Positions 1 through 64,000 of a stretch of 64,000 nucleotides of DNA are shown in pieces. The DNA lies in NCBI GenBank assembly GCA_003665825.1, contig QPFY01000004.1:744001-808000 (forward strand). The letters run 5' to 3'. The stretch is from Microbotryum silenes-acaulis (lineage: Eukaryota; Basidiomycota; Microbotryomycetes; Microbotryales; Microbotryaceae). The notes below the pieces were generated by a model. That model searched no databases and had not been told where the DNA came from. It saw nothing but the letters and a program-made list of their open reading frames with translations. Made by a program: the position numbers and the translations under genes. Within the stretch, counting starts at the first letter, position 1. Each line of letters starts with the position of its first letter.

Positions 1-1323
1 TTCAATCTGCCCGTTGTTCGCCATTGCAGGAGGACGAGCGGTCCATGTCGATAGCAGCTGGTCGCTACATGGAGACGATCGGGTGGATGAGTGAGTCTGA
101 CCTCTCTCGAGCGCCGTCGATGTCCGGAAACTGAGACAATTAGCTCGTCGATAGGCGTGAGTGGTATCGATGCAAATAATACTTTGACCTTTGAACGGCG
201 TTTCTTGGATCAGAATCGTGCTACGGTGAGCATTCGCTGCGACCTCTACCGAGCGTTACGTCTCTTGCTCACCCGTCCGAGAGCTCTTCTTCGCCTCTCA
301 CAGTACGAATTTCACGCTGGCGAGAAGTTTGATACGGCTATGGGCCAAGCCATCACCAAGAATCTCTCCGAAGTAGCCAAGGGGTTCAACCTTACGCATC
401 GGTACGGCGTCGCACCTCAATGTGGGTAGCCTGTCTTGGCGCAAGTCGAGATCGCCGGAGTCAATTAGCAAGGAATGACACTTCTCCCTATCACTACAGC
501 TTACTACCTCTCGCGTGACCCTCACAACTCGCAGCAATCAATCCTGAACCTCTTGACTACACGAGTCCTGCCTCTGCTCGTTACGCGCCCCGATCGACCG
601 AATCCGAGCTGGGTCGTGCTCAATTCGGGCTCGGTGAGGTTCGACGTCTTCAAAGGGCCTTTCACTCGCAACGATCAATGGATCATCTTGCCCTTCAGTG
701 AGTCCGGCAACCGTTTCTCTCTCTGACTTCTTAGAGCTGACGACGACGTGACCCCCTACTTAGCCAATTCGTTCCTGTTCGTACACGGGGTCAAGCGCTC
801 GGTCGCCCAACAATTGCTGGCCTATCTCAACGTCGTCGGTGAACACAAACTGGCGACCTCGTCCGCCTCCGTCTCTGTTCGCTCAACCGAGGATAATTAC
901 GAAGAAGATAGCTGGGCCCAAGAGCGTGAATCGCTCCATCTCGAACATTTGCATCGACGAGCACTTCTCGAGGCTTCGAATTTGAGCGCCTCAATTCCTC
1001 CAAGCGACGACGACGATGCTTCCAGTCCTTCGATCGGGTATGTGACCCAAGATGCATGCGGTGGTCTAGGCGACGATACCCTGCATCGTCCCGTCCCTTC
1101 AGTCTGGCAACCCATCTTCGTCGCGACCAAGTTCCCGCCCCCCTCCGCCGCCGCGGATCTGATCGACGTCGTCTTTTTCGACTTTATCCAACCGGACATT
1201 TTGGGTGCTTTGAATACACTACAAAACGAGAAAGAGTATGCGAGTTCGGACGTCAAACTATTCGTCGAAGATTTGACGGCGAATACGTTGATGCAGGAGT
1301 ACGCTAAGCGGGAATGGAATTAG
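1..1323 (+). CDS. YHR202W-like metallophosphoesterase / 5'-nucleotidase family protein, 3' part
   Basis: The C-terminal part of a calcineurin-like metallophosphoesterase with a 5'-nucleotidase C-terminal domain; the catalytic N-terminal half lies outside the window. Exons that keep one frame are 30-90, 155-225, 304-421, 500-697 and 764-1323 (stop TAG). Spliced, they give landmarks of the fungal YHR202W family: AGRYMETIGWM, then TFERRFLDQNRAT, then WVVLNSGSVRFDVFKGPFTRND, then VAQQLLAYLN. All four introns have GT and AG ends and consistent phases. The last exon carries a low-complexity Asp/Ser-rich stretch (about 1005-1025). In yeast the family is a poorly characterised, probably vacuolar, metallophosphatase; substrate unknown. 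It converges on VPS28, whose stop is 168 bp away. The family call is from recognised motifs; the function is by analogy. Confidence 0.75.
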
Positions 1324-1491
1324 AGCGATAATGGTTCTAGATTGCTTGCAGTGCATGTTTTCTAATTCGTGTCGTTATATTGGGAAGTGCGAGATATGTG
1401 CTACAACATCGAGCGTGGCGGGATAGGGGACGAGGAGAGCTAGGGTTTTGTCGACAAGGACCGGAAGAATCTGATCGAACAAGGGGAGAAA

Positions 1492-2603
1492 TTAGCGTTC
1501 CGCGATTTCGGCCATCGAGGTGAGCAAGCGAGAAAGTACTAACTCGCTGTACGCTTGTTCGACATCGAACATGAGCTGTGAAGATTCGACAACTCCGAGT
1601 CAGGACCTCCATCGCGAAGCCGCACCGCCTTTAGTCGATCCGACTCACATCCCTTGCCTGTTCTTCAGTGATGGTCTCGCTCGCACGCATCTGGTTCAAC
1701 GAAATCATCCTGCTTTGCACCATTGCGCAACATGAGCCACAGGTCAATTTCGCTCAAACAGTGCGTAGCACGAACCAGCTCAACATCTTGGGCCTCCCTT
1801 CCCACTGGCTCGAATTCTTGAACCTCGTGTAGCCACTCATGAGATCGGTCAAGAGAGGATGAATCTGATCTTTGGACCGGAGGTTGAGCTTGACACCGTC
1901 CATGAGGGTAATGAATGCCTGTGTGATGAGAGGGTCAGGCCAGGTCAGATTTCAGCGAGGTTGGGCTGGGCTCGACGCCCGATCTCGTCGATGGAAACGT
2001 ACGCCGGTGACTTCTGCAACGTGTTGAGCGGTCTCCACCCCTTCTTCGGAAGCATGTTCGATTGTGGCGGGTACACCGACTCGTAAGCGATGAGCGGCGG
2101 CGGTGCAGTCCATCTGTCCAGGAATGCCAACGTAATCAGAGCCCCCAGTGGGGGTGGTAGCCGAACCCGAAGCGTGGGGGTGACTGACCCTGTAATCGAG
2201 CATGAACGCTTCGATGGTGGGCACGGCATCTCCGACGAGTTTGAGAATGGTCTTGTATTGGGCCATCAGCCTCGAGCAAGCAGGGGTGTACCTGTCGAGT
2301 GGGGGATGAAGATGGGTGAGCGATGAGGACCCGCAAGCCGAGGGGAAAGACGACGGACTGTGCCTGGGTGATGGAGTCGCGGACGTAGGCCTTCTCGAGG
2401 TAGTCGAGCTGTACGATGATGCCGTAGAGGGTCGCGAGCTCGTCGATGCGCTCGCGGTCGGCATTGGTCGTCGCTAAGCGCACCTCCTGTATGTGTTTTG
2501 CCCGGGGTGGGGGAAGAGGGCAGAGTCAATGGACAGAGCAAAGCACATGGTCTGAAGCGCGACCTGCCTCGTCCAAGTTGAAGCGAGTGGCAGTGGCGGC
2601 CAT
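1492..2603 (-). CDS. VPS28: ESCRT-I subunit VPS28
   Basis: VPS28 is a core ESCRT-I subunit that sorts ubiquitinated cargo into multivesicular endosomes. Seven exons (minus order): 2568-2603, 2359-2486, 2189-2291, 2012-2113, 1776-1918, 1649-1709 and 1492-1575. The spliced protein shows the family hallmarks: an N-terminal NLDEEVRL start, IDELATLYGIIVQLDYLEKAYVRD, then YTPACSRLMAQYKTIL, MDCTAAAHRLRVGVPATIEH, and a C-terminal four-helix domain with LMDGVKLNLRSKDQIHPLL and EEQARDLMFDVEQAY. The first intron (2487-2567) fits only a GC-AG pair (GAG/GCAGGT...CAG), because the single nearby GT in the right phase is a poor donor. The last exon may be cut by one more intron after AYSE, so the extreme C-terminus is uncertain. 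The start codon is 273 bp from the divergent LAMTOR1-like gene. Confidence 0.9.
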
Positions 2604-2876
2604 GGTGGCTGGCTGGCTGGTTGGTTGGCTGGCTAGATCCGCTACCGGAAGTTGTCGGTTATAATCACAAGGACGGTGGGACGGTGAAGGTGATCGACGC
2701 GATCTGCCGCGATCTGCCGCGATCGCGCGCGTGGAGGACTAGGGAGGACTAAATAGGGAGGACTCTGGAGGGCTCGACTGGACTCGTGCAGGGGCGCGCT
2801 AGCGCTATGACCTCGTCTGCTCTCTGGTTCCTCCGCACCACCCCGCGCCGTCCCTTTGGCGCATCCGCAACCCACG
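2604..2876. promoter_or_regulatory. Shared divergent promoter, VPS28 / LAMTOR1-like
   Basis: A 273-bp interval separates the start codons of two head-to-head genes, both predicted to act on endosome or vacuole membranes. It contains a tandem GCTGG/TTGG run (about 2609-2636) and repeated CGATCTGCCGCGATC blocks (about 2698-2726). No TATA box is obvious. Bidirectional use is inferred from geometry only. Confidence 0.45.
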
Positions 2877-3919
2877 ATGGCAAGCTTTCTATCATGGCTA
2901 CCATGCTGCTCAGCCCAGGCGGATAAAGACGAGGTCAGTTGAACGTTCATGTCGCTACCGTCGCTCTGTCGCTCTCTGTCGCGGGCGGCGCACGAAGTGA
3001 CCTCATCACCGGCGCCTCGTCGCCCCGTCGCCCTACTAAACGAACACCCTTCTATCCCACACAGGTCAACGAACGAACAGCCCTTCTCAACCATGATATA
3101 CTACCCGAGTCAGTGCACTCTCCGACAGCGCATCGTAGACCGCCGCCTTGGCTGACCGCCTTGCTTCCCCTCTGTCGTGCTCGTGCACAGGGCACCGGTC
3201 GAGCAACCCGCGCCGGGCAGATCCACAGAGGAACAACAGGCACAGCAGGACTACCTCAGAGCCATCATTGATGCTGCATGCGCGCAAGTCTTCTTGATTC
3301 CACTCCTGACCCCCTTCCGCCCCCTATCTCTAGCGCGCACCCACCGCTCACCTTCCCGGGAGCTGGCAACAGTGTTCACCCCGAAGCACTAGCGCGTGCC
3401 CAAGCTAATGATTTGACTCTTTCAAACACAGTCGTTTCGTCAGTGTCACCTCGACGAACCCTTTTGTGAACGCCCACGACTCGAGATCATTCCCCGCTTC
3501 ACCCAATTCTTCCCGCTCCCCATCGCCTTCCCCGTCCCCGTCCCCGTCCCCGTCCCCAGCTCGACGGCCCAGCCAAGCCCATCGGAACGGAACTAGTCAG
3601 AGCCGCAACCGAAGAGCATCAGATTGGAGACCACCTATGGACCATAATTCCGACAACTCGCATTCCTCGTCGACAAGACGAGGTGGCGGACCTTTCCGGG
3701 AAGAAAGTTCGGACGAGGATGGCAAGCGCGTCATGAGACTTGAGGCAAGCTTTGGACTTGGGGCTAGAACGAGGGGCGCGGCGAGACCACCGAGTGCGCA
3801 TTCGCTCAAGACGTTGCCAAGGTCGTTTGCGAGAGGGCAGGATGGATCGGTGGGGGGGAGCCCATTGGCTCGGGGTCGCACCGACGAACAGGACGATGAG
3901 CAGGACGGGATGGGACACA

Positions 3920-3951
<32 letters not shown>

Positions 3952-4270
3952 GATGCGAGATTTGATACCTACCGAACGGCGAAGGAATCGAACGACGAGG
4001 GCGGCGACCTCGACAACTCTCGCCCTTCAACGAACAGATCGTGCACGGGATCGGCGAGGCTGCCCGTTCGAGACGTGTTTACCGCAGAGGATGGCCACGA
4101 AGCCGAGGTCAGTGCAGGGAAGTACTGGCCATCCGCTTCCCCTTCGTGATCGCTTACACATCTAACCTCTTCGCACGCAGCTGCAAAAGGCGATCAAGGA
4201 TCTCGAGGCCTCGATGAAGACGTTCAAGCTCCAGCCCGTTGGACCCATCATTGCCGACATCCACGGATGA
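2877..4270 (+). CDS. LAMTOR1/Meh1(Ego1)-like lysosomal TORC1 scaffold, putative
   Basis: Five exons with consistent phases: 2877-2933, 3065-3108, 3191-3283, 3432-4107 and 4181-4270. The protein begins MASFLSWLPCCSAQ, with a Cys pair suited to palmitoylation. Then come NERTALLNHDILPE and EEQQAQQDYLRAIIDAACARFVSV, which resemble the ERxxLL...LxxIIDxxAxxFIDV pattern of LAMTOR1/Ego1 proteins that tether Rag GTPases to the vacuole. A long disordered insert follows, with an SP-repeat (about 3511-3560), RS-rich DNA and ten consecutive Asp codons (about 3920-3950). The tail is a helix LQKAIKDLEASMKTF. The intron after exon 3 has a textbook GC-AG donor (GC/GCAAGT) and is the only choice that keeps frame. 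The family call is moderate: sequence identity in this family is always low. If correct, it anchors EGO/Ragulator signalling on the vacuole. Confidence 0.5.
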
Positions 4271-4425
4271 AGCGAAACACTTTTTGATTCCTTACTCACT
4301 AATATTTGCAAGCTGTACCGCAGTCTCTTTGGACCTAGTTGTAGTATTCGTAGTGCGAAATTGGTCTCGTTACATGCACGTAATCTTACACACAGAAGCA
4401 GAACGTCGATGACCATCGAGAGCTA

Positions 4426-6471
4426 TCAGAAAGCGAATCGGTCCAAAGCCCCTGCCGAACCGGACGCAGCGGATCGAGAGGCTGCGACGTTCTTCTTGGC
4501 CTGCTTGTTGGCCGCGCGCTGCTTCTCCAGCTTCTCCTTCAACGCGACCGTGATGGGATCGATGACGTTGCGCTTGCGTTTTCTCAACGCCTTCTTGAGC
4601 GTGGAGTTGCGACCCCTGCCACGGTTCTTGGCATCCGCCTTGGCCAACTTGACGCGCTTCTTCTCTTCCCTTCTCTCCTCGTCCAAAGCGTCTTCATCAT
4701 CCTCGCTCTCCAACCCTTCTTCATCCTCCTCCATCTGTCCACGGTCCTTCAACCGATCGACGCGCGACTTTTTCCGATACGTCTCATCGACGAACCCAGG
4801 TCTATCCTTGTTGAGCTTCTCGGCCTTGTCCCTGACGTCGCGATCGAGTTTGCCGACCATCTCCGTATCGAGCGTGATCATATCAAAGGGAACCTTGTCC
4901 AGCAAGGCGTTGACCTCGCGCTCACGACGACGTCGCTTGCCTTCGTAAGGATCTGCTTCGAGCGAATCAAAGTTTGCCTCCCCTGCTCCAGGCACCAATA
5001 GAGACGTAAACCCTTGCGCATGACCAACGCCAAGGACGTCTTCGAAAGGACAGAAGCGAATCTCGTTGACGGCGACGCCGGGGAACGTATGCGTCAGATA
5101 CGGCGGTGGCGGCATCCTCGGGTTCTGATCCGGTTTCTGCAGATCCTTGAACACGCTGATGTGATTTCCCCAACCGAGACCCAGAAGACCTCTTTGACTG
5201 AAATCGACGGACGTCGGCGTCTTCTTGAATTGGTACTCGTTCAGGACGGCCCATCTGCGCGTGTCCCAGAGCTTGACTGAACCGTCGACGCCGCAGGTGA
5301 CCATTCGGTAGCCGAGGGTCGAAGGGTCGAGAGCGATCGACGAGACAGGGCCACGGTGAGCTTGTAGTTGGACTTGAGGGCGGGAAACCGAAGGGGACCA
5401 TAATGTGACCGAGCCTGGTAATAAAGATGGGACCCACGGTGAGCGACAGCCTTCCAACACTGGGCGAGAGTAGCTGACCATTTTGATGCCCGAGGTGAAT
5501 GAAAGCGTTATGGGCGTTCTGCGCCATCGTTCGACATGCACCCAACTTTGTCCGGTGTTCGACGACGAGTTGACCCGTAGATGTATCTTGGTATTTGAGA
5601 AACCCCGGATTGCCCTGCGGGAGAGAGCGAAACAACAAAACGTGAGCCAAGAAAACCAGTGTCCGCCCCTGATTCAATACTCACAATTGTCGCAAGCAAG
5701 AAATGGTACGGCAGAAACTCCATCTGGTTGACCTCAATATGATTGCGCAACTGGTGCACCTCCAACCCACTTTTGTCGTAGATGTAGACATACTTTTTCT
5801 GTGCAACGGCGAAGAAACTCTCGTCATGCAGCCACCGGATCGCTCGCACGGTTTCGCCTAGATGCAGTTCGGTGTGCAACCTCCCTGATTGCCAGTCGAA
5901 GGTGCCGACATGCCCCTTCCTCCCTGCGATGGCGAGATGTCTCCCATTGCGCGTATAGTCGAGCGCATACGGCCCAAACTCGTCCAGTTTTAAAGCGAAA
6001 GCCTTGCCCTGCGCTCCGATGGCCGACCCTTCGACAATCTCGTCCTGTGTGACCTTCCACGTCCTTTCCAACTCGTTCTCGACCTCGATCAAGCCTTGGA
6101 TCGATCGGTCGAGCAAGAGGTCGTCGTGTTCGTGGGCTTTGATGGAGCTTGCTTTCGCCGAAGTCGAGAGATGATGCAGGTGGTGGCCGAGACGTTTGTT
6201 GGTCTTGCCTGCGCCTTTGCTCAGGTGGTTCTTGTCCAACATGGTCGCGTGGGCGTACACATATCTGGAATGAGATGAGAAAGCGATATCAGCTGTCGTC
6301 CTTATCGCTCTGAGCACCGAACGAGGGGACCCACTTCTTGAGAGACTGTGTAGCTGGCACATAGGGGTCTTGAGCTGGCAACTGACGCGAGTTGGACAGA
6401 AGCGAAGTCGGGGGTTCCTTCTCCCTCTGCTTGCCCTTGCCCTTGCCCACTTGGTGAGCAGTGCCCTGCAT
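4426..6471 (-). CDS. UTP7: U3 snoRNP / SSU processome protein UTP7 (WDR46, BING4)
   Basis: UTP7 is a WD40 protein of the small-subunit processome, needed for early 18S pre-rRNA processing in the nucleolus. Exons (minus order): 6335-6471, 5685-6264, 5479-5614 and 4426-5414, all GT-AG with matching phases. The start at 6471 is supported because splicing AA/GTGGGT joins LKK to [17 protein letters not shown] in frame. WD repeats follow ([78 protein letters not shown]). Next is the BING4CT domain with [16 protein letters not shown] and [24 protein letters not shown]. The C-terminus is a highly basic tail typical of nucleolar proteins. It is head to head with the LYAR-like gene and converges on the LAMTOR1-like gene (155 bp between stops). 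Confidence 0.92.
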
Positions 6472-6922
6472 CTCCTATGAACGATCGAATGGGAAGTCGG
6501 GTCGCCGAGACGGAGCTGGGAGCTGAGCTGAGCTGAGCTGAGCTGGCGTGGGTGGCGGAGATGAGGGTCCGTAGGTAGCTCGAGCTGACCACACTGCGAC
6601 AAAGGGTTTCTGTAGGCCGTGCAGATGTGATGTGATGAGAGCAAGTCAGAGTGAAGCGCGACGAGGACCGAGAAGCAAGTTGGGCGGCAACTGCAGTGGT
6701 GCGATCGAGACACCCACACGCGCTTCGCAGCCTTTCGCAACACGGCGCGGCTGCGAAGGCGACTGGAGGTTCAGACGGGCGGCTCGGCGCACGAATGCTG
6801 GCTCGCCCTCGCCGCACGCAGCTGGAGGCGACTCGGCCCAAATTGCCCGGACCATAAACCGATCTCGGCGCTCGCGAGTTTGTTCTCCTTTCATCCCTCA
6901 TTCCCCTACACATTCATCAAAC
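6472..6922. promoter_or_regulatory. Shared divergent promoter, UTP7 / LYAR-like
   Basis: A 451-bp interval lies between the start codons of two nucleolar genes. A perfect pentamer run (GAGCT x4-5, about 6518-6545) sits just upstream of UTP7, and CT-rich DNA (about 6885-6915) sits just upstream of the LYAR-like ATG. Co-regulation is an inference from gene order. Confidence 0.45.
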
Positions 6923-8034
6923 ATGGTCTCCTTTGTTTGCGACACCTGCAACGACACGCTCAAAAAGGTCAGCACAATCTTCCATAGGCATGCTCAGCTC
7001 AGCTGATTGCGAAGCTCCACCTCGACCTCGACACCGACCGCTGATCGACTCGGTTCCTTCTACAGCCCAAGTTGGACCAACACGCTCAAAGATGTTGGGC
7101 CGTATACACATGTCAGTAATTCCAGAACCCGACTTGACAGCAACGCACTGCTGACCCCCCTACCTCCGCCTGCTCTCGTCGACCTCTCCTTCTCCTCTAG
7201 GCCTCGATTGCAACACGACCTTTGAAGGCACAGCCTACAGGGCCCACACCTCTTGCATTTCCGAGGATCAGAAGTATCAGAAATCGTACGTAGTCGTCGT
7301 TGTGAATTCAACCTCGTCGGGAAATGCATCAAACTGAGGACCGAATCACCCCTCACCCCCCACCCCCCCCCACGTCCATCTCTTCTTCCGTGCCGCTGTT
7401 CGGAACTTCCTCCTCCCCACCCTCCCAAAACAGCGTCTACAAAGCGCCTAAGAAACCCAACAAGAACCACCCCGGATCACCTCCCACACCCGCACCCACA
7501 ACACCTGCGACAGCAACTCCTTCCATCACCGTCCCCGAACCCTCCTCAACAGCAACCCCTGTCGACACACCGGCCGTCGTGGAGAGCTCGTCGACTACGG
7601 CCATGACGAACGGAACGAAACGACCCAGGCAGGAGGAGCAGGAAGAGAAGGATGAGGTAGAGAAATTCAAGAAGCAACGCAAGGCAGAGAAGAAGGCGGC
7701 GAAGAAGGCTTCCAAGGCCGCAGCGGCCACAGGAACCGAACCGACGGCGACGAGCACACCCGCTGCCAAAGCTGAAGAGACAGCAGCTCCTGAACCTGCG
7801 TCAGAGGAAGTTTCGACGAAAGACATCAAAGCAGAGATCAAGGCTTTCCTGGCCAAGGCCGTTCCGGAGGTATTGAAGCAGTCACGGACGTTGGGGGAGG
7901 TGAAGCGGAGCGTGGTGGAGATGGCTGCTGCGCGGGGATTGAACGAAGAGACGGAGGTGCTGGAGGTGTTCGAGAAGGGTGTGTTTTTGGGTGGGGACAA
8001 GCCCAAGAAGATGTTGAAGCTCTCATTCGAGTAG
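6923..8034 (+). CDS. LYAR-type C2HC zinc-finger nucleolar protein
   Basis: Four exons: 6923-6967, 7066-7111, 7201-7285 and 7434-8034. Spliced, the N-terminus is MVSFVCDTCNDTLKK, then PKLDQHAQRCWAVYTCLDCNTTF, then EGTAYRAHTSCISEDQKYQ. This is the LYAR/UPF0743 double C2HC finger with Cys/His spacing intact. The rest is a Pro/Thr-rich linker and a Lys/Ala-rich coiled region (EKDEVEKFKKQRKAEKKAAKKASK). The C-terminus is a predicted folded segment (EIKAFLAKAVPEVLKQSRTLGEVKRSVVEMAA...VFEKGVFLGG) seen at the end of fungal LYAR homologues. LYAR proteins act in nucleolar rRNA processing and ribosome assembly. It is divergent from UTP7, another ribosome biogenesis gene, and convergent on eIF4E. Confidence 0.88.
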
Positions 8035-8318
8035 AGGAGAGTTGTGAGAGTATCGAAGCATCGTGAACAGAGAATGCACGCCCAGGGGAACGAAAGGTTG
8101 ACGTCTTAATTCGGGGTTGCACCCGCGTCAAACCAGAAATTATTACACACTTTTGAGACGAAAACGGGAAATGTTACAACGCCAGAAGGGAAGTTCTCAA
8201 ATCGTGAATAGTTGTTCACTTGAGCGACATCGAAGGCGGGTTGGAGTATCTATGCGGCAAATGCAGAGCAGACCGGATCCGAACGAACAAAGGCACCAGA
8301 TCTTGACTTCGTCGTCTC

Positions 8319-9474
8319 TTATACGGTCCACTTGGTGACCTTTGTGCCGTACTATGGAGATGGAGCAAGGTTTTTGGGTTAGAAAGTGCTCGGAAGTAAA
8401 CTTCGGACACAAAAAGGAGACGCTAACGCAGCGTACCTTGGCCTGACTGTCCTTGTGGCTCACAAACTCTACATCACTCGAGACCTTGTCCCTGTCGGAA
8501 AACTTGATCCCTTCCTCCATCCCGAGCACGTCGTACTTGAGATGTCGGCCAATGTTCTCGATCCTCGCTCGTACATCCGGCGTTGCCGTTCGCGTCCAGA
8601 TGTTGATTCGGTAGAACGCCTTGCGCGACGAGACGATGACACCCGTGACTTCGTTGGTGAAGGCGGACGGAACGGCGGTCGTCGAATTTTTTGCGGCCGA
8701 CTTGTCGAAGGGGGTCTCGAACGTTTCGCCGATCGCGGCCAGCATCTGTGGATGGAATGGTCAGTCGACACGGATTTTGAGCCAAGACTCTCAATGTGCA
8801 CGCAGCACGCACGGTGTAAAGCCAGTAGTTGTCAATCTCGGCCGAGTATTTGCCCCTCGGCAACTGGACGGCCCACTTGCCCCCCTTGGAATTGGCGGGG
8901 TCCTCCCAAGCGGGCTTGATGCCTTCTTTGAAGAGGTAGTAGTTGGAGTTGAGGTGGATGAGCGATGGTGGCACGATGTTGTTGTATAGTCTGTGGCCAC
9001 GAGCCGATTGAGGTTTTAGTTCGGGTCGGCGGTCCGGATGGGGTCTCGAAGCCAGCGAGAGACCGACCCCCAGAATTCTTCTACCGATTCAAAGCCAATG
9101 ACCTTGACGAGCGCTTCGTCCCAACTCTTGGCTATAGGATTGAAAGGGATGAAGGTCTCAGTGAGATGCTCTGACCTGGGATCCTGGCTGCTGTGCTATG
9201 ACTGGCCCTTGTCCTGCTTGGAAGCCGAATCGAACCAGAGTGTCCACGGCGAGCAGAGCGGGTGCTTGACGTTGAAGTTGACTCGATCATCAAATACGGT
9301 GATAAGAGCGCCGGACGCCTTGTTGTCGTTGGACGCCTCAGCCTTGTCCTGCTCGGTGTCGTCGTCATGACTCGCGTGAGCGGTGGCCGAGGCGACGGCA
9401 GCGGCGGCGGCGCTGGCTGCAGCTGGTGGCAGATTGGAAGCTTTGACGGTCGGGGTGGTGGCCTCGGGTGCCAT
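8319..9474 (-). CDS. eIF4E: Translation initiation factor eIF4E (cap-binding)
   Basis: eIF4E binds the m7G cap of mRNA within eIF4F. Starting at ATG 9474 the protein has an Ala-rich leader, then VNFNVKHPLCSPWTLWFD, KSWDEALVKVIGFESVEEFWGLYNNI, SNYYLFKEGIKPAWEDPANSKGGKWAVQLPR and DNYWLYTMLAAIGETFE. The conserved Trp residues of the cap pocket are all visible. It ends in a short last exon YGTKVTKWTV (stop at 8319-8321). The first intron ends AG at about 9136 and needs a phase-1 donor. Only AAGG/GCCAGT fits, giving DKAKSW, which aligns with human DKSKTW, so this is a likely GC-AG intron. An in-frame upstream ATG (9591) exists, but its leader is not eIF4E-like. Confidence 0.92.
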
Positions 9475-9994
9475 GGTGGGTAACGACAAGTCGGTCGATC
9501 GGATCAACAGTAGGTGGGCAGCCAGGTCGAGTCCCAAGTGGTGATGCGCTGCGACGTCGATCGCTACGGAGGCGCGTGTGGGTACCGCCACAGGAAGTGC
9601 AGACGGTGGAGGGGCAAGGTAGCTGGGGACGGTTTCTCGAGCCGAGGGGGCGTGTAGTTGGGCTGTGAGAGAGATGGTCAGGTGCGCGATGTGCTGCTTC
9701 GTGTCGGGCGTGCGTTGGGGTGCGAGGCCAAAGGCGTGTTTTTGTCAGGAGCGGGCAGGCGCAGGCGGCAGTTAGTTAGCTGGCTTGCTCGCGCCATTAG
9801 TCTCGCTCTCGCTCTCGGACACGCACGGACCCACGCTGGCCTAGTCTGGCGCGGCGTCAGCTAAAGTGTCGGCGAGTGGTTTCAACGTCAACGCCGGGCG
9901 GGCGGTCGACCCGGCAGCCGTCGCGCGTTTCGCTCTCACTCCCCTTCGCCACCTGGACATCTCGACCGGATCGGTGCGGTTCGCATACATAGAC
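9475..9994. promoter_or_regulatory. Intergenic, divergent promoter region eIF4E / MTM1-like
   Basis: 520 bp without a supported gene. The DNA next to MTM1 is CT-rich (about 9790-9830, CTCGCTCTCGCTCTC). Translation can be extended upstream of the MTM1-like ATG only through a GTG codon at 9866, so I treat that stretch as 5' UTR. Confidence 0.4.
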
Positions 9995-12063
9995 ATGGGC
10001 TTACTCGAGACATCCATCTCGGAGGAGGTCCCTTTTCATTCCGAGGCACAGAAGCGTTCTTCACGCGATGGAGACGCTGTCGATCGGCACGAGCCGTCGG
10101 GATCGGGAGCACCACCACCATCACCACCACCACCACCACCGCAGCCGTCGTCGTCGTCGGGATCGGGACTTGGATTGGCTCGCCAGGACGCGTCCTCGCA
10201 CCACAGCTTGTCCGCTCGCGAATCCAACAAGAAGATCGAAGAGAAGAACAAGGTCATCGCCGCCATGGTCGGAGCCACGCTCACTTCGCTGACCAGTACG
10301 TCTCAGGCCTTTCGTTGCGAAAGTCAACGGTCGGCGAAATCAGCTCTCGACTTGGCGTACCTTCAATGTGTCTGTCACCCACGCATGCCATCCGCCAGCA
10401 TTGGCGACATCCTGCGCTTAGAGGCGCTTTGAAGGATCTGACGCGTGGCATTCAATGCCACGGTCCGGGTCGTCAAGGGCGTGGTGCTCGTGACGTCGAC
10501 CCGAGACGTGATCCTCCCATCATCGCCCTCGCGGCAGCCCGCCCGTTGAGTACTCGTGCTGATTTACACCTATTGCCCTCACTCTCCCCACAGTGACACC
10601 TTTCGATGTTGTCAAAACGAGGTTGCAGACCCAGCCCAGCCAGAACGCGCGTTCCTCTTTCATCCCCGCATCCCACCTGCCTCCACCGACGTCCCGATCG
10701 ACCACCTCGCCGTGGCCCCCGCCAATCGCATCGACCTCGACCGCGCCACCGGAGTCCTCGGTCGAGACCAAGCTAGGAAGCAAGCTCTCGACGTGCTGCA
10801 CCAAGACCTACTTCAACTCGAACGACAAATCCCTCCTTTGCCGCTTCGACCCTCGCCATTCGACCTCGTCCTTGCCCGCCTCGGGTTCCCATTCCTCCCC
10901 CATCTCGGCCGCGCGAGCCGCCTTTGTGCATCACTTTGCACCCGCAGCACCGATTCCGCATCCGGGGAGCATGCTCCTCCATGCCTCGAACGGAGGCGCC
11001 TTGTTCGCCAACGCCTGCCTTTACCCTGATCCTCGGCATGCCGTCAAGGCGACTTCGTCCGGGACAATAGGGGGCTCCGCTTCGGCCGCCTCACCCACGC
11101 ATCTGACCGGATTCTGGGACGCCGTTATCAAAATTGCGCGCAACGAGGGCATATCGTCACTGTGGAGGGGCACTGCACCCGCTCTGGCCATGTCGGTCCC
11201 AGGGCAGGTTGTCTACATGGTCGGCTACGACTGGGGTCGACGCACCGCATTCGACCATGCACCCCAGTGGGCCTACGCCGAGGTCGCCAATGCAGACGGT
11301 CGGCACTTGTCGAAGAGCTACCTCACTGCCGTGCCCCTAATTGCTGGTGGAATGTCTCGGACCGTCATCGCGGCTTTGACGTCGCCCCTTGAGCTGGTAC
11401 GGACACGGCTGCAATCGACTTCGGAATCGACCTCGGTACGATCCATTATTTTGACCTTGCGTGCGGAAGGAGGCGGACTGTCGTCGGCGTGGAGGGGTCT
11501 GCCACCGACGTTGTGGCGCGATGTCCCTTTCAGCGCCATCTACTGGGCCGGATACGAAGCGATCAAGCGCTCCATCACGGGCGGCAAGGGTATGGGCGAA
11601 GGCTGGCAGGACCAGAGCTTGTCGTCAGAGTTCGCCGTCGCGTTTGTCTCGGGTGCTGGTTCCGGAATGGTAAGCACGAGTATGCTGTTCTAGTCGGTCA
11701 TGTTCGACGCTGAAGCCGATGCGATTCGTCACAGATCGCAGCGACCGTGACAAACCCATTCGATGTCGTAAAAACCCGGAGACAGGCACTCGTCGAGGCC
11801 GCGACGGTTTCGGGCTCGTCTTCGACACAAGCACCCCTTACCAAGACTTTCCCCATCCTGTTTGATATCGCTAACAAGGAAGGGTGGGCCGGGTTGATGC
11901 GCGGACTGACGCCCAGATTGGCCAAGGTGAGCTCGGCTGTCGACCGGGTCCGGAGGGGAGGCAATTACTCATCGGTCCACATTCCTGTTTGTTCATCCAG
12001 GTTGGGCCGGCATGCGGAATTATGATCGCAAGTTACGAAGGGTTGGGTAGATTACTGGATTAA
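9995..12063 (+). CDS. MTM1: Mitochondrial carrier, MTM1 / SLC25A39-40 type
   Basis: Inner-membrane carrier of the MTM1/SLC25A39 branch, linked in other organisms to mitochondrial glutathione, Mn-SOD and iron-sulfur homeostasis. Exons: 9995-10295, 10594-11669, 11735-11926 and 12001-12063. All three signature repeats are present: TPFDVVKTRLQ, SPLELVRTRLQ and NPFDVVKTRRQ. So are family landmarks GISSLWRGTAPALAMSVPGQVVYMVGYD and DVPFSAIYWAGYE. The N-terminus has a Pro/Ser-rich extension built on a CACCAC microsatellite (about 10110-10140). The loop after the first transmembrane helix is unusually long and Ser/Pro-rich, as in this subfamily. Intron 1 is 298 nt, far longer than its neighbours, and a Met codon of LTMTPFD spans its junction. 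The stop is only 39 bp from that of the opposing THYN1-like gene. Confidence 0.9.
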
Positions 12064-12102
12064 ACTTCGTGGTACTCTATCGTAAATTAGTGACCCCTGT
12101 TC

Positions 12103-13071
12103 TCATCGGCTGGACCGTGTCCGTCGCGTCCCCGTCGTCGAGTTGCCACTTGCTGCTTTTGGGTCCACCTTCTTGGCCCTCTTCCCAACTGGCTTCTCTT
12201 CCTCTTCTTGGGCCTTTGCTCGCTTGGTGGGAGAAGGAGTCTCTGCCTTGGCAGCGCCGTCTGAACTTGACGGCCCCCTAAGCCCCCTAAACCACTCCTG
12301 CCACCCCCCTCGTTGCCCCAACTGCTTGACGACGCCATAAAACTCGTCCGTACACCCTTGCACGCTCAGCCTCCCCCGACTGATCAAAGCACTACCTCTT
12401 ATCGCTTCGAGATGCTGGGGCTTGATATACTCCTTCACTTCAACCGGCAAGGACGCATGTTCCGTCGTCGACAGAGTCTGCAACAGTTTGAGCGGCACCA
12501 TGTGAGGTAACCTCTCAACGAACTCCAGATCGATCATGAACCACGTCGGTGTTTCGGACGATGATTTGGGATCGTAGTAAGGATGTTTAGCGTCCCAGGC
12601 GTTGTGGTCCGGGTATCCTTCGCGTTTGACTTTGGCTAGGGCGGTGATGCCGGGGGTTTTGCAGTTGGACGCGTAGAAGAGGCACGGTTCGTTAATCTTC
12701 ATTTCTTCTTTGAGATAGCGTTTGGCTTGGTGGTTTCTGGAAGGGAAGTGTGGGGGATGAGTTGCGACTGCGTGCAGGAGGCTGCTCCTCGCGGGGGAAT
12801 GGAATACTACGCACCTTACGCCCTCCCATGCCGTGACTTTACACTTTTCGAAATCGTCTACCGAGAATTTGACGTCCACACCTTTTTCGATCCTCGTATC
12901 CGGTTCAGCCTAGAGAAGCTGCCCATCAGTTCCCATGCGTCTGATCCGGGCTGATCGACTCGTCGCGTTGAGGCGCGTGTGCTAGAGAAGTGGTCTTACC
13001 TTGAGCAACCAATGATGGTAGACAGGTCGGTCAGGAATTGTGCCAGCCTTGACTTTGACTTTGGCTGGCAT
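12103..13071 (-). CDS. THYN1-like EVE-domain protein
   Basis: EVE/PUA-fold proteins such as thymocyte nuclear protein 1 are thought to read modified bases in nucleic acids. The start at 13071 gives MPAKVKVKAG...PVYHHWLLK, then DTRIEKGVDVKFSVDDFEKCKVTAWEGVRNHQAKRYL across introns. It continues with EPCLFYASNCKTPGITALAKVKREGYPD, then HPYYDPKSSSETPTWFMIDLEFVERL. These are the standard EVE blocks (W-x-GVRN, FYHS-like, GI-x-G-x-AxVxREgyPD, W-x-xVD). The C-terminus is a Lys/Arg-rich probable nuclear localisation tail (GKRAKKVDPK, TGTRRTRSSR). It is head to head with SAC1 (444 bp). The family call is strong; biological role in fungi is unknown. Confidence 0.85.
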
Positions 13072-13515
13072 ACTGGGAGAAAGTCGACCTGAGGCGAGGA
13101 TTCGAAGGGTGGTGGTCCAAGAGCAGGGAAGAGCCATTAGGGGCTGAGGAGATGTAGATGTGGTGATCGACGGGCGGGCGCGGGGTTAAGCTTGATGATC
13201 TCGCGGGCGCGCTCTTTTCGGCGACTGGGAGCTTCTGGTAATGAGAGGCTACGAGAGGTACCGGCGGCGTGGGGTCACTGAACCGGGGAAGTCGCTGGCT
13301 GCTCTCGCTTTGTTTCCTCACCTTCTCAGCAGCCTTTCTCTATTGACTACAACTCTCGAGTAAGGCTTGTACGACACTTGCACAACAACGTAACTTGCAA
13401 AAGGCCCAAAGAGCGTTACCCGCCGCAAGATTCCTTCGGCTCCGCCGACTGAGCACGTGTTATCTAGCCCCTTCCTCATCCCCTTCACCGAATCGAACGA
13501 CGTCTCCCTCCGAAC

Positions 13516-16075
13516 ATGGCGTCCCTGTTACACGAACAGCTCAAGCTCTACGTCGCCAACGACGCCTACACACTCGTCGGTGAATCTGAGAAGCCCCAAA
13601 CGCTCGTCATCAACCGTGCGACAAATGTCATCTCGATCACCCGTCAGTTGCTGCTGTCTGGCCATCGCGCTTTCGGATTTGGTGCTCATTCCGCTGCTTT
13701 TGGTGATCTTTTGCAGCCTCGAGCTCGATCCCTTCCAAGTTTGAAAAGGAACATACCGTATATGGTCTCTTTGGGATCATTACCCTCTTGAGGTGTGAGT
13801 CAATGTACAATAGAGCTCGTCCTGTGGTCCTGGTGCTCAAGCCCCTCGTTGGATCTATTCTCTACCGCACAGCCGATTACCTCGTGGTCATTACTAAACG
13901 TAAGAAGGTCGCGACCGTCCTCGGCGCGCCCGTTTACACCGCGACCGACTTCGCCGTCTTCCCCATCGAACGTCGCTCGACCGTCGAATTGCTCGGTCAA
14001 CCCGACGAGGCCTACCTCCTCGGCCTCCTCAAAAGCCATCTCTTCTCCGCGCCCTTCCACTTCACCTACGGCGGCTGGAATGTGACGACGAGGTTGCAGC
14101 AGCAGCAGGAGAATGAGACTAATTCAAGCGCAAAGGCGTTCTGGGAGACCGTGAGGGTTTCAGCTCTGCTCGAGTCCACCGAAAAGAATCACACAATTGA
14201 CCTCATGCGGTTGCATTTCCCCAGTCCGACGACCGCTTTTTCTGGAACCGTCACCTGCAGCGTCGTGTTATCGATGCGAGTGCGAATGGTAACGATGTGA
14301 GTCGAGTTTCCACGAGATTTTTTTTCCGGTAGGGTTTGAAGCGCTAAATTGTCCCCCTTCTCGTCTATAGTGCAGTCGTTTCATCCTGCCCATCATGCTC
14401 GGATGTGAGTCAAAGATCCCTTTCCTTCGACTTTCGCACGAATCCTCACCCCACTATCTTGCCCGTTTCCACATCCCAGTCCTCGAATTCAAGAATGCGA
14501 CCATCAACGGCCGCGACTTTCTCTTTGGTCTCGTCTCGCGCCGCAACCGCTTCCGTGCCGGTACGCGTTACTTTTCCCGAGGCATCGATCGCGAGGGCAA
14601 CGTGTCCAACTTTAATGAGACGGAGCAGATCGTCTTGCTCGATTCGCAAACGGGGTCGTCGGGCGGCGTGGTCCGAGGCGATATCATCTTTTCGTACGTC
14701 CAGACCCGAGGCAGCGTGCCCGTCTACTGGGCCGAGATCAACAATCTCAGGTATAAGCCCGATCTCAAAATCATGGAAATGTCCAACACTGTGAGTTCTC
14801 TAGAGACGGTCGACCGAATATACGCGGCTGACCGATTCTTCCCGTGGGGCACAGGCCGAATCCCTCAAACGTCACTTTGATACCCAAATCGATCTGTACG
14901 GCGACCAATACCTCGTCAACCTCGTCAACCAAAAGGGCTACGAGAAGCCGGTCAAGGAAGCCTACGAGCGTGCGATCGAGACGATGGGCAACAACCGCGT
15001 GCATTACACCTACTTTGACTTCCACCATGAGTGCAAAGGGCTGAGGTTCGATCGCGTCTCCGTCCTCATCGATTCGCTCGATGAGCAATTGCACAAGCAA
15101 GCGTGAGTTGGGAGGCGGTGAAGAGTCGATTCATGCTCACCTCACCAGACGCTGATCATCAAGTGCATTTCTCAGTTACTTCCACCATGACAAGACGAGC
15201 TCGCCCTCGCGACCTCAGTCAACTCAAACCTCGGTTGTTCGCACCAACTGCATGGATTGGTGAGATACGGTGGTCCTCATGATCATCATCGACTCCAGGC
15301 TGACCCCACGCGATCACGTTACGAATGCAGCCTTGATCGAACGAACGTCGTCCAATCGGCATTGGCCATGTGGGTGCTCAATAACCAGCTTCGGTCGATC
15401 GGCGTCTTGAGCCCCAAGGAGTCAATCGAGGAGCACAAGCCTTTCCTCAAGCTGTTCCGCAACGTCTGGGCCGACAACGCCAACGCCATCTCGCGCGCCT
15501 ACTCGGGCACTGGCGCGCTCAAGACGGACTACACGCGGACGGGCAAGCGCTCCAAGGAAGGCGCGCTCCAGGACGGTGTCAACTCGCTCGTGCGCTACAT
15601 CAAAAATAATTACCTCGACGGCCCGCGACAGGACGCCTACGACCTCGTTTCGGGCTCTTGGGTGCCCCGCACGGGGGATGCGCAAACCTGGCGCGACCAA
15701 CGCTCGCTCGTTGTGCGTTCGGCCCCTCTCGTCGCCTTGCTCGCGATCGGGGCCCTCTTCCTCGCCTTGGCGGCCCCGACGCTTGTCGGCGAGTACCTCC
15801 TCTCGGCGCGCCAGTTCACGCTTCTCTCGCTGGCGGTCCTATTCCTCGCCATGAACTTCGTGCTCAATCACGGCGTCGAGTACGTCTCGTACCCCAAGCT
15901 TGTCTCGCTCGACGATATTGTCAACTACAACGGCAAAGGGTTCGAATCGGGACGCCACGGGCGACCGCTGAAGAAAGCGCAAGTCGTGAGTGCCGAATCG
16001 GCGGCCAAACGCGGGGCGGCGAGTTCTTTGCGCAAGGAGGGTGTCCCCGTCACGAATGGCGCCAAGAAAGACTAG
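13516..16075 (+). CDS. SAC1: Phosphoinositide phosphatase SAC1
   Basis: SAC1 is an ER/Golgi membrane phosphatase that hydrolyses PI4P. The start ATG 13516 (MASLLHEQLKLYV) is followed by short exons giving YGLFGIITLL, LVVITKRKKVATVLGAPVYTATDF, SRRNRFRAGTRYFSRGID, FNETEQIV, RGSVPVYWAEINNLRYKP and VNLVNQKGYEKPVKEAYE. The catalytic CX5R(T/S) motif RTNCMDCLDRTN is split by an intron inside the second Cys codon (TG/C, intron about 15262-15331). Near the C-terminus two hydrophobic segments (LVALLAIGALFLALAAP and FTLLSLAVLFLAMNFVL) are the expected tail anchors, followed by VEYVSYPKLVSLDDIVNY. The last residues are basic. Exact borders of some internal exons are approximate. Confidence 0.93.
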
Positions 16076-16971
16076 TGCGTGGTTACTCGAGAGAGAGATC
16101 TTGCGGATGTTGGGTCTTTTTGTGCTGTGCTTTCTGACTTGCGTTCTCGATGCGAGCTTCTCTGGTTATTTGCTGTTATCGATTCCGGCCCGCGGGACCC
16201 ACTGTGCCTGGTCCCAAGTCCGTCCTCCTGGGAAGCAATTGGAGCTGAAGAAACACGGAGCTCTTGATTTTTGATCGTATACGGGTAGAGACATGCTCGG
16301 CCGCAGAGCCCCTGCTCCGACCCTCGGCTGAAGAAATTCCGATCCAAGTGGGGCTAAATGGTGAATTTGACAGCGAGTTCAAGTGGCCGAAACTCATGAC
16401 GTTCACGGTATCTTTAATGAGATACGAGACCTTCTGCTTTGTTGAGACTAAAAGTCTCCGGCCGGTTTGGCATAGTATACGACCCATGCCTCGCGAGCTG
16501 GAAAAAACTATGTGAAATCGGACGGGAAACGAAAGCGTCAGGAAGACCGGCGTCGAGGACTCGGTAGTCGAACTTGAAGCTTGAAGCGCCGGCTCATGCT
16601 GATTCCACCCACTACTGGCCGCTTGCCTTGCCTTGCCGCACGCCCCCATCCTCAACTGCCTTGACGATCTCGGTCCCCAGGCCGTGCTGATCCACCTGTG
16701 CTCGCCGTCGTCGACACCTCTGTTGTCCATTGTACCGCCTGCGTTGAACCAATCGAGCTTGATCGCAGCGCTTTGTCGTGTACGACCCCTCTCGCCAGCG
16801 CGCCCCAACTGCAGCTCACGCGCCTCCCCACAGCGACCCACCTCGCCAGCGCCCAGCGCCAATCCAGGGCCGGCCTCGGGATCCACCGTCCGCCGCCGCC
16901 CTCCGCTGTGCCTGCCGCAACTGTAGCCCATCCACCACCTCTTCTCTAGTTCCCGCTTGCACCCGCCCACG
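16076..16971. other. Intergenic, SAC1 3' flank and PPZ promoter
   Basis: 896 bp between two plus-strand genes. I see no conserved exon, RNA gene or transposon. The part before the phosphatase start is C-rich with CCACCACC and CGCC runs, as expected of a leader. A long minus-strand open frame crossing here into the PPZ gene is low-complexity and rejected. Confidence 0.4.
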
Positions 16972-18689
16972 ATGGGTAACTCGTCGAGCAAGGAGAAGAA
17001 GCTCAAGCGCACCTCGTCGGTCGCGAGCACAGCTTCAGCTGCAGTCGGTTCGTCCTTCAACGCGGGCGTCATCACCAACTCGGCCTCACCATCGTCGTCC
17101 TCGACATCGGCCACAGCCGGTGACCCGCAATCCCGAGCGGGAACACACGACGGTATTTCCCGCTCGTCGGGCACAACGTCAGGCGATGCGACGGGCCTCG
17201 GGACGGCGCTGCCGCCTTCGTCATCCGGCGCCGCCTCAGCCGCAGCCGGCGGTGCTACAGCGAATGGCGCGTCCAGCCTCGCCTCGACCTCGGTGCAGTC
17301 CTCGTCGTCGATGGCCGACATCCCGACGACGCAGACCATCCTCGCCAACCCCATCTCGCTGCAGCAGTCGGTCAGCTCCGGCGTCGGCACTCTCGGCGCC
17401 GCTTCTTCGGCCTCGTCCGCCGCAGCCGGTGGGTTCAGTGCCGGCGGAGCCAACAACTTCATGTCGACAACACCAGCCAGTCCGGCGCGACCGCAGACGT
17501 TCGACATTGACGATATGATCTCGCGTCTGCTCGACACGGGCTACTCGGGTAAGGTCACTAAGTCCGTTTGTCTCAAGAACGCCGAGATCACGGCCATCTG
17601 CCAGGCCGCTCGCGAGGTCTTTTTGTCGCAACCTACTCTCATCGAGCTCTCCCCACCGGTCAAGATCGTCGGAGACGTCCACGGCCAGTACTCGGATCTG
17701 ATCCGGCTCTTTGAGATGTGCGGCTTCCCGCCGAGCGCCAACTACCTCTTCCTCGGCGACTACGTCGATCGGGGCAAACAGTCGCTCGAGACGATCCTAC
17801 TGCTGCTGTGCTACAAGATCAAGTACCCCGAGAACTTTTTCCTGTTGCGAGGCAACCACGAGTGTGCGAACGTGACGCGAGGTGGGTGGGAGGATGCTCA
17901 CGTACGCAACGAAACGAAATCGTGTCGTCGTGCTGACTGGCTTCTGCCGTGCCACAGTGTACGGCTTCTACGATGAGTGCAAACGGCGGTGCAACATCAA
18001 GATTTGGAAAACCTTTATCGACGTTTTCAACTGCTTGCCGATCGCGGCCGTCGTCGCGTCCAAGATCTTTTGCGTCCACGGTGGGCTGTCGCCGTCGCTG
18101 TCCTCGATGGACGACATTCGTCGGATATCGAGACCGACGGACGTGCCTGACTATGGCTTGCTCAACGACCTGTTGTGGTCCGATCCGTCCGATACGGCGC
18201 TTGACTGGGAGGACAATGAGCGTGGTGTTAGTTATTGCTTCGGAAAGACCGTTATTGGCGCGTTTTTGGCCCGCTACGACTTTGACCTCATTTGCCGAGC
18301 ACACATGGTCGTCGAAGGTAAGTTCTTGCTTTGCTGGTGCGCTTCGCGTAGTTTCTGAGCTGACTATTGAGGATCGCGCGCGTAGACGGGTACGAGTTCT
18401 GGAACGAGCGCACTTTGGTCACCATCTTTTCAGCACCGAATTATTGCGGCGAGTTTGACAACTTTGGCGCCGTCATGTCTGTATCGGAGGATCTCTTGTG
18501 TGCTTTTGAATTGCTCAAAGTAAGTGACCCAGACTCTGCACGGCCTTCGGATGACTCTTAATCCGTGCTTGCCCTTCCATCTCTGCGCAGCCATTGGACG
18601 GCGTGCAACTCAAGAAGGAGATGGCCAAAAATCGTCGACGACTGTCGCAAGGTCTCGCCCAGGCGGGCGTCACCGCACCGGCAACCTGA
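16972..18689 (+). CDS. PPZ1: PPZ-type Ser/Thr protein phosphatase (PP1 family)
   Basis: PPZ phosphatases control monovalent-cation homeostasis and cell integrity in fungi. The ATG at 16972 gives [10 protein letters not shown], a clear N-myristoylation signal typical of PPZ. About 170 Ser/Ala/Thr-rich residues follow, then a PP1 catalytic domain from [18 protein letters not shown] onward. Metal and active-site motifs are intact: [50 protein letters not shown]. The C-terminus is short ([20 protein letters not shown]). Introns lie after NVTR (about 17880-17958), after MVVE (about 18317-18386) and after FELLK (about 18520-18590). The long acidic-free Ser/Thr/Ala leader plus myristoylation separates it from plain PP1 (GLC7). 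Confidence 0.9.
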
Positions 18690-19140
18690 TTCCTGTGTGC
18701 AGTTGCGATCTTACGTTTCATTTGGACACTTTTCTTCTCATCTTTCCTTCGCGCCCTCTTCACACCTTCCTCTAAAGAACCCTTTGTAGCATCCTACCAT
18801 TCATCATTTAGTTGCGAGCTGTTATTCCTTCTTTCTTTCGTCCGACTCTACCCCTTTTTCGCGTGTGTGTATGTTCAAAATCTTTGTGTGTCAACGTCTG
18901 GCGTTTATGATGTATTCATATTCATATAAGCGCTGCCCTCTTCACCCCTTCGTTCTCTCTCTGCTTTCGTCGAGGCTTCGACCACAAGGTTCCATTTATT
19001 TGCTGGGCCTTCTCTGGACATTACTTTCTTCGCGTCAAAACGTTACTGGCTTTGGGTGCTAAAATGTTCAAAAACAAGACATGAGATCTACAACACCCCG
19101 ACGGGTGGCTTGAAGAGAGGAAAATGACATCTTCTCGGTG
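18690..19140. other. Convergent 3' flanks of PPZ and RNH201
   Basis: 451 bp between opposing stops. The DNA is T/C-rich on the PPZ side (TTTCATTTGG, CTTCTTTCTTTCG), consistent with 3' UTR. No open frame with a recognisable product was found. Confidence 0.4.
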
Positions 19141-20844
19141 CTAGAAGGCGCTGACGGAGCTGAGACCGAAATCCTTCCAAGCGCCATACTGCTTCTGTCT
19201 TGGTGCGTCTGTCTCGGCGTCGGCGGAGAAGTACTTCTGGATCGTCGCCGGTTCATCGACCCTATTGAGAGGTTTAAGGTAAAGTCAGAAAAAGATGCGG
19301 GAAAATGGAGCTTTTTCATGGGTGAGAAATGGAGCTCCCCAGCGAAAAGACCCCCCCCAAAACCGGAGGAGCGCGGCAATTTGAAACGTATTTGAAATCG
19401 CCACGCAAGACTTGAAGCCCAGTTCAAGTACATTTGAAAAGAGAAGCGCGGTTTCAAGTGCGTTTCAAACCGATGCCCGCATCCGGTTTTGAGGGTGTCT
19501 CTTTGCTATGTGCTCACCATTTGACTTTGGCCGCCTTCTTGTCGAGAATCGTCTTGACCGTCTGCCAACTGAACCGAACGACATTGGGGTACCCAAACAC
19601 GGGATGGACGTTTTGTTCCAACCAAGCCACCGTCTTGGGATCTTTTGCGGCACAAGGATAAGGAGAGATGAGTAAGTGTCGACACTTTTGACATCGTGTT
19701 TCACTTGGACCGAGTCGACCTATGACCCACCTGAAGGGTATCCACTACCAAACACATTTCTGGCCTCTTCCTCGCCGTCGTCATGAACCTGCACGCTCGC
19801 TGAAGACAAGATGGGCCAGGCTTCGAGGAAATGATCTCGTGTGACCTTAGCGACGATCGAAGCGGCCGAGACAATGGGGTAGATGGCGTCGGCTTTCGAC
19901 GTGACGACAAAAGTGACGGCGGGGAAGAGGTGCTCGAGCTTTCGCTGGTAATCGGCTGCGATACCGACCGTGTCGATGAAAGCCTGAATGGTAGAGTTTG
20001 TCGTTAGCTGATGATCAACACCCCCAGCACGCGTGGACGTACCTCGGTGATGTTGTAACCTCGGTCAATGACGTCTTTGATGAGCTTGATTGTAACGTCA
20101 TGCGATTGTGCATTGCTGAAGGAGGTGATTGTGACGGTTAGTCAGCATCGGGGTTCACTTCAATGTAAGCCGCGCGCAGCTTTCGGGCAGGCACCAGCTA
20201 CTGACAGGTTATAAGGGGTCCTCCTGAGCATGCCTCGCGAGATATCGTGCGCAGACATAACCGTGCAAGCGTAGTGCACATTCTTGGCGTCATTGATGAT
20301 GACCTCGAGCAATTGTTCGCGCTCGAAATCTTTGAGCGTTTTAGAATCTGCCGGAGGAGAGCGTAGATGAACCCAAAGCGAACACGTCAGTATCGAGGTC
20401 GACCACGTTGCAACATCAGGACAACGCACCTGCAAAGCCGTGGGATCGAAGCTCTTCCGAGTACTCTACCCGACAAAAGGCGATGCCGTATACTTGAGGG
20501 CCTGCGGTGCCGGCGAGCGAAGGGTCAGCCATCTCGTCCGCTCTGACGCGTCGCGACGCGCTCCGACAAGCGGCTACGCCTGACTCGGTCCGGCGTCACA
20601 GCCGATTGCTCGTACCTAGAACCGGCCCACGGCCTGCTTCGTCAACACCTAGCATCCATTCACCCTCGATGGCAGGTTTGCGGGCCTTGCCCTTGTCTTT
20701 TGCGCTCGACGCGACCTCGATGAGATCGACGCTGTGGAAAGTGTAACTGCGCGCGAGCGCGTCCGGATCGTTTCGTTTGACGGAAGGGAAGGAGACAGTC
20801 GGCGTGTGGAGGGCAGCGTCTTGGGGTTTGGATTCCTGCGACAT
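19141..20844 (-). CDS. RNH201: RNase H2 catalytic subunit A
   Basis: RNase H2A removes ribonucleotides from DNA and RNA-DNA hybrids in the nucleus. ATG 20844 starts [15 protein letters not shown]. The active-site block [12 protein letters not shown] follows, then [45 protein letters not shown] and [13 protein letters not shown], supplying the catalytic acidic residues. Then GSGYPSGE, and [27 protein letters not shown]. Translation appears to stop right after W, but a good donor (TG/GTGAGC at 19517) and acceptor at 19262 join a last exon (19141-19261). That exon reads [18 protein letters not shown] and ends [11 protein letters not shown]. The FxxLGLSSVxxF-like end matches eukaryotic RNase H2A tails that contact subunits B/C. 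That intron is 256 nt, much longer than the others. Confidence 0.9.
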
Positions 20845-21594
20845 GGTCGATGTTTGGCGGTAGTAGGTAGAATGGCGCGCTGGGTGTGAGATCACAGACC
20901 CATGGTGCGCTCCGACTCACTCGGACGGCCACAGTACGGCCACTGCTATTACTCTCGAGCCAGCTGCGGGAGCCAACCCGCAGTTCTGAGACCGAGCTCA
21001 TTTTCTCGAACAAGTCGCCGGCTGAGGTCTGGAGTCCAAGAACATTCACTCGCCTTGATCACTGTCTCTCGAGGCATTCATCGAGCCGTTGCGTGTTTAA
21101 GTATATTATCAGCACAGCGCCTCGGCACGACAAAGTACATGCCCCGATTGTGGGCAGATCCATCGGCGAAGCACTGCAAGCCGTGTCGAATAAAGTAGAG
21201 AACACCACCGAGAATGAAAAATGCCAAGCCAAAGGCGATCGCGTTTACAATATAGTGGTACAGTGTTGACCAATGAGTGATAGATGTGCTCGATGAGTGT
21301 GGAATGATCATGGCCCAGATCAAAAATGGGGTTGAAAGGAACGAAGAGGAAGGATATCGAAACTGTCGTCGTGCACGACTCAGCAGGTGAAGATGTTTAA
21401 GCTGGGAGCGTAGTGCCGGAGGGATAGTACCCTGAACGAGCAGCAAACCAACGAATTGTCTGTCAGCTTTGAGCTCTCGTGGTCAGCTCTCCAGGTCTAG
21501 CGCTCTCGTTCGAGGGCTTACACCTGTGCGGACAAGGGTTGGGAGAGCAGTCAGCCATTACAGTCCATTCATCGACACTCATTAGGCTATTTAC
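20845..21594. other. Intergenic between RNH201 and VCX1-like
   Basis: 750 bp upstream of RNH201 and downstream of the exchanger. One minus-strand frame (21078-21446) carries a single hydrophobic stretch (NAIAFGLAFFILGGVLYFI), but no family is recognised. It could belong to the uncertain 3' end of VCX1 or be chance. No RNA gene seen. Confidence 0.3.
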
Positions 21595-24140
21595 TTACAA
21601 GCTGACCGCGATGATGACATAGACCATCATGAGCTAGAGGGTAAAGTCGGCAGTACAAAGGGGGAAACGGGTCAAGGGAGAAACGGGTCAGATGCATGCA
21701 TCGTACGAGCCCGAGACATGTCCCGACGCACCAACCATCCTTCCATCCAGTTGGATCGACCGTCTTGCAGAGTGTAGTTCGCGATGAGGACCGAGAGGAA
21801 GAGGACGATCGACTCGAACGGGTCGAACAAGAGCGAGAGCGGCTTGTTGAGTATCCAGCCGAGCGTGACCATGAAGGGTATGACAAAGAGGGCGATCTGG
21901 ATTGAGGAGCCCACGGCGACGCCCAACGCGAGGTCGAGCTTGTCGTGGAGACCACTTGCGACAGCCGTCAGATGCTCGGCAGCGTTGCTGCGATTTCGAG
22001 CGCACGTAATGTTGGTTTTCGTATAGCTAAATCGTACGGCAAGTCAGGGCACAATCGACTTACCCGACGATGGGGAGCAAAATCAATCCCACCCATTCCA
22101 CACTGATCTCGGGGTGCTGCTCTGTCAAACCGTTGATCGAGCTGCGCAGCAGTCACCGCGCATAAGTGTGGGTGCCGCGTCGCTACGACGGAGGCGCAGT
22201 CTCTCACCTGACCAAGAACTCCGCCGTGATCGCAATGAGCACCGTGGCGACGACGAGTAGACCGACGGCCGCCCAGAGCGTCAGCGTGGGCACTTCCTCG
22301 TCGTCGTCGTCTTGCACTGCGCCTTCCTCGGGGTCGACGAGGGCCTGGCGAGGCTTGCGCACCGACTTGGCGGGCTTGAACGCCGTCTTTTCCTTTCTCC
22401 CCAGCTTGAGCTTTTTGGTGAAGTCCTCACCGTTGTCTTGTTGTGCGGCCTCAACGTACAGGTGCGGATGTGTGAAGAGTTGGAAGCTGAGGTAGGCCCC
22501 GTCTGTTGTCCCCAAGTACAGGCTCTCAGTCAGTCGACTGCTCAATTGCGATTCTCTGGTGTCAGTGCTTACAAGTGAGTAAGAGCAAGATCGAGGTTCC
22601 TCGTGACATAGACAGGATGGAACTCTTTTCGAACGAATCCGAGTTGGTGTCGCGGAAGGCCGCGGAATATCCGGCCTGTTCGTCGAAAGGGTCCGACAAG
22701 GAAGATGCGTCAGGTTATTGACCAGCTTTTGCCCTCAGCGAGTGTCGTAGCACGACGACAGAAAACTGACTGGAACCAGAATGGCGATGACGGAAATGAC
22801 GAGTAACGAGCTGTTGAGCTGAGCCGCGGCACCCCCAAACGCCTGTTCGCTGTAGCGCAGGCCACCGAGGAAGAAGCACCTGCCCGATCGATGTGAAGCC
22901 GACGGTGCTCGAGGCGGCGTTGCATCAGCTCGGATTCGACATCTGAAGCTCACAAGGCTACCTCGAACTTACATTCCCATCACCAGGAGGAGGTTGGACA
23001 GGATCGAACCCAGCAGAGACGATTGTACTACGCGGATCTCGCATTTGACGAGCGCAATAATGGCGATGATCAACTGCGGATGGGCATGGGGCACCGGCGG
23101 GGTAATCAGATTCCGGCAGGAGCCATCACTGCAGGATCGCAGGCGCAGGTATGCAGCCGAGATACTGAGACTCACTTCCACCGCGTTACCAAGCGTGGCG
23201 TTGAGCAACCCACCCAACGTCTGGCCGACCCGCAGAGCGAGCTCTTCGGTGCCGGTGCCCAGCATCTTGGCCAGAGGGATGATCGACAAGAAGGTGAAGA
23301 TGAAGATGATCGTGTCGTTGACCTTGGCGAAATGAAGCGCCCATCCGACCTGAAGAATACAGAGGATTGATGACGCTCGCCGTCAGCTTCGGGTAGTCGT
23401 CCCAACCCGCGTTGACGACCGGTCGGCGGTCCTGACTGCACTTGGTGCTGCCAATGTACCTGCGTCGGGCTCTCGACAGAAGCCCCGCCCCCAGTGTCGC
23501 GGCACCACGAGCTAGTAGTGGCAGCACCTCCGAGTGACTCAAAGAATCAAAGAAAGGAGATGGCACTGACGGGAATGAATACGAGCAAGACATTGAGCCA
23601 GGTCGCGGTGATGATGGCCCACAACGATTCCTTCAAGGTCGGTTCTCGCGAGATCTTTCGCTCGGCGATCAGCAAATCGGTCAGTCGCTTCTTGAGCGGC
23701 AACTTCTCAAAGGCCCCCTCGCCCGCGGCGGCGGTTGCGCCGGCCGACGCTCGCGTGCTGCGACGCGAGAAGGGCTGGTCCGACGGCGGCGTGGTCTCGT
23801 CGTTGGTATCGGATCGGTCCGTCGGGGTCGAATCGGACGGCATCGTCACCATCTTGCTCGTCGAACCGTAGCCATGGACCGCGCTCGTGCACTCCGTGCC
23901 CGCAACCGAATCGTGGTGAGTGGCAGCGGACTGGGCCTCGGACGCGGCCGTTCGCTCGCTGTCCGACGTCTCAGTGGTTGTCACGGTCGGGATCGCGACG
24001 TGGTGGGCACTTGTCGGAGCGGCTTGCTGTGTGGTCGACATCGTCGTGCCCTTGGTCGAGTCGGTCTGGGCGTGGCGTTGCAGCAGTGGTGACAGGGGAG
24101 GGGAGGTTGAGGCACGGGGCGAAAGCGCGCGCGTCATCTG
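21595..24140 (-). CDS. VCX1: Vacuolar Ca2+/H+ exchanger, VCX1/CAX family
   Basis: CAX exchangers load Ca2+ into the vacuole using the proton gradient. Multiple exons on the minus strand give an N-terminal disordered Ser/Thr region. Then come [71 protein letters not shown] (first alpha repeat, GNAVE), [33 protein letters not shown] and [16 protein letters not shown] cytosolic loop is rich in Lys and Asp/Glu (about 22300-22440). The second alpha repeat is [39 protein letters not shown]. An acidic helix is absent. Two in-frame ATGs are possible (24140 and 24041); I give the outer one. The 3' end is uncertain: AVSL then TAA at 21595-21597, or a further exon via a strong GTAAGT donor at the same place. 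Confidence 0.88.
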
Positions 24141-24409
24141 ATTCGCGCGATCGGCGGCGAGAATTCTATATTTGATTTTACACTGTTTGGCTTGGCATTC
24201 TGTCATTCTTGGTGCACCTCAGCTCGCCTTGAGTGCTCAGGTCAGTTCTATTCGTCACGGTTCCAGGCCGCCAGCCCCGAACTTGGGCCGGGACAGCCCG
24301 GCGTCAGCAGTGATTCATGTCGTAATCAATGGGCAATTCCAACTGGCTCTTAGAATTCGCTAGGTACTGGGACTAGATTCGCCAGGGCCCTCACTGGTAT
24401 AGGCGGGAG
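24141..24409. other. Promoter region of VCX1-like gene
   Basis: 269 bp upstream of the exchanger. No supported gene. A short TTTTAC/TTTGATTTTA AT-rich patch near 24170-24190 is the only compositional contrast. Confidence 0.3.
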
Positions 24410-24956
24410 TTGGAGGGATGTCGAATCGTCCTCAGGCCGATACCGTGCATCGTGCAGCCTGTACATCCAGGGTTCGACAAGTACGGCTTCCAGCCGATCG
24501 AGTCACGCCAGGTCTTCGGGGTGTGTTGTTCCAAAGCATTTTTTTTCGGCGGCTCACGTTCGAGATGGGATGTTCGACATGTGCGTCGCGGGAAACGCTT
24601 GCTGCAGTGAGTCAGTGACGCAATCAAGGCAAACCTCGCGTGGATAGCTTCGTCATGTGCCATCGTATCGTCTTGCAGGAGACTCACATGATGTCACGTG
24701 TGGACCGCAGGGACATGCTCGCACGTGTCAGAGCTGTTTTTTTTTTGTATCAAGCCAGAGCTGGGTCGGCCCCTGGCTCTCGTTAGCGTATCTGATCTCG
24801 CAAGCGCTTGGGACGGACGACACGAAGAGGGACAGCACCGACTCGGATGATGACGATGACGAAGTGCACGAACAATTAGTAGGCGGATCAAGAGGCGAAA
24901 GGAGATCAATTCGAACGATTTGGAGGTCCCGGGAGAGATGTATTCGTTTTCTTTGA
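24410..24956 (+). other. Possible exons of an unrecognised small gene
   Basis: Two protein-like stretches lie on the plus strand. One (about 24425-24605) reads IPCIVQPVHPGFDKYGFQPIESRQVFG. It ends in a good donor (CA/GTGAGTCAGT, about 24606) with an acceptor near 24679 (TCTTGCAG). The other (about 24763-24956) reads SWVGPWLSLAYLISQALGTDD, then an Asp-rich tail and GERRSIRTIWRSRERCIRFL before TGA. It is preceded by a long T-tract and AG, as an acceptor would be. No continuous exon model or family was found, so this is only a candidate. Confidence 0.22.
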
Positions 24957-26672
24957 GCGGCCCACTTCTGCAATGATGTGTTTCAGGATTTCTAATGATT
25001 CTCATTGTATGCGTGCTGCGTCGCCTCGTTTTCAAGTCTCGGAGTGTTTAGCGTTACACCCTCCTTCACCGATTCGGCGGCCGGTGTCCTCGATTCATCT
25101 CTCGGCTTCCTCGTTTCGGTCCTCTGGCTTTTCTCCGCTTCTACTGCCGTGTATCTCATACACCGCATTTTCATTCCGCCATAATCTGTAGCCTATATAC
25201 GAAAGTTCATACTTCCTTTATATCTTATTCTCCGTCTCGTCTCGCGGCGTGCATAGTGTCAGGAATATATGGTTGTACCTTTATTTATTCACCTGAGTAT
25301 TGTGAGCTCCTTATATGATACTTGGAACTGAGCCCAATGTGGTGTTATTCGTTCCTCTGGTAACTCAATCTCCCTACTTTACTAGTCTCTACTCTCGCTT
25401 CTTGGGCGCTTTACGCTTTCTCTCTAAACTTCCGAAAGTCTAACCCTTAGTCTCTGGCCACTCTGGTCTCGTCCCTGTTCATTGGACTGAGTCGTGATCA
25501 TCGTCAGATTCCACTTGAGAACATTTCTGCGATACGAAAGCCAAGATACACGCCAGCTTCGCCATGACAATGGCTGTGCCGCTTTTCTCGCCCGCCAAGA
25601 AGTGAAGGAGAAGCCACACTGTGTACTGATTGAGTGATGATGCATTCCATGAAGTGCAGACTAGCTGAACGGAAGCCAGAGCCACCGCGACGTCATGTAT
25701 TCTTTCTGTCGCCGAGCTGGAATGATTAGCGGACTTATGGAGGTTGGGGCACCAGGAGCGCAGTCCGCGACTCGTGTGGGATTCGGCGATGTCCCGTGCA
25801 GAAGGGTCATACCTAACTGTGGACGAATAGACTCTGATGAAGTAGCCCATGCATATTCGATCAATGCTGGACCATGCTTCCGCTTATTCTGCCTCGAGGG
25901 AAGGGGGCAAGAAGGTGAGTGCCCGAGGCGTTGTCTTGTCTGATCCACGACTCCTGATTCTCGAGCGGCCAGCCCCACCGCAATCCTCCTTTGGGCGCTT
26001 TCCCCACATTGCACCTACTGCCACAGGCTGTTTACATTCAAATGGAGCCCCTCTCCTCGATCTACCTCCTCGGCTGCGGATCCTTTGCCTCGAACCTCCC
26101 CCCCGAGCTCTCAACGTTTCGAGCGCGCCTGATGCGACTGAACGTTTCGTCGCTCGCTTCGGCCAGGTCGAGGTCGAGAGCAAGAATTGTGGGTTCCTCA
26201 ATTGCGAGTTCGACCCGTTCACAGCAGACGAGTCGTTTGATTGTTCTCACCTCCCCGAAACATCGATCAAAGCGTTCAAATTGATGTTCGTGCGACAAGT
26301 CATCCCGGAAGAGGATGCGCTCATGCAAGCCAACCCACCCGTTCACCTCTCAATTGTTCGGCTCGCCTCTCTCGCTCGATTATCATCCCAGTCCTGCATT
26401 GGCTTTGCTGGTTGACGACGAGTGCTTGGACTTCTTCAAGAAATGCTAGGGCCTGTTGAATGCCGTCCAGGTGTGTCCTGCTCCGTTGCGACGAGCGTGA
26501 GTTATAGAGTCTAAGCTCGCCTTTGCGGCTCGGCGCACCCGAAAAGAGTGACCTAAATTCCTATCCCATCTGCAGATGCCAGTCCTTCCTGGCGCACACT
26601 CAACGATCCTCCCTCCAGCAGCAGCCTCCCAGATCGATCCCACCTGATCCCACCCCAAAAAGGGACAGCCTC
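24957..26672. other. Gene-poor interval with one unassigned open frame
   Basis: About 1.7 kb with no confident gene. From 24990 to 25460 the DNA is T/C-rich and AT-leaning, unlike the coding DNA around it. A plus frame at 25849-26415 contains CGFLNCEFDPFTADESFDCSHLPETSIKAF-like sequence; a shorter frame starts with an ATG at 26042 (MEPLSSIYLLGCGSFASNL). Neither matches a family I know, and both may be relics at the edge of the transposon island. Confidence 0.25.
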
Positions 26673-29600
26673 CTAAACCGAACGAACTTCTGGAATCAGA
26701 AGTGCAGTCCCGGGATAACGAGCAGGAGAAGCGAACGCAACTGACGCTTCTGGCATGTTGGCGTCACTGATATAAGACGAAGGCACTTCTCTGCGTTCCT
26801 TGATCTCTTTCATATGAGCGCGGGTGTTGCCTCGCTCGTGATAGGTCGAGCTCTTGACGTAGCCATCTGCAAGGACGGGATGAGAATAAAGTCAGACTCA
26901 ATGGTGAAGAAGTTTTTGATGCAGGCGCGCCGCACTGACCAGCTGCATGCATATCAATGTTGTCGGTCAGATTCGCGAAGTCCAGAAGCCGCATCACTCC
27001 TTCCACCGGGCCATATCGTTCGTTGCCGCACGAATGTATCAGAAGCCAGTGCGACGATTCTACCGCATTCGTAGTGGTTGCCACACCGTTGTTTGCCGTT
27101 CCACTCAAATTCTTGAAGACCACACTTCGGATCGCCGGTCTTGTCCACCACTTGATCCAGCTTTCGGCCACGGGGAACTTGTCGATGATGAACTTGGCGA
27201 GAGTGTCAATTGCTGCATGAGACTTTGCTGCGCGCATTGAATGGACCAGTGAGGCAAAGTGGCTGCGCTTGTCCGATTCGGCGAAATGTTTGAGTCCAAA
27301 TCTTCGGACTTGCTCAATGAAGTGAAAAGCGCAACCCTTAGCCACCTTCTCACCGATCTTGATAGCCTCCGCCGTCCACTGCTTCTTCTGGGGGTCGGTC
27401 ACATTGAGTAGACCCACGTCTGCGATTTTGCGTCCTACGTACCACTCTACTATGGCTTCACGGAGACCAAGTAGTTGCGCAGCTGAATAGTCGACAACAA
27501 AGGCGACCCCATTGACGATCTCGTCTACAGTGCACTTGCTATCGTTCAGGATATTGAACAGTTGCAAAAAATGCTGGCGGTAGAAACTTGCTCGCTCATA
27601 GTTGCCGATGGAGTACAAGACGGGGAGCCAACGACGAGCGCTGGGCGAGTAGCAGACTGTGGCCAGTAGTACGTATTTGTCCCGGAAGAAGGTGTTATGA
27701 GCGTCGGTAGGCCACCCTATATTGCCATCAGCAGCTTGTTCGGCGATCCAGTCGTTGAGTCGTTCTCGCATCAAAGGGGTCTGGATGCCAATCGACATGT
27801 CGGAGCTTGCTTTAGCGTCCGGGTCACTGCTTCTTCCTGAAATCGTTGAAACAGCCTTCCGTCTCTTCCTCTCAGGCTCGGTCTTGGCCTGCTTCCGTGG
27901 ATCGGGGTCGCGGTCGGATGCGAGGAGCGGATCCTCGAAACCACTGTCGTACTTGGTGTACACCACCAGCTGATGATCGACATCTGCAATCACGCGCACG
28001 ACTGAGTGAAGATCATCCTGTAGGGCGCCACGCTTGCTTTGACCCACTCTTGGCGCGTGCCTGGCAATCGTCCGAGTATTGTCGTATAGTGGACAGATCT
28101 CGGAAGCGGACGGCCGGTGTCGTGGGTCGTCTGGGAAAGCAGTCATCTGGCCCATGCGTAGCTCTGCCGCAGATGCTTGGGGCGCGGCAGAACGCAGACG
28201 TTGCAGTTGTTCTACCTGTTCCGATGACGGACGAGAGACATGCGGAGGAGGATGGTTGTGGAATCCCGAATGCAAAATGAAGACCTCGCCCGGGCGATCC
28301 TTGCGTTGCGCTTGAATAATGGTTGCCGAACAAAGTATGTGCTTCATCGGCCCGTTGCAAGCTTAAATCGGACAGAGCGGGATCTGCGATGATGTGCGCT
28401 CTACGTTCGGAGCAATCGCTTTGCGCGAGGTGAGTTTGTTGGGCGCTTCCTGTGTAGTGTCGAGCGCTTCGGCCTCCTCCCCGCGATTTGCCCTCCTTGG
28501 TACTGATATCTTTGTCGGAGGTCGACGCTTGCCACAACAGGATCGGTCGCAACGGAGAAACACACCCAAGCAGTATCTCTTGCTGTACTTGACATACTCG
28601 ACGTTCAGTTCCCGACGAGGGCCTTGTCAGACACCACCAGAGTCACTTCGATTGCCCGATGCTGAGAAAGACCACAGATACGACAAGCCACCATTCGACA
28701 TTGGAACGGCAACGACGTCGTCCCAAGTTCCGTTGGGTCTCCATGAATCGAGAACGACCTCTCTGGGGTATTCATCGAGCATGAGGTCGGTCATCTTCAT
28801 TCGTCCTTCGTTGTACTTCGGTAATTCCGGGTAGTCTCCATCTTCCGGGTCATTCGGATATTGTAGGTCGTTCGGATGGGTGTGCGATGACCGGGAGTAG
28901 CGGTGGCCATCACTTGAGGTGCGAAACTCGGCTAGTTGACGATTCTGCCGTCGCACCTCGTCGTCGGCCTCCGCTTCGGCTATGGCAAAGAAGCTCGATG
29001 CTGATGCCGCCTCGCCAAGATGCAGTGTGTTTTCAGGCGTCCTGACCAGAGTGACTGTAGGCGGGGGTGTTCCAGTCCTGCCCTCATCTTGTAGAGGTGC
29101 CGCTTGCGAGCGAGCGGGGATGGAAGTGCAATGCAGAAATTGATGACGATCTTTAGGGTGCTGGCAGATCTGAGGTGACGATTAGGCGGTAGCAATTTCA
29201 GTAAGCGAGTTGATTCTGCAAGCGTTGTTCGATGCGGAAGGAAAACAAAGACATACCCTCATTGACAGTATAGCTTCTGCTGGCAGCGTGCCGAGGTCGA
29301 GAGCGGAGCTGGTCGACTCAAGAACTTGGTCCGAGAAATCGGCCCTGGCAGCGAACGACGCGAGCTTGACGTATCGAGAGGAGATGAAGATCTGGCTGGG
29401 AGCAAACGAGACATCGGTCTGATCGACGATGGAGTAATCAAAGCAGGAGCCGTCTGAAGATTTGCATTGGAAGAAGTTCGTCAGCGATCTGCAGGCAAGT
29501 CATTAGGTGAATCACTCTATGATTGTCCTGCATACCTTGGAGAGCAATTCCGAGCTCGTCAGCAACCTCGTCGAGCACATGCTGAAGGTAAACGAAACGA

Positions 29601-30446
29601 CAGGCTCCTGCTGTAAAGTTGATGGGGACAGAGGGCGTCATTCGCACCGCCACGCCAGCAACTAAGTGGCCGGAGGGAGATCGTGCTTCGACGGTCGAAA
29701 CTGAGCAAGTGGAGCCCGCCACACTGTGATATCAGCGATTTCAACCCTAATGTACAGACATTCGGTTGGAAATTTGAAGACGTACCGTTAATTCTTAGAG
29801 CAATCGATTCAGGAAAATCACGAGTGGTACTGAGGGATGCCGAAGTCGACGCGCCTTCTTGCGGAAAAGCCGCCGATTGAGGCAATGACGACATCGTCCC
29901 CTGCGGCCGCGGTGCACCCAGATCGGTGTTGGAAGTGATACCTTTGAATCTCAACGTCTGATTGAGCGTGTTCGTTGTTGAAAACAAAAGAGGAGATGTA
30001 GAGGTGCAAAACGGGAACGCGTCGTTGAGGATCGGACTGGAAATAGTAACCGCATCGTCGTAATGATCGTGGCCACCGTCTTGGCCGACTTCGCTCTTGC
30101 TCACATTACGGCTTAGATCGAAACTGATACTTTGTGCCAGGTGGTTTTGTCCCTGCATTGCGAAGGTAGAGGATGAAGGTGGGGCCGGCACCGCGCCGGT
30201 CGACATGGCCGCGAGGTGGTCGCCAGCCTCAGCAGCACAGGTGTTGTCATGATCCGCAGCTAGCCGACCCGCGAGCGGCTCGTCAAGTTCGATGGAGGCT
30301 TCTAATATGGGTGTCAAGATCGGGTGATGCTCGAAGCTCGGTTGCTTGCGTGCTGGGTTGGCGTACGGTGTCTTCGGCGTGTTGCGAGTTGCTGAACGCG
30401 TCTGGGGCCGGCCGTCAACCGCAATTCGGCGACTTCGCAACTCCAT
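26673..30446 (-). pseudogene. MULE-type transposase gene with GCM/FLYWCH-like zinc finger, two in-frame stops
   Basis: Five exons (minus order: 29786-30446, 29536-29700, 29257-29453, 26940-29169, 26673-26866) keep a single frame through four GT-AG introns. The first exons encode a disordered, unrecognised region. Exon 4 carries a zinc-finger-like segment (KYSKRYCLGVFLRCDRSCC... and CNGPMKHILCSA...HSGFHNHPPP) of the GCM/WRKY type found before MULE transposases. A MULE-like core follows: RWLPVLYSIGNYERASFYRQHF, FVVDYSAAQLLGLREA, KGCAFHFIEQVRRFG, TTNAVESSHW. Two stop codons interrupt exon 4, TGA at 28627-28629 and TAA at 28363-28365, both inside the finger. Everything else is open over more than 1,100 codons. 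Either the copy is freshly dead, or an unusual intron removes the stops. Terminal inverted repeats were not identified. Confidence 0.65.
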
Positions 30447-30800
30447 TGACCTGAAAATCTGATCTGTCTGACTCCTTGCGAAAGAAAGCGAGACGACTGC
30501 CACGCCAAACAACTGCTACAGTAAGTCGGGTCTGAAACGTGCGGCGGCGCGGTCCTGACTGATACGCGTCGAACAATTAAGTGGTCACGACGCGACCTTA
30601 CGCGTTCATTTACCGAGAGGCGGAGCTCCTCCGACCGTGCCGATCGGCTACCGGCGCCTGCCTATCTTGAGCATATAGCCCAAAAGAAGAGTGATGTGCT
30701 GTGTCGTCTTTTAGAGCACGTGACTTTCTAGCCGCAGGAGCGTCCACAATCCTCGATTTTGATACCATCTCCAGAGGAGTAAAAAGCTAACCATTAAAAA
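30447..30800. other. Flank between MULE-type gene and copia LTR
   Basis: 354 bp with no supported gene. It ends in an A-rich patch (TTAAAAA, 30795-30800) that borders the proposed LTR. Confidence 0.3.
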
Positions 30801-31122
30801 TGTGCATAAGTGCGACTCGGGCTGAGTGGGGCCGGATGGGTCCGCCGCACTTGGCCAGATGGGTCCGCACTTTGCTGGGCCAAGTGCGGACCGCAGACCG
30901 CCATGTGCGGACACTTGACCGACACATGTCCGCACATGAGGCTGCGGTCCGCACATGAGAATTTGAAATCATCATAAGTCTTGCAGCACATATCGTATCA
31001 TGTTCTTCTTGCAGGTCCAACCTAGGAATACTTATATATTTGTCCTACGACATCGAAAAGATACGATATCGTCATGTATTGACCTATAATCAAGTGTCCG
31101 CACATGTGCGGACATTTGTACA
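30801..31122 (-). repeat. Probable 3' LTR of copia copy 1, rich in GTCCGCA palindromes
   Basis: Lies just downstream (minus sense) of the copia RNase H region. On the minus strand it can be read as TGTACAAATG...ATGCACA, giving TG...CA ends over about 322 bp; the borders are provisional because no second LTR is present. A purine-rich GGGTGGAGGT tract lies directly outside the 31122 end, as expected for a polypurine primer. The LTR holds at least six copies of a TGCGGAC/GTCCGCA word in both orientations. Confidence 0.5.
31095..31114. repeat. Perfect 20-bp palindrome
   Basis: The 20 bases TGTCCGCACATGTGCGGACA read the same on both strands, centred on CATG. It is the strongest member of the GTCCGCA-type cluster at 30838-31114. 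Confidence 0.95.
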
Positions 31123-33063
31123 ACCTCCACCCAGACCATCTCGATCGTGCCTTCCGCGATGTGGTCCCGGATGAAGTGAAAGTGGATGCCAATATGTTTG
31201 GTACGAGCATGGAAAGCCGGGTGCTTGGCCAGAGTGATGGCGGACTAGTTGTCACCCCGCAAACGAGTCGGAGCGGTCTGCTCGAAGCCAAGATCCGCAA
31301 GCAATCGACGTAATCAAATCCCCTCGCGAGCGGCGTATGACATGGCCACATACTCGGCCTCGGTACTGGAGAGGGTGACGAGAGTCTGTCGCTTGGCGAT
31401 CCAAGAGATAGCCCTACCAGCGCACGTGAACACATAGCCCGAGACGCTCCGGCGAGTGACCGGGTCAGCGCCGTGATCAGCATCGACGAATCCCTCCAAG
31501 ATTGCCGACATAGGCTGGAAGGACTTCTGATAGCGGATGCCAAAACTGCGGGTACCGACAAGGTAGCGCAGGTCGGATGTGTTTGAGCGCCTCCCAGTGC
31601 TCCGCTGTGAAGTCGTTGCAGAACCGAACAGCCTTTGAAACAGCGAACGCGATGTCGGGTCGGGTGGTGCCAGAGAGGTATAGGAGCTTGCCTACAATGG
31701 CGCGATAGGGGATCGAGGCAGGATCGAAATCGTAGTCAGCGCGATTCTTCAGAGTCGACGGAGCCGCGAGAGGCGTGGGGCGGGGGGAGGCATTGGCCAT
31801 GTGGTGTTCCTCGAGGATGGCATCGACGAAATGTCCCTGGTTGACGATCGCAGCACCCGTCTTGCCCTCGCGACGGATGCTCTGGCCGAGGAAGAAGGAA
31901 GCCTTGTCGGTGCTGCGAGCTTCGAACCGAGCCTTGAGCTGACAGAGCACGCCGTCGAGATCGCCGTCACCCGTGAGCAGACCGTCGATCCCCCTCCTTG
32001 CGAACGAAGACGGCATGGTCACTGTCGGTGCGGGTGAAGCCAATGGACAGGATCCATTCAGTGAAGACCTTGTACCACTCGCGGCCCGCCTGAACGAGGC
32101 CGTAGAGAGCGCGCTGCAGGCGCACGATATCGCCTCCGGGTAGACGCATGTAGATCTCGGTCCCGCCGAGGTTGCCGTTGAGGTACGCAGACGAGACGTC
32201 GAACTGGCGGGTCTCCCACTCGTTCTCGACGGCGAGGGCGAGTAACAGTCGATGGGAGGCGGCTCGACCTGTGGGCGAGTGAACGAATCGATATGCACCC
32301 CCCGGCGTTTTTGCATGTCCCCGCGCGCAACAAGTCGAGCTTTGTACTTGACAATCTGACCCTCCGCATTGCGCTTGACGAGGAGGACCCACATGCTCCC
32401 AATGACGATTGCCCCGGGCGGGGGTCGAACCGGCTTGGAGAACGTGTTCTTAGCGGCGAGAGCTCCCTCCTCCACCGACATGGCGGCCAGCCAGTAATCA
32501 CGAAAGCGGCCAGCGAGGGCAGCCTGGACCGAAGGAGTGTCATCGTTGTCGATCTTGGCGAGGAGCGCAGAGACTTCCTCAAACGAGTACATCTGCGTGT
32601 CAGGGTCACCTTCGTCGAAGTCATCGAACTGGATGGCCGCGTGCTCGACGAACTCCCAATGCTGTGCCACGTGAGCAAATCCGAGGTAGTCAGGCGGGCG
32701 ACGGGTCCGGGTGGAGCGGTCGCCATCGGGCGGTGCGTTTGCCGGGCCAGGGTTCGTGAATGTGAGGGCGAGCGGAACGGGTGGCGGAGCGGCGGCAGCG
32801 GGAGCCACGGCCGGCACTTCGGCGACAGGGGGCGCAGCGGCGGAAGCGCTGCCGAGCGGCGCGGGCGGGTAAGACAAACCGACCGCGACAGGGATGGCAG
32901 GCATGGCAGGGCTCACCGCAGCGGGAAAGAAACGGTCCTCAAAGAACTTGGCCTGAGACGACTCGAAGACCTTGTTGCGAACCGGATCGAAGAAGCGCCA
33001 GGCCTTGGATCGCGAGGAGTAGCCAACAAAGTAGCAGATAGCCGCCTTCCTGCTAATCCTCAT
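31123..33063 (-). pseudogene. Ty1/copia polyprotein remnant, 5'-truncated and frameshifted
   Basis: Minus-strand fragments in order: integrase C-terminus ([18 protein letters not shown], about 33000-33040), a Pro/Ala-rich linker, then reverse transcriptase pieces ([60 protein letters not shown]). RNase H follows ([61 protein letters not shown]). Several frame changes are needed, for example near 32250, 31980 and 31560. The YVDD block between FVRKEG and GLLTGD is missing. Gag, protease and most of integrase are absent, so the copy is truncated at about 33063 and cannot be autonomous. It belongs to a different copia lineage from the element at 54466-58891. Confidence 0.85.
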
Positions 33064-33701
33064 TCACAACACACCAACTGGCCCTGCTCCAGCGGCTTTC
33101 ACCAGGTCCTGGCAACCGTAAGTACGGTGAAAGCGCCTGAACCCGCAGTCACGAGGATCTGCATCTTCATTGCTGTTGAGACCGACCAATATTCCGGGCT
33201 AAATGTGTGGGTGATTTCGTCGAGTATCTCGTTTGGTAGTCTGCGCGGGTGAGAGCGCGTGAAGAAGTTGCTAGGCTGTGGCAGCCTCGACGGGGGCGGT
33301 GCCGACGAGCCACTCGGACGATGATCGGCGTCTTTGTCTTTCGTACTTTCGGTACCGCGTGTTTTTAAGTGAATATCGCATGGCCGGACGAACTGGATTC
33401 GCGCAGAGCAATCACCGTGGAGAAGACCGAGTCACATCTTGGGAAGTAGGGGTGGAGGCTTATCTTGGAGTTTGCCCTATTAGGAGCTTAGAGCTCGGGG
33501 TTTCGAGCTGTTTAAAATAATGGGTTGATCCGCTGACCACCAAGTCATACGATTCGGCGACTGTCAGTTGCGAGGGCTTTACGTTTTCTTATATTGTGTT
33601 CGACCTGAAAGAGGCGTAGCGCATGCCTGAGTGCCAAGATGATCCGGTGGTTAATGTCGCGAGAACAAGAGTGTTGTGTAAGGCGTCGCTCCGCCTACGC
33701 C
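33064..33701. other. Intergenic in transposon island
   Basis: 638 bp beyond the truncated copia end. Only short unrelated open frames are present. Nothing supported. Confidence 0.3.
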
Positions 33702-34720
33702 TCACGACGACCTCAAGCCAACCTCAGCAGCCTCACGCTTGCCCTCGCGCGCGGCGCCGCAGCGTTTCTTGACCTTGGTCCTCTTAGTAGTCTTTCTTCG
33801 CCTGCGAATTACACTGTTTGATCCTTTCAGTTTGGACTCGGAACCAGTGAGGCTCGAGAGCGATCTCGTGCCTTTCACTGTTGCCAGCCATGAAGCACGG
33901 TAGTGAGTAGTCTCTGGGTTGCGGCGAGTATGTAATCCAAATTCAATCTCTTCGACTCCGTGAACAGGGTCCACGTTTTTCCACACTTTGTCGATGATAA
34001 TACATGTAGGTGCATCGCGGTGTCCATGCTTATCCTCCACAAACAACTGATGCAAAGGTGTCAAGCAATTTGCGAGAGCAGCGGTGAATCCCTCCTTGGA
34101 GTACAAAATACATGCCCAAAAGATGCACTTTGAGATCCAGTAAAATATTGTACAAGCAAGGGCTGTCTAGCCTTGATTATTCGAGCACTGCACCATAATG
34201 GAGTTGGTGTGTTGGGAATGAGGTTTAGGAATCGCGCGTTCATTGGTAATCTGTTTAGTGAAGCCTCGCGATGCGCACCATCCGTTGTCTTCTCTCCACG
34301 GTTGGATTACACGCTCGTCAGTCTCTTATTAATGGCACGTGAAGGACACTCTGTTGTTCCAGGAAGTTGTGCTGCTAGGCTCTGTGACATAGATCAATTT
34401 TTTGTTACTGAACATACCAGAAGCTCACTTCAATATCAAACCGAGCCTTGTGTATTCTGAAAAGGGCTTCCTTGCCTCGCCTAGCAAAACGCGAAAACGC
34501 GGAATCACGCAGCATCATCTGATCGAGAGTCGCTTCGCCAAGACCTCCACAAGCTACTACATTGGAGCTCATCGTTTTGTACACGTTTTGTGATCGTAGA
34601 ACCCCGTATTTGCGAGCTCTTTCGCGCCGCAGTCCCCATCACAGTGGGGATCAGCCTCAACACTTGCAGGAAGTCGCCCACAGAGTACCCACTCTGCAAG
34701 CATTCAAGAAGGTGCATCAT
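33702..34720 (-). pseudogene. Decayed unrecognised gene
   Basis: Minus-strand sequence has separate protein-like blocks. The first starts at ATG 34720 (MMHLLECLQSGYSVGDFLQVL). The second (about 34440-34575, another frame) reads LGEATLDQMMLRDSAFSRFARRGKEALFRIHKARFDIE and ends in a GTGAGC donor. The third is after an acceptor at about 34252 and reads ITNERAIPKPHSQHTNSIMVQCSNNQG. It meets a TAG, then stays open in the same frame through a hydrophobic stretch and EGFTAALANCLTPLHQLFVEDKHGH to a basic tail ending at 33702. A frame change and an internal stop make this look like a relic. It faintly resembles uncharacterised multi-exon genes common near fungal transposons; I cannot name it. Confidence 0.3.
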
Positions 34721-35003
34721 GATGTGGAAAAAGGATGCGGGTTCCCAAATGTTTGCTCAGCATCCGGGTGCCGGTCTATCTTGTGGATGATGACATCCGC
34801 TCAAAAGTTTACCAAAAGCGTGAGTATCAACAGCAGAGCGCGCCGCGGGTGCTCAGCTCTTGCAATAAAAAGGGTGCTTCCCCAACGCTTGAGCGAATTC
34901 GGTAGTGCATCATACCAACGCAGCGGTGGCGGAGAAGTGGTCTTAGGCCCCTGTCGCCGTCGCCGGGCCGCTTTTCAGGCCGCAAAAACAATCTTCCTCA
35001 GGA
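34721..35003. other. Downstream flank of tRNA-Lys copy 1
   Basis: The part at about 34945-35003 (GGCCCCTGTCGCCGTCGCCGGGCCGCTTTTCAGGC) is recognisably but imperfectly repeated, in opposite orientation, downstream of the second tRNA-Lys at 61276-61350. In tRNA sense a run of T (about 34982-34987) can terminate Pol III. Confidence 0.5.
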
Positions 35004-35075
35004 GCCCAATGCGGGGCTCGAACCCGCGACAACCTGATTAAGAGTCAGGTGCTCTACCGACTGAGCTAACCGGGC
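35004..35075 (-). tRNA. tRNA-Lys (anticodon CUU)
   Basis: A 72-nt cloverleaf on the minus strand. The acceptor stem GCCCGGT pairs with ATTGGGC (two G-U pairs). D arm GCTC...GAGC; anticodon arm CCTGA-CTCTTAA-TCAGG with CTT; T arm GCGGG-TTCGAGC-CCCGC. No intron. Identical in sequence to the copy at 61204-61275. Confidence 0.97.
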
Positions 35076-35132
35076 ATCATGTTTTTTTGATGATATTTCA
35101 GGGTCGGTAGGAACTATACATTCCACCTAGTG
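35076..35132 (-). repeat. 57-bp conserved 5' flank of tRNA-Lys (copy 1)
   Basis: In tRNA sense this stretch starts CACTAGGTGGAATG and ends CAAAAAAACATGAT, directly before the tRNA. It matches 61147-61203 at 54 of 57 positions. Similarity ends abruptly at 35132, and LINE sequence begins seven bases further out. Confidence 0.9.
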
Positions 35133-35138
35133 CGTGCA
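35133..35138. repeat. Target-site duplication CGTGCA (left copy)
   Basis: CGTGCA here and again at 35329-35334 exactly flanks the 190-bp family-C tail fragment, as expected of target-primed reverse transcription. Confidence 0.7.
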
Positions 35139-35328
35139 CACCGCCCGTTGGAGTCCGCGTTAGGTGCTCGGCGGGCTTTGATCTGCGCAGCGCTCTTTGC
35201 GCGCAGGGGTTTGACTTTCACCCAACTGCTCGCCGTCGTTGCTTTATAACCACCTTTAGCTCTTTTTGTAGCGGTCCCAGTCAACCCAAAGGATTGCAAT
35301 TTATGAGCCCCAGTCAAACAAAAAAAAA
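35139..35328 (+). mobile_element. 5'-truncated LINE family C insertion (190-bp tail with poly-A)
   Basis: Matches the last 190 bp of LINE C (52328-52517) with only a handful of differences, starting at CACCGCCCGTTGG and ending CAGTCAAAC plus poly-A. It is flanked by CGTGCA duplications. It has the size of a SINE, but the match to the 3' end of LINE C shows it is a severely truncated LINE copy. Confidence 0.85.
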
Positions 35329-35334
35329 CGTGCA
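35329..35334. repeat. Target-site duplication CGTGCA (right copy)
   Basis: Second copy of the 6-bp duplication. It also marks the earliest possible first base of LINE A. Confidence 0.7.
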
Positions 35335-35420
35335 TACTGGGGTCATCCCAATCGCACTACCCTACCTCTGCAAACGTCAATACATCGAATACATCAACTG
35401 CTACACCAGCTATCGACCCG

Positions 35421-37415
35421 ATGTCCGACCAGGCACCGCCTGATCCGGGCCGCGGCCCTCCGGAGCCGGCAGCGACGGGACAACCACGTGGTGACGCGGG
35501 GGCGGAAGCCGATGCCGCCGAGGGACCAGCGAACCCCGGCCTAGCGCTGTACCAGGAAAAGCGTGATGAAGAAAAGAAGAGGAAAGAGGATGTCGCGAGA
35601 ATCCTGAAGATGATCAGTGTCGAAGATGGCACACGCCAGGGCACCCGCATCCTTGTGCTCAAAGACGCACTCGGCTTCGGCAAGGACCGGGCCACCTCCC
35701 TGCGCTTCAGCGCACTCAATGCAACGAAACCAATTACCGACACGTCTGGTGCCGTTCTGGAAGTCACGTTCGAACACACCGGCGTGGCCACCGAACGCGA
35801 GAAGTCCGAGTTGTACTCGAAGGTGCTCCGTACCCTGTCGCCCGACACGTCGTTGTGTTTTAACCTGCCCGCAGGAGTTGTCCTCCCGCCCGAGCTCCAG
35901 AAATACGCTCCAATCATCCATGGAGTCGCACCGGAATCGATCATCCAAAGCGGTAACACCCGGTTCAAGTTCGTGGTGCGCTGCGCTAGCGCAGCGGCGC
36001 TCGACCAAGTCCACGACGCGGCGACCAAGATCGAGTGGAAACGCTCCTTTGCCCAAGTCCGCAAGCGCTTGGCGTTCGTCAAAAACGTCGTCGAACTGCG
36101 TTTCATTATCAGTCCTGAGGCCGAATACACGAACGACGACCTCTGGAACAAACTGCAAGGCGTCGTCGCCAAGCTTACCGGGGACGGCCACAAGTGCGAC
36201 TTGCTCCAACTCCAGCAGCCTCTAACGGTCGTTCAAGGCTCGTACCTCGTCGCTCGAGGAAACTACGCGGCCATCGTCCAGTTCGACGACGACGACCTGT
36301 TCAAGAACAACGGTGCTCAACTTCGGCAGGTTCTACCGACGAGGATCGACCTTCGGGGACGACTCGCAACACTCACGCCCCTTCGCCACGACTACGAGGC
36401 CGAAGCCTCGTGCCGCCGATGCGGTTTTGTAGGCCACTCCGACAACTGCGTTCAAAAGCCGGTCCAGCGTCAGCAGGCCTCCCAGAAAAACAACAACAAC
36501 CAAAGGCCCCAGGCCGAGCCCCAAAGCAACATCGAGCAAACCTCGACCCCCCAAAAACAACGCAGAGGTGATGTAGCCTCTCCCTCTCCCCCAATGTCTC
36601 CTGTCGCGTCCAAGCGTTCAAAGAAGAACGCATCTCCCACAAGGGACACTAACAACTCACCACGAGTCTACCCTACTCGTTCACAAAGCTCTACACCCAC
36701 AGCATCCGCCCCTCGCGGTTTCATCGTCGCCGCAAACCCATTCGCAAGTCTGGCCGGCGACGTAGCCGAGGAGGCGCAGGAGGAGCCCGCTCAGGCCCTC
36801 GAGGACGACGAGGACGCGATGAGCGTAGTCGAGGCACAGCTGGAACAACAGCAGGAGGTGCCGCCGCTGGAGCCTTCGGATCTGTCGGATCTGCAGGACC
36901 GCGGAGCGGAGGGGAACCAGGGGGAACACACGGAGACGAGTGACGCGGAAGAAGGGGAATCGCAGTCGGCCGAGACGGGGTCTGTGCCTGAGATTGTTTC
37001 GACGACTCCTGAGCATACCCCTGAGCTGACGCGCTCCCGATCGGCCAGTCACCATCAGCTTGATATGGACGGCCTTCCCGACGACTGGATGAATCGTGTG
37101 TCGGATCGCGAGCGCAAACAGGATGCTGGTCTATACGATGAGATCACCGAGTTGGACCGCACCCCGTCTGTGACCGGTTGGATGCCTTCGCCGTCTCCAG
37201 GTCCAGTGTTTGATCCCGAGCCCGAGCCCAAGCAGGAGGTGGACGAAGGAAGTTCCCAGGGTCTTCGCCGGTCCGAGCGTATCCAGCGTCTCACCAGCGT
37301 CGCGCGCACATCGGACTGGAACGAATCGACTGCTGCGGACCCGCTCCCCTCACCCACATTTGGACCTATGTTGTCCATCAAGGGAGCTGCTGCTGCAACG
37401 AAGGCGCGATCGTAA
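35421..37415 (+). CDS. LINE A ORF1, Gag-like RNA-binding protein
   Basis: A 664-residue protein starting MSDQAPPDPGRGPPEPA. The middle part (SLRFSALNATK, VVELRFIISPEAEY, NYAAIVQFDDDDLF, LPTRIDLRGR) aligns by eye with LINE D ORF1 ([47 protein letters not shown]). It leads into LRHDYEAEASCRRCGFVGHSDNC. This is a zinc knuckle with spacing CX2CX4HX3C, one residue shorter than the retroviral CX2CX4HX4C. The C-terminal third is disordered, Pro/Ser-rich then acidic. ORF1 proteins bind element RNA and form the RNP. The stop TAA shares its last A with the ORF2 ATG. Confidence 0.88.
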   Translation: MSDQAPPDPGRGPPEPAATGQPRGDAGAEADAAEGPANPGLALYQEKRDEEKKRKEDVARILKMISVEDGTRQGTRILVLKDALGFGKDRATSLRFSALNATKPITDTSGAVLEVTFEHTGVATEREKSELYSKVLRTLSPDTSLCFNLPAGVVLPPELQKYAPIIHGVAPESIIQSGNTRFKFVVRCASAAALDQVHDAATKIEWKRSFAQVRKRLAFVKNVVELRFIISPEAEYTNDDLWNKLQGVVAKLTGDGHKCDLLQLQQPLTVVQGSYLVARGNYAAIVQFDDDDLFKNNGAQLRQVLPTRIDLRGRLATLTPLRHDYEAEASCRRCGFVGHSDNCVQKPVQRQQASQKNNNNQRPQAEPQSNIEQTSTPQKQRRGDVASPSPPMSPVASKRSKKNASPTRDTNNSPRVYPTRSQSSTPTASAPRGFIVAANPFASLAGDVAEEAQEEPAQALEDDEDAMSVVEAQLEQQQEVPPLEPSDLSDLQDRGAEGNQGEHTETSDAEEGESQSAETGSVPEIVSTTPEHTPELTRSRSASHHQLDMDGLPDDWMNRVSDRERKQDAGLYDEITELDRTPSVTGWMPSPSPGPVFDPEPEPKQEVDEGSSQGLRRSERIQRLTSVARTSDWNESTAADPLPSPTFGPMLSIKGAAAATKARS

Positions 37416-40400
37416 TGATTGAGTTCATCATCATGACCTGGAACGTCAACAGGGGCTTCAATACCCCTGAACGACGTCGTCTGCTTCTTTCGTATCTCAC
37501 TTCGCTCACACCTCCCCCTTCTGCTATCCTTCTCCAGGAACACAATGTTCCTAAATCACGACAATCTCACATACGCCACGAGTACGCCCAGTCCCACCAG
37601 GGCGAGGCCTACTTTTCTCAACACTGCCTCACTTTGATTCCAAGCTCTTCTCCTCTTCTCGGTGGTCATCGTCGCACGCGTCAGTCTCTTGGCGGGCGCT
37701 TACTCGTGACCACCTTCGATGTGCGGGGTTCGACGGACGTCGTCGAACTCAACAATATCTACGCTCCGGTTCAACCCGCCGAGCGCCTCCTCTTCTTCAC
37801 CTCCCTTCACTTTCGGGCGACCGTCTCCTCTCACATTCGGGTCATCGCGGGCGATCTCAACGACTGCCCTATCCCCGCGGTGGATCGAGTGCGACAGGTG
37901 GACCGCCCGAACACCCACCACTGGCCCGCGCTTATGTCTCGGCTCGACGGGGCGTACACGGATGCCATTCGGCTCATGCACCCACTGTCGCCGGCGACCA
38001 CGCGCCCGCATCTCAGCAAGGACGGCCGGCTCATTTCGCGCGCGCGCATCGACTTTGTTCTGGTGCAGCGGCGACACGAGCGACGGATCGTTTCTGCTTC
38101 CACTCTGTACAATATCTCTCGATCCATGTCGGATCATCGACCGGTTACGGTCACATTTAGGCTGCGCGCAAGTGGTGCCGAGGTCGAAGCGGAGCTCTGC
38201 CTTCCCCAGGCGGCTCATTTTCTGACCCGCATCAACTCGTCGACCTTCAAACACGCCGAGTTTAAGGAGTTCGTCACTCCTCTCCTTGAGCAAGCACCGT
38301 CTGGGGATCCGGTCGCGGACCTTCAGCGCGTACTCTCGGAGTCTCGGGTCCAAGCTCTCGAGCTGTCTCGGCGTCTGTTTCGGGAGCGCAACGCCCTCGA
38401 GATGATGCTGGTATCTCGACTGCAGGACATTGAGTCTCGTCGGGTGATGAGCCCCTTTGACGTCATCGACTGGACGAACACCCACGACGCTCTCACCAAA
38501 CTTGTGAACGAGCGAGCAAGGCAGTCCCGGATCAGGGCGCACGTGCCCGAGATTGCATCCGAGGAACGTCTCAGTCGTCCGGTTCATGCCAAACTGGCTG
38601 CTCGGTCCCGGGATGTGAAGTTTCAGAGTATCCGGCTCGCTGATGGCGAGCTCACCACTGACATTGAGCGCGCGCTCGAGCACACCCATTCTCATTTCCA
38701 GCAGCACTACCTTGTCGAAGCGAAGGATCCGGAACAGGTCGTGACGATGCGGGATGAGCTCTTGGGACCCATCAGATCAGCAAGACCTTGTGACGACCCG
38801 CTTTCCGACGCTCGCTTCCTTCGGCGCTTCTCGAATTCGCACGTCGACATTCTTGCCGAGCCCATCAGCGAGGCCGAGGTGCTCGCAGCGATTCGAACCA
38901 CGCACGAAGGTCGATCTCCGGGTCCTTCAGGGGTCCCCTATGAGATGTATCGAGCCTGCCCCTTGCTTTGGGCCCCTCTCTTGACTCGAGCCTACAACGA
39001 GCTGATTACTCGAGGCTCCTTTACTCCACAACAGAGCCAGGCGAATGTGCGCCTCTTGTTCAAACACAACAAACCTGGTGCAGCGCGGTGCGACCTCAAA
39101 TCGTATCGTCCGATCACCTTGCGGGAATGCGACTACAAGATCTTCACCAAGGTCTACGTGGCTCGTCTGAACCGGATCCTCCCCGATGTTCTTCCGGCCG
39201 GACAGCATGGGTTCGTCAAGGGGCGAAGACCAGCGGACGCGGCTTTGCATCTGAGGCTCCTGATCGACGAGATTAGGGGTCGTGGGGCAGAGTTCCCGAC
39301 AGCAGCGCTCCTCTCCCTGGATCAGAGCTCGGCTTACGACATGGTCGAGCACGATTGGGTCTTTGCGGTGTTTGAGGCTCTCGGCGCGCCGGAATCTTTC
39401 CAGCGCGTCTTGCGGATGCTCTACAACGGCGAGACGTCCACAGCGCGGTACATTGTCAACGGTTTCCTTACCGAGACGGTGCGACTCCTGTGCGGTCTTG
39501 GCCAGGGCGATCCTCTCTCTTCTTCTGTCTGGGATGTGGTATTCCAACCCTTCCTTGATTCTCTCAGTCGACGCAACATTGCGCTGACTATCACTCTTCC
39601 GGAGCTGGCTCCTCGTCCGCAGACTCGATGCATCACCAATTTGGCGTTCGCGGATGACGCCGTCGTCGCTGTCGCTGGACCGGAAGCTATTGCTTCGCTC
39701 GAGGCGTTAGCTCGGGATTGGCGACTCGCGACGAACGGCCGTCTAAACACCGACAAAACCGTGGTGATGCCATTGGGCGCGACGTTGTGGGATCGCGCGG
39801 ACTTGTCCAAACTGTCGTTCGTGGCACCGGACGAGTCTCTTCCCTGGATCGGTCTCCAGTTTGCGCCTGACGGCAACAACAGGCTGGGATTCCATGATCT
39901 TGAGCGAAGGGTCGATCGAGTGATTCTCTCGGTGCGCGACCGATGGATGACGCATCATACCCGGGCTTTCTATCTCAACCGCTACGGCATCTCCAAGGTG
40001 CTGCACTCTCTCTCCGCCGACGTACCGCCATCCGACGTGATCAAGGCGATCGAGCGCAAGCTTGCCGACTTTGTGAAGGGAGGACCGCGGCGCAGCGACT
40101 ACAAGCAATCGGTCGTCTTCACGGCACGGGCGCGAGGTGGTCTCAGCGTCGTGAGCATCCAAGATGTGGTGGATTCAGTCTCGGTACGGATTTGGGACGT
40201 ACTGGCCGGCGGGTCAACTGCGATTTGGAGCGATCTGGCTCGGAGTTCCATCCGGCGAGCGCTTCCGACCTTTGACTTTGCTACGGATCTGTGGACGTGG
40301 AGGAACGCCGACGCACCCCGGGAGCTACATCCCCGCTGGCGAGCGGTGCTCTCGGTCGCTGAACGCTACCCTGCCGTCGTCGATCCTGCCAAACTTTCGG

Positions 40401-41455
40401 TCTCCAATTTTCTTTCTCTTTCTCCCCTCCAACCTGGTCTGCATGACTCGCGGGCGTTCTCGGAGCAGGATAAGCGTTTGGCGAAGCTTTTCAGTTTCGA
40501 ACGCACCATCGCTGACATCTATGCGCGAGCCCAATACCCCGCAGCTCCAACGGTGCCCTGGACCCCTGAGAAGCATCCCCAAGGCGACGGCTCGGAGCTG
40601 TCCAACCTTTGGCAATGGAAGCGCGATCAAGTCCAGGCGTGGATCCAGGTCGCAGGCGATCGCCTCATCCCGCCGCTTCCGCCTCCTGTTCCCGTCCTCG
40701 CACGTCGACCACCCGTCATTCGTGTTGTTGGAGCACCTGGAGTCCGGCCCGGCGGTCCCCTCGAGCACATCTTGCCCAGAGCGACTCCGGTCGGCATGCC
40801 TGATCAAAAACTTCCCCTCCCCTCCGGCCCCTTGTGTGCTGATCAGTGGAGAATGTTGAACTTGGACAGACCTTACACCATTGCGCGACTTCGACGCGTC
40901 ATCAACCATCGACGTTTCGACGACACAAAACGCCCTGGATCACTCGCCACACCCAAAGAAAGGCGACTCTTCTGGGTGTGGTTCCACACCGGGCCCGCCA
41001 CGGCCCGCGAGCGCGAGGTGCACTTCAAGCTGGCGTACCACTTCACGCCAACGCGGAAGCGCCAGTTTGTGCAGCGGCATGGCGACTCAGCCTGCTGCCT
41101 TGTGCAGGCATGCAGCCTGGCAGGGGTGGAGGATGACTTTACTCACTTTTGGCATGATTGCCCTGACTCTTCTCAATTTTTGCAAGCAGCTAGGTCCATT
41201 CTCTGCGACGCGCTGGGGGTCGTGTCGATCCTCGACCTCGACTACACGGCACTTCAGATCGAGCACGGCCTCCCTCGACTGCGCGCTCGCCTTCCGACGT
41301 CGAAAAAGCGCCCAATCCGCGCCTTCATTGCGCTGGCGCTCGACACTCTCAGCAACCGACGCTGGGATCTCCATCGCCACGCCAGAGCGATGTCGAGCAT
41401 GGACAAGGAGATGGCGGGACTGAAGGAGAGGTTGGAGCTCAGATTGGCACGATGA
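37415..41455 (+). CDS. LINE A ORF2, endonuclease-reverse transcriptase
   Basis: A 1,346-residue protein. The N-terminal AP-endonuclease-like domain runs from IIMTWNVNRGF through ILLQEHN and GDLNDCP to MSDHRPVTV. The reverse transcriptase has [34 protein letters not shown] (motif A), GLGQGDPLSSSVWD (motif B) and LAFADDAVV (motif C, FADD). The thumb region has HTRAFYLNRYGISKVLHSL. Near the C-terminus CCLVQACSL...HFWHDC is a Cys/His finger typical of LINE ORF2. No RNase H domain is recognised. The start codon overlaps the ORF1 stop in TAATG, implying termination-reinitiation. Catalytic residues are intact. Confidence 0.93.
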   Translation: MIEFIIMTWNVNRGFNTPERRRLLLSYLTSLTPPPSAILLQEHNVPKSRQSHIRHEYAQSHQGEAYFSQHCLTLIPSSSPLLGGHRRTRQSLGGRLLVTTFDVRGSTDVVELNNIYAPVQPAERLLFFTSLHFRATVSSHIRVIAGDLNDCPIPAVDRVRQVDRPNTHHWPALMSRLDGAYTDAIRLMHPLSPATTRPHLSKDGRLISRARIDFVLVQRRHERRIVSASTLYNISRSMSDHRPVTVTFRLRASGAEVEAELCLPQAAHFLTRINSSTFKHAEFKEFVTPLLEQAPSGDPVADLQRVLSESRVQALELSRRLFRERNALEMMLVSRLQDIESRRVMSPFDVIDWTNTHDALTKLVNERARQSRIRAHVPEIASEERLSRPVHAKLAARSRDVKFQSIRLADGELTTDIERALEHTHSHFQQHYLVEAKDPEQVVTMRDELLGPIRSARPCDDPLSDARFLRRFSNSHVDILAEPISEAEVLAAIRTTHEGRSPGPSGVPYEMYRACPLLWAPLLTRAYNELITRGSFTPQQSQANVRLLFKHNKPGAARCDLKSYRPITLRECDYKIFTKVYVARLNRILPDVLPAGQHGFVKGRRPADAALHLRLLIDEIRGRGAEFPTAALLSLDQSSAYDMVEHDWVFAVFEALGAPESFQRVLRMLYNGETSTARYIVNGFLTETVRLLCGLGQGDPLSSSVWDVVFQPFLDSLSRRNIALTITLPELAPRPQTRCITNLAFADDAVVAVAGPEAIASLEALARDWRLATNGRLNTDKTVVMPLGATLWDRADLSKLSFVAPDESLPWIGLQFAPDGNNRLGFHDLERRVDRVILSVRDRWMTHHTRAFYLNRYGISKVLHSLSADVPPSDVIKAIERKLADFVKGGPRRSDYKQSVVFTARARGGLSVVSIQDVVDSVSVRIWDVLAGGSTAIWSDLARSSIRRALPTFDFATDLWTWRNADAPRELHPRWRAVLSVAERYPAVVDPAKLSVSNFLSLSPLQPGLHDSRAFSEQDKRLAKLFSFERTIADIYARAQYPAAPTVPWTPEKHPQGDGSELSNLWQWKRDQVQAWIQVAGDRLIPPLPPPVPVLARRPPVIRVVGAPGVRPGGPLEHILPRATPVGMPDQKLPLPSGPLCADQWRMLNLDRPYTIARLRRVINHRRFDDTKRPGSLATPKERRLFWVWFHTGPATAREREVHFKLAYHFTPTRKRQFVQRHGDSACCLVQACSLAGVEDDFTHFWHDCPDSSQFLQAARSILCDALGVVSILDLDYTALQIEHGLPRLRARLPTSKKRPIRAFIALALDTLSNRRWDLHRHARAMSSMDKEMAGLKERLELRLAR

Positions 41456-42856
41456 AGTAGACGGCGCTCCTCCCTACCCAGCCAAGAACCACAAACCAAA
41501 AACCAAATAAAAATCACAAGTCCCCTTTCCCTCTTTCTCAATCTCCAAAATGTCTCCCAAACACGCCAGAATACTGAACCTGTTTTCTCTCGCTCTTTTT
41601 GCCATTCCTCCTCATAGGCTTCCGTACTCCCCAGGAGCCTCGGGTTCTTTGCGCCGGCGGGCATTGTCGCCCTTGGTTCGAGCTTCTGCCACATCACGAT
41701 GACACACAGCGAAAGCGGATCCCCTTGGCCCTCTCCTGGACTACGCCGTGAGTTTTCCACTCCTCTCAAGGGCCGGGTCAGTTTTCTCTTTTCGGTCGAG
41801 CGACTCCGTGATCTCCTGTTCAAGGCCGGCACAAACTGCCTGCGTGGCTCGCCTCTCCTTGCTTTGCTGCTCGCTCGGAGTCGCGGCCGCGCGGCGGGTG
41901 ACTCGGGTACCGAACCGCCATACACATCCACACTCGAGCGAGGTCCCACCCAATGACATCACCGTCGTGGGCCTCATGCTCCTTCATTCCCCAGTATCTG
42001 CGGTGATTGGGAACCACCTGCACGTACAACGGGACTCGAGTGTGCGTTCCGAGATTGGGAGTACGCCGCAGGGAAGCGAGGCCCCTGCGGAAGGTATACC
42101 CCGCCTCTTGTCTCCAGCCGCGCGCCGGTGTTGTCGGCCACCCGCCCGCGCTGCAGACCGAGGCGTGTCCAATGGACTGTCACATGCTCCGTGACTTTCC
42201 CCGGAAATCTATGGATTGTGTGTTTTTGTGCGAAGTAGGCCTGTTTCGCAGTTGCAGTCATTGAAATGGGGGTGATCTGGGGTCGTGCGGTCGCGAGGGG
42301 GGGCCGACTTTGGTAACCGAAAAGGGGTTTGGAATCCGCGGTGCAAATCCAGCGCAGTTGGGTACAAGGGGTAGGTGATTGCTGCGGTCGCAGGGGGTTA
42401 CATCCCCCCTTTGGACCACGTGAATCATTCGGATTGAGCGGGATGTTTGTGCCATCGGAGGCCTTGTTCGACGCGTGTCAAAGAATTAAGGGGCTTCAAG
42501 GAGTATGGCGGTCTCGGGGGGGTTCTGAAGTCAAAAGATCGAAGAAGGTTCAACTGTACAACTATAATCGGATTCGCCTGTACAACACATGTACCACCAC
42601 CAACAATTCCTCCATCGTTTCCCGATTCCTTGTGTATTATCTTCAATCTTCCTTTCATTCGTCTCTGGGAGGGAGCAACCGTGGGTGGGGGGGACTTGAA
42701 CTCGGATGTATCGGGTTGGTCTGTTCTGCTAGTTACAACGCATCGAGCGGCGGTTGTGGTCATCATCGTGCATACTGGGCAGCATCTCCTTTAGTTCCGT
42801 AGGGGGTTTTCTCGTCTTGCAAATTAGCGATGAGTTTCATACAAAAAAAAAAAAAA

Positions 42857-43500
42857 GGATTGTGTGTTTTTGTGCGAAGTAGGCCTGTTTCGCAGTTGCA
42901 GTCATTGAAATGGGGGTGATCTGGGGTCGTGCGGTCGCGAGGGGGGGGCCGACTTTGGTAACCGAAAAGGGGTTTGGAATCCGCGGTGCAGATCCAGCGC
43001 AGTTGGGTACAAGGGGTAGGTGATTGCTGCGGTCGCAGGGGGTTACATCCCCCCTTTGGACCACGTGAATCATTCGGATTGAGCGGGATGTTTGTGCCAT
43101 CGGAGGCCTTGTTCGACGCGTGTCAAAGAATTAAGGGGCTTCAAGGAGTAGGGCGGTCTCAGGGGGGGTCTGAAGTCAAAAGATCGAAGAAGGTTCAACT
43201 GTACAACTATAATCGGATTCGCCTGTACAACACATGTACCACCACCAACAATTCCTCCATCGTTTCCCGATTCCTTGTGTATTATCTTCAATCTTCCTTT
43301 CATTCGTCTCTGGGAGGGAACAACCGTGGGTGGGGGGGACTTGAACTCGGATGTCTCGGGGTTGGTCTGTTCTGCTAGTTACAACGCATCGAGCGGCGGT
43401 TGTGGTCATCATCGTGCATACTGGGCAGCATCTCCTTTAGTTCCGTAGGGGGTTTTCTCGTCTTGCAAATTAGCGATGAGTTTCATACAAAAAAAAAAAA
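42857..43500 (+). mobile_element. 5'-truncated LINE A copy (644-bp tail with poly-A)
   Basis: Near-identical (about 99%) to 42213-42856, starting GGATTGTGTGTTTTTGTG and ending GTTTCATAC plus poly-A. It begins directly after the poly-A of LINE A. With only a short A-run between the two, this is best read as a second, truncated insertion into the poly-A tail rather than slippage. Confidence 0.85.
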
Positions 43501-43527
43501 GTCATACAAAAAAAAAAAAAAAAAAAA
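43501..43527 (+). mobile_element. Minimal LINE A tail: about 6 nt plus poly-A
   Basis: GTCATAC followed by about 20 A. TCATAC matches the last six bases of family A before its poly-A. It is either an extremely truncated insertion or a template-switch scar. Confidence 0.55.
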
Positions 43528-44816
43528 GCATCCCGGTCACCGCCCTTCGCCATGACTATGAGAAGGAGGCGGCTTGCGGTAGGTGCCACTTCGTGGGTCA
43601 CGTGGGAACCTGCGGATTGGATCAGGAGAGGAAGCGAAAGGAGGCTCACAACGGCAACAGCAACAGCAACAGCAACAGCAACAAGAACACCATCACCAAC
43701 GACACCAACATTGTGGAGGCCGAGGTCCCCATTCCTGTGCCGGCTGTTAACAGGATTGCATCACAGAATCGCTTCGCCGGGCTCGAGGTTGAGGAGGGAC
43801 AGGAGGAAGCGGTAACTGGCCAGAGCGGACAGGGGCCGGAGGAATCGGGGGAGGAGGACGCTGGTGATAAGGCGGATGACGAGGACTCGGAGGACTCGGA
43901 GATGGAATCGGAGGCGACCGCGAAAACGGAGGTCATCAAAATTGAGAGCGAGGACGAGTCGGTTTTAGAGGACCGCAGAGGATCCGATGGAGAGGTGATT
44001 GATGAGGATGAGGTGATGGCGGATGGAAGGGGCGAAACAGAAGGCAAGGTGGCGACGGAGATGGAGGAAGGGGAGGTGACGACGGAGATGGAGGAAGAGG
44101 AGGTGGCGACGGAGGTGGACGATGTGGACGAGGCGGGGGGAGCGACGAAAGCGGAGAATGCGGAAGCGACGGACTTAGGGGAGACGAACAGGCTGGACAA
44201 TGACGACGACAGCGACGCAACAGCAACCGCCGCCACCGCTTCCCGCGAATCGACACCCCACGAACCAACCCCACCTTTGTCACCCGGAACTCTCGCCAAG
44301 TCGCTACGCGAGGGGGAGGAGTGGGACAGGATCAGAGCTAACTGGGTTGAGCAGGCACGACTCGAGCGGGACCAAAGCATCGAGAGGAGGCTCGACGCTG
44401 AAGCCCCTTTGGTGGGTCACAACTTTGCCACGTGGGATGAGGACGGTGAGATACGTTCCATCAACATCAGGGGGACCGCTGCGAAGTTCAAGAAGCCGGT
44501 GAGGAAGAGGTCGCAGACTGCGGCGGACCTCAGTGACCCGAGTGACGAACCGACCGACGCCAAGCGAGTGATCATCAAAGGGAAGAGCCGCGTCGTTGTC
44601 AAGGATGGAATAGAGGGGCGGAGGGTGACGAGGTCGATGTCGGCGGCGGCGGCGATGCCGGTTGGCGTGACGAAGGTGGACCGAGGGAAAGCAAAGGGGG
44701 TAGCCGAGGAGAAAAGATGGTCCGACCACGAGCCCGAGGACGATGTCCTGCCCGCCCTCCCCCTCTTTGAGGACGTCACCACCGCCAAGAGCGCCTCGAC
44801 CTCAACTACCCATTAA
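43528..44816 (+). pseudogene. LINE B ORF1, 5'-truncated
   Basis: Open from the truncation to TAA (44814-44816). It begins in the [29 protein letters not shown] block, so the CX2CX4HX3C knuckle is kept. A Ser/Asn repeat and a long Glu/Asp-rich tail with MEEGEV repeats follow. The N-terminal RNA-binding part is lost. The last A of the stop is the first base of the ORF2 ATG. Nearly identical to LINE D ORF1 over the shared region. Confidence 0.85.
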
Positions 44817-47800
44817 TGATCAAGCACACCATCATCACCTGGAACGTGAGGAGGGGCATGGGGGTCCCGGAGAAACGACGCAACATTTACGCTTACCTAT
44901 CCACTTTCAAAGCATTGGCCATTCTCGTACAAGAGCACTTCATCAGACCGCACCTCTGGCAACTCATCAAGGACGAGTACGAGGGCAAGCTCTTCATCAA
45001 CCAACATTGTCTGACTCTGATTCCGGCTGACTCCCCCCTGACCGACGCCGAGCTCTTGCGCACCCACTCGGCACTCAACGGACGGATCCTGGTCACCTCC
45101 TTTCGTCTGCGGGGCGACACTAAAATTTTCGAAATGAACAACATCTACGCGCCCGTTGAACCAAAACAACGAGCAAAATTCTTTGACAAACTCTTATTTC
45201 ACAAAACACAGAAATCCCACCTCCGACTCCTTGGCGGCGATCTCAACGACTGCCCGCGCCCAGAAGTCGATCGGCGGAACCAAAGTCGGCGCGGCCACCA
45301 CTGGCCGATCCTGATAGGCAAGCTCGACTCGGCCTACACGGACTGCATCCGCTACAAGCACCCCATCACCCCATCTTTCACTCGACCCAACCCCAATCGC
45401 AAGCGACCCAACTCTTTTTCCCGGCTTGATTACTTTCTCCTACAACGAACTCACCAGAAAAGGCTCGACCAGGCCTCGACGATCTACGACTACCCCAAGG
45501 ATCTCTCCGATCACCGACCGGTCTTGATTGTGCTGGCTCTCTCAGACGATCTTGATGCGACTCTCCCACAGCTCAGCCTACCTACCACATCCAACCAACT
45601 ACATCGAATTAATACCACAACCTTCAAGACGGTGGAATTTCAGCGGATGATGGAAGGATGGTTGGAAGGGGCAAGCGGGGAGGAACCGGTGGGGGAGCTC
45701 GAGGTCATTCTGGAGGCGTGCAGGGATAGGGGTGGTGAGCTGGCGAGGAGGCTGCATCGGGAGCGGTCGGAACGGATGGAGTATTTGGTGGGGAGGGTGC
45801 AGGATCTGGAGGCGTTACCGATATGGAGGGACGAGGACACGGCAGAATGGACGAGGACGTCGGAGGAACTCAAGCGGGCGGTCGAGGAGCGCGCGCGCCT
45901 ACTCCGGATCCGAGCCCACGTCCCCGAGATCGCTTCCGAGGAACGACTGTCGCGGCCGGTCCACTCCAAGCTCGCGGCGCGGAACTCGGATTCCAAGATC
46001 ACAGCACTGCGCTTGGCCAACGGAGAGCTAACGCATGACATTGATATTGCTCTTGACCACACGCAGGCGCATTTTCAGCGCCTCTACCACATCGAGCCTC
46101 GCGACCCGGACCGCGTCGCTCGACTTCGGGACGAATTCCTCGCGCCGATCAGGGCGGCGCGGACTTGCGACGACCCGCGCTCGGATCCGCTCTTTCTGCG
46201 CCGACTCTCGGAATCGCAGATCGACTTACTCCAGCGACCGATCACCGAGGACGAGGTCGTGGCCGCGATCGGGACGACGCACCCGGGGCGATCGCCGGGA
46301 CCGTCGGGCGTGCCCTACGAACTGTACCAGACCGCACCCGAGGCGTGGGCCAAGGTGCTGACCAAGGCCTACAACGCGATGATCGAGCGAGGCTCACTCT
46401 CTCCCAAGCAGGGGCAGGGACTCGTGCGCCTGATTTACAAGCCCCACAAGAAACATGCCGATCGCGCCGACCTTTCGTCGTACCGGCCTATCACCCTGCG
46501 CGAGTGCGATTACAAGATCTTTACCAAGGTCTACGTCGCCCGACTCAACCACCTTCTGCCCGATCTCCTCCCGCCGCAGCAGCACGGATTCGTCAAGGAC
46601 CGCCGATCGGCCGACGCTGCGCTACACCTTCGTCTCCTGGTCGAGGAACTTGGTGCGCGCAGGACCGAGTTCCCCATGGCCGCGCTCTTGTCTCTTGACC
46701 AATCATCCGCCTACGACCTCGTCGAGCATGACTGGATCTTTGCCATCTTCGACGCTCTGGGCGCTCCTGCCATCTTTCTTCGCGTGCTGAGGATGCTCTA
46801 CTCGGGTGACTCGAACTCGGCCCGCTACATCATCAATGGGTTCCTGACGGCGCCGGTGCGACTGACGTGTGGGCTCGGCCAAGGGGACCCGGCGTCGTCA
46901 TCGGTCTGGGACATCGTGTTTCAGCCGTTCCTGGATGCTCTACACCGTCGAAACATCGCGCTGAATCTCTCCATACCTGCACTTCATCCGTACCCACAGA
47001 GCCGCGCCATTACATCACTTGCTTTTGCCGATGACGTTGTCGTCGCCGTCGCGGGCTTGGAGTCACTCAACTTGCTCGATGACCTGGCGCTCGACTGGAG
47101 GCAGGCAACGAATGGCCGGCTCAACACGGACAAGACGGTCGTCCTACCGATCGGACGCCGCTGGGACCCGGGGGAACGCCCGCTCGTCGTCAAGGCCGCA
47201 GGCGAGTCGCTCGAGTGGATCGGCCTCCCCTTCGACCCCAGCGGCGACACCGAACTCGCCTACGCGAATCTCATCGAACGCCTCGAGGCAACGCTGGAGG
47301 CGGTCCAGCATCGCTGGCTCACGCACCACACCCGTGCCTTTTACGTCAATCGGTACGCCATCCCCAAGATCCTGCACTTCCTTGCAGCCGACATCCCGCC
47401 GCCCGAAGTCGTCAAGAAGCTCGATGACATGCTCGTCGATTTCGTCCGTGGGGGCAAGGGCAGGACCAGCTACGGCAGAGACATCGTGTTCACAGCCAAG
47501 CTCAAGGGGGGACTGGGGGTGATCAGGATGCAGGACGTCGTGGACGCGGTTGCGGCACGGATCTGGGACGTTCTTCTCGGCGGTTCTGGCGCGATCTGGC
47601 AAGGACTTGCGCGCGCGGCACTCCAGCGAGCTCAGCCCGACCTCGACCTGGCCACCGATCTCTGGCCACATCCATCCACTCCCATCCCCAATGACCTTCA
47701 TCCCCGATGGCACGCCGCACTGGGCGTTCCGAAACATCACGACGCGCAGGTCAACCCGAGGGCCTTGACCACCGCGAACCTGCTCGCGCTGCCCACCCTG

Positions 47801-48835
47801 CTCGGCAGCCTCCACACCCCCATCAGAGGGAAACAGACCATCGACGCGGTTCATGTACCTGACTACCTTCGTCTCCAGGGCTACCCGAAGGTGGCGGATC
47901 TCTATCGGCGCGAGTTGTATGCGGGTGGGGGGTTTCACCTCTGGACGCCGCCGGCGGATGTGCTCGGCGACAACAGCGAGTACGATCGACGCGGGCTCCC
48001 ACAGCGACTGGCAATCGCGGCCTGGTACCGGTTCACTGTCGATCGACACAAGAACACGCCCTTGGCGGCGGCGGTGGCGGCGGGACGGCTCAACGTGCCT
48101 CCCCGGATCGGCACCAGCGCACTGCTCGAGGCGATCCTCCCCAAGCCCGTGGCCCGCTTCGCAATGGAGCAGCGCCTTCCGGACCCGGTGCTTCCACAAC
48201 AGGCGAGCCAGTACAAGCTGCTGAACATGGCTCGACCCTACACGATCCGTCGCATCCGCCGGGTTCTGAACGCGAAGGCCTTTACCAACACGCTCGGGCT
48301 CAAGGGACCACCGCAGCCGGACGATCTCAGGAGCTTCTGGAAGGCGGTCAACTCGAAGGCACTGACGGCGAGGGAGAGGGAAGTTTGGTTCAAGCTGATT
48401 CTCCGCTTCACCCCGACGCGCAAGCTCCAGCACGAGCAAAAGCACGACACTTCTCCCGCGTGCCTCGTCTGCAAAGCACCGGTGGACGACACCGACCACT
48501 ACTTTTTCGACTGCGTTGACTCGCGGAACGTCTGGATCGCGGCGAGGGGCGTGCTCTGCGACGCGCTCGGATGCGACACGATCGAGCACGCCGAGTACAC
48601 GACACTGCAACGACTCTTTGGCCTCCCCAAGCTCAAGGCCAAGCTCAGCGAACAGGAAGGGGCGGGCAGGACGATCGAGATCTTCACGGGGATGGTTTTG
48701 GAGATGATCAGCAGTGGGAGATGGAGGATGCAGAAGCACGGGACGAGGATGGAAAGCGTGGAGAGGAGGAGGGTGGTACTGGAGGAGAGGATGAAGTTGA
48801 GGGCGGGAGGAGCAAGGGGCGGGCGAGGGCAGTAG
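44816..48835 (+). CDS. LINE B ORF2, endonuclease-reverse transcriptase
   Basis: 1,339 residues, uninterrupted. Endonuclease motifs: [37 protein letters not shown]. Conserved linker [22 protein letters not shown], also in LINE A. Reverse transcriptase: [48 protein letters not shown] and [10 protein letters not shown]-terminal finger: [18 protein letters not shown]. Clearly a sister of LINE A ORF2, but a separate family by sequence. It starts in the TAATG overlap. Confidence 0.93.
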
Positions 48836-49383
48836 AGGCTGGGTTCGATTTCCCCCCACCATCCCACACACACACACACACACACCACATCACACTTCCT
48901 CTTCCAAAACTGTATACTAAATATCTTGCTTTCATCTTTCATCTATTACAGGTCTGCTTTCGTTGCTCATGGACCGGCTCGCGATTTGGGATTGACTCGA
49001 CGGTGGCTCGCGCTCTTTGGCTTCGGGGTTCTGAGTCAAGGGAGGGATCAGCAGACACAGGCAGAAAGTCGGCTTTGAGGGGCCAGGGACTGCTGAGGTG
49101 GAGGTTTTGAGGGACCTCCACCGCGTCTTGCTGTGACCGAGCATAGACTTGGGGCTTCGTGGGTCAGGGTAGTTGCGCAGTCGCTCTCCTGTCTTTGTCT
49201 CGACCGAGTTGGGAAGTGGGTGCGGGGTGGGCCTCTTGTCGTTAGTAAATCGTTTTATTACTCTTTCTCTCCTTCTCTCTCTCTCATTCGTCTCCTGAGG
49301 GGGAGCAACCGCTTGGCTGGGGCACTTGAATCCCAAGTATCGGATTGGTGGACACCGGCCCGTTTCTCGCATCTTACGGGCGG

Positions 49384-51625
49384 TTTGTGTTATCATCGTC
49401 GACTTCCATCTAGTTTTTCCGTAGGCCAATCAGGGGGAACAGGAATTGGGGGCAATATGATGAACAGTTTCTACAAAAAAAAAAACGGCGCCCTCTTGTC
49501 TTTGGATCAGCAGAGCGCGTACGATCGGGTCGATCACGCCTGGATCTTCGAGGTCTTTGAGGCCTTTGGGTTCGGTGAGTGTTTCATCTCGCTGCTGCGT
49601 GCTCTCTACAATCCCGAGACTCTGGGGGTGCGCTACCTTGTCAATGGGTTCCCCACGGACTTGGTGCGGTTGCTGTGTGGTCTCGGTCAGGGGGATCCCC
49701 TCTCGTGCCCGGTTTGGAACATCACGTTCCAACCTTTCCTCAACGCCCTCGTGCGGCGCGGGATCGCGCTCGACCTGCAGAAGGTGTAGCCAGGGGGGCC
49801 GCGTGCGCAGCTTACGCATCTGGCGTTTGCCGATGATGCTGTGGTGGTGGTGGAGTCACCGGCGGCATTGTCGAAGCTGAAAACGCTGTCGCAGACATGG
49901 TACGAGGCAACCAACGGGAAGACCAACACGGACAAGACGCTGGTGCTACCACTCGGACCGAACTGGCTTCGGGACGAGACTGCGCAGGCGCTGCCAACGG
50001 TGCAGGAGGGGGAGAGCTTCAAGTGGTGCGGCTATGCCTTCTTTCGCCACGGTGGCTCGAAACTGTTTTGGACCCATGTTCTTGACAGGATCAAGGCCAA
50101 GACCCGCACCGCTGGAGACCGGACACTTTCGCCGAGTGGGAAGGTCTTCTATGCCAACGCTCACATCATCTCGACGGTCCTCCACGCGCTGTCCTTTGAC
50201 ATACCGCCTCAATGGTTCATTAAGGCGGCAGAGACGGCACTTACGGATTTTGTCTGGGGAGGAGCAGGGCGAAATACCGTCGCTCGCGATTTCGTGTTCC
50301 AGGCTCGGGAGGACGGGGGCTTGGGCTTGATTTCGATCGGCGACATCGTTCATTCGGTGGCGCTTCGATTTTGGGATGCTGTGGCGGGCTCGGACGAGGC
50401 GATCTGGGCGCCCCTAGCTCGCGAGAGCTGGAGGTCCCTTGTCGCTGCGACCCGCGATTTCAGTCCGTGGGGGTTCTTCAGCAGCACGGCTCGGGTCGAG
50501 AAGCTGTATCGTGACTCGACGCGTTGGGGGGCAGTCGTTGCAGCGGCCAGGGTCACAGTTCCAACCATCAAGTCCGAACTCCTTACGCTTCCCGAATTGC
50601 TTTCGCTTCCGCCTCGCCTCCCTTCACTCTATGCTGAAGGTGCCAAGCACGCATATGACGATGCGGACGCAGTGGCGAAGTTTGCGCAGATCGCGGACCT
50701 GTACTGGAGGGACGAAGGGAAGGGATGGGCTCTGGTTGGTCATCGACGCGGGTTCTGGCAGCACTCTAAGGAACCCGCCCTACAGCACGAGCATGTGTGG
50801 TCGCGCGTGGGTCAGTTGCTCAAGGCGAAAGCGTTGCTGCCCAAGACCGCGTTGCGACCTGCTCGGATACCTCTCAAGGAGGCTCCCCGTCCCCGGTGCT
50901 TCAACTTCTTTGGGCTCACCCGACCGTTCACTATTCGCAAGCTTCGTCGGCTTGTGAACGTGGTGCGGTTCCCAGGGAGGGAGGATCGTGTCAAGCGTTT
51001 CCGTGATGGGACTTCTCAGAGCGATAGGAAGCGCTTCTGGAGATGGCTTCATGACCGGTTCGCGTCTGCTGTGGAGCAGGACACCCACTGGCGGCTCATG
51101 TACGACGTGACGCCGACGCGCAAGAGGCAGCATACTCAGGGTCATGCCTCTTCGCCGACGTGTCTATTCTGCGGCAACGATGCAGCGGTCATCGAGACGG
51201 TGTCGCACTACTTTTTCGAGTGCGCGTACTCGACCAGCTTCTGGGGCGGGGTGCTTCGCATTCTGTTCGACAAGCTCGGCATCGAGGATACCGACGTCGA
51301 TCCGTCGACGTTCACTCCGGAGCAGCTGACTATGGGGCTCCCCCTTTTGCGGGGTCGTGGGAGAACGACCTCGAAATGGATGTGGGTTCGGCTGGCCTGC
51401 GTGATCGGCTTCCAGCGGCTGCACCTGCTCCGCTGGCGCGTTCATCAGCGGTTCGAGCTGGACAAGGTCGTGGCCCCTCCCTCGCTCCTCAGTACGCTCA
51501 GAGCGTTCGAGCGAGATTTTCTCTCTCGAGCGGGCTTTGTGCCTGGGGCTCGAGATTGGGAGGTATGATGACCGAGTTAAGTCCTTCCTTCCCATTTTCC
51601 TCCCTTCTTTTTCGGACGTCGACTT
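49384..51625 (+). repeat. 2.24-kb inverted repeat, left arm
   Basis: Paired with 58892-61134 in opposite orientation. The arms cover the end of LINE B, its poly-A and most of LINE C, with only a few substitutions and one 1-bp indel seen. The copia element and LINE D lie in the spacer. Confidence 0.9.
49486..51568 (+). pseudogene. LINE C ORF2 remnant with in-frame TAG
   Basis: Continuous frame from GALLSLDQQSAYDRVDHAW (motif A) through GLGQGDPLSCPVWN (motif B). TAG follows at 49787-49789, then LTHLAFADDAVVVV (motif C) onward to the C-terminal finger CLFCGNDAAVIETVSHYFFEC and the stop after GARDWEV. The N-terminal endonuclease and fingers are missing. The internal stop lies between motifs B and C, so no active RT can be made. 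Confidence 0.85.
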
Positions 51626-52327
51626 TTCTTTCAGAAGCTGACTGTCTTGAAACTTGTTGCGCAGTGGAAGGCTGCGCACCTCTCTTTCTCTCTCTACTTT
51701 GCGCAGTAGCGGTTTTCGTTCTTGGATGGATCGGCAAGCCGGGTCGATCGTCTTTGCGTTGGAGGCTTTGTGAAGTTTCCCCTCTCCTCTCCCCCCCTTT
51801 TCCCTTCCCTTCCTCTTCTCGTTCCTGTTGCTCAGTTGTTGACTACGCTTCAGCCACTTCTCCTTTTACTCCTAAGCCGTGTGTTGGATTCCGTCGAATG
51901 GTTCGTTCGTTCGCATTGGTCAAGATCTACGGCATGGCTCGGGAAGAAAGGTCGCTCGTTCTTGGTCAATATCCTCGCGTCAAGGCGAGGCTCGTTTCGT
52001 TGTATTGGATCGTCTTTCGCTCGGCCCCAACGGCTCAACAGCCAGCACTCGAGACTCAGCCAAGGGAGGACATCAGGCGCTGTCGGGGTGACGAGTAGCT
52101 GGGGCTTGGCTGCGGCCTGTTAGTCCCTGGGGACCTCTACCTCCGGCTTCGACCCCCTCCCTTGGCCCCTTGGGTGTGTTCCCCTCCTCTCTGTCTTAGT
52201 ATTCCTGGTTCTCCCTATCCCCAGTCGTGACTTTCTGTATACTCTCCCCCTTCTTTCTCTAGGCGCTCTTGCCTGGTTTTCGAGTATCTTCGCTCCCGCT
52301 CTTGGGACGTGAAGCGGCAGCAGTACT
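51569..52327 (+). other. LINE C 3' UTR
   Basis: T/C-rich, non-coding, continuous with the 190-bp tail that also occurs alone at 35139-35328. No gene of its own. Confidence 0.6.
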
Positions 52328-52517
52328 CACCGCCCGTTGGAGTCCGCGTTAGGTGCTCGGCGGGCTTTGATCTGCGCAGCGCTCTTTGCGCGCAGGGGTT
52401 TGACTTTCACCCAACTGCTCGCCGTCGTTGCTTTATAACCTCCTTTAGCTCTTTTTGTAGCGGTCCCAGCCAACCCGAAGGATAGCAATTTATGAGCCCC
52501 AGTCAAACAAAAAAAAA

Positions 52518-54465
52518 TCCGCAATCGCAATTTCAATTTTCGTTACACTCCCTCGGAGTGGACCATTTGATTCCCCCATGGCCTCAAGACGGTTTCAAAT
52601 CCCTTACTTCAAATCGGGGAAGAAGGAAAGGGCAACTATGGGGTTAAGCAACTTGAATTCCAAGTTTTGAATTGGTTGACGTGGCCAGCCAACGCAATAT
52701 ATGCGCATAGTTTGTTATTAGCCTGGCGCAACCCTCATTAGTTTCAGTACTTGGTTTGGTATGTTGGCTGACAGTTGGGCGCTGCAATGCGAGGCATGGT
52801 TCTACAAACCAAAACAAAGGTTAAACCACTTCACTCCACTTCACTTCGAAATCGCCCTACCGCAGTCTTTGATACTCGAGTTAACAAGTGATACACCGAC
52901 AAGATGTCTACAGGAGACCCTGGGTCCCCACTGCCGGCACCGCCACCACCGGTGTCCGCCACCAGCGTCCAGCCACCCCGCGACCAGATCCCGATAAGCT
53001 TGAAGAAGACGCAAGTCACGGGCCCCGCCACCGCCGCACCCAACTATGCCGCCGCTGCGAGTCAGATGGCGACTCAGTCACCTGAACAACAGCAACAACA
53101 ACAACAGCGTGCCAAGGCTCTGGGCAGCCTCCTACAAGCCATGGGTGCTGTACCCGGAAACCGCATGGATCGTTGGGTCCAGGCCATCTACTTCGCCAAA
53201 CTCTACCCCGTCGCCACCGCCACATCGCTGAAATTTTCGGCCTTGAACGCGAACCAGTCTGTCGAGAACATCTTTGATTACGCCCTTGAAGTGACTCTGT
53301 CTCACCAGAGCGCCTCGCGAGCGTCTCATGCCGACAAGACCGATCTCGTGGCCTGCGTCACGAGGCTGCTATCGCCGATCTCTCCTATCTGCTTTGAGCC
53401 TGGAGTTCCTCTGCCGGACCACCTTGCGGCCTATCAACCACAGATCCTAGGCGTACAACATTCATCAATCCTGCGTAATGGGGCGGCTCACCATCGCGTT
53501 ACGGTTGGGTTCGTCACCGGCGAGGCACGTGACTCCACGCTTACGACGCCCCCCGCTCTCACTTGGCGATCGGCGAAGGCCCGCTTCGCGAAATCTCACA
53601 GGTTCCACCATAACATGGTCGAGCTTCGAATCAACGTCGGTGTTCAAGGAGTGCCTTCCATGGACGCCATCATCAAATCGTTCCAATCACTAGTGCAGGA
53701 CTTGTCAGGCAAGGGACATTCGTGCCAACTTGTGCAGGTTCTGCGCGTTATCAGCGTGGACAACGCCTCGGCCTTCGCCCATGTTGCCGGAAACTACTCG
53801 GCTTTCCTACACTTCGACGACGACTCCCTGTTCCAACGCCCTAACACGACCTTGAAAGAGATCCTACCTTCGAGAATCGGCCTTCCCACTCGAGGCATCC
53901 CGGTCACCGCCCTTCGCCATGACTATGAGAAGGAGGCGGCTTGCGGTAGGTGCCACTTCGTGGGTCACGTGGGAACCTGCGGATTGGATCAGGAGAGGAA
54001 GCGAAAGGAGGCTCACAACGGCAACAGCAACAGCAACAGCAACAGCAACAAGAACACCATCACCAACGACACCAACATTGTGGAGGCCGAGGTCCCCATT
54101 CCTGTGCCGGTTGTTAACAGGATCGCATCACAGAATCGCTTCGCCGGGCTCGAGGTCGAGGAGGGACAGGAGGAAGAGGTAACTGGCCAGAGCGGACAGG
54201 GGCCGGAGGAATCGGGGGAGGAGGAAGCTGGTGATAAGGCGGATGACGAGGACTCGGAGGACTCGGAGATGGAATCGGAGGCGACCGCGAAAACGGAGGT
54301 CATCAAAATTGAGAGCGAGGACGAGTTGGTTTTAGAGGACCGCAGAGGATCCGATGGAGAGGTGATTGATGAGGATGAGGTGATGGCGGATGGAAGGGGC
54401 GAAACAGAAGGCAAGGTGGCGACGGAGATGGAGGAAGGGGAGGTGGCGACGGAGGTGGACGATTT
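52518..54465 (+). mobile_element. LINE D (family B), 5' half, cut by the copia element
   Basis: Starts after the poly-A of LINE C with about 386 bp of leader, then ORF1 from 52904. Same family as LINE B: the shared ORF1 stretch is almost identical. The sequence departs from LINE B after GGTGGACGAT (54463), where the copia LTR begins. ORF2 and the 3' end are not found on the other side of the copia element. The leader contains AACTTGAATTCCAAG...ATTGG, which resembles a motif in the 3' UTR of LINE B. Confidence 0.82.
52904..54465 (+). pseudogene. LINE D ORF1, interrupted by copia LTR
   Basis: Opens [16 protein letters not shown], with a Gln-rich run and the Gag-like core shared with LINE A. 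The zinc knuckle [13 protein letters not shown] and an acidic tail follow. The frame reads on for 17 codons into the LTR and stops at 54517. This copy shows the N-terminus that LINE B lacks, so the family-B ORF1 would be about 790 residues when whole. Confidence 0.85.
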
Positions 54466-54665
54466 TGGGAACCTGAAGCCGAGGCACGAGATACGTAAGT
54501 ACGAGAGCCGAAGATGATAGTAAAGATAGTTGGAGAAAGAAGAGAAGCGCTAAGGGAGCGCGCGCGAGGCAGGCACGAGCCGCGCGAGGCGACTAATATC
54601 AACAACTAGTAACTATTTATAATCAGGAAGACAAGTGGGATGAAACAGCAATATACACTCTGACA
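54466..54665 (-). repeat. Copia 3' LTR
   Basis: 200 bp; on the plus strand TGGGAACCTG...CTCTGACA. Differs from the 5' LTR at two positions (GAAGCGC/GAGGCGC and GGCGACT/GGCAACT). Could be extended by the TTT common to both inner and outer borders. Confidence 0.92.
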
Positions 54666-54672
54666 CCCCCCC
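54666..54672 (-). promoter_or_regulatory. Copia polypurine tract
   Basis: Seven G in minus sense (ACGGGGGGG) directly before the 3' LTR, the normal place for plus-strand primer. Confidence 0.7.
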
Positions 54673-54678
54673 GTGCTG

Positions 54679-57600
54679 TCATACCACTGCACCTCGTAAA
54701 CCCAAATTCGCCCGATGGAAGATGAACGGCTTGGGACCCAAGGCTTTGGTGAAGATATCGGCAAACATGTCACCGGTGGCGATGTAGCGGACCTCGATCT
54801 CCTTCTCAGCTACCCTTTCGCGGATGTAGTGTTCCGAGATGCGAACGTGACGAGACCCCTGATGGTTGGTCGGGTGCTGCGCAAGAGCCAGCGAACCTTG
54901 GTTGTCACCATAGAGCACGACTGGGCCAGAGACCGGAGCGCCAAGTTCAGCCAGGAGTTCGCTCAGGTGGATGGCATCACCGCTTGTGTACAAAAGAGAG
55001 AGGTACTCCGCGTCGGTAGTAGACTTGGCGACCCTGTGCTCGCGTTTGGAGCACCAAGTGATCGCGGCTCCAGACAAGATGAACGCGTAGCCCATGGTCG
55101 ATCGCGAGGTCGTTAGACAGGCTCCCCAGTTCGCGTCCGAGTAGCCATGGAGTGGTTGGCTGGTCTTGCGATAGGTGAGCCCCAAGTCCAGCGTGCCTTT
55201 GATGTAGCGGAGGACCTGCTTGATGGCTGTCCAATGCTCCGGGCCGGGCTGCTGGGAGAAGCGAGCGAGGTAGCTGACCACGAAGGCGAGGTCCGGACGA
55301 GTTCCGACTGCGGCGTACATCAATGAACCGATGGCCTGCAAGTAGCGCGTACGATCCTGAGGGGTGGCCGACAAGTCCTCGAAGTCAAGGACGACACCTG
55401 GCTGCATTGGAATACTCGCCGGCTTGGCATCGGTGAACTGGAACCTGGCCAGGATGTCCCGAACGTAGCGCTCTTGTGAGAGCGTGATAGATCCGTCTTG
55501 TCCACGCTTGACTTGGATGCCTAGGATATATTCGGCAGGTCCGAGACGTTTGATGCCGTATGCGAGTTCCAGCGCGTCAAGCACCCGGTCGATCTCGGCG
55601 GTAGAGGGACCAACCAAAAGCAAGTCGTCGACGTACAAGGCAATGTAGTGAGAGTGCCCGTCTTGTTCGCAGCGGTAGATACAGATGTCGGACCTGGTGG
55701 GGACGTATCCGAGGGACCGCAGAGTCGAGTCGATCTCAGCGTTCCAGATGGTGCCAGCCTGGCGAAGGCCGTAGATGGATTTGGACAGCTTGAGGATCTT
55801 GCCGGGCAGGTCAATGCCCTGAGGGACGCGCATGTACAGAGGCTTGTCAAGTTTGCCATGTAGGTACGCCTTGTTGACGTCGGCCTGATGGACGTGATAG
55901 CCGTTGGCCGCGGCGAGTGCGATGAGGGCTCGAATGGACGTGAATTTGACGACAGGGGCGTAGTTCTTCTCGAAGTCAAGACCAGGGTGTTGAGCACATC
56001 CGTGAGCGACGAGTCGGGCCTTGTGAGCGGTGATGTCGCCATGCTGGTTGCGTTTAGTCCGGAACACCCAGCCCGACCGCAGGAGGACCTCACCCGCGGG
56101 GAGCTCACAGGATTCGACGATTTCGAAGACCTCGTAATCGTTCAGAAGCGAATCTAATTCATCCTGTGCCGGAGCGCCCCAAATGTCCTCTTGTCCCGAT
56201 CGGATGACGTCGCCCCAATTGGCCGGATCGCGAACAACTGTCAAGTCGTGATCTGCGAAGCCGGCTTTGGTGGATGCGAAGGCGAGGAGCAGGCTCTTGA
56301 AGGAGGCGGTGGGTCCGTCGGGGCCGTTGACGAGCTGTTCCCGCGTGATCATGGTGGGAACGAGCTGGCGGCGTGTCCGGGGGCCAACTATGATGTTTCG
56401 AGTGTCAACTTCACCGGATCGGGACCAACCTTGGCGACGTCGCCGTACTCCCAAGTTGGCTTGACTTTGGCGAGTGGAGCTGGATCCGGCAGTGGCTGCG
56501 GCAAGTTCACGGCTGGCTCCGTCGTTGCGCTCGTGGTCGACGAGGTGTCGTCTTTGTTGGCCGAGTTGGTCGAAACCGGCGACGCGGGTGTCTCGTCAGG
56601 CATTGGGGAAGGTGGCCGCGGGGGAGGGTCGACAAGCGTTGGAGCCAACGACGGTGCTGGAGCTTCGACAGGTGGCGGCTGGGGGCAGTAATCCGGGATG
56701 GACGGCTGCGCCACGTGGGTTAGTGTGGTCGTGAAGGGGAACTCGGTTTCAACGAACGTCACATTTCGGCTCAGACTCACACGCATCGAGGAGGGGTCAA
56801 GAAGACGCCAGGCTTTCACGTGTCAATCGTAACCCACGAAGACCAGAGGGATCCCTTTTGGGTCAAGTTTGTCCCGTTGGTGAGCCGGCACGGTGGCCCA
56901 GGCGCGACAACCGAATGCCCGAAGACCCTCCACGCCTGGTGTGGCGCCCGACCAACGACTGTTTGGGATGCCTCCACCGAGAGCCGCGTGAGGCGATAGG
57001 TTCCTGACGTGGATGTAACACATGGCAGCCTCGTCCCAGCATGATCGTGGGAGTCCCGGGTGAGACAGAAGAGCCAGGGTGCCCTCCATGATTGATCGAC
57101 CGGTTGACTCGCTTGGCTCGACCGTTTTGCTCGGGCGTGTACGGTGTGGTCAATTTGCGACGAATTCTGCGAGCCACGCAATAGCCGTTGAAGGCGGTAG
57201 AGACATACTCGCCCCCGTTGTCCGAGCGAAGCATTTTGACCTTGCGACCCGTGGCGTTTTCGATCTCCAGAAGCCAATCCTTGAATGTCGGAAGGACCTC
57301 GCTTTTGTGCCCGATGGGGTAAACCCAAGTCTTCCTCGAGAAGTCGTCGATGAACGTGACGAGGTACCGCTTATGGTCGAAGGACTCCTCGGGGAAAGAT
57401 AAGACATCCGAGTGCACCAATGCAAGCGGTTCCGCGGCATGCGACGACGAAGAGGGGAAAGGCAAACGATGCGCTTTGGAGGCAAGGCACGCGTTGCAGG
57501 TGAAGTCTTCACACTCGAAGTCACTATAGGGCCAATCCAAACCCTCCACCTGGCCAGAGGCCGCCAGTTTTTTTAAGTGTCTGGACAGAGGCGTGGCCGT

Positions 57601-58684
57601 AGCGCCGGTGAAGGGTAAGTAGAGGTAGCCTATTGGACTTGGTGGCGACGAGCGTGTGTAGCGCACCTTTGCTGGCAGCTTGGACCGAAGTGTTGAGTTT
57701 GTAAACGCTGGACGCGATGGCTGATGCTGTGGCGATGCACCCTTGCGGCGTGCGGAGCTCGACTTCTCCGTGTTCGAAGGTGATGCGAACGCCTTTGCGG
57801 TCGAAGGCCCGGACCGAGATGAGGTTGGCAGGGCTCTCGGGGGCGTAGATCACGTTGTTGAGGGTGAACTTGGTACCATTATCGGAGACGAGCTTGACCG
57901 AGCCGATTCCCGAGGCCTTCACCGTTCCCCCTAGACCTTGCAGGACTTGCGGGGTAGGCAAAAGGGGGCCGTCAAAGAAGGACGCATCGTTGACGACGTG
58001 GCACGCCGACGCCGAGTCTAGCAGAAGGATTTCCGCCGGTGGCCCGATGTTGATAAACGTAGCAGAAGAAAAGATGGACAGGTGTTGATCCTTGGATGCT
58101 TCCTTGGTGGCCACGAACGTGGACGCAGGCGATGATGAGCCTTGGAGTTCCTTCATGGCGTTCTTGAGCTCGAGGTACTTGGCTCGCTTGCGCGATTCCG
58201 GACACTTGTCGAGCCAGTGTTTGCCTTGACCACAAGCTGGGCAGTTGCTCGGGGCAGGACCAGAACGATCCCATTTTCCCTTCTTGCCTGGTGCCGAGCG
58301 TTTGGTCGGTACGACCGCCTTCGCAACGAGGACCGTCGCTCGATTCGTCCGAGCGTTGAATCCAGCCCAAGAGGGCGGGCATGGCGGCATCGTGAGGACC
58401 CAGTCAACGTAATTGTCCTCCGTAAGCTTCGAGTCGTGTGGGAAGACCGGGGGGTTGACTGGGGGGAGTAGCTGACGCATGGAGAGTGCGTCGTCGTCCT
58501 GTGCGGGTGCGGGGCGCTGGTTCCTAATCAGCTCGTCGAATTGCTCTTTGGTGAGCGTGACGGAGGTAGCGGAGGCGACGTCGATGGTGTGGATCGACGT
58601 TGATGACGGTGGTAGAGGAGGCGTAGATGCCATGTCACCGTGATCGTCGGGGTCGCCCGCCGCTGGTAGGTTCGGTGGGCTCAT
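54679..58684 (-). pseudogene. Copia gag-pol polyprotein, damaged
   Basis: Starts [17 protein letters not shown] at 58684. A CCHC knuckle [14 protein letters not shown] lies near 58201-58242. The protease-like [12 protein letters not shown] has DSA in place of the usual DSG. The integrase HHCC begins HRRYGHAS...[11 protein letters not shown] residues are in VHSDVLSF and RSDNGGEY, but the third catalytic position reads [10 protein letters not shown], with Lys where Glu is expected. RT has [30 protein letters not shown] and YVDDLLLVG. RNase H has [21 protein letters not shown] and [10 protein letters not shown]. Frame breaks occur at an A7 run (about 57567-57573), near 57090 and near 56420, and there is an in-frame TGA at 56823-56825. 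Not able to make an intact polyprotein as sequenced. Confidence 0.88.
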
Positions 58685-58688
58685 AACC
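58677..58688 (-). promoter_or_regulatory. Copia primer-binding site, complementary to initiator tRNA-Met anticodon arm
   Basis: In minus sense GGTTATGAGCCC lies three bases inside the 5' LTR. It is complementary to GGGCUCAUAACC, the anticodon-loop sequence of fungal initiator tRNA-Met. This is half-tRNA priming, known for Drosophila copia and yeast Ty5. The gag ATG lies inside the site. Confidence 0.75.
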
Positions 58689-58691
58689 TTT

Positions 58692-58891
58692 TGGGAACCT
58701 GAAGCCGAGGCACGAGATACGTAAGTACGAGAGCCGAAGATGATAGTAAAGATAGTTGGAGAAAGAAGAGAGGCGCTAAGGGAGCGCGCGCGAGGCAGGC
58801 ACGAGCCGCGCGAGGCAACTAATATCAACAACTAGTAACTATTTATAATCAGGAAGACAAGTGGGATGAAACAGCAATATACACTCTGACA
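58692..58891 (-). repeat. Copia 5' LTR
   Basis: 200 bp, minus sense TGTCAGAGTG...GGTTCCCA. 198 of 200 positions match the 3' LTR. An open frame continues from the LTR into gag. Confidence 0.92.
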
Positions 58892-61032
58892 AAGTCGACG
58901 TCCGAAAAAGAAGGGAGGAAAATGGGAAGGAAGGACTTAACTCGGTCATCATACCTCCCAATCTCGAGCCCCAGGCACAAAGCCCGCTCGAGAGAGAAAA
59001 TCTCGCTCGAACGCTCTGAGCGTACTGAGGAGCGAGGGAGGGGCCACGACCTTGTCCAGCTCGAACCGCTGATGAACGCGCCAGCGGAGCAGGTGCAGCC
59101 GCTGGAAGCCGATCACGCAGGCCAGCCGAACCCACATCCATTTCGAGGTCGTTCTCCCACGATCCCGCAAAAGGGGGAGCCCCATAGTCAGCTGCTCCGG
59201 AGTGAACGTCGACGGATCGACGTCGGTATCCTCGATGCCGAGCTTGTCGAACAGAATGCGAAGCACCCCGCCCCAGAAGCTGGTCGAGTACGCGCACTCG
59301 AAAAAGTAGTGCGACACCGTCTCGATGACCGCTGCATCGTTGCCGCAGAATAGACACGTCGGCGAAGAGGCATGACCCTGAGTATGCTGCCTCTTGCGCG
59401 TCGGCGTCACGTCGTACATGAGCCGCCAGTGGGTGTCCTGCTCCACAGCAGACGCGAACCGGTCATGAAGCCATCTCCAGAAGCGCTTCCTATCGCTCTG
59501 AGAAGTCCCCATCACGGAAACGCTTGACACGATCCTCCCTCCCTGGGAACCGCACCACGTTCACAAGCCGACGAAGCTTGCGAATAGTGAACGGTCGGGT
59601 GAGCCCAAAGAAGTTGAAGCACCGGGGACGGGGAGCCTCCTTGAGAGGTATCCGAGCAGGTCGCAACGCGGTCTTGGGCAGCAACGCTTTCGCCTTGAGC
59701 AACTGACCCACGCGCGACCACACGTGCTCGTGCTGTAGGGCGGGTTCCTTAGAGTGCTGCCAGAACCCGCGTCGATGACCAACCAGAGCCCATCCCTTCC
59801 CTTCGTCCCTCCAGTACAGGTCCGCGATCTGCGCAAACTTCGCCACTGCGTCCGCATCGTCATATGCGTGCTTGGCACCTTCAGCATAGAGTGAAGGGAG
59901 GCGAGGCGGAAGCGAAAGCAATTCGGGAAGCGTAAGGAGTTCGGACTTGATGGTTGGAACTGTGACCCTGGCCGCTGCAACGACTGCCCCCCAACGCGTC
60001 GAGTCACGATACAGCTTCTCGACCCGAGCCGTGCTGCTGAAGAACCCCCACGGACTGAAATCGCGGGTCGCAGCGACAAGGGACCTCCAGCTCTCGCGAG
60101 CTAGGGGCGCCCAGATCGCCTCGTCCGAGCCCGCCACAGCATCCCAAAATCGAAGCGCCACCGAATGAACGATGTCGCCGATCGAAATCAAGCCCAAGCC
60201 CCCGTCCTCCCGAGCCTGGAACACGAAATCGCGAGCGACGGTATTTCGCCCTGCTCCTCCCCAGACAAAATCCGTAAGTGCCGTCTCTGCCGCCTTAATG
60301 AACCATTGAGGCGGTATGTCAAAGGACAGCGCGTGGAGGACCGTCGAGATGATGTGAGCGTTGGCATAGAAGACCTTCCCACTCGGCGAAAGTGTCCGGT
60401 CTCCAGCGGTGCGGGTCTTGGCCTTGATCCTGTCAAGAACATGGGTCCAAAACAGTTTCGAGCCACCGTGGCGAAAGAAGGCATAGCCGCACCACTTGAA
60501 GCTCTCCCCCTCCTGCACCGTTGGCAGCGCCTGCGCAGTCTCGTCCCGAAGCCAGTTCGGTCCGAGTGGTAGCACCAGCGTCTTGTCCGTGTTGGTCTTC
60601 CCGTTGGTTGCCTCGTACCATGTCTGCGACAGCGTTTTCAGCTTCGACAATGCCGCCGGTGACTCCACCACCACCACAGCATCATCGGCAAACGCCAGAT
60701 GCGTAAGCTGCGCACGCGGCCCCCCTGGCTACACCTTCTGCAGGTCGAGCGCGATCCCGCGCCGCACGAGGGCGTTGAGGAAAGGTTGGAACGTGATGTT
60801 CCAAACCGGGCACGAGAGGGGATCCCCCTGACCGAGACCACACAGCAACCGCACCAAGTCCGTGGGGAACCCACTGACAAGGTAGCGCACCCCCAGAGTC
60901 TCGGGATTGTAGAGAGCACGCAGCAGCGAGATGAAACACTCACCGAACCCAAAGGCCTCAAAGACCTCGAAGATCCAGGCGTGATCGACCCGATCGTACG
61001 CGCTCTGCTGATCCAAAGACAAGAGGGCGCCG
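58892..61032 (-). mobile_element. LINE C, inverted second copy
   Basis: Antiparallel copy of 49485-51625, ending at the copia LTR within the LINE C 3' UTR. It starts at the same truncation point (CGGCGCCC after poly-A) as the plus-strand copy, so both derive from one event followed by duplication. Confidence 0.9.
58949..61032 (-). pseudogene. LINE C ORF2 remnant, inverted copy
   Basis: Same content as 49486-51568, including the identical in-frame TAG (60729-60731). It has an additional one-base G insertion near 59509-59512 that shifts the frame after VKRFRDG. Substitutions against the plus copy include Asn to Ser in YLVNGFP and Gly to Asp in LLRGRG. Inactive. Confidence 0.88.
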
Positions 61033-61134
61033 TTTTTTTTTTTGTAGAAACTGTTCATCATATTGCCCCCAATTCCTGTTCCCCCTGATTGGCCTACGGA
61101 AAAACTAGATGGAAGTCGACGATGATAACACAAA
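61033..61134 (-). mobile_element. LINE B tail fragment (about 100 bp with poly-A)
   Basis: Matches 49384-49484, from TTTGTGTTATCATCG to GTTTCTAC plus poly-A. Between its 5' end and the conserved tRNA flank are only 12 bases (GAGAGAGATTTT, 61135-61146). Confidence 0.85.
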
Positions 61135-61146
61135 GAGAGAGATTTT

Positions 61147-61203
61147 CACTAGGTGGAATGTATAGTTCCTACCGACCCTAAAATATCATCAAAAAAACAT
61201 AAC
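61147..61203 (+). repeat. 57-bp conserved 5' flank of tRNA-Lys (copy 2)
   Basis: Matches 35076-35132 (inverted) at 54 of 57 positions, from CACTAGGTGG to the first base of the tRNA. Confidence 0.9.
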
Positions 61204-61275
61204 GCCCGGTTAGCTCAGTCGGTAGAGCACCTGACTCTTAATCAGGTTGTCGCGGGTTCGAGCCCCGCATTGGGC
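61204..61275 (+). tRNA. tRNA-Lys (anticodon CUU)
   Basis: 72 nt, identical to the copy at 35004-35075. All four arms pair and the anticodon is CTT. It is followed at once by TTTT and then a T10 run (61290-61299), good Pol III terminators. Confidence 0.97.
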
Positions 61276-61931
61276 TTTTGAGGAAGATTTTTTTTTTGCC
61301 GCCTGAAAAGCGGCCCGGTGACGGCGACGTCAACAGGGGCCTAATGCGACGCGTGCGGTAGGTAGCTGCTGGGGTCGATATGTGATTCACGTTCACTCTT
61401 TTTTACATAATTGGAGCGAGTTCGGACAGATTCAAAGCCGTGTCCCGCTTGCTTCATGTCTCGTCAAAGTGCGACGCATTTGCTGGGGACATAGTTACTT
61501 CACGCTGCCTCTTGAACGTTCTCGACCTGGTTTTTGCATTGCGCGCAGATCGCAAAATTGTCACGCGAGCGCATCAAAACCTTGGAGCAGCGAATTCCTA
61601 GGTCTCATAGTCAGAGGGCTGGCTATGGGCACAAGATGATCATGGAATGGACACTGCACCAAGACGATCGGTAGTAAGCTGCCAGTGGCCCCGACTCCGG
61701 TGGCCGACGCTGGGATCTACTATGCAAGTCAAGATGCAGTCTATGGGAACGGAGATGAAATGGTGAACCTGATGGAGTTTTGCCACACGGGAATCGAAAA
61801 TAGGGGATTACTATCGGACGCATTTCCTCACCAAGCTCGAGACCGCCAAAGTAGTAGACAGACGAAACACACTGCAGTGATTGTCGATTGCAAGAGCGGT
61901 TTTTGTACACTAAAATTCAAAGGAAGCGCAT
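61276..61931. other. Intergenic between tRNA-Lys and kynureninase
   Basis: 656 bp. The first 75 bp are a diverged copy of the flank at 34925-35003. The remainder shows short open frames on both strands without recognisable products, and is the 3' flank of the kynureninase gene. Confidence 0.4.
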
Positions 61932-63929
61932 CTAAAGGGAAGCTACATGGTGTGCAATGACCCCGTCCAAACTCGTCGCGGCCTGGTGCGCATCGCGGAA
62001 CGAGTTGTACAGCGGGACGGGCGCGAGACGAATGACGCCAGGCCTCCTCTCGTCGCCGAGCACACCCGCACTCCTCAGCCCGTCAAAGATGACGTCCATT
62101 GCTTCGGGCGGACCGAAAAGGAGCGAGAGCTGCGCACCCCGTTGCTCTGGGTCGCTTGGGGTGATGAGGGTGAACTTGACTTGCTGGCGCTCCGTCGAAT
62201 GAAGGCGCTCCATGCCGACGTAGTAAGGGCTCTGCTTCAGCAACGCCTCAAGGTAGCCCGTCAAAAGCAAGCTGCGGTGCCTCAGGACGGCCATGAACGA
62301 CGCCGATCCCGCAGACGCCGACGAGCCAACGGACTGAAAGACTTGCAGCGAGCTGTAGAGCGAGATGACGTCGAGCACCGAGGGGTTTGACAACTGCCAG
62401 CCCGCGGCGCCGGGATTCGGCGCAAAGACATTGGGCATCGCGAAGCGCGTCGAGGTATCGTGGCCCCACCATCCAGCAAGTCTGCACAGTCACAGTCACG
62501 AGGAGACACAGCAAGTTCAGAGGGGCTGATCTCCGGTCTAAGAGAAGGACGGCGGACCGAAGGGCCGCTTACCGCTTCTTGTCGGCCCAGCGCTCATGGA
62601 CGTAGAGGCCAGCGATACCACCCGGTCCTGCGTTGAGATACTTGTACGAGCACCAGGCGGCAAAGTCGACGCCCCAGTCATGTAGACGGATGGGGACGTT
62701 GCCGACGGCGTGGGCGCAATCGAACGCGACGAGGCAGCCCTTAGGTGAGGAGATCGAGTTCAGTCTGCGCTACCGACGGTGCACATCACGACGGGGAACG
62801 GCGCAAGGTACTAACCTTGGCATGACCGGCCCTGGTGATCGTTTCCATGTCGAACCACTGGCCCGAGTAGTACTGCACGGCGCCAAAGCAGATTATGGCG
62901 ATCGAGTCGCCTTGCTCTTCGATCATGTGAAGAATGTCTTCGGTGCGGAGCGTGTACTCGCGGGGGCGCGGGTCCATCGGCAGCAGCGACGAAGGGGCGA
63001 GACCACGCATCTCGACTTGGGAAGCGAAAGCATACTGCATGTAATAAGTCGACAGACAGGCAACGTGAGCTTGTGGGCGAATCCATAGGCGGGGGTGCGC
63101 GAAAGGGGCCGGGACGTACCTGATCCGAGGGGAAAGCCTTGCCTTCGTACAGGATCTTGTGGCGATCCGAGGTCGGACGGTAAAAGGTCGTGAAAAGGAT
63201 GTGGATGTTGGAGGTGAGGGAACCCATGCAAGCGACCTCGGAGGGTTTGGCCCCTATCCCCAAAGATAGCAAGTAGCTTTCAGCCACCGTGGTCGAGCGA
63301 ACCTCGGAGAAATTGAAAAGTACGGGGCAAGGACTGACCCACGATCTCGGCCAAAATCGGGGTGACGATCTCGTCAATTTTGACCCAAGGACGTTCGTAG
63401 GGATGCTCGACGTGACCCAAAACACCCCTGTCGTACGCGGGACCGAATGAGAGCGCGGGAGGCGAGAGAAGACGAGGTGGGGTTGAGCAGGTGTGGGGGT
63501 GCGCACGGACGGACGGCGCAACGGGGTGGGGGGGGGGGGTCGTCAGCAGCAGCAGCGGCCTCGGACACAGCGCACGGTTCCAGACCAATCCGATGCGATA
63601 TGTACTCACTGTGACTTCCAGGCCTCGAGTTCCTCTTGTATCAACTTGGGTGTCGAGTTGGGCATAAGACCCAAGCTGTTGCCGGCGAGATAGACGCTTG
63701 GCTCCGAGTCTCGCGCCGAGCTCGAGACAGTGGCCTTGACCACACCCGGCGGACGCACGGTCGCAACCGAGGGAAAACTGAATTGATCCGAACGCGAGAC
63801 GGTCTCCTGCTGGTCGAGGTAGGCGGCAAACTTGGGCGAAGTGAGCGAGGATTCTCCCGAGGCGGCGAGGGCGGCGGCGAGACGATGCTGGACATCATCG
63901 TCCGCGTGGGGCTGCAACGAGTCCATCAT
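61932..63929 (-). CDS. BNA5: Kynureninase
   Basis: PLP enzyme of the kynurenine pathway that converts 3-hydroxykynurenine to 3-hydroxyanthranilate on the way to NAD. The start at ATG 63929 gives [14 protein letters not shown]. Exons then give [73 protein letters not shown] and [25 protein letters not shown]. Next come the PLP-site region [40 protein letters not shown] (Lys in SYKYLN) and [12 protein letters not shown]. The C-terminal domain is [15 protein letters not shown] to [16 protein letters not shown]. Length and order match the family. Introns are short and GT-AG. The first gene beyond the transposon island on this side. Confidence 0.94.
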
Positions 63930-64000
63930 CGTCGATCACTTGGGAGCGTGCGGGCAAAGGCGACGAGCGTGAAGAGGGGAACGAGCTTTCAAGATCGGGG
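63930..64000. other. Upstream flank of kynureninase
   Basis: 71 bp at the window edge, presumably promoter or leader. Nothing else visible. Confidence 0.3.

Follow-up and report, generated by a model that had tools for sequence, protein, structure and literature searches.

Whether LINEs of the anther-smut fungus Microbotryum silenes-acaulis are directed to tRNA genes is a question raised by the window, the 64,000-nucleotide stretch of DNA analyzed here, in which two identical tRNA-Lys(CUU) genes flank a LINE array with their 5' sides inward (35003-35075, reverse strand, and 61204-61276, forward strand). At the left gene, a tRNA-proximal flank of 63 bp (35076-35138) is followed by a 5'-truncated family C LINE copy of 190 bp (35139-35328, forward strand), which is the youngest insert at this tRNA. 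The flank ends in CGTGCA (35133-35138) and the same 6 bp recur behind the insert (35329-35334), in a stretch that also holds 8 bp of the older site (35329-35342). At the right gene, a flank of 69 bp (61135-61203) separates the tRNA from a 102-bp family B tail that faces it (61033-61134, reverse strand). The bracketing genes, the agreement of their upstream 57 bp at 54 positions and the 63-bp gap to a family C tail on the left had been described in an earlier, sequence-only reading and were confirmed, as was the family B tail on the right; its gap, put at 70 bp in that reading, measured 69 bp.

The two ends differ in their histories. The sequence from 61134 to 58891, which includes the B-tail/C junction, repeats 49384-51626 of the array interior in inverted form at 99.8% identity, and no target-site duplication was found for this right-end copy. 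The window ends are therefore not two clean independent hits, and the right end alone is weak evidence because its 2.2-kb inverted duplication is common to the array interior. These features would fit a single recent event in which a tRNA-Lys locus and its LINE were duplicated in inverted orientation to give both ends, in which case the symmetry would be uninformative on targeting. However, the homology of the two tRNA-Lys loci, which extends about 65 bp downstream of the genes, amounts to only 182 of 198 positions (92%), no similarity was found beyond those 198 bp, and a separate 6-bp duplication marks the left end. We regard such an origin as doubtful; at most it is true for the right end, and it has no bearing on the genome-wide result. 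The sequence-only reading had proposed separate loci each hit at the same place and had named one recent inverted duplication of the two as the alternative; it needs correction in that the right-hand end is in part an inverted duplication.

Inward of the left-hand insert lies a full-length family A LINE (35343-42856), followed on the same, forward strand by a 5'-truncated family A copy (42857-43500), a 5'-truncated family B LINE (43501-49485), a 5'-truncated family C LINE (49486-52517) and the 5' part of a family B LINE with its 5' end intact (52832-54462). The truncation of the longer family B LINE, about 1.06 kb, was deduced from the identity of 43528-44095 with 53895-54462 and from the intact 5' end at 52832. 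A copia LTR retrotransposon lies within the array on the reverse strand (54463-58891; RVT_2; 203-bp LTR-like ends, 99% identical), next to a reverse-strand family C piece (58891-61032) that is the inverted, 99.8% identical copy of the interior C piece.

Their Pfam domains place families A and B among the APE-type LINEs; family C has the same build in the parts examined. An APE-type endonuclease and a reverse transcriptase were identified in ORF2 of family A (37415-41455, forward strand, 1346 aa) and of family B (44816-48835, forward strand). A zf-RVT match was above the Pfam cut-off in the C piece (reading frame 49841-51568), below it in family B ORF2 and not detected by Pfam in family A ORF2; a Pfam search found no RNase H in the family A and B ORF2s. 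Among solved structures, the top match to family B ORF2 by E-value was human LINE-1 ORF2p (E 1e-23; R2, 4e-19). Family A ORF1 (35421-37415, forward strand, 664 aa) contains a CX2CX4HX4C zinc knuckle, read from its translation, and had no Pfam match; its fold, predicted together with three Microbotryum relatives, had a mean pLDDT of 38.8, too low to be of use.

Genome-wide, the association of LINEs with tRNA genes was far beyond chance. Thirty-eight tRNA genes were chosen blind to LINEs from the one genome analyzed (29.85 Mb), and LINE sequence was present upstream of 32 of them within the fetched flanks of 0.8-1.5 kb; a measured LINE end lay no more than 100 bp from 29 of the 38. The gap between tRNA and LINE had a median of 65 bp over 39 measured junctions at tRNA loci, 29 of which fell in the 50-75 bp range with a peak at 60-70 bp. 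The proposal of tRNA-targeted fungal LINEs, and the distance check suggested with it, were thus upheld in this genome. Many tRNA isotypes were involved, and a tRNA-Lys with the other anticodon, tRNA-Lys(UUU) at locus L013, also carries a LINE, 66 bp away. The LINEs are antisense to the tRNA, with their 5' end, full or truncated, on the tRNA side. When symmetric flanks of 1.5 kb were compared for 25 tRNA genes, a LINE was upstream in 21 and downstream in one.

Prediction from LINE to tRNA gave the same picture. The predicted 5' ends of 20 array-leading LINEs far from listed tRNAs were scanned with ARAGORN, which detected a true tRNA at ten sites and a tRNA-like repeat at an eleventh, in each case on the strand predicted; three of the 20 sites were left without explanation. 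Of 85 LINE 5' ends, 34 had a listed Pol III unit no more than 350 bp away and oriented as predicted, and no end lay that close on the wrong side or strand of such a unit; 16 were not matched to a Pol III unit, with flanks fetched for two of these 16. A B-box pattern search, about 100 of whose 180 places were listed, was used as a guide and not as a count. Exceptions to the pattern include the six tRNA genes (of 38) with no LINE in the fetched upstream flank, two loci (L019 and L021) at which the next neighbor of the tRNA is an unclassified repeat and not a LINE, and a family A copy (L113) that faces a further LINE fragment, the interval containing no Pol III unit. No LINE-library match lay within 1.5 kb of the only 5S gene found or of two U6 matches below threshold.

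The excess near tRNAs was specific to LINEs among the mobile elements compared. Each of the 28 reverse transcriptase matches found up to 12 kb upstream of the 38 genes belonged to a LINE and was antisense. Among the matches listed, 28 of 96 LINE reverse transcriptases lay within 12 kb upstream of the sampled tRNAs, compared with none of 54 non-LINE RVT_1 matches and two of 150 copia matches. Such a distribution might arise if LINEs inserted at random and selection purged them everywhere except near tRNAs, where copies are harmless, since this is a compact fungal genome and tRNA flanks are probably safe insertion places. However, copia and other RVT_1 elements survive elsewhere in the genome, the peak is only a few tens of bp wide, the orientation is fixed, and wrong-side cases within 350 bp are absent. 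In addition, the family A 5' end has 34 genome matches (32 from query base 1 and two from base 7) that are 99-100% identical and therefore young. Survival under selection is an extremely improbable explanation.

LINE insertions also occurred at SINE1 and SINE2, two families of tRNA-like repeats that contain A and B boxes, at about the distance seen at tRNAs, with gaps of 55-94 bp at six SINE1 loci and 64-71 bp at six SINE2 loci (anchored on the A box); SINE1 was seldom a target (5/29). In eight of nine SINE1 and SINE2 repeats examined, the A box is at +7 and the B box at +50/51, as in tRNAs, and repeat L055 has a B box and an imperfect A box. At least three LINE families repeatedly insert about 60-70 bp before tRNA genes and tRNA-like repeats and are directed away from them. 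The target is thus wider than the tRNA genes first suggested, and the insertions have a fixed, antisense orientation. LINEs thus land at a similar distance from repeats that have both boxes, so it is most likely the initiation complex of RNA polymerase III, and not a DNA word, that is targeted. By eye, some tRNA flanks have common words, GTCACGTGA at about -60 and CCGCCCCCC at -65 to -100, as would be expected if the LINE endonuclease read the DNA sequence upstream of tRNA genes without the Pol III machinery. In contrast, seven duplication-bearing sites have no common word by eye, and no resemblance is apparent among the flanks of the tRNAs, SINE1 and SINE2, which have the boxes and the distance to the boxes in common. 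We consider sequence reading very unlikely.

Target-site duplications of at least 5 bp were detected in six of 16 copies, where 1.5 would be expected (p 0.001), and were absent in ten; their length, where seen, was about 4-7 bp. One inferred nick was at -97. The fixed target sequence and restriction-like endonuclease of R2-like elements were not found, the endonuclease domain of families A and B being of APE type. Replication forks stall at yeast tRNA genes, and LINEs that entered such forks, or breaks, at strongly transcribed tRNA genes would need no specific protein contact; this route would also agree with the ten copies that have no such duplication, but the distance and orientation are fixed relative to the gene and only one of 25 tRNAs has a LINE within 1.5 kb downstream. 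We consider entry at forks or breaks highly improbable.

It is very probable that the LINE ribonucleoprotein is brought to Pol III transcription units, that it inserts at a fixed distance upstream, and that repeated insertions build the arrays. We infer that the Pol III complex would serve as the guide, most likely through an element protein, by analogy ORF1p, contacting TFIIIB/TFIIIC on the gene. The endonuclease would nick the tRNA-sense strand first, mostly 57-65 bp ahead of the mature tRNA, and first-strand cDNA would be primed at the nick from the LINE poly(A) tail; the poly(A) tails and the truncated 5' ends of copies are signs of target-primed reverse transcription. Because of this priming, the LINE 3' end would be distal to the tRNA and the 5' end, full or truncated, about 60-70 bp from it, with a short duplication formed in the process. 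The target gene would remain usable, so that the next insertion could land at the same place and displace the older copy outward, which may give rise to the one-directional arrays.

The geometry is that of TRE5 of Dictyostelium discoideum, shifted by about 15 bp. TRE5 elements are described as inserting upstream of tRNA genes, at a fixed distance and with transcription running the opposite way (PMC5911963), and 61% of host tRNA genes are reported to have a TRE (PMC5006619). TRE5-A and the TRE5-like elements of other dictyostelids are APE-RT-zinc-finger LINEs that likewise lie upstream and antisense and occupy a large share of tRNA genes. The likeness is one of geometry and, for families A and B, of the APE and RT domains; the Microbotryum LINEs differ in their fungal host, in also hitting tRNA-like repeats, in their long one-directional arrays and in lying mostly 54-72 bp out (median as above) where TRE5 lies at 40-54 bp. 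Polysphondylium NLTR-B and D. purpureum NLTR-A are placed 39-64 bp and 2-6 bp upstream of tRNA genes, respectively (PMC5911963), and possess RNase H, which Pfam did not detect in the family A and B ORF2s. Yeast Ty3, Ty1 and other LTR elements, in fungi included, use Pol III genes as landing sites (PMC5911963), but these are LTR elements with an integrase. Zorro3 of Candida albicans, a fungal L1-group LINE with two ORFs and a poly(A) tail as here, inserts at poly(A) sites (PMC7175516) and not at tRNA genes. A 2018 review, in the part available, describes tRNA-gene-targeted LINEs from social amoebae only, and no earlier fungal report was found in the open-licence literature searched.

We lean toward the broader view that a fungal LINE group, comprising three or more diverged families, finds its sites through the initiation complex that Pol III assembles on a gene and measures distance from the A box, so that any A/B-box unit, tRNA gene or SINE, may be a landing pad. 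The TRE5 strategy would then have been invented independently in fungi, before the split of the three families, and most tRNA genes would be seeds of growing arrays. The fungal case, with its several families and additional tRNA-like targets, offers a second lineage, one close to yeasts with their well-known Pol III biology, in which LINE recognition of Pol III genes can be tested, and indicates that tRNA genes can seed LINE arrays.

From the pattern of their insertion, it is close to certain that the LINEs of Microbotryum silenes-acaulis target Pol III units, i.e., tRNA genes and tRNA-like repeats with A and B boxes. The sequence-only reading, which took the LINEs as candidates for tRNA targeting, was borne out by distance, orientation and controls, and SINE repeats were also struck. 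The names SINE1 and SINE2 and the family letters A, B and C used below were coined for this analysis.

The distance from LINE end to tRNA gene, taken after trimming the LINE's own 5'-terminal tandem repeats, had a median of 65 bp over 39 junctions, within the peak at about 60-70 bp that had been anticipated for targeting. Twenty-nine junctions lay at 50-75 bp, eight at 76-99 bp and two at 42 and 48 bp, these shortest two probably being over-trimmed. The 38 unselected tRNAs described below supplied 29 of the 39 and LINE-adjoining loci supplied 10; L019, L021, L040 and L067 (unclear ends) and L062 (a duplicate) were left out, and L044, L045 and L114 were put in by hand. Among tRNA and repeat loci whose upstream 300 bp contained a library match, the match was antisense at 49 of 50, a count in which L022 and L067 were set by script default (RT hits agree) and L019 and L021 matched only an unclassified repeat. 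The sole sense match, to that unclassified repeat as well, lay 294 bp from a SINE1 copy (L105). LINE 5' ends can carry a variable short tandem repeat in all three families, with a unit of 7 bp in A, 5 bp in B and (CA)n in C (e.g., at L013, L044 and L067 and at window positions 35343 and 52832). Several tRNA genes (L019, L021, L040, L047 and L052) had a palindromic GTCACGTGA-like word some 60 bp before them, near the LINE insertion point.

The tRNA model matched at least 46 places in the genome (29.85 Mb in 88 contigs; 63 of 669 first-look candidates scored). Eight of the 46 were copies of the dispersed tRNA-like repeat SINE1, excluded by their common flanks, and 38 tRNAs were kept, among which the near-duplicate pairs L038/L039 and L044/L045 are not independent loci. 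ARAGORN isotype names are rough for some intron-bearing genes. Upstream flanks were scanned over 1.5 kb at 25 loci and 0.8 kb at 13 loci. The genome-wide check of tRNA 5' flanks proposed earlier found a LINE-library match of at least 60 bp upstream of 32 of the 38 tRNAs, three of which are self-matches because the library includes the window (L009 and L010) and the flank of L022; the LINE at L022 is backed too by an RT hit and family C matches. At L019 and L021 the LINE lay about 0.53-0.55 kb upstream, beyond the unclassified repeat. LINEs were absent from the fetched upstream flanks of L016, L020, L030, L031, L049 and L050; at L050 a LINE lay about 1.1 kb upstream, past repeated pieces of a tRNA-Leu gene. 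Where 1.5 kb was available on each side (25 loci), LINEs were upstream at 21 and downstream at one (L021, 189 bp). L050, L073 and L111 showed 146-bp tandem repeats that combine a tRNA-Leu 5' half with the gene's upstream flank.

Other retroelements served as controls. Upstream of the 38 tRNAs, 28 RT hits lay within 12 kb, and every one was from a LINE and antisense. These were 28 of 96 LINE RTs, versus 0 of 54 other RVT_1 hits (Fisher p = 1e-6; 150 of 235 RVT_1 candidates scored), the two largest other classes giving 0/15 and 0/26. The 12 kb downstream contained two LINE hits, which belong to the arrays that face each other at the near-duplicates L044/L045, and one non-LINE RVT_1 hit. Copia RTs were near tRNAs, on either strand, in 2 of 150 cases (p = 5e-11; 150 of 677 RVT_2 candidates scored).

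Searches that started from the LINEs, with scoring of all first-look candidates, yielded 34 matches to 5' ends of family A, 25 of B and 26 of C, a few of them shortened. Thirty-four of the 85 lay no more than 350 bp from a listed Pol III unit, with side and strand as predicted, and none lay within that distance on the wrong side or strand; because the unit list was partly found beside LINEs, the fractions are not independent, whereas side and strand are. Seven more were 0.35-12 kb from a listed unit, 25 were in arrays leading to a listed unit, three were in arrays without a known unit, and 16 had no assignment (14 without fetched flanks). One family A copy (L113, G000:C2:125861) was without a Pol III unit; it was the sole family A 5' end positioned head-to-head with a LINE fragment, with no Pol III unit between them. 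At G000:C7:1150990-1194927, family A 5' ends were spaced about 9.12 and 8.14 kb in alternation, apparently as tandem repeats of a 17.3-kb LINE unit.

From 68 LINE RT hits away from listed tRNAs, 20 array-leading elements with long frames were chosen, and 1.5-1.6 kb at each predicted 5' end was scanned with ARAGORN on both strands. Ten true tRNAs and one SINE1 were detected, all 11 on the predicted strand; L057 and L062 seem to be duplicates of a single locus. SINE2 occupied the predicted site at L055 and L069, L070 probably leads to a SINE1 copy (L096), L072 leads to a tRNA-Gln (L116) 69 bp from the LINE, L073 leads to tandem copies of the tRNA-Leu 5' half, and L059 seems to be internal to the L040 array. 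ARAGORN found no Pol III unit on either strand that accounted for the LINE 5' end at L056, L064 or L074.

SINE1, a 158-bp tRNA-like repeat, carries both an A and a B box. With 40 of its 69 candidates scored, it had at least 41 matches, namely L078-L107, which were fetched, and 11 further places. One of the 30 fetched copies was dropped (no start motif). LINEs lay within 100 bp upstream of five of the 29 assessed copies, two more matches lay at 294 and 461 bp, and none of the 29 had a LINE downstream. The six SINE1 junctions, L071 included, fell at 55-94 bp, and L092 and L099 may represent duplicates of a single locus. SINE2 (L055, L069, L108, L109, L110 and L115, with L108-L110 near-identical) has A and B boxes and a common downstream part, and was noticed because LINEs stop before it. 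Its junctions, anchored seven bases before the A box, were at 64-71 bp. Box spacing in SINE1 and SINE2 is as in tRNA genes (the L055 A box is imperfect), and the flanks of tRNAs and of the two repeats otherwise look unrelated. Of 16 short copies, 6 had a duplication of 5 bp or longer, where shuffling of partners gave 1.5 (p = 0.001). Nick sites could be inferred from duplications at seven places; one was at -97, the other six between -57 and -65, and no word was common to them. The common boxes, unrelated flanks and lack of a nick-site word point to the Pol III complex as the guide, which would comprise TFIIIC on the boxes and TFIIIB upstream. The 5S locus and two sub-threshold U6 loci gave no support for LINE targeting.

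In the window, the tRNA-Lys(CUU) genes at the array ends (35003-35075, minus strand; 61204-61276, plus strand) were identical and directed outward, as first read, and LINE ends did lie close to each, with gaps of 63 bp on the left and 69 bp on the right. From left to right, the array consisted of a 190-bp family C tail next to the left tRNA, a full-length family A element, truncated A and B elements, a truncated C element followed by an unclassified 0.3-kb repeat, and a family B 5' part followed by a copia element, with all these LINE pieces on the plus strand. Inward from the right tRNA were a 102-bp family B tail and a family C piece, both on the minus strand, so each array half is antisense to its own tRNA. 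A 6-bp duplication flanked the 190-bp C tail, and 8 bp of the older site remained between the second copy and the start of the A element; C therefore inserted later than A, between A and the tRNA. The two ends had been regarded as separate sites, which the duplication supports for the left end. The right end may stem from recombination, since it has no target duplication and shares a 2.24-kb inverted segment (99.8% identical) with the array interior. The copia element (54463-58891) is mid-array, has 203-bp ends that are 99% identical, and is bordered by LINE pieces running in opposite directions. The unclassified repeat of about 300 bp (52518-52831) was present too upstream of tRNA genes L019 and L021.

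Family A encodes an ORF1 of 664 aa with a zinc knuckle and an ORF2 of 1346 aa with an APE-type endonuclease and a reverse transcriptase. Family B ORF2 shares both domains and adds a zf-RVT match below threshold, and zf-RVT was above cut-off in a truncated family C piece; neither the A nor the B ORF2 showed RNase H. The closest solved structure to B ORF2 by sequence is human LINE-1 ORF2p. An M. silenes-dioicae protein matches B ORF2 at 95% identity, and for a host mitochondrial carrier the identity is 98% with M. saponariae and 88% with M. intermedium. The three ORF1 relatives found were all from Microbotryum, and ORF2 relatives were present in a Sporobolomyces too (38% over 67%).

Among the titles and abstracts listed from the open-licence literature, none reported fungal tRNA-targeted LINEs, and the main text of a study of TEs in Microbotryum does not contain "tRNA" (PMC10502011). 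Excerpts of PMC4469406 give 134 tRNAs for M. lychnidis-dioicae, with 7% of TE sequence made up of LINEs. In passages of the review PMC5911963, social amoebae are the only hosts listed for L1-type elements near tRNA genes, and 61% of D. discoideum tRNA genes have a TRE (PMC5006619, in extract). TRE5 insertions lie 40-54 bp upstream and run in the opposite direction, and the ORF1p of TRE5-A binds TFIIIB proteins (PMC5911963, same passages). The mode of insertion is alike in TRE5 and these LINEs, but the distance differs (40-54 bp versus a median of 65 bp). By analogy, targeting in Microbotryum would have protein contact as its basis, and the LINEs, in this comparison, work like TRE5.
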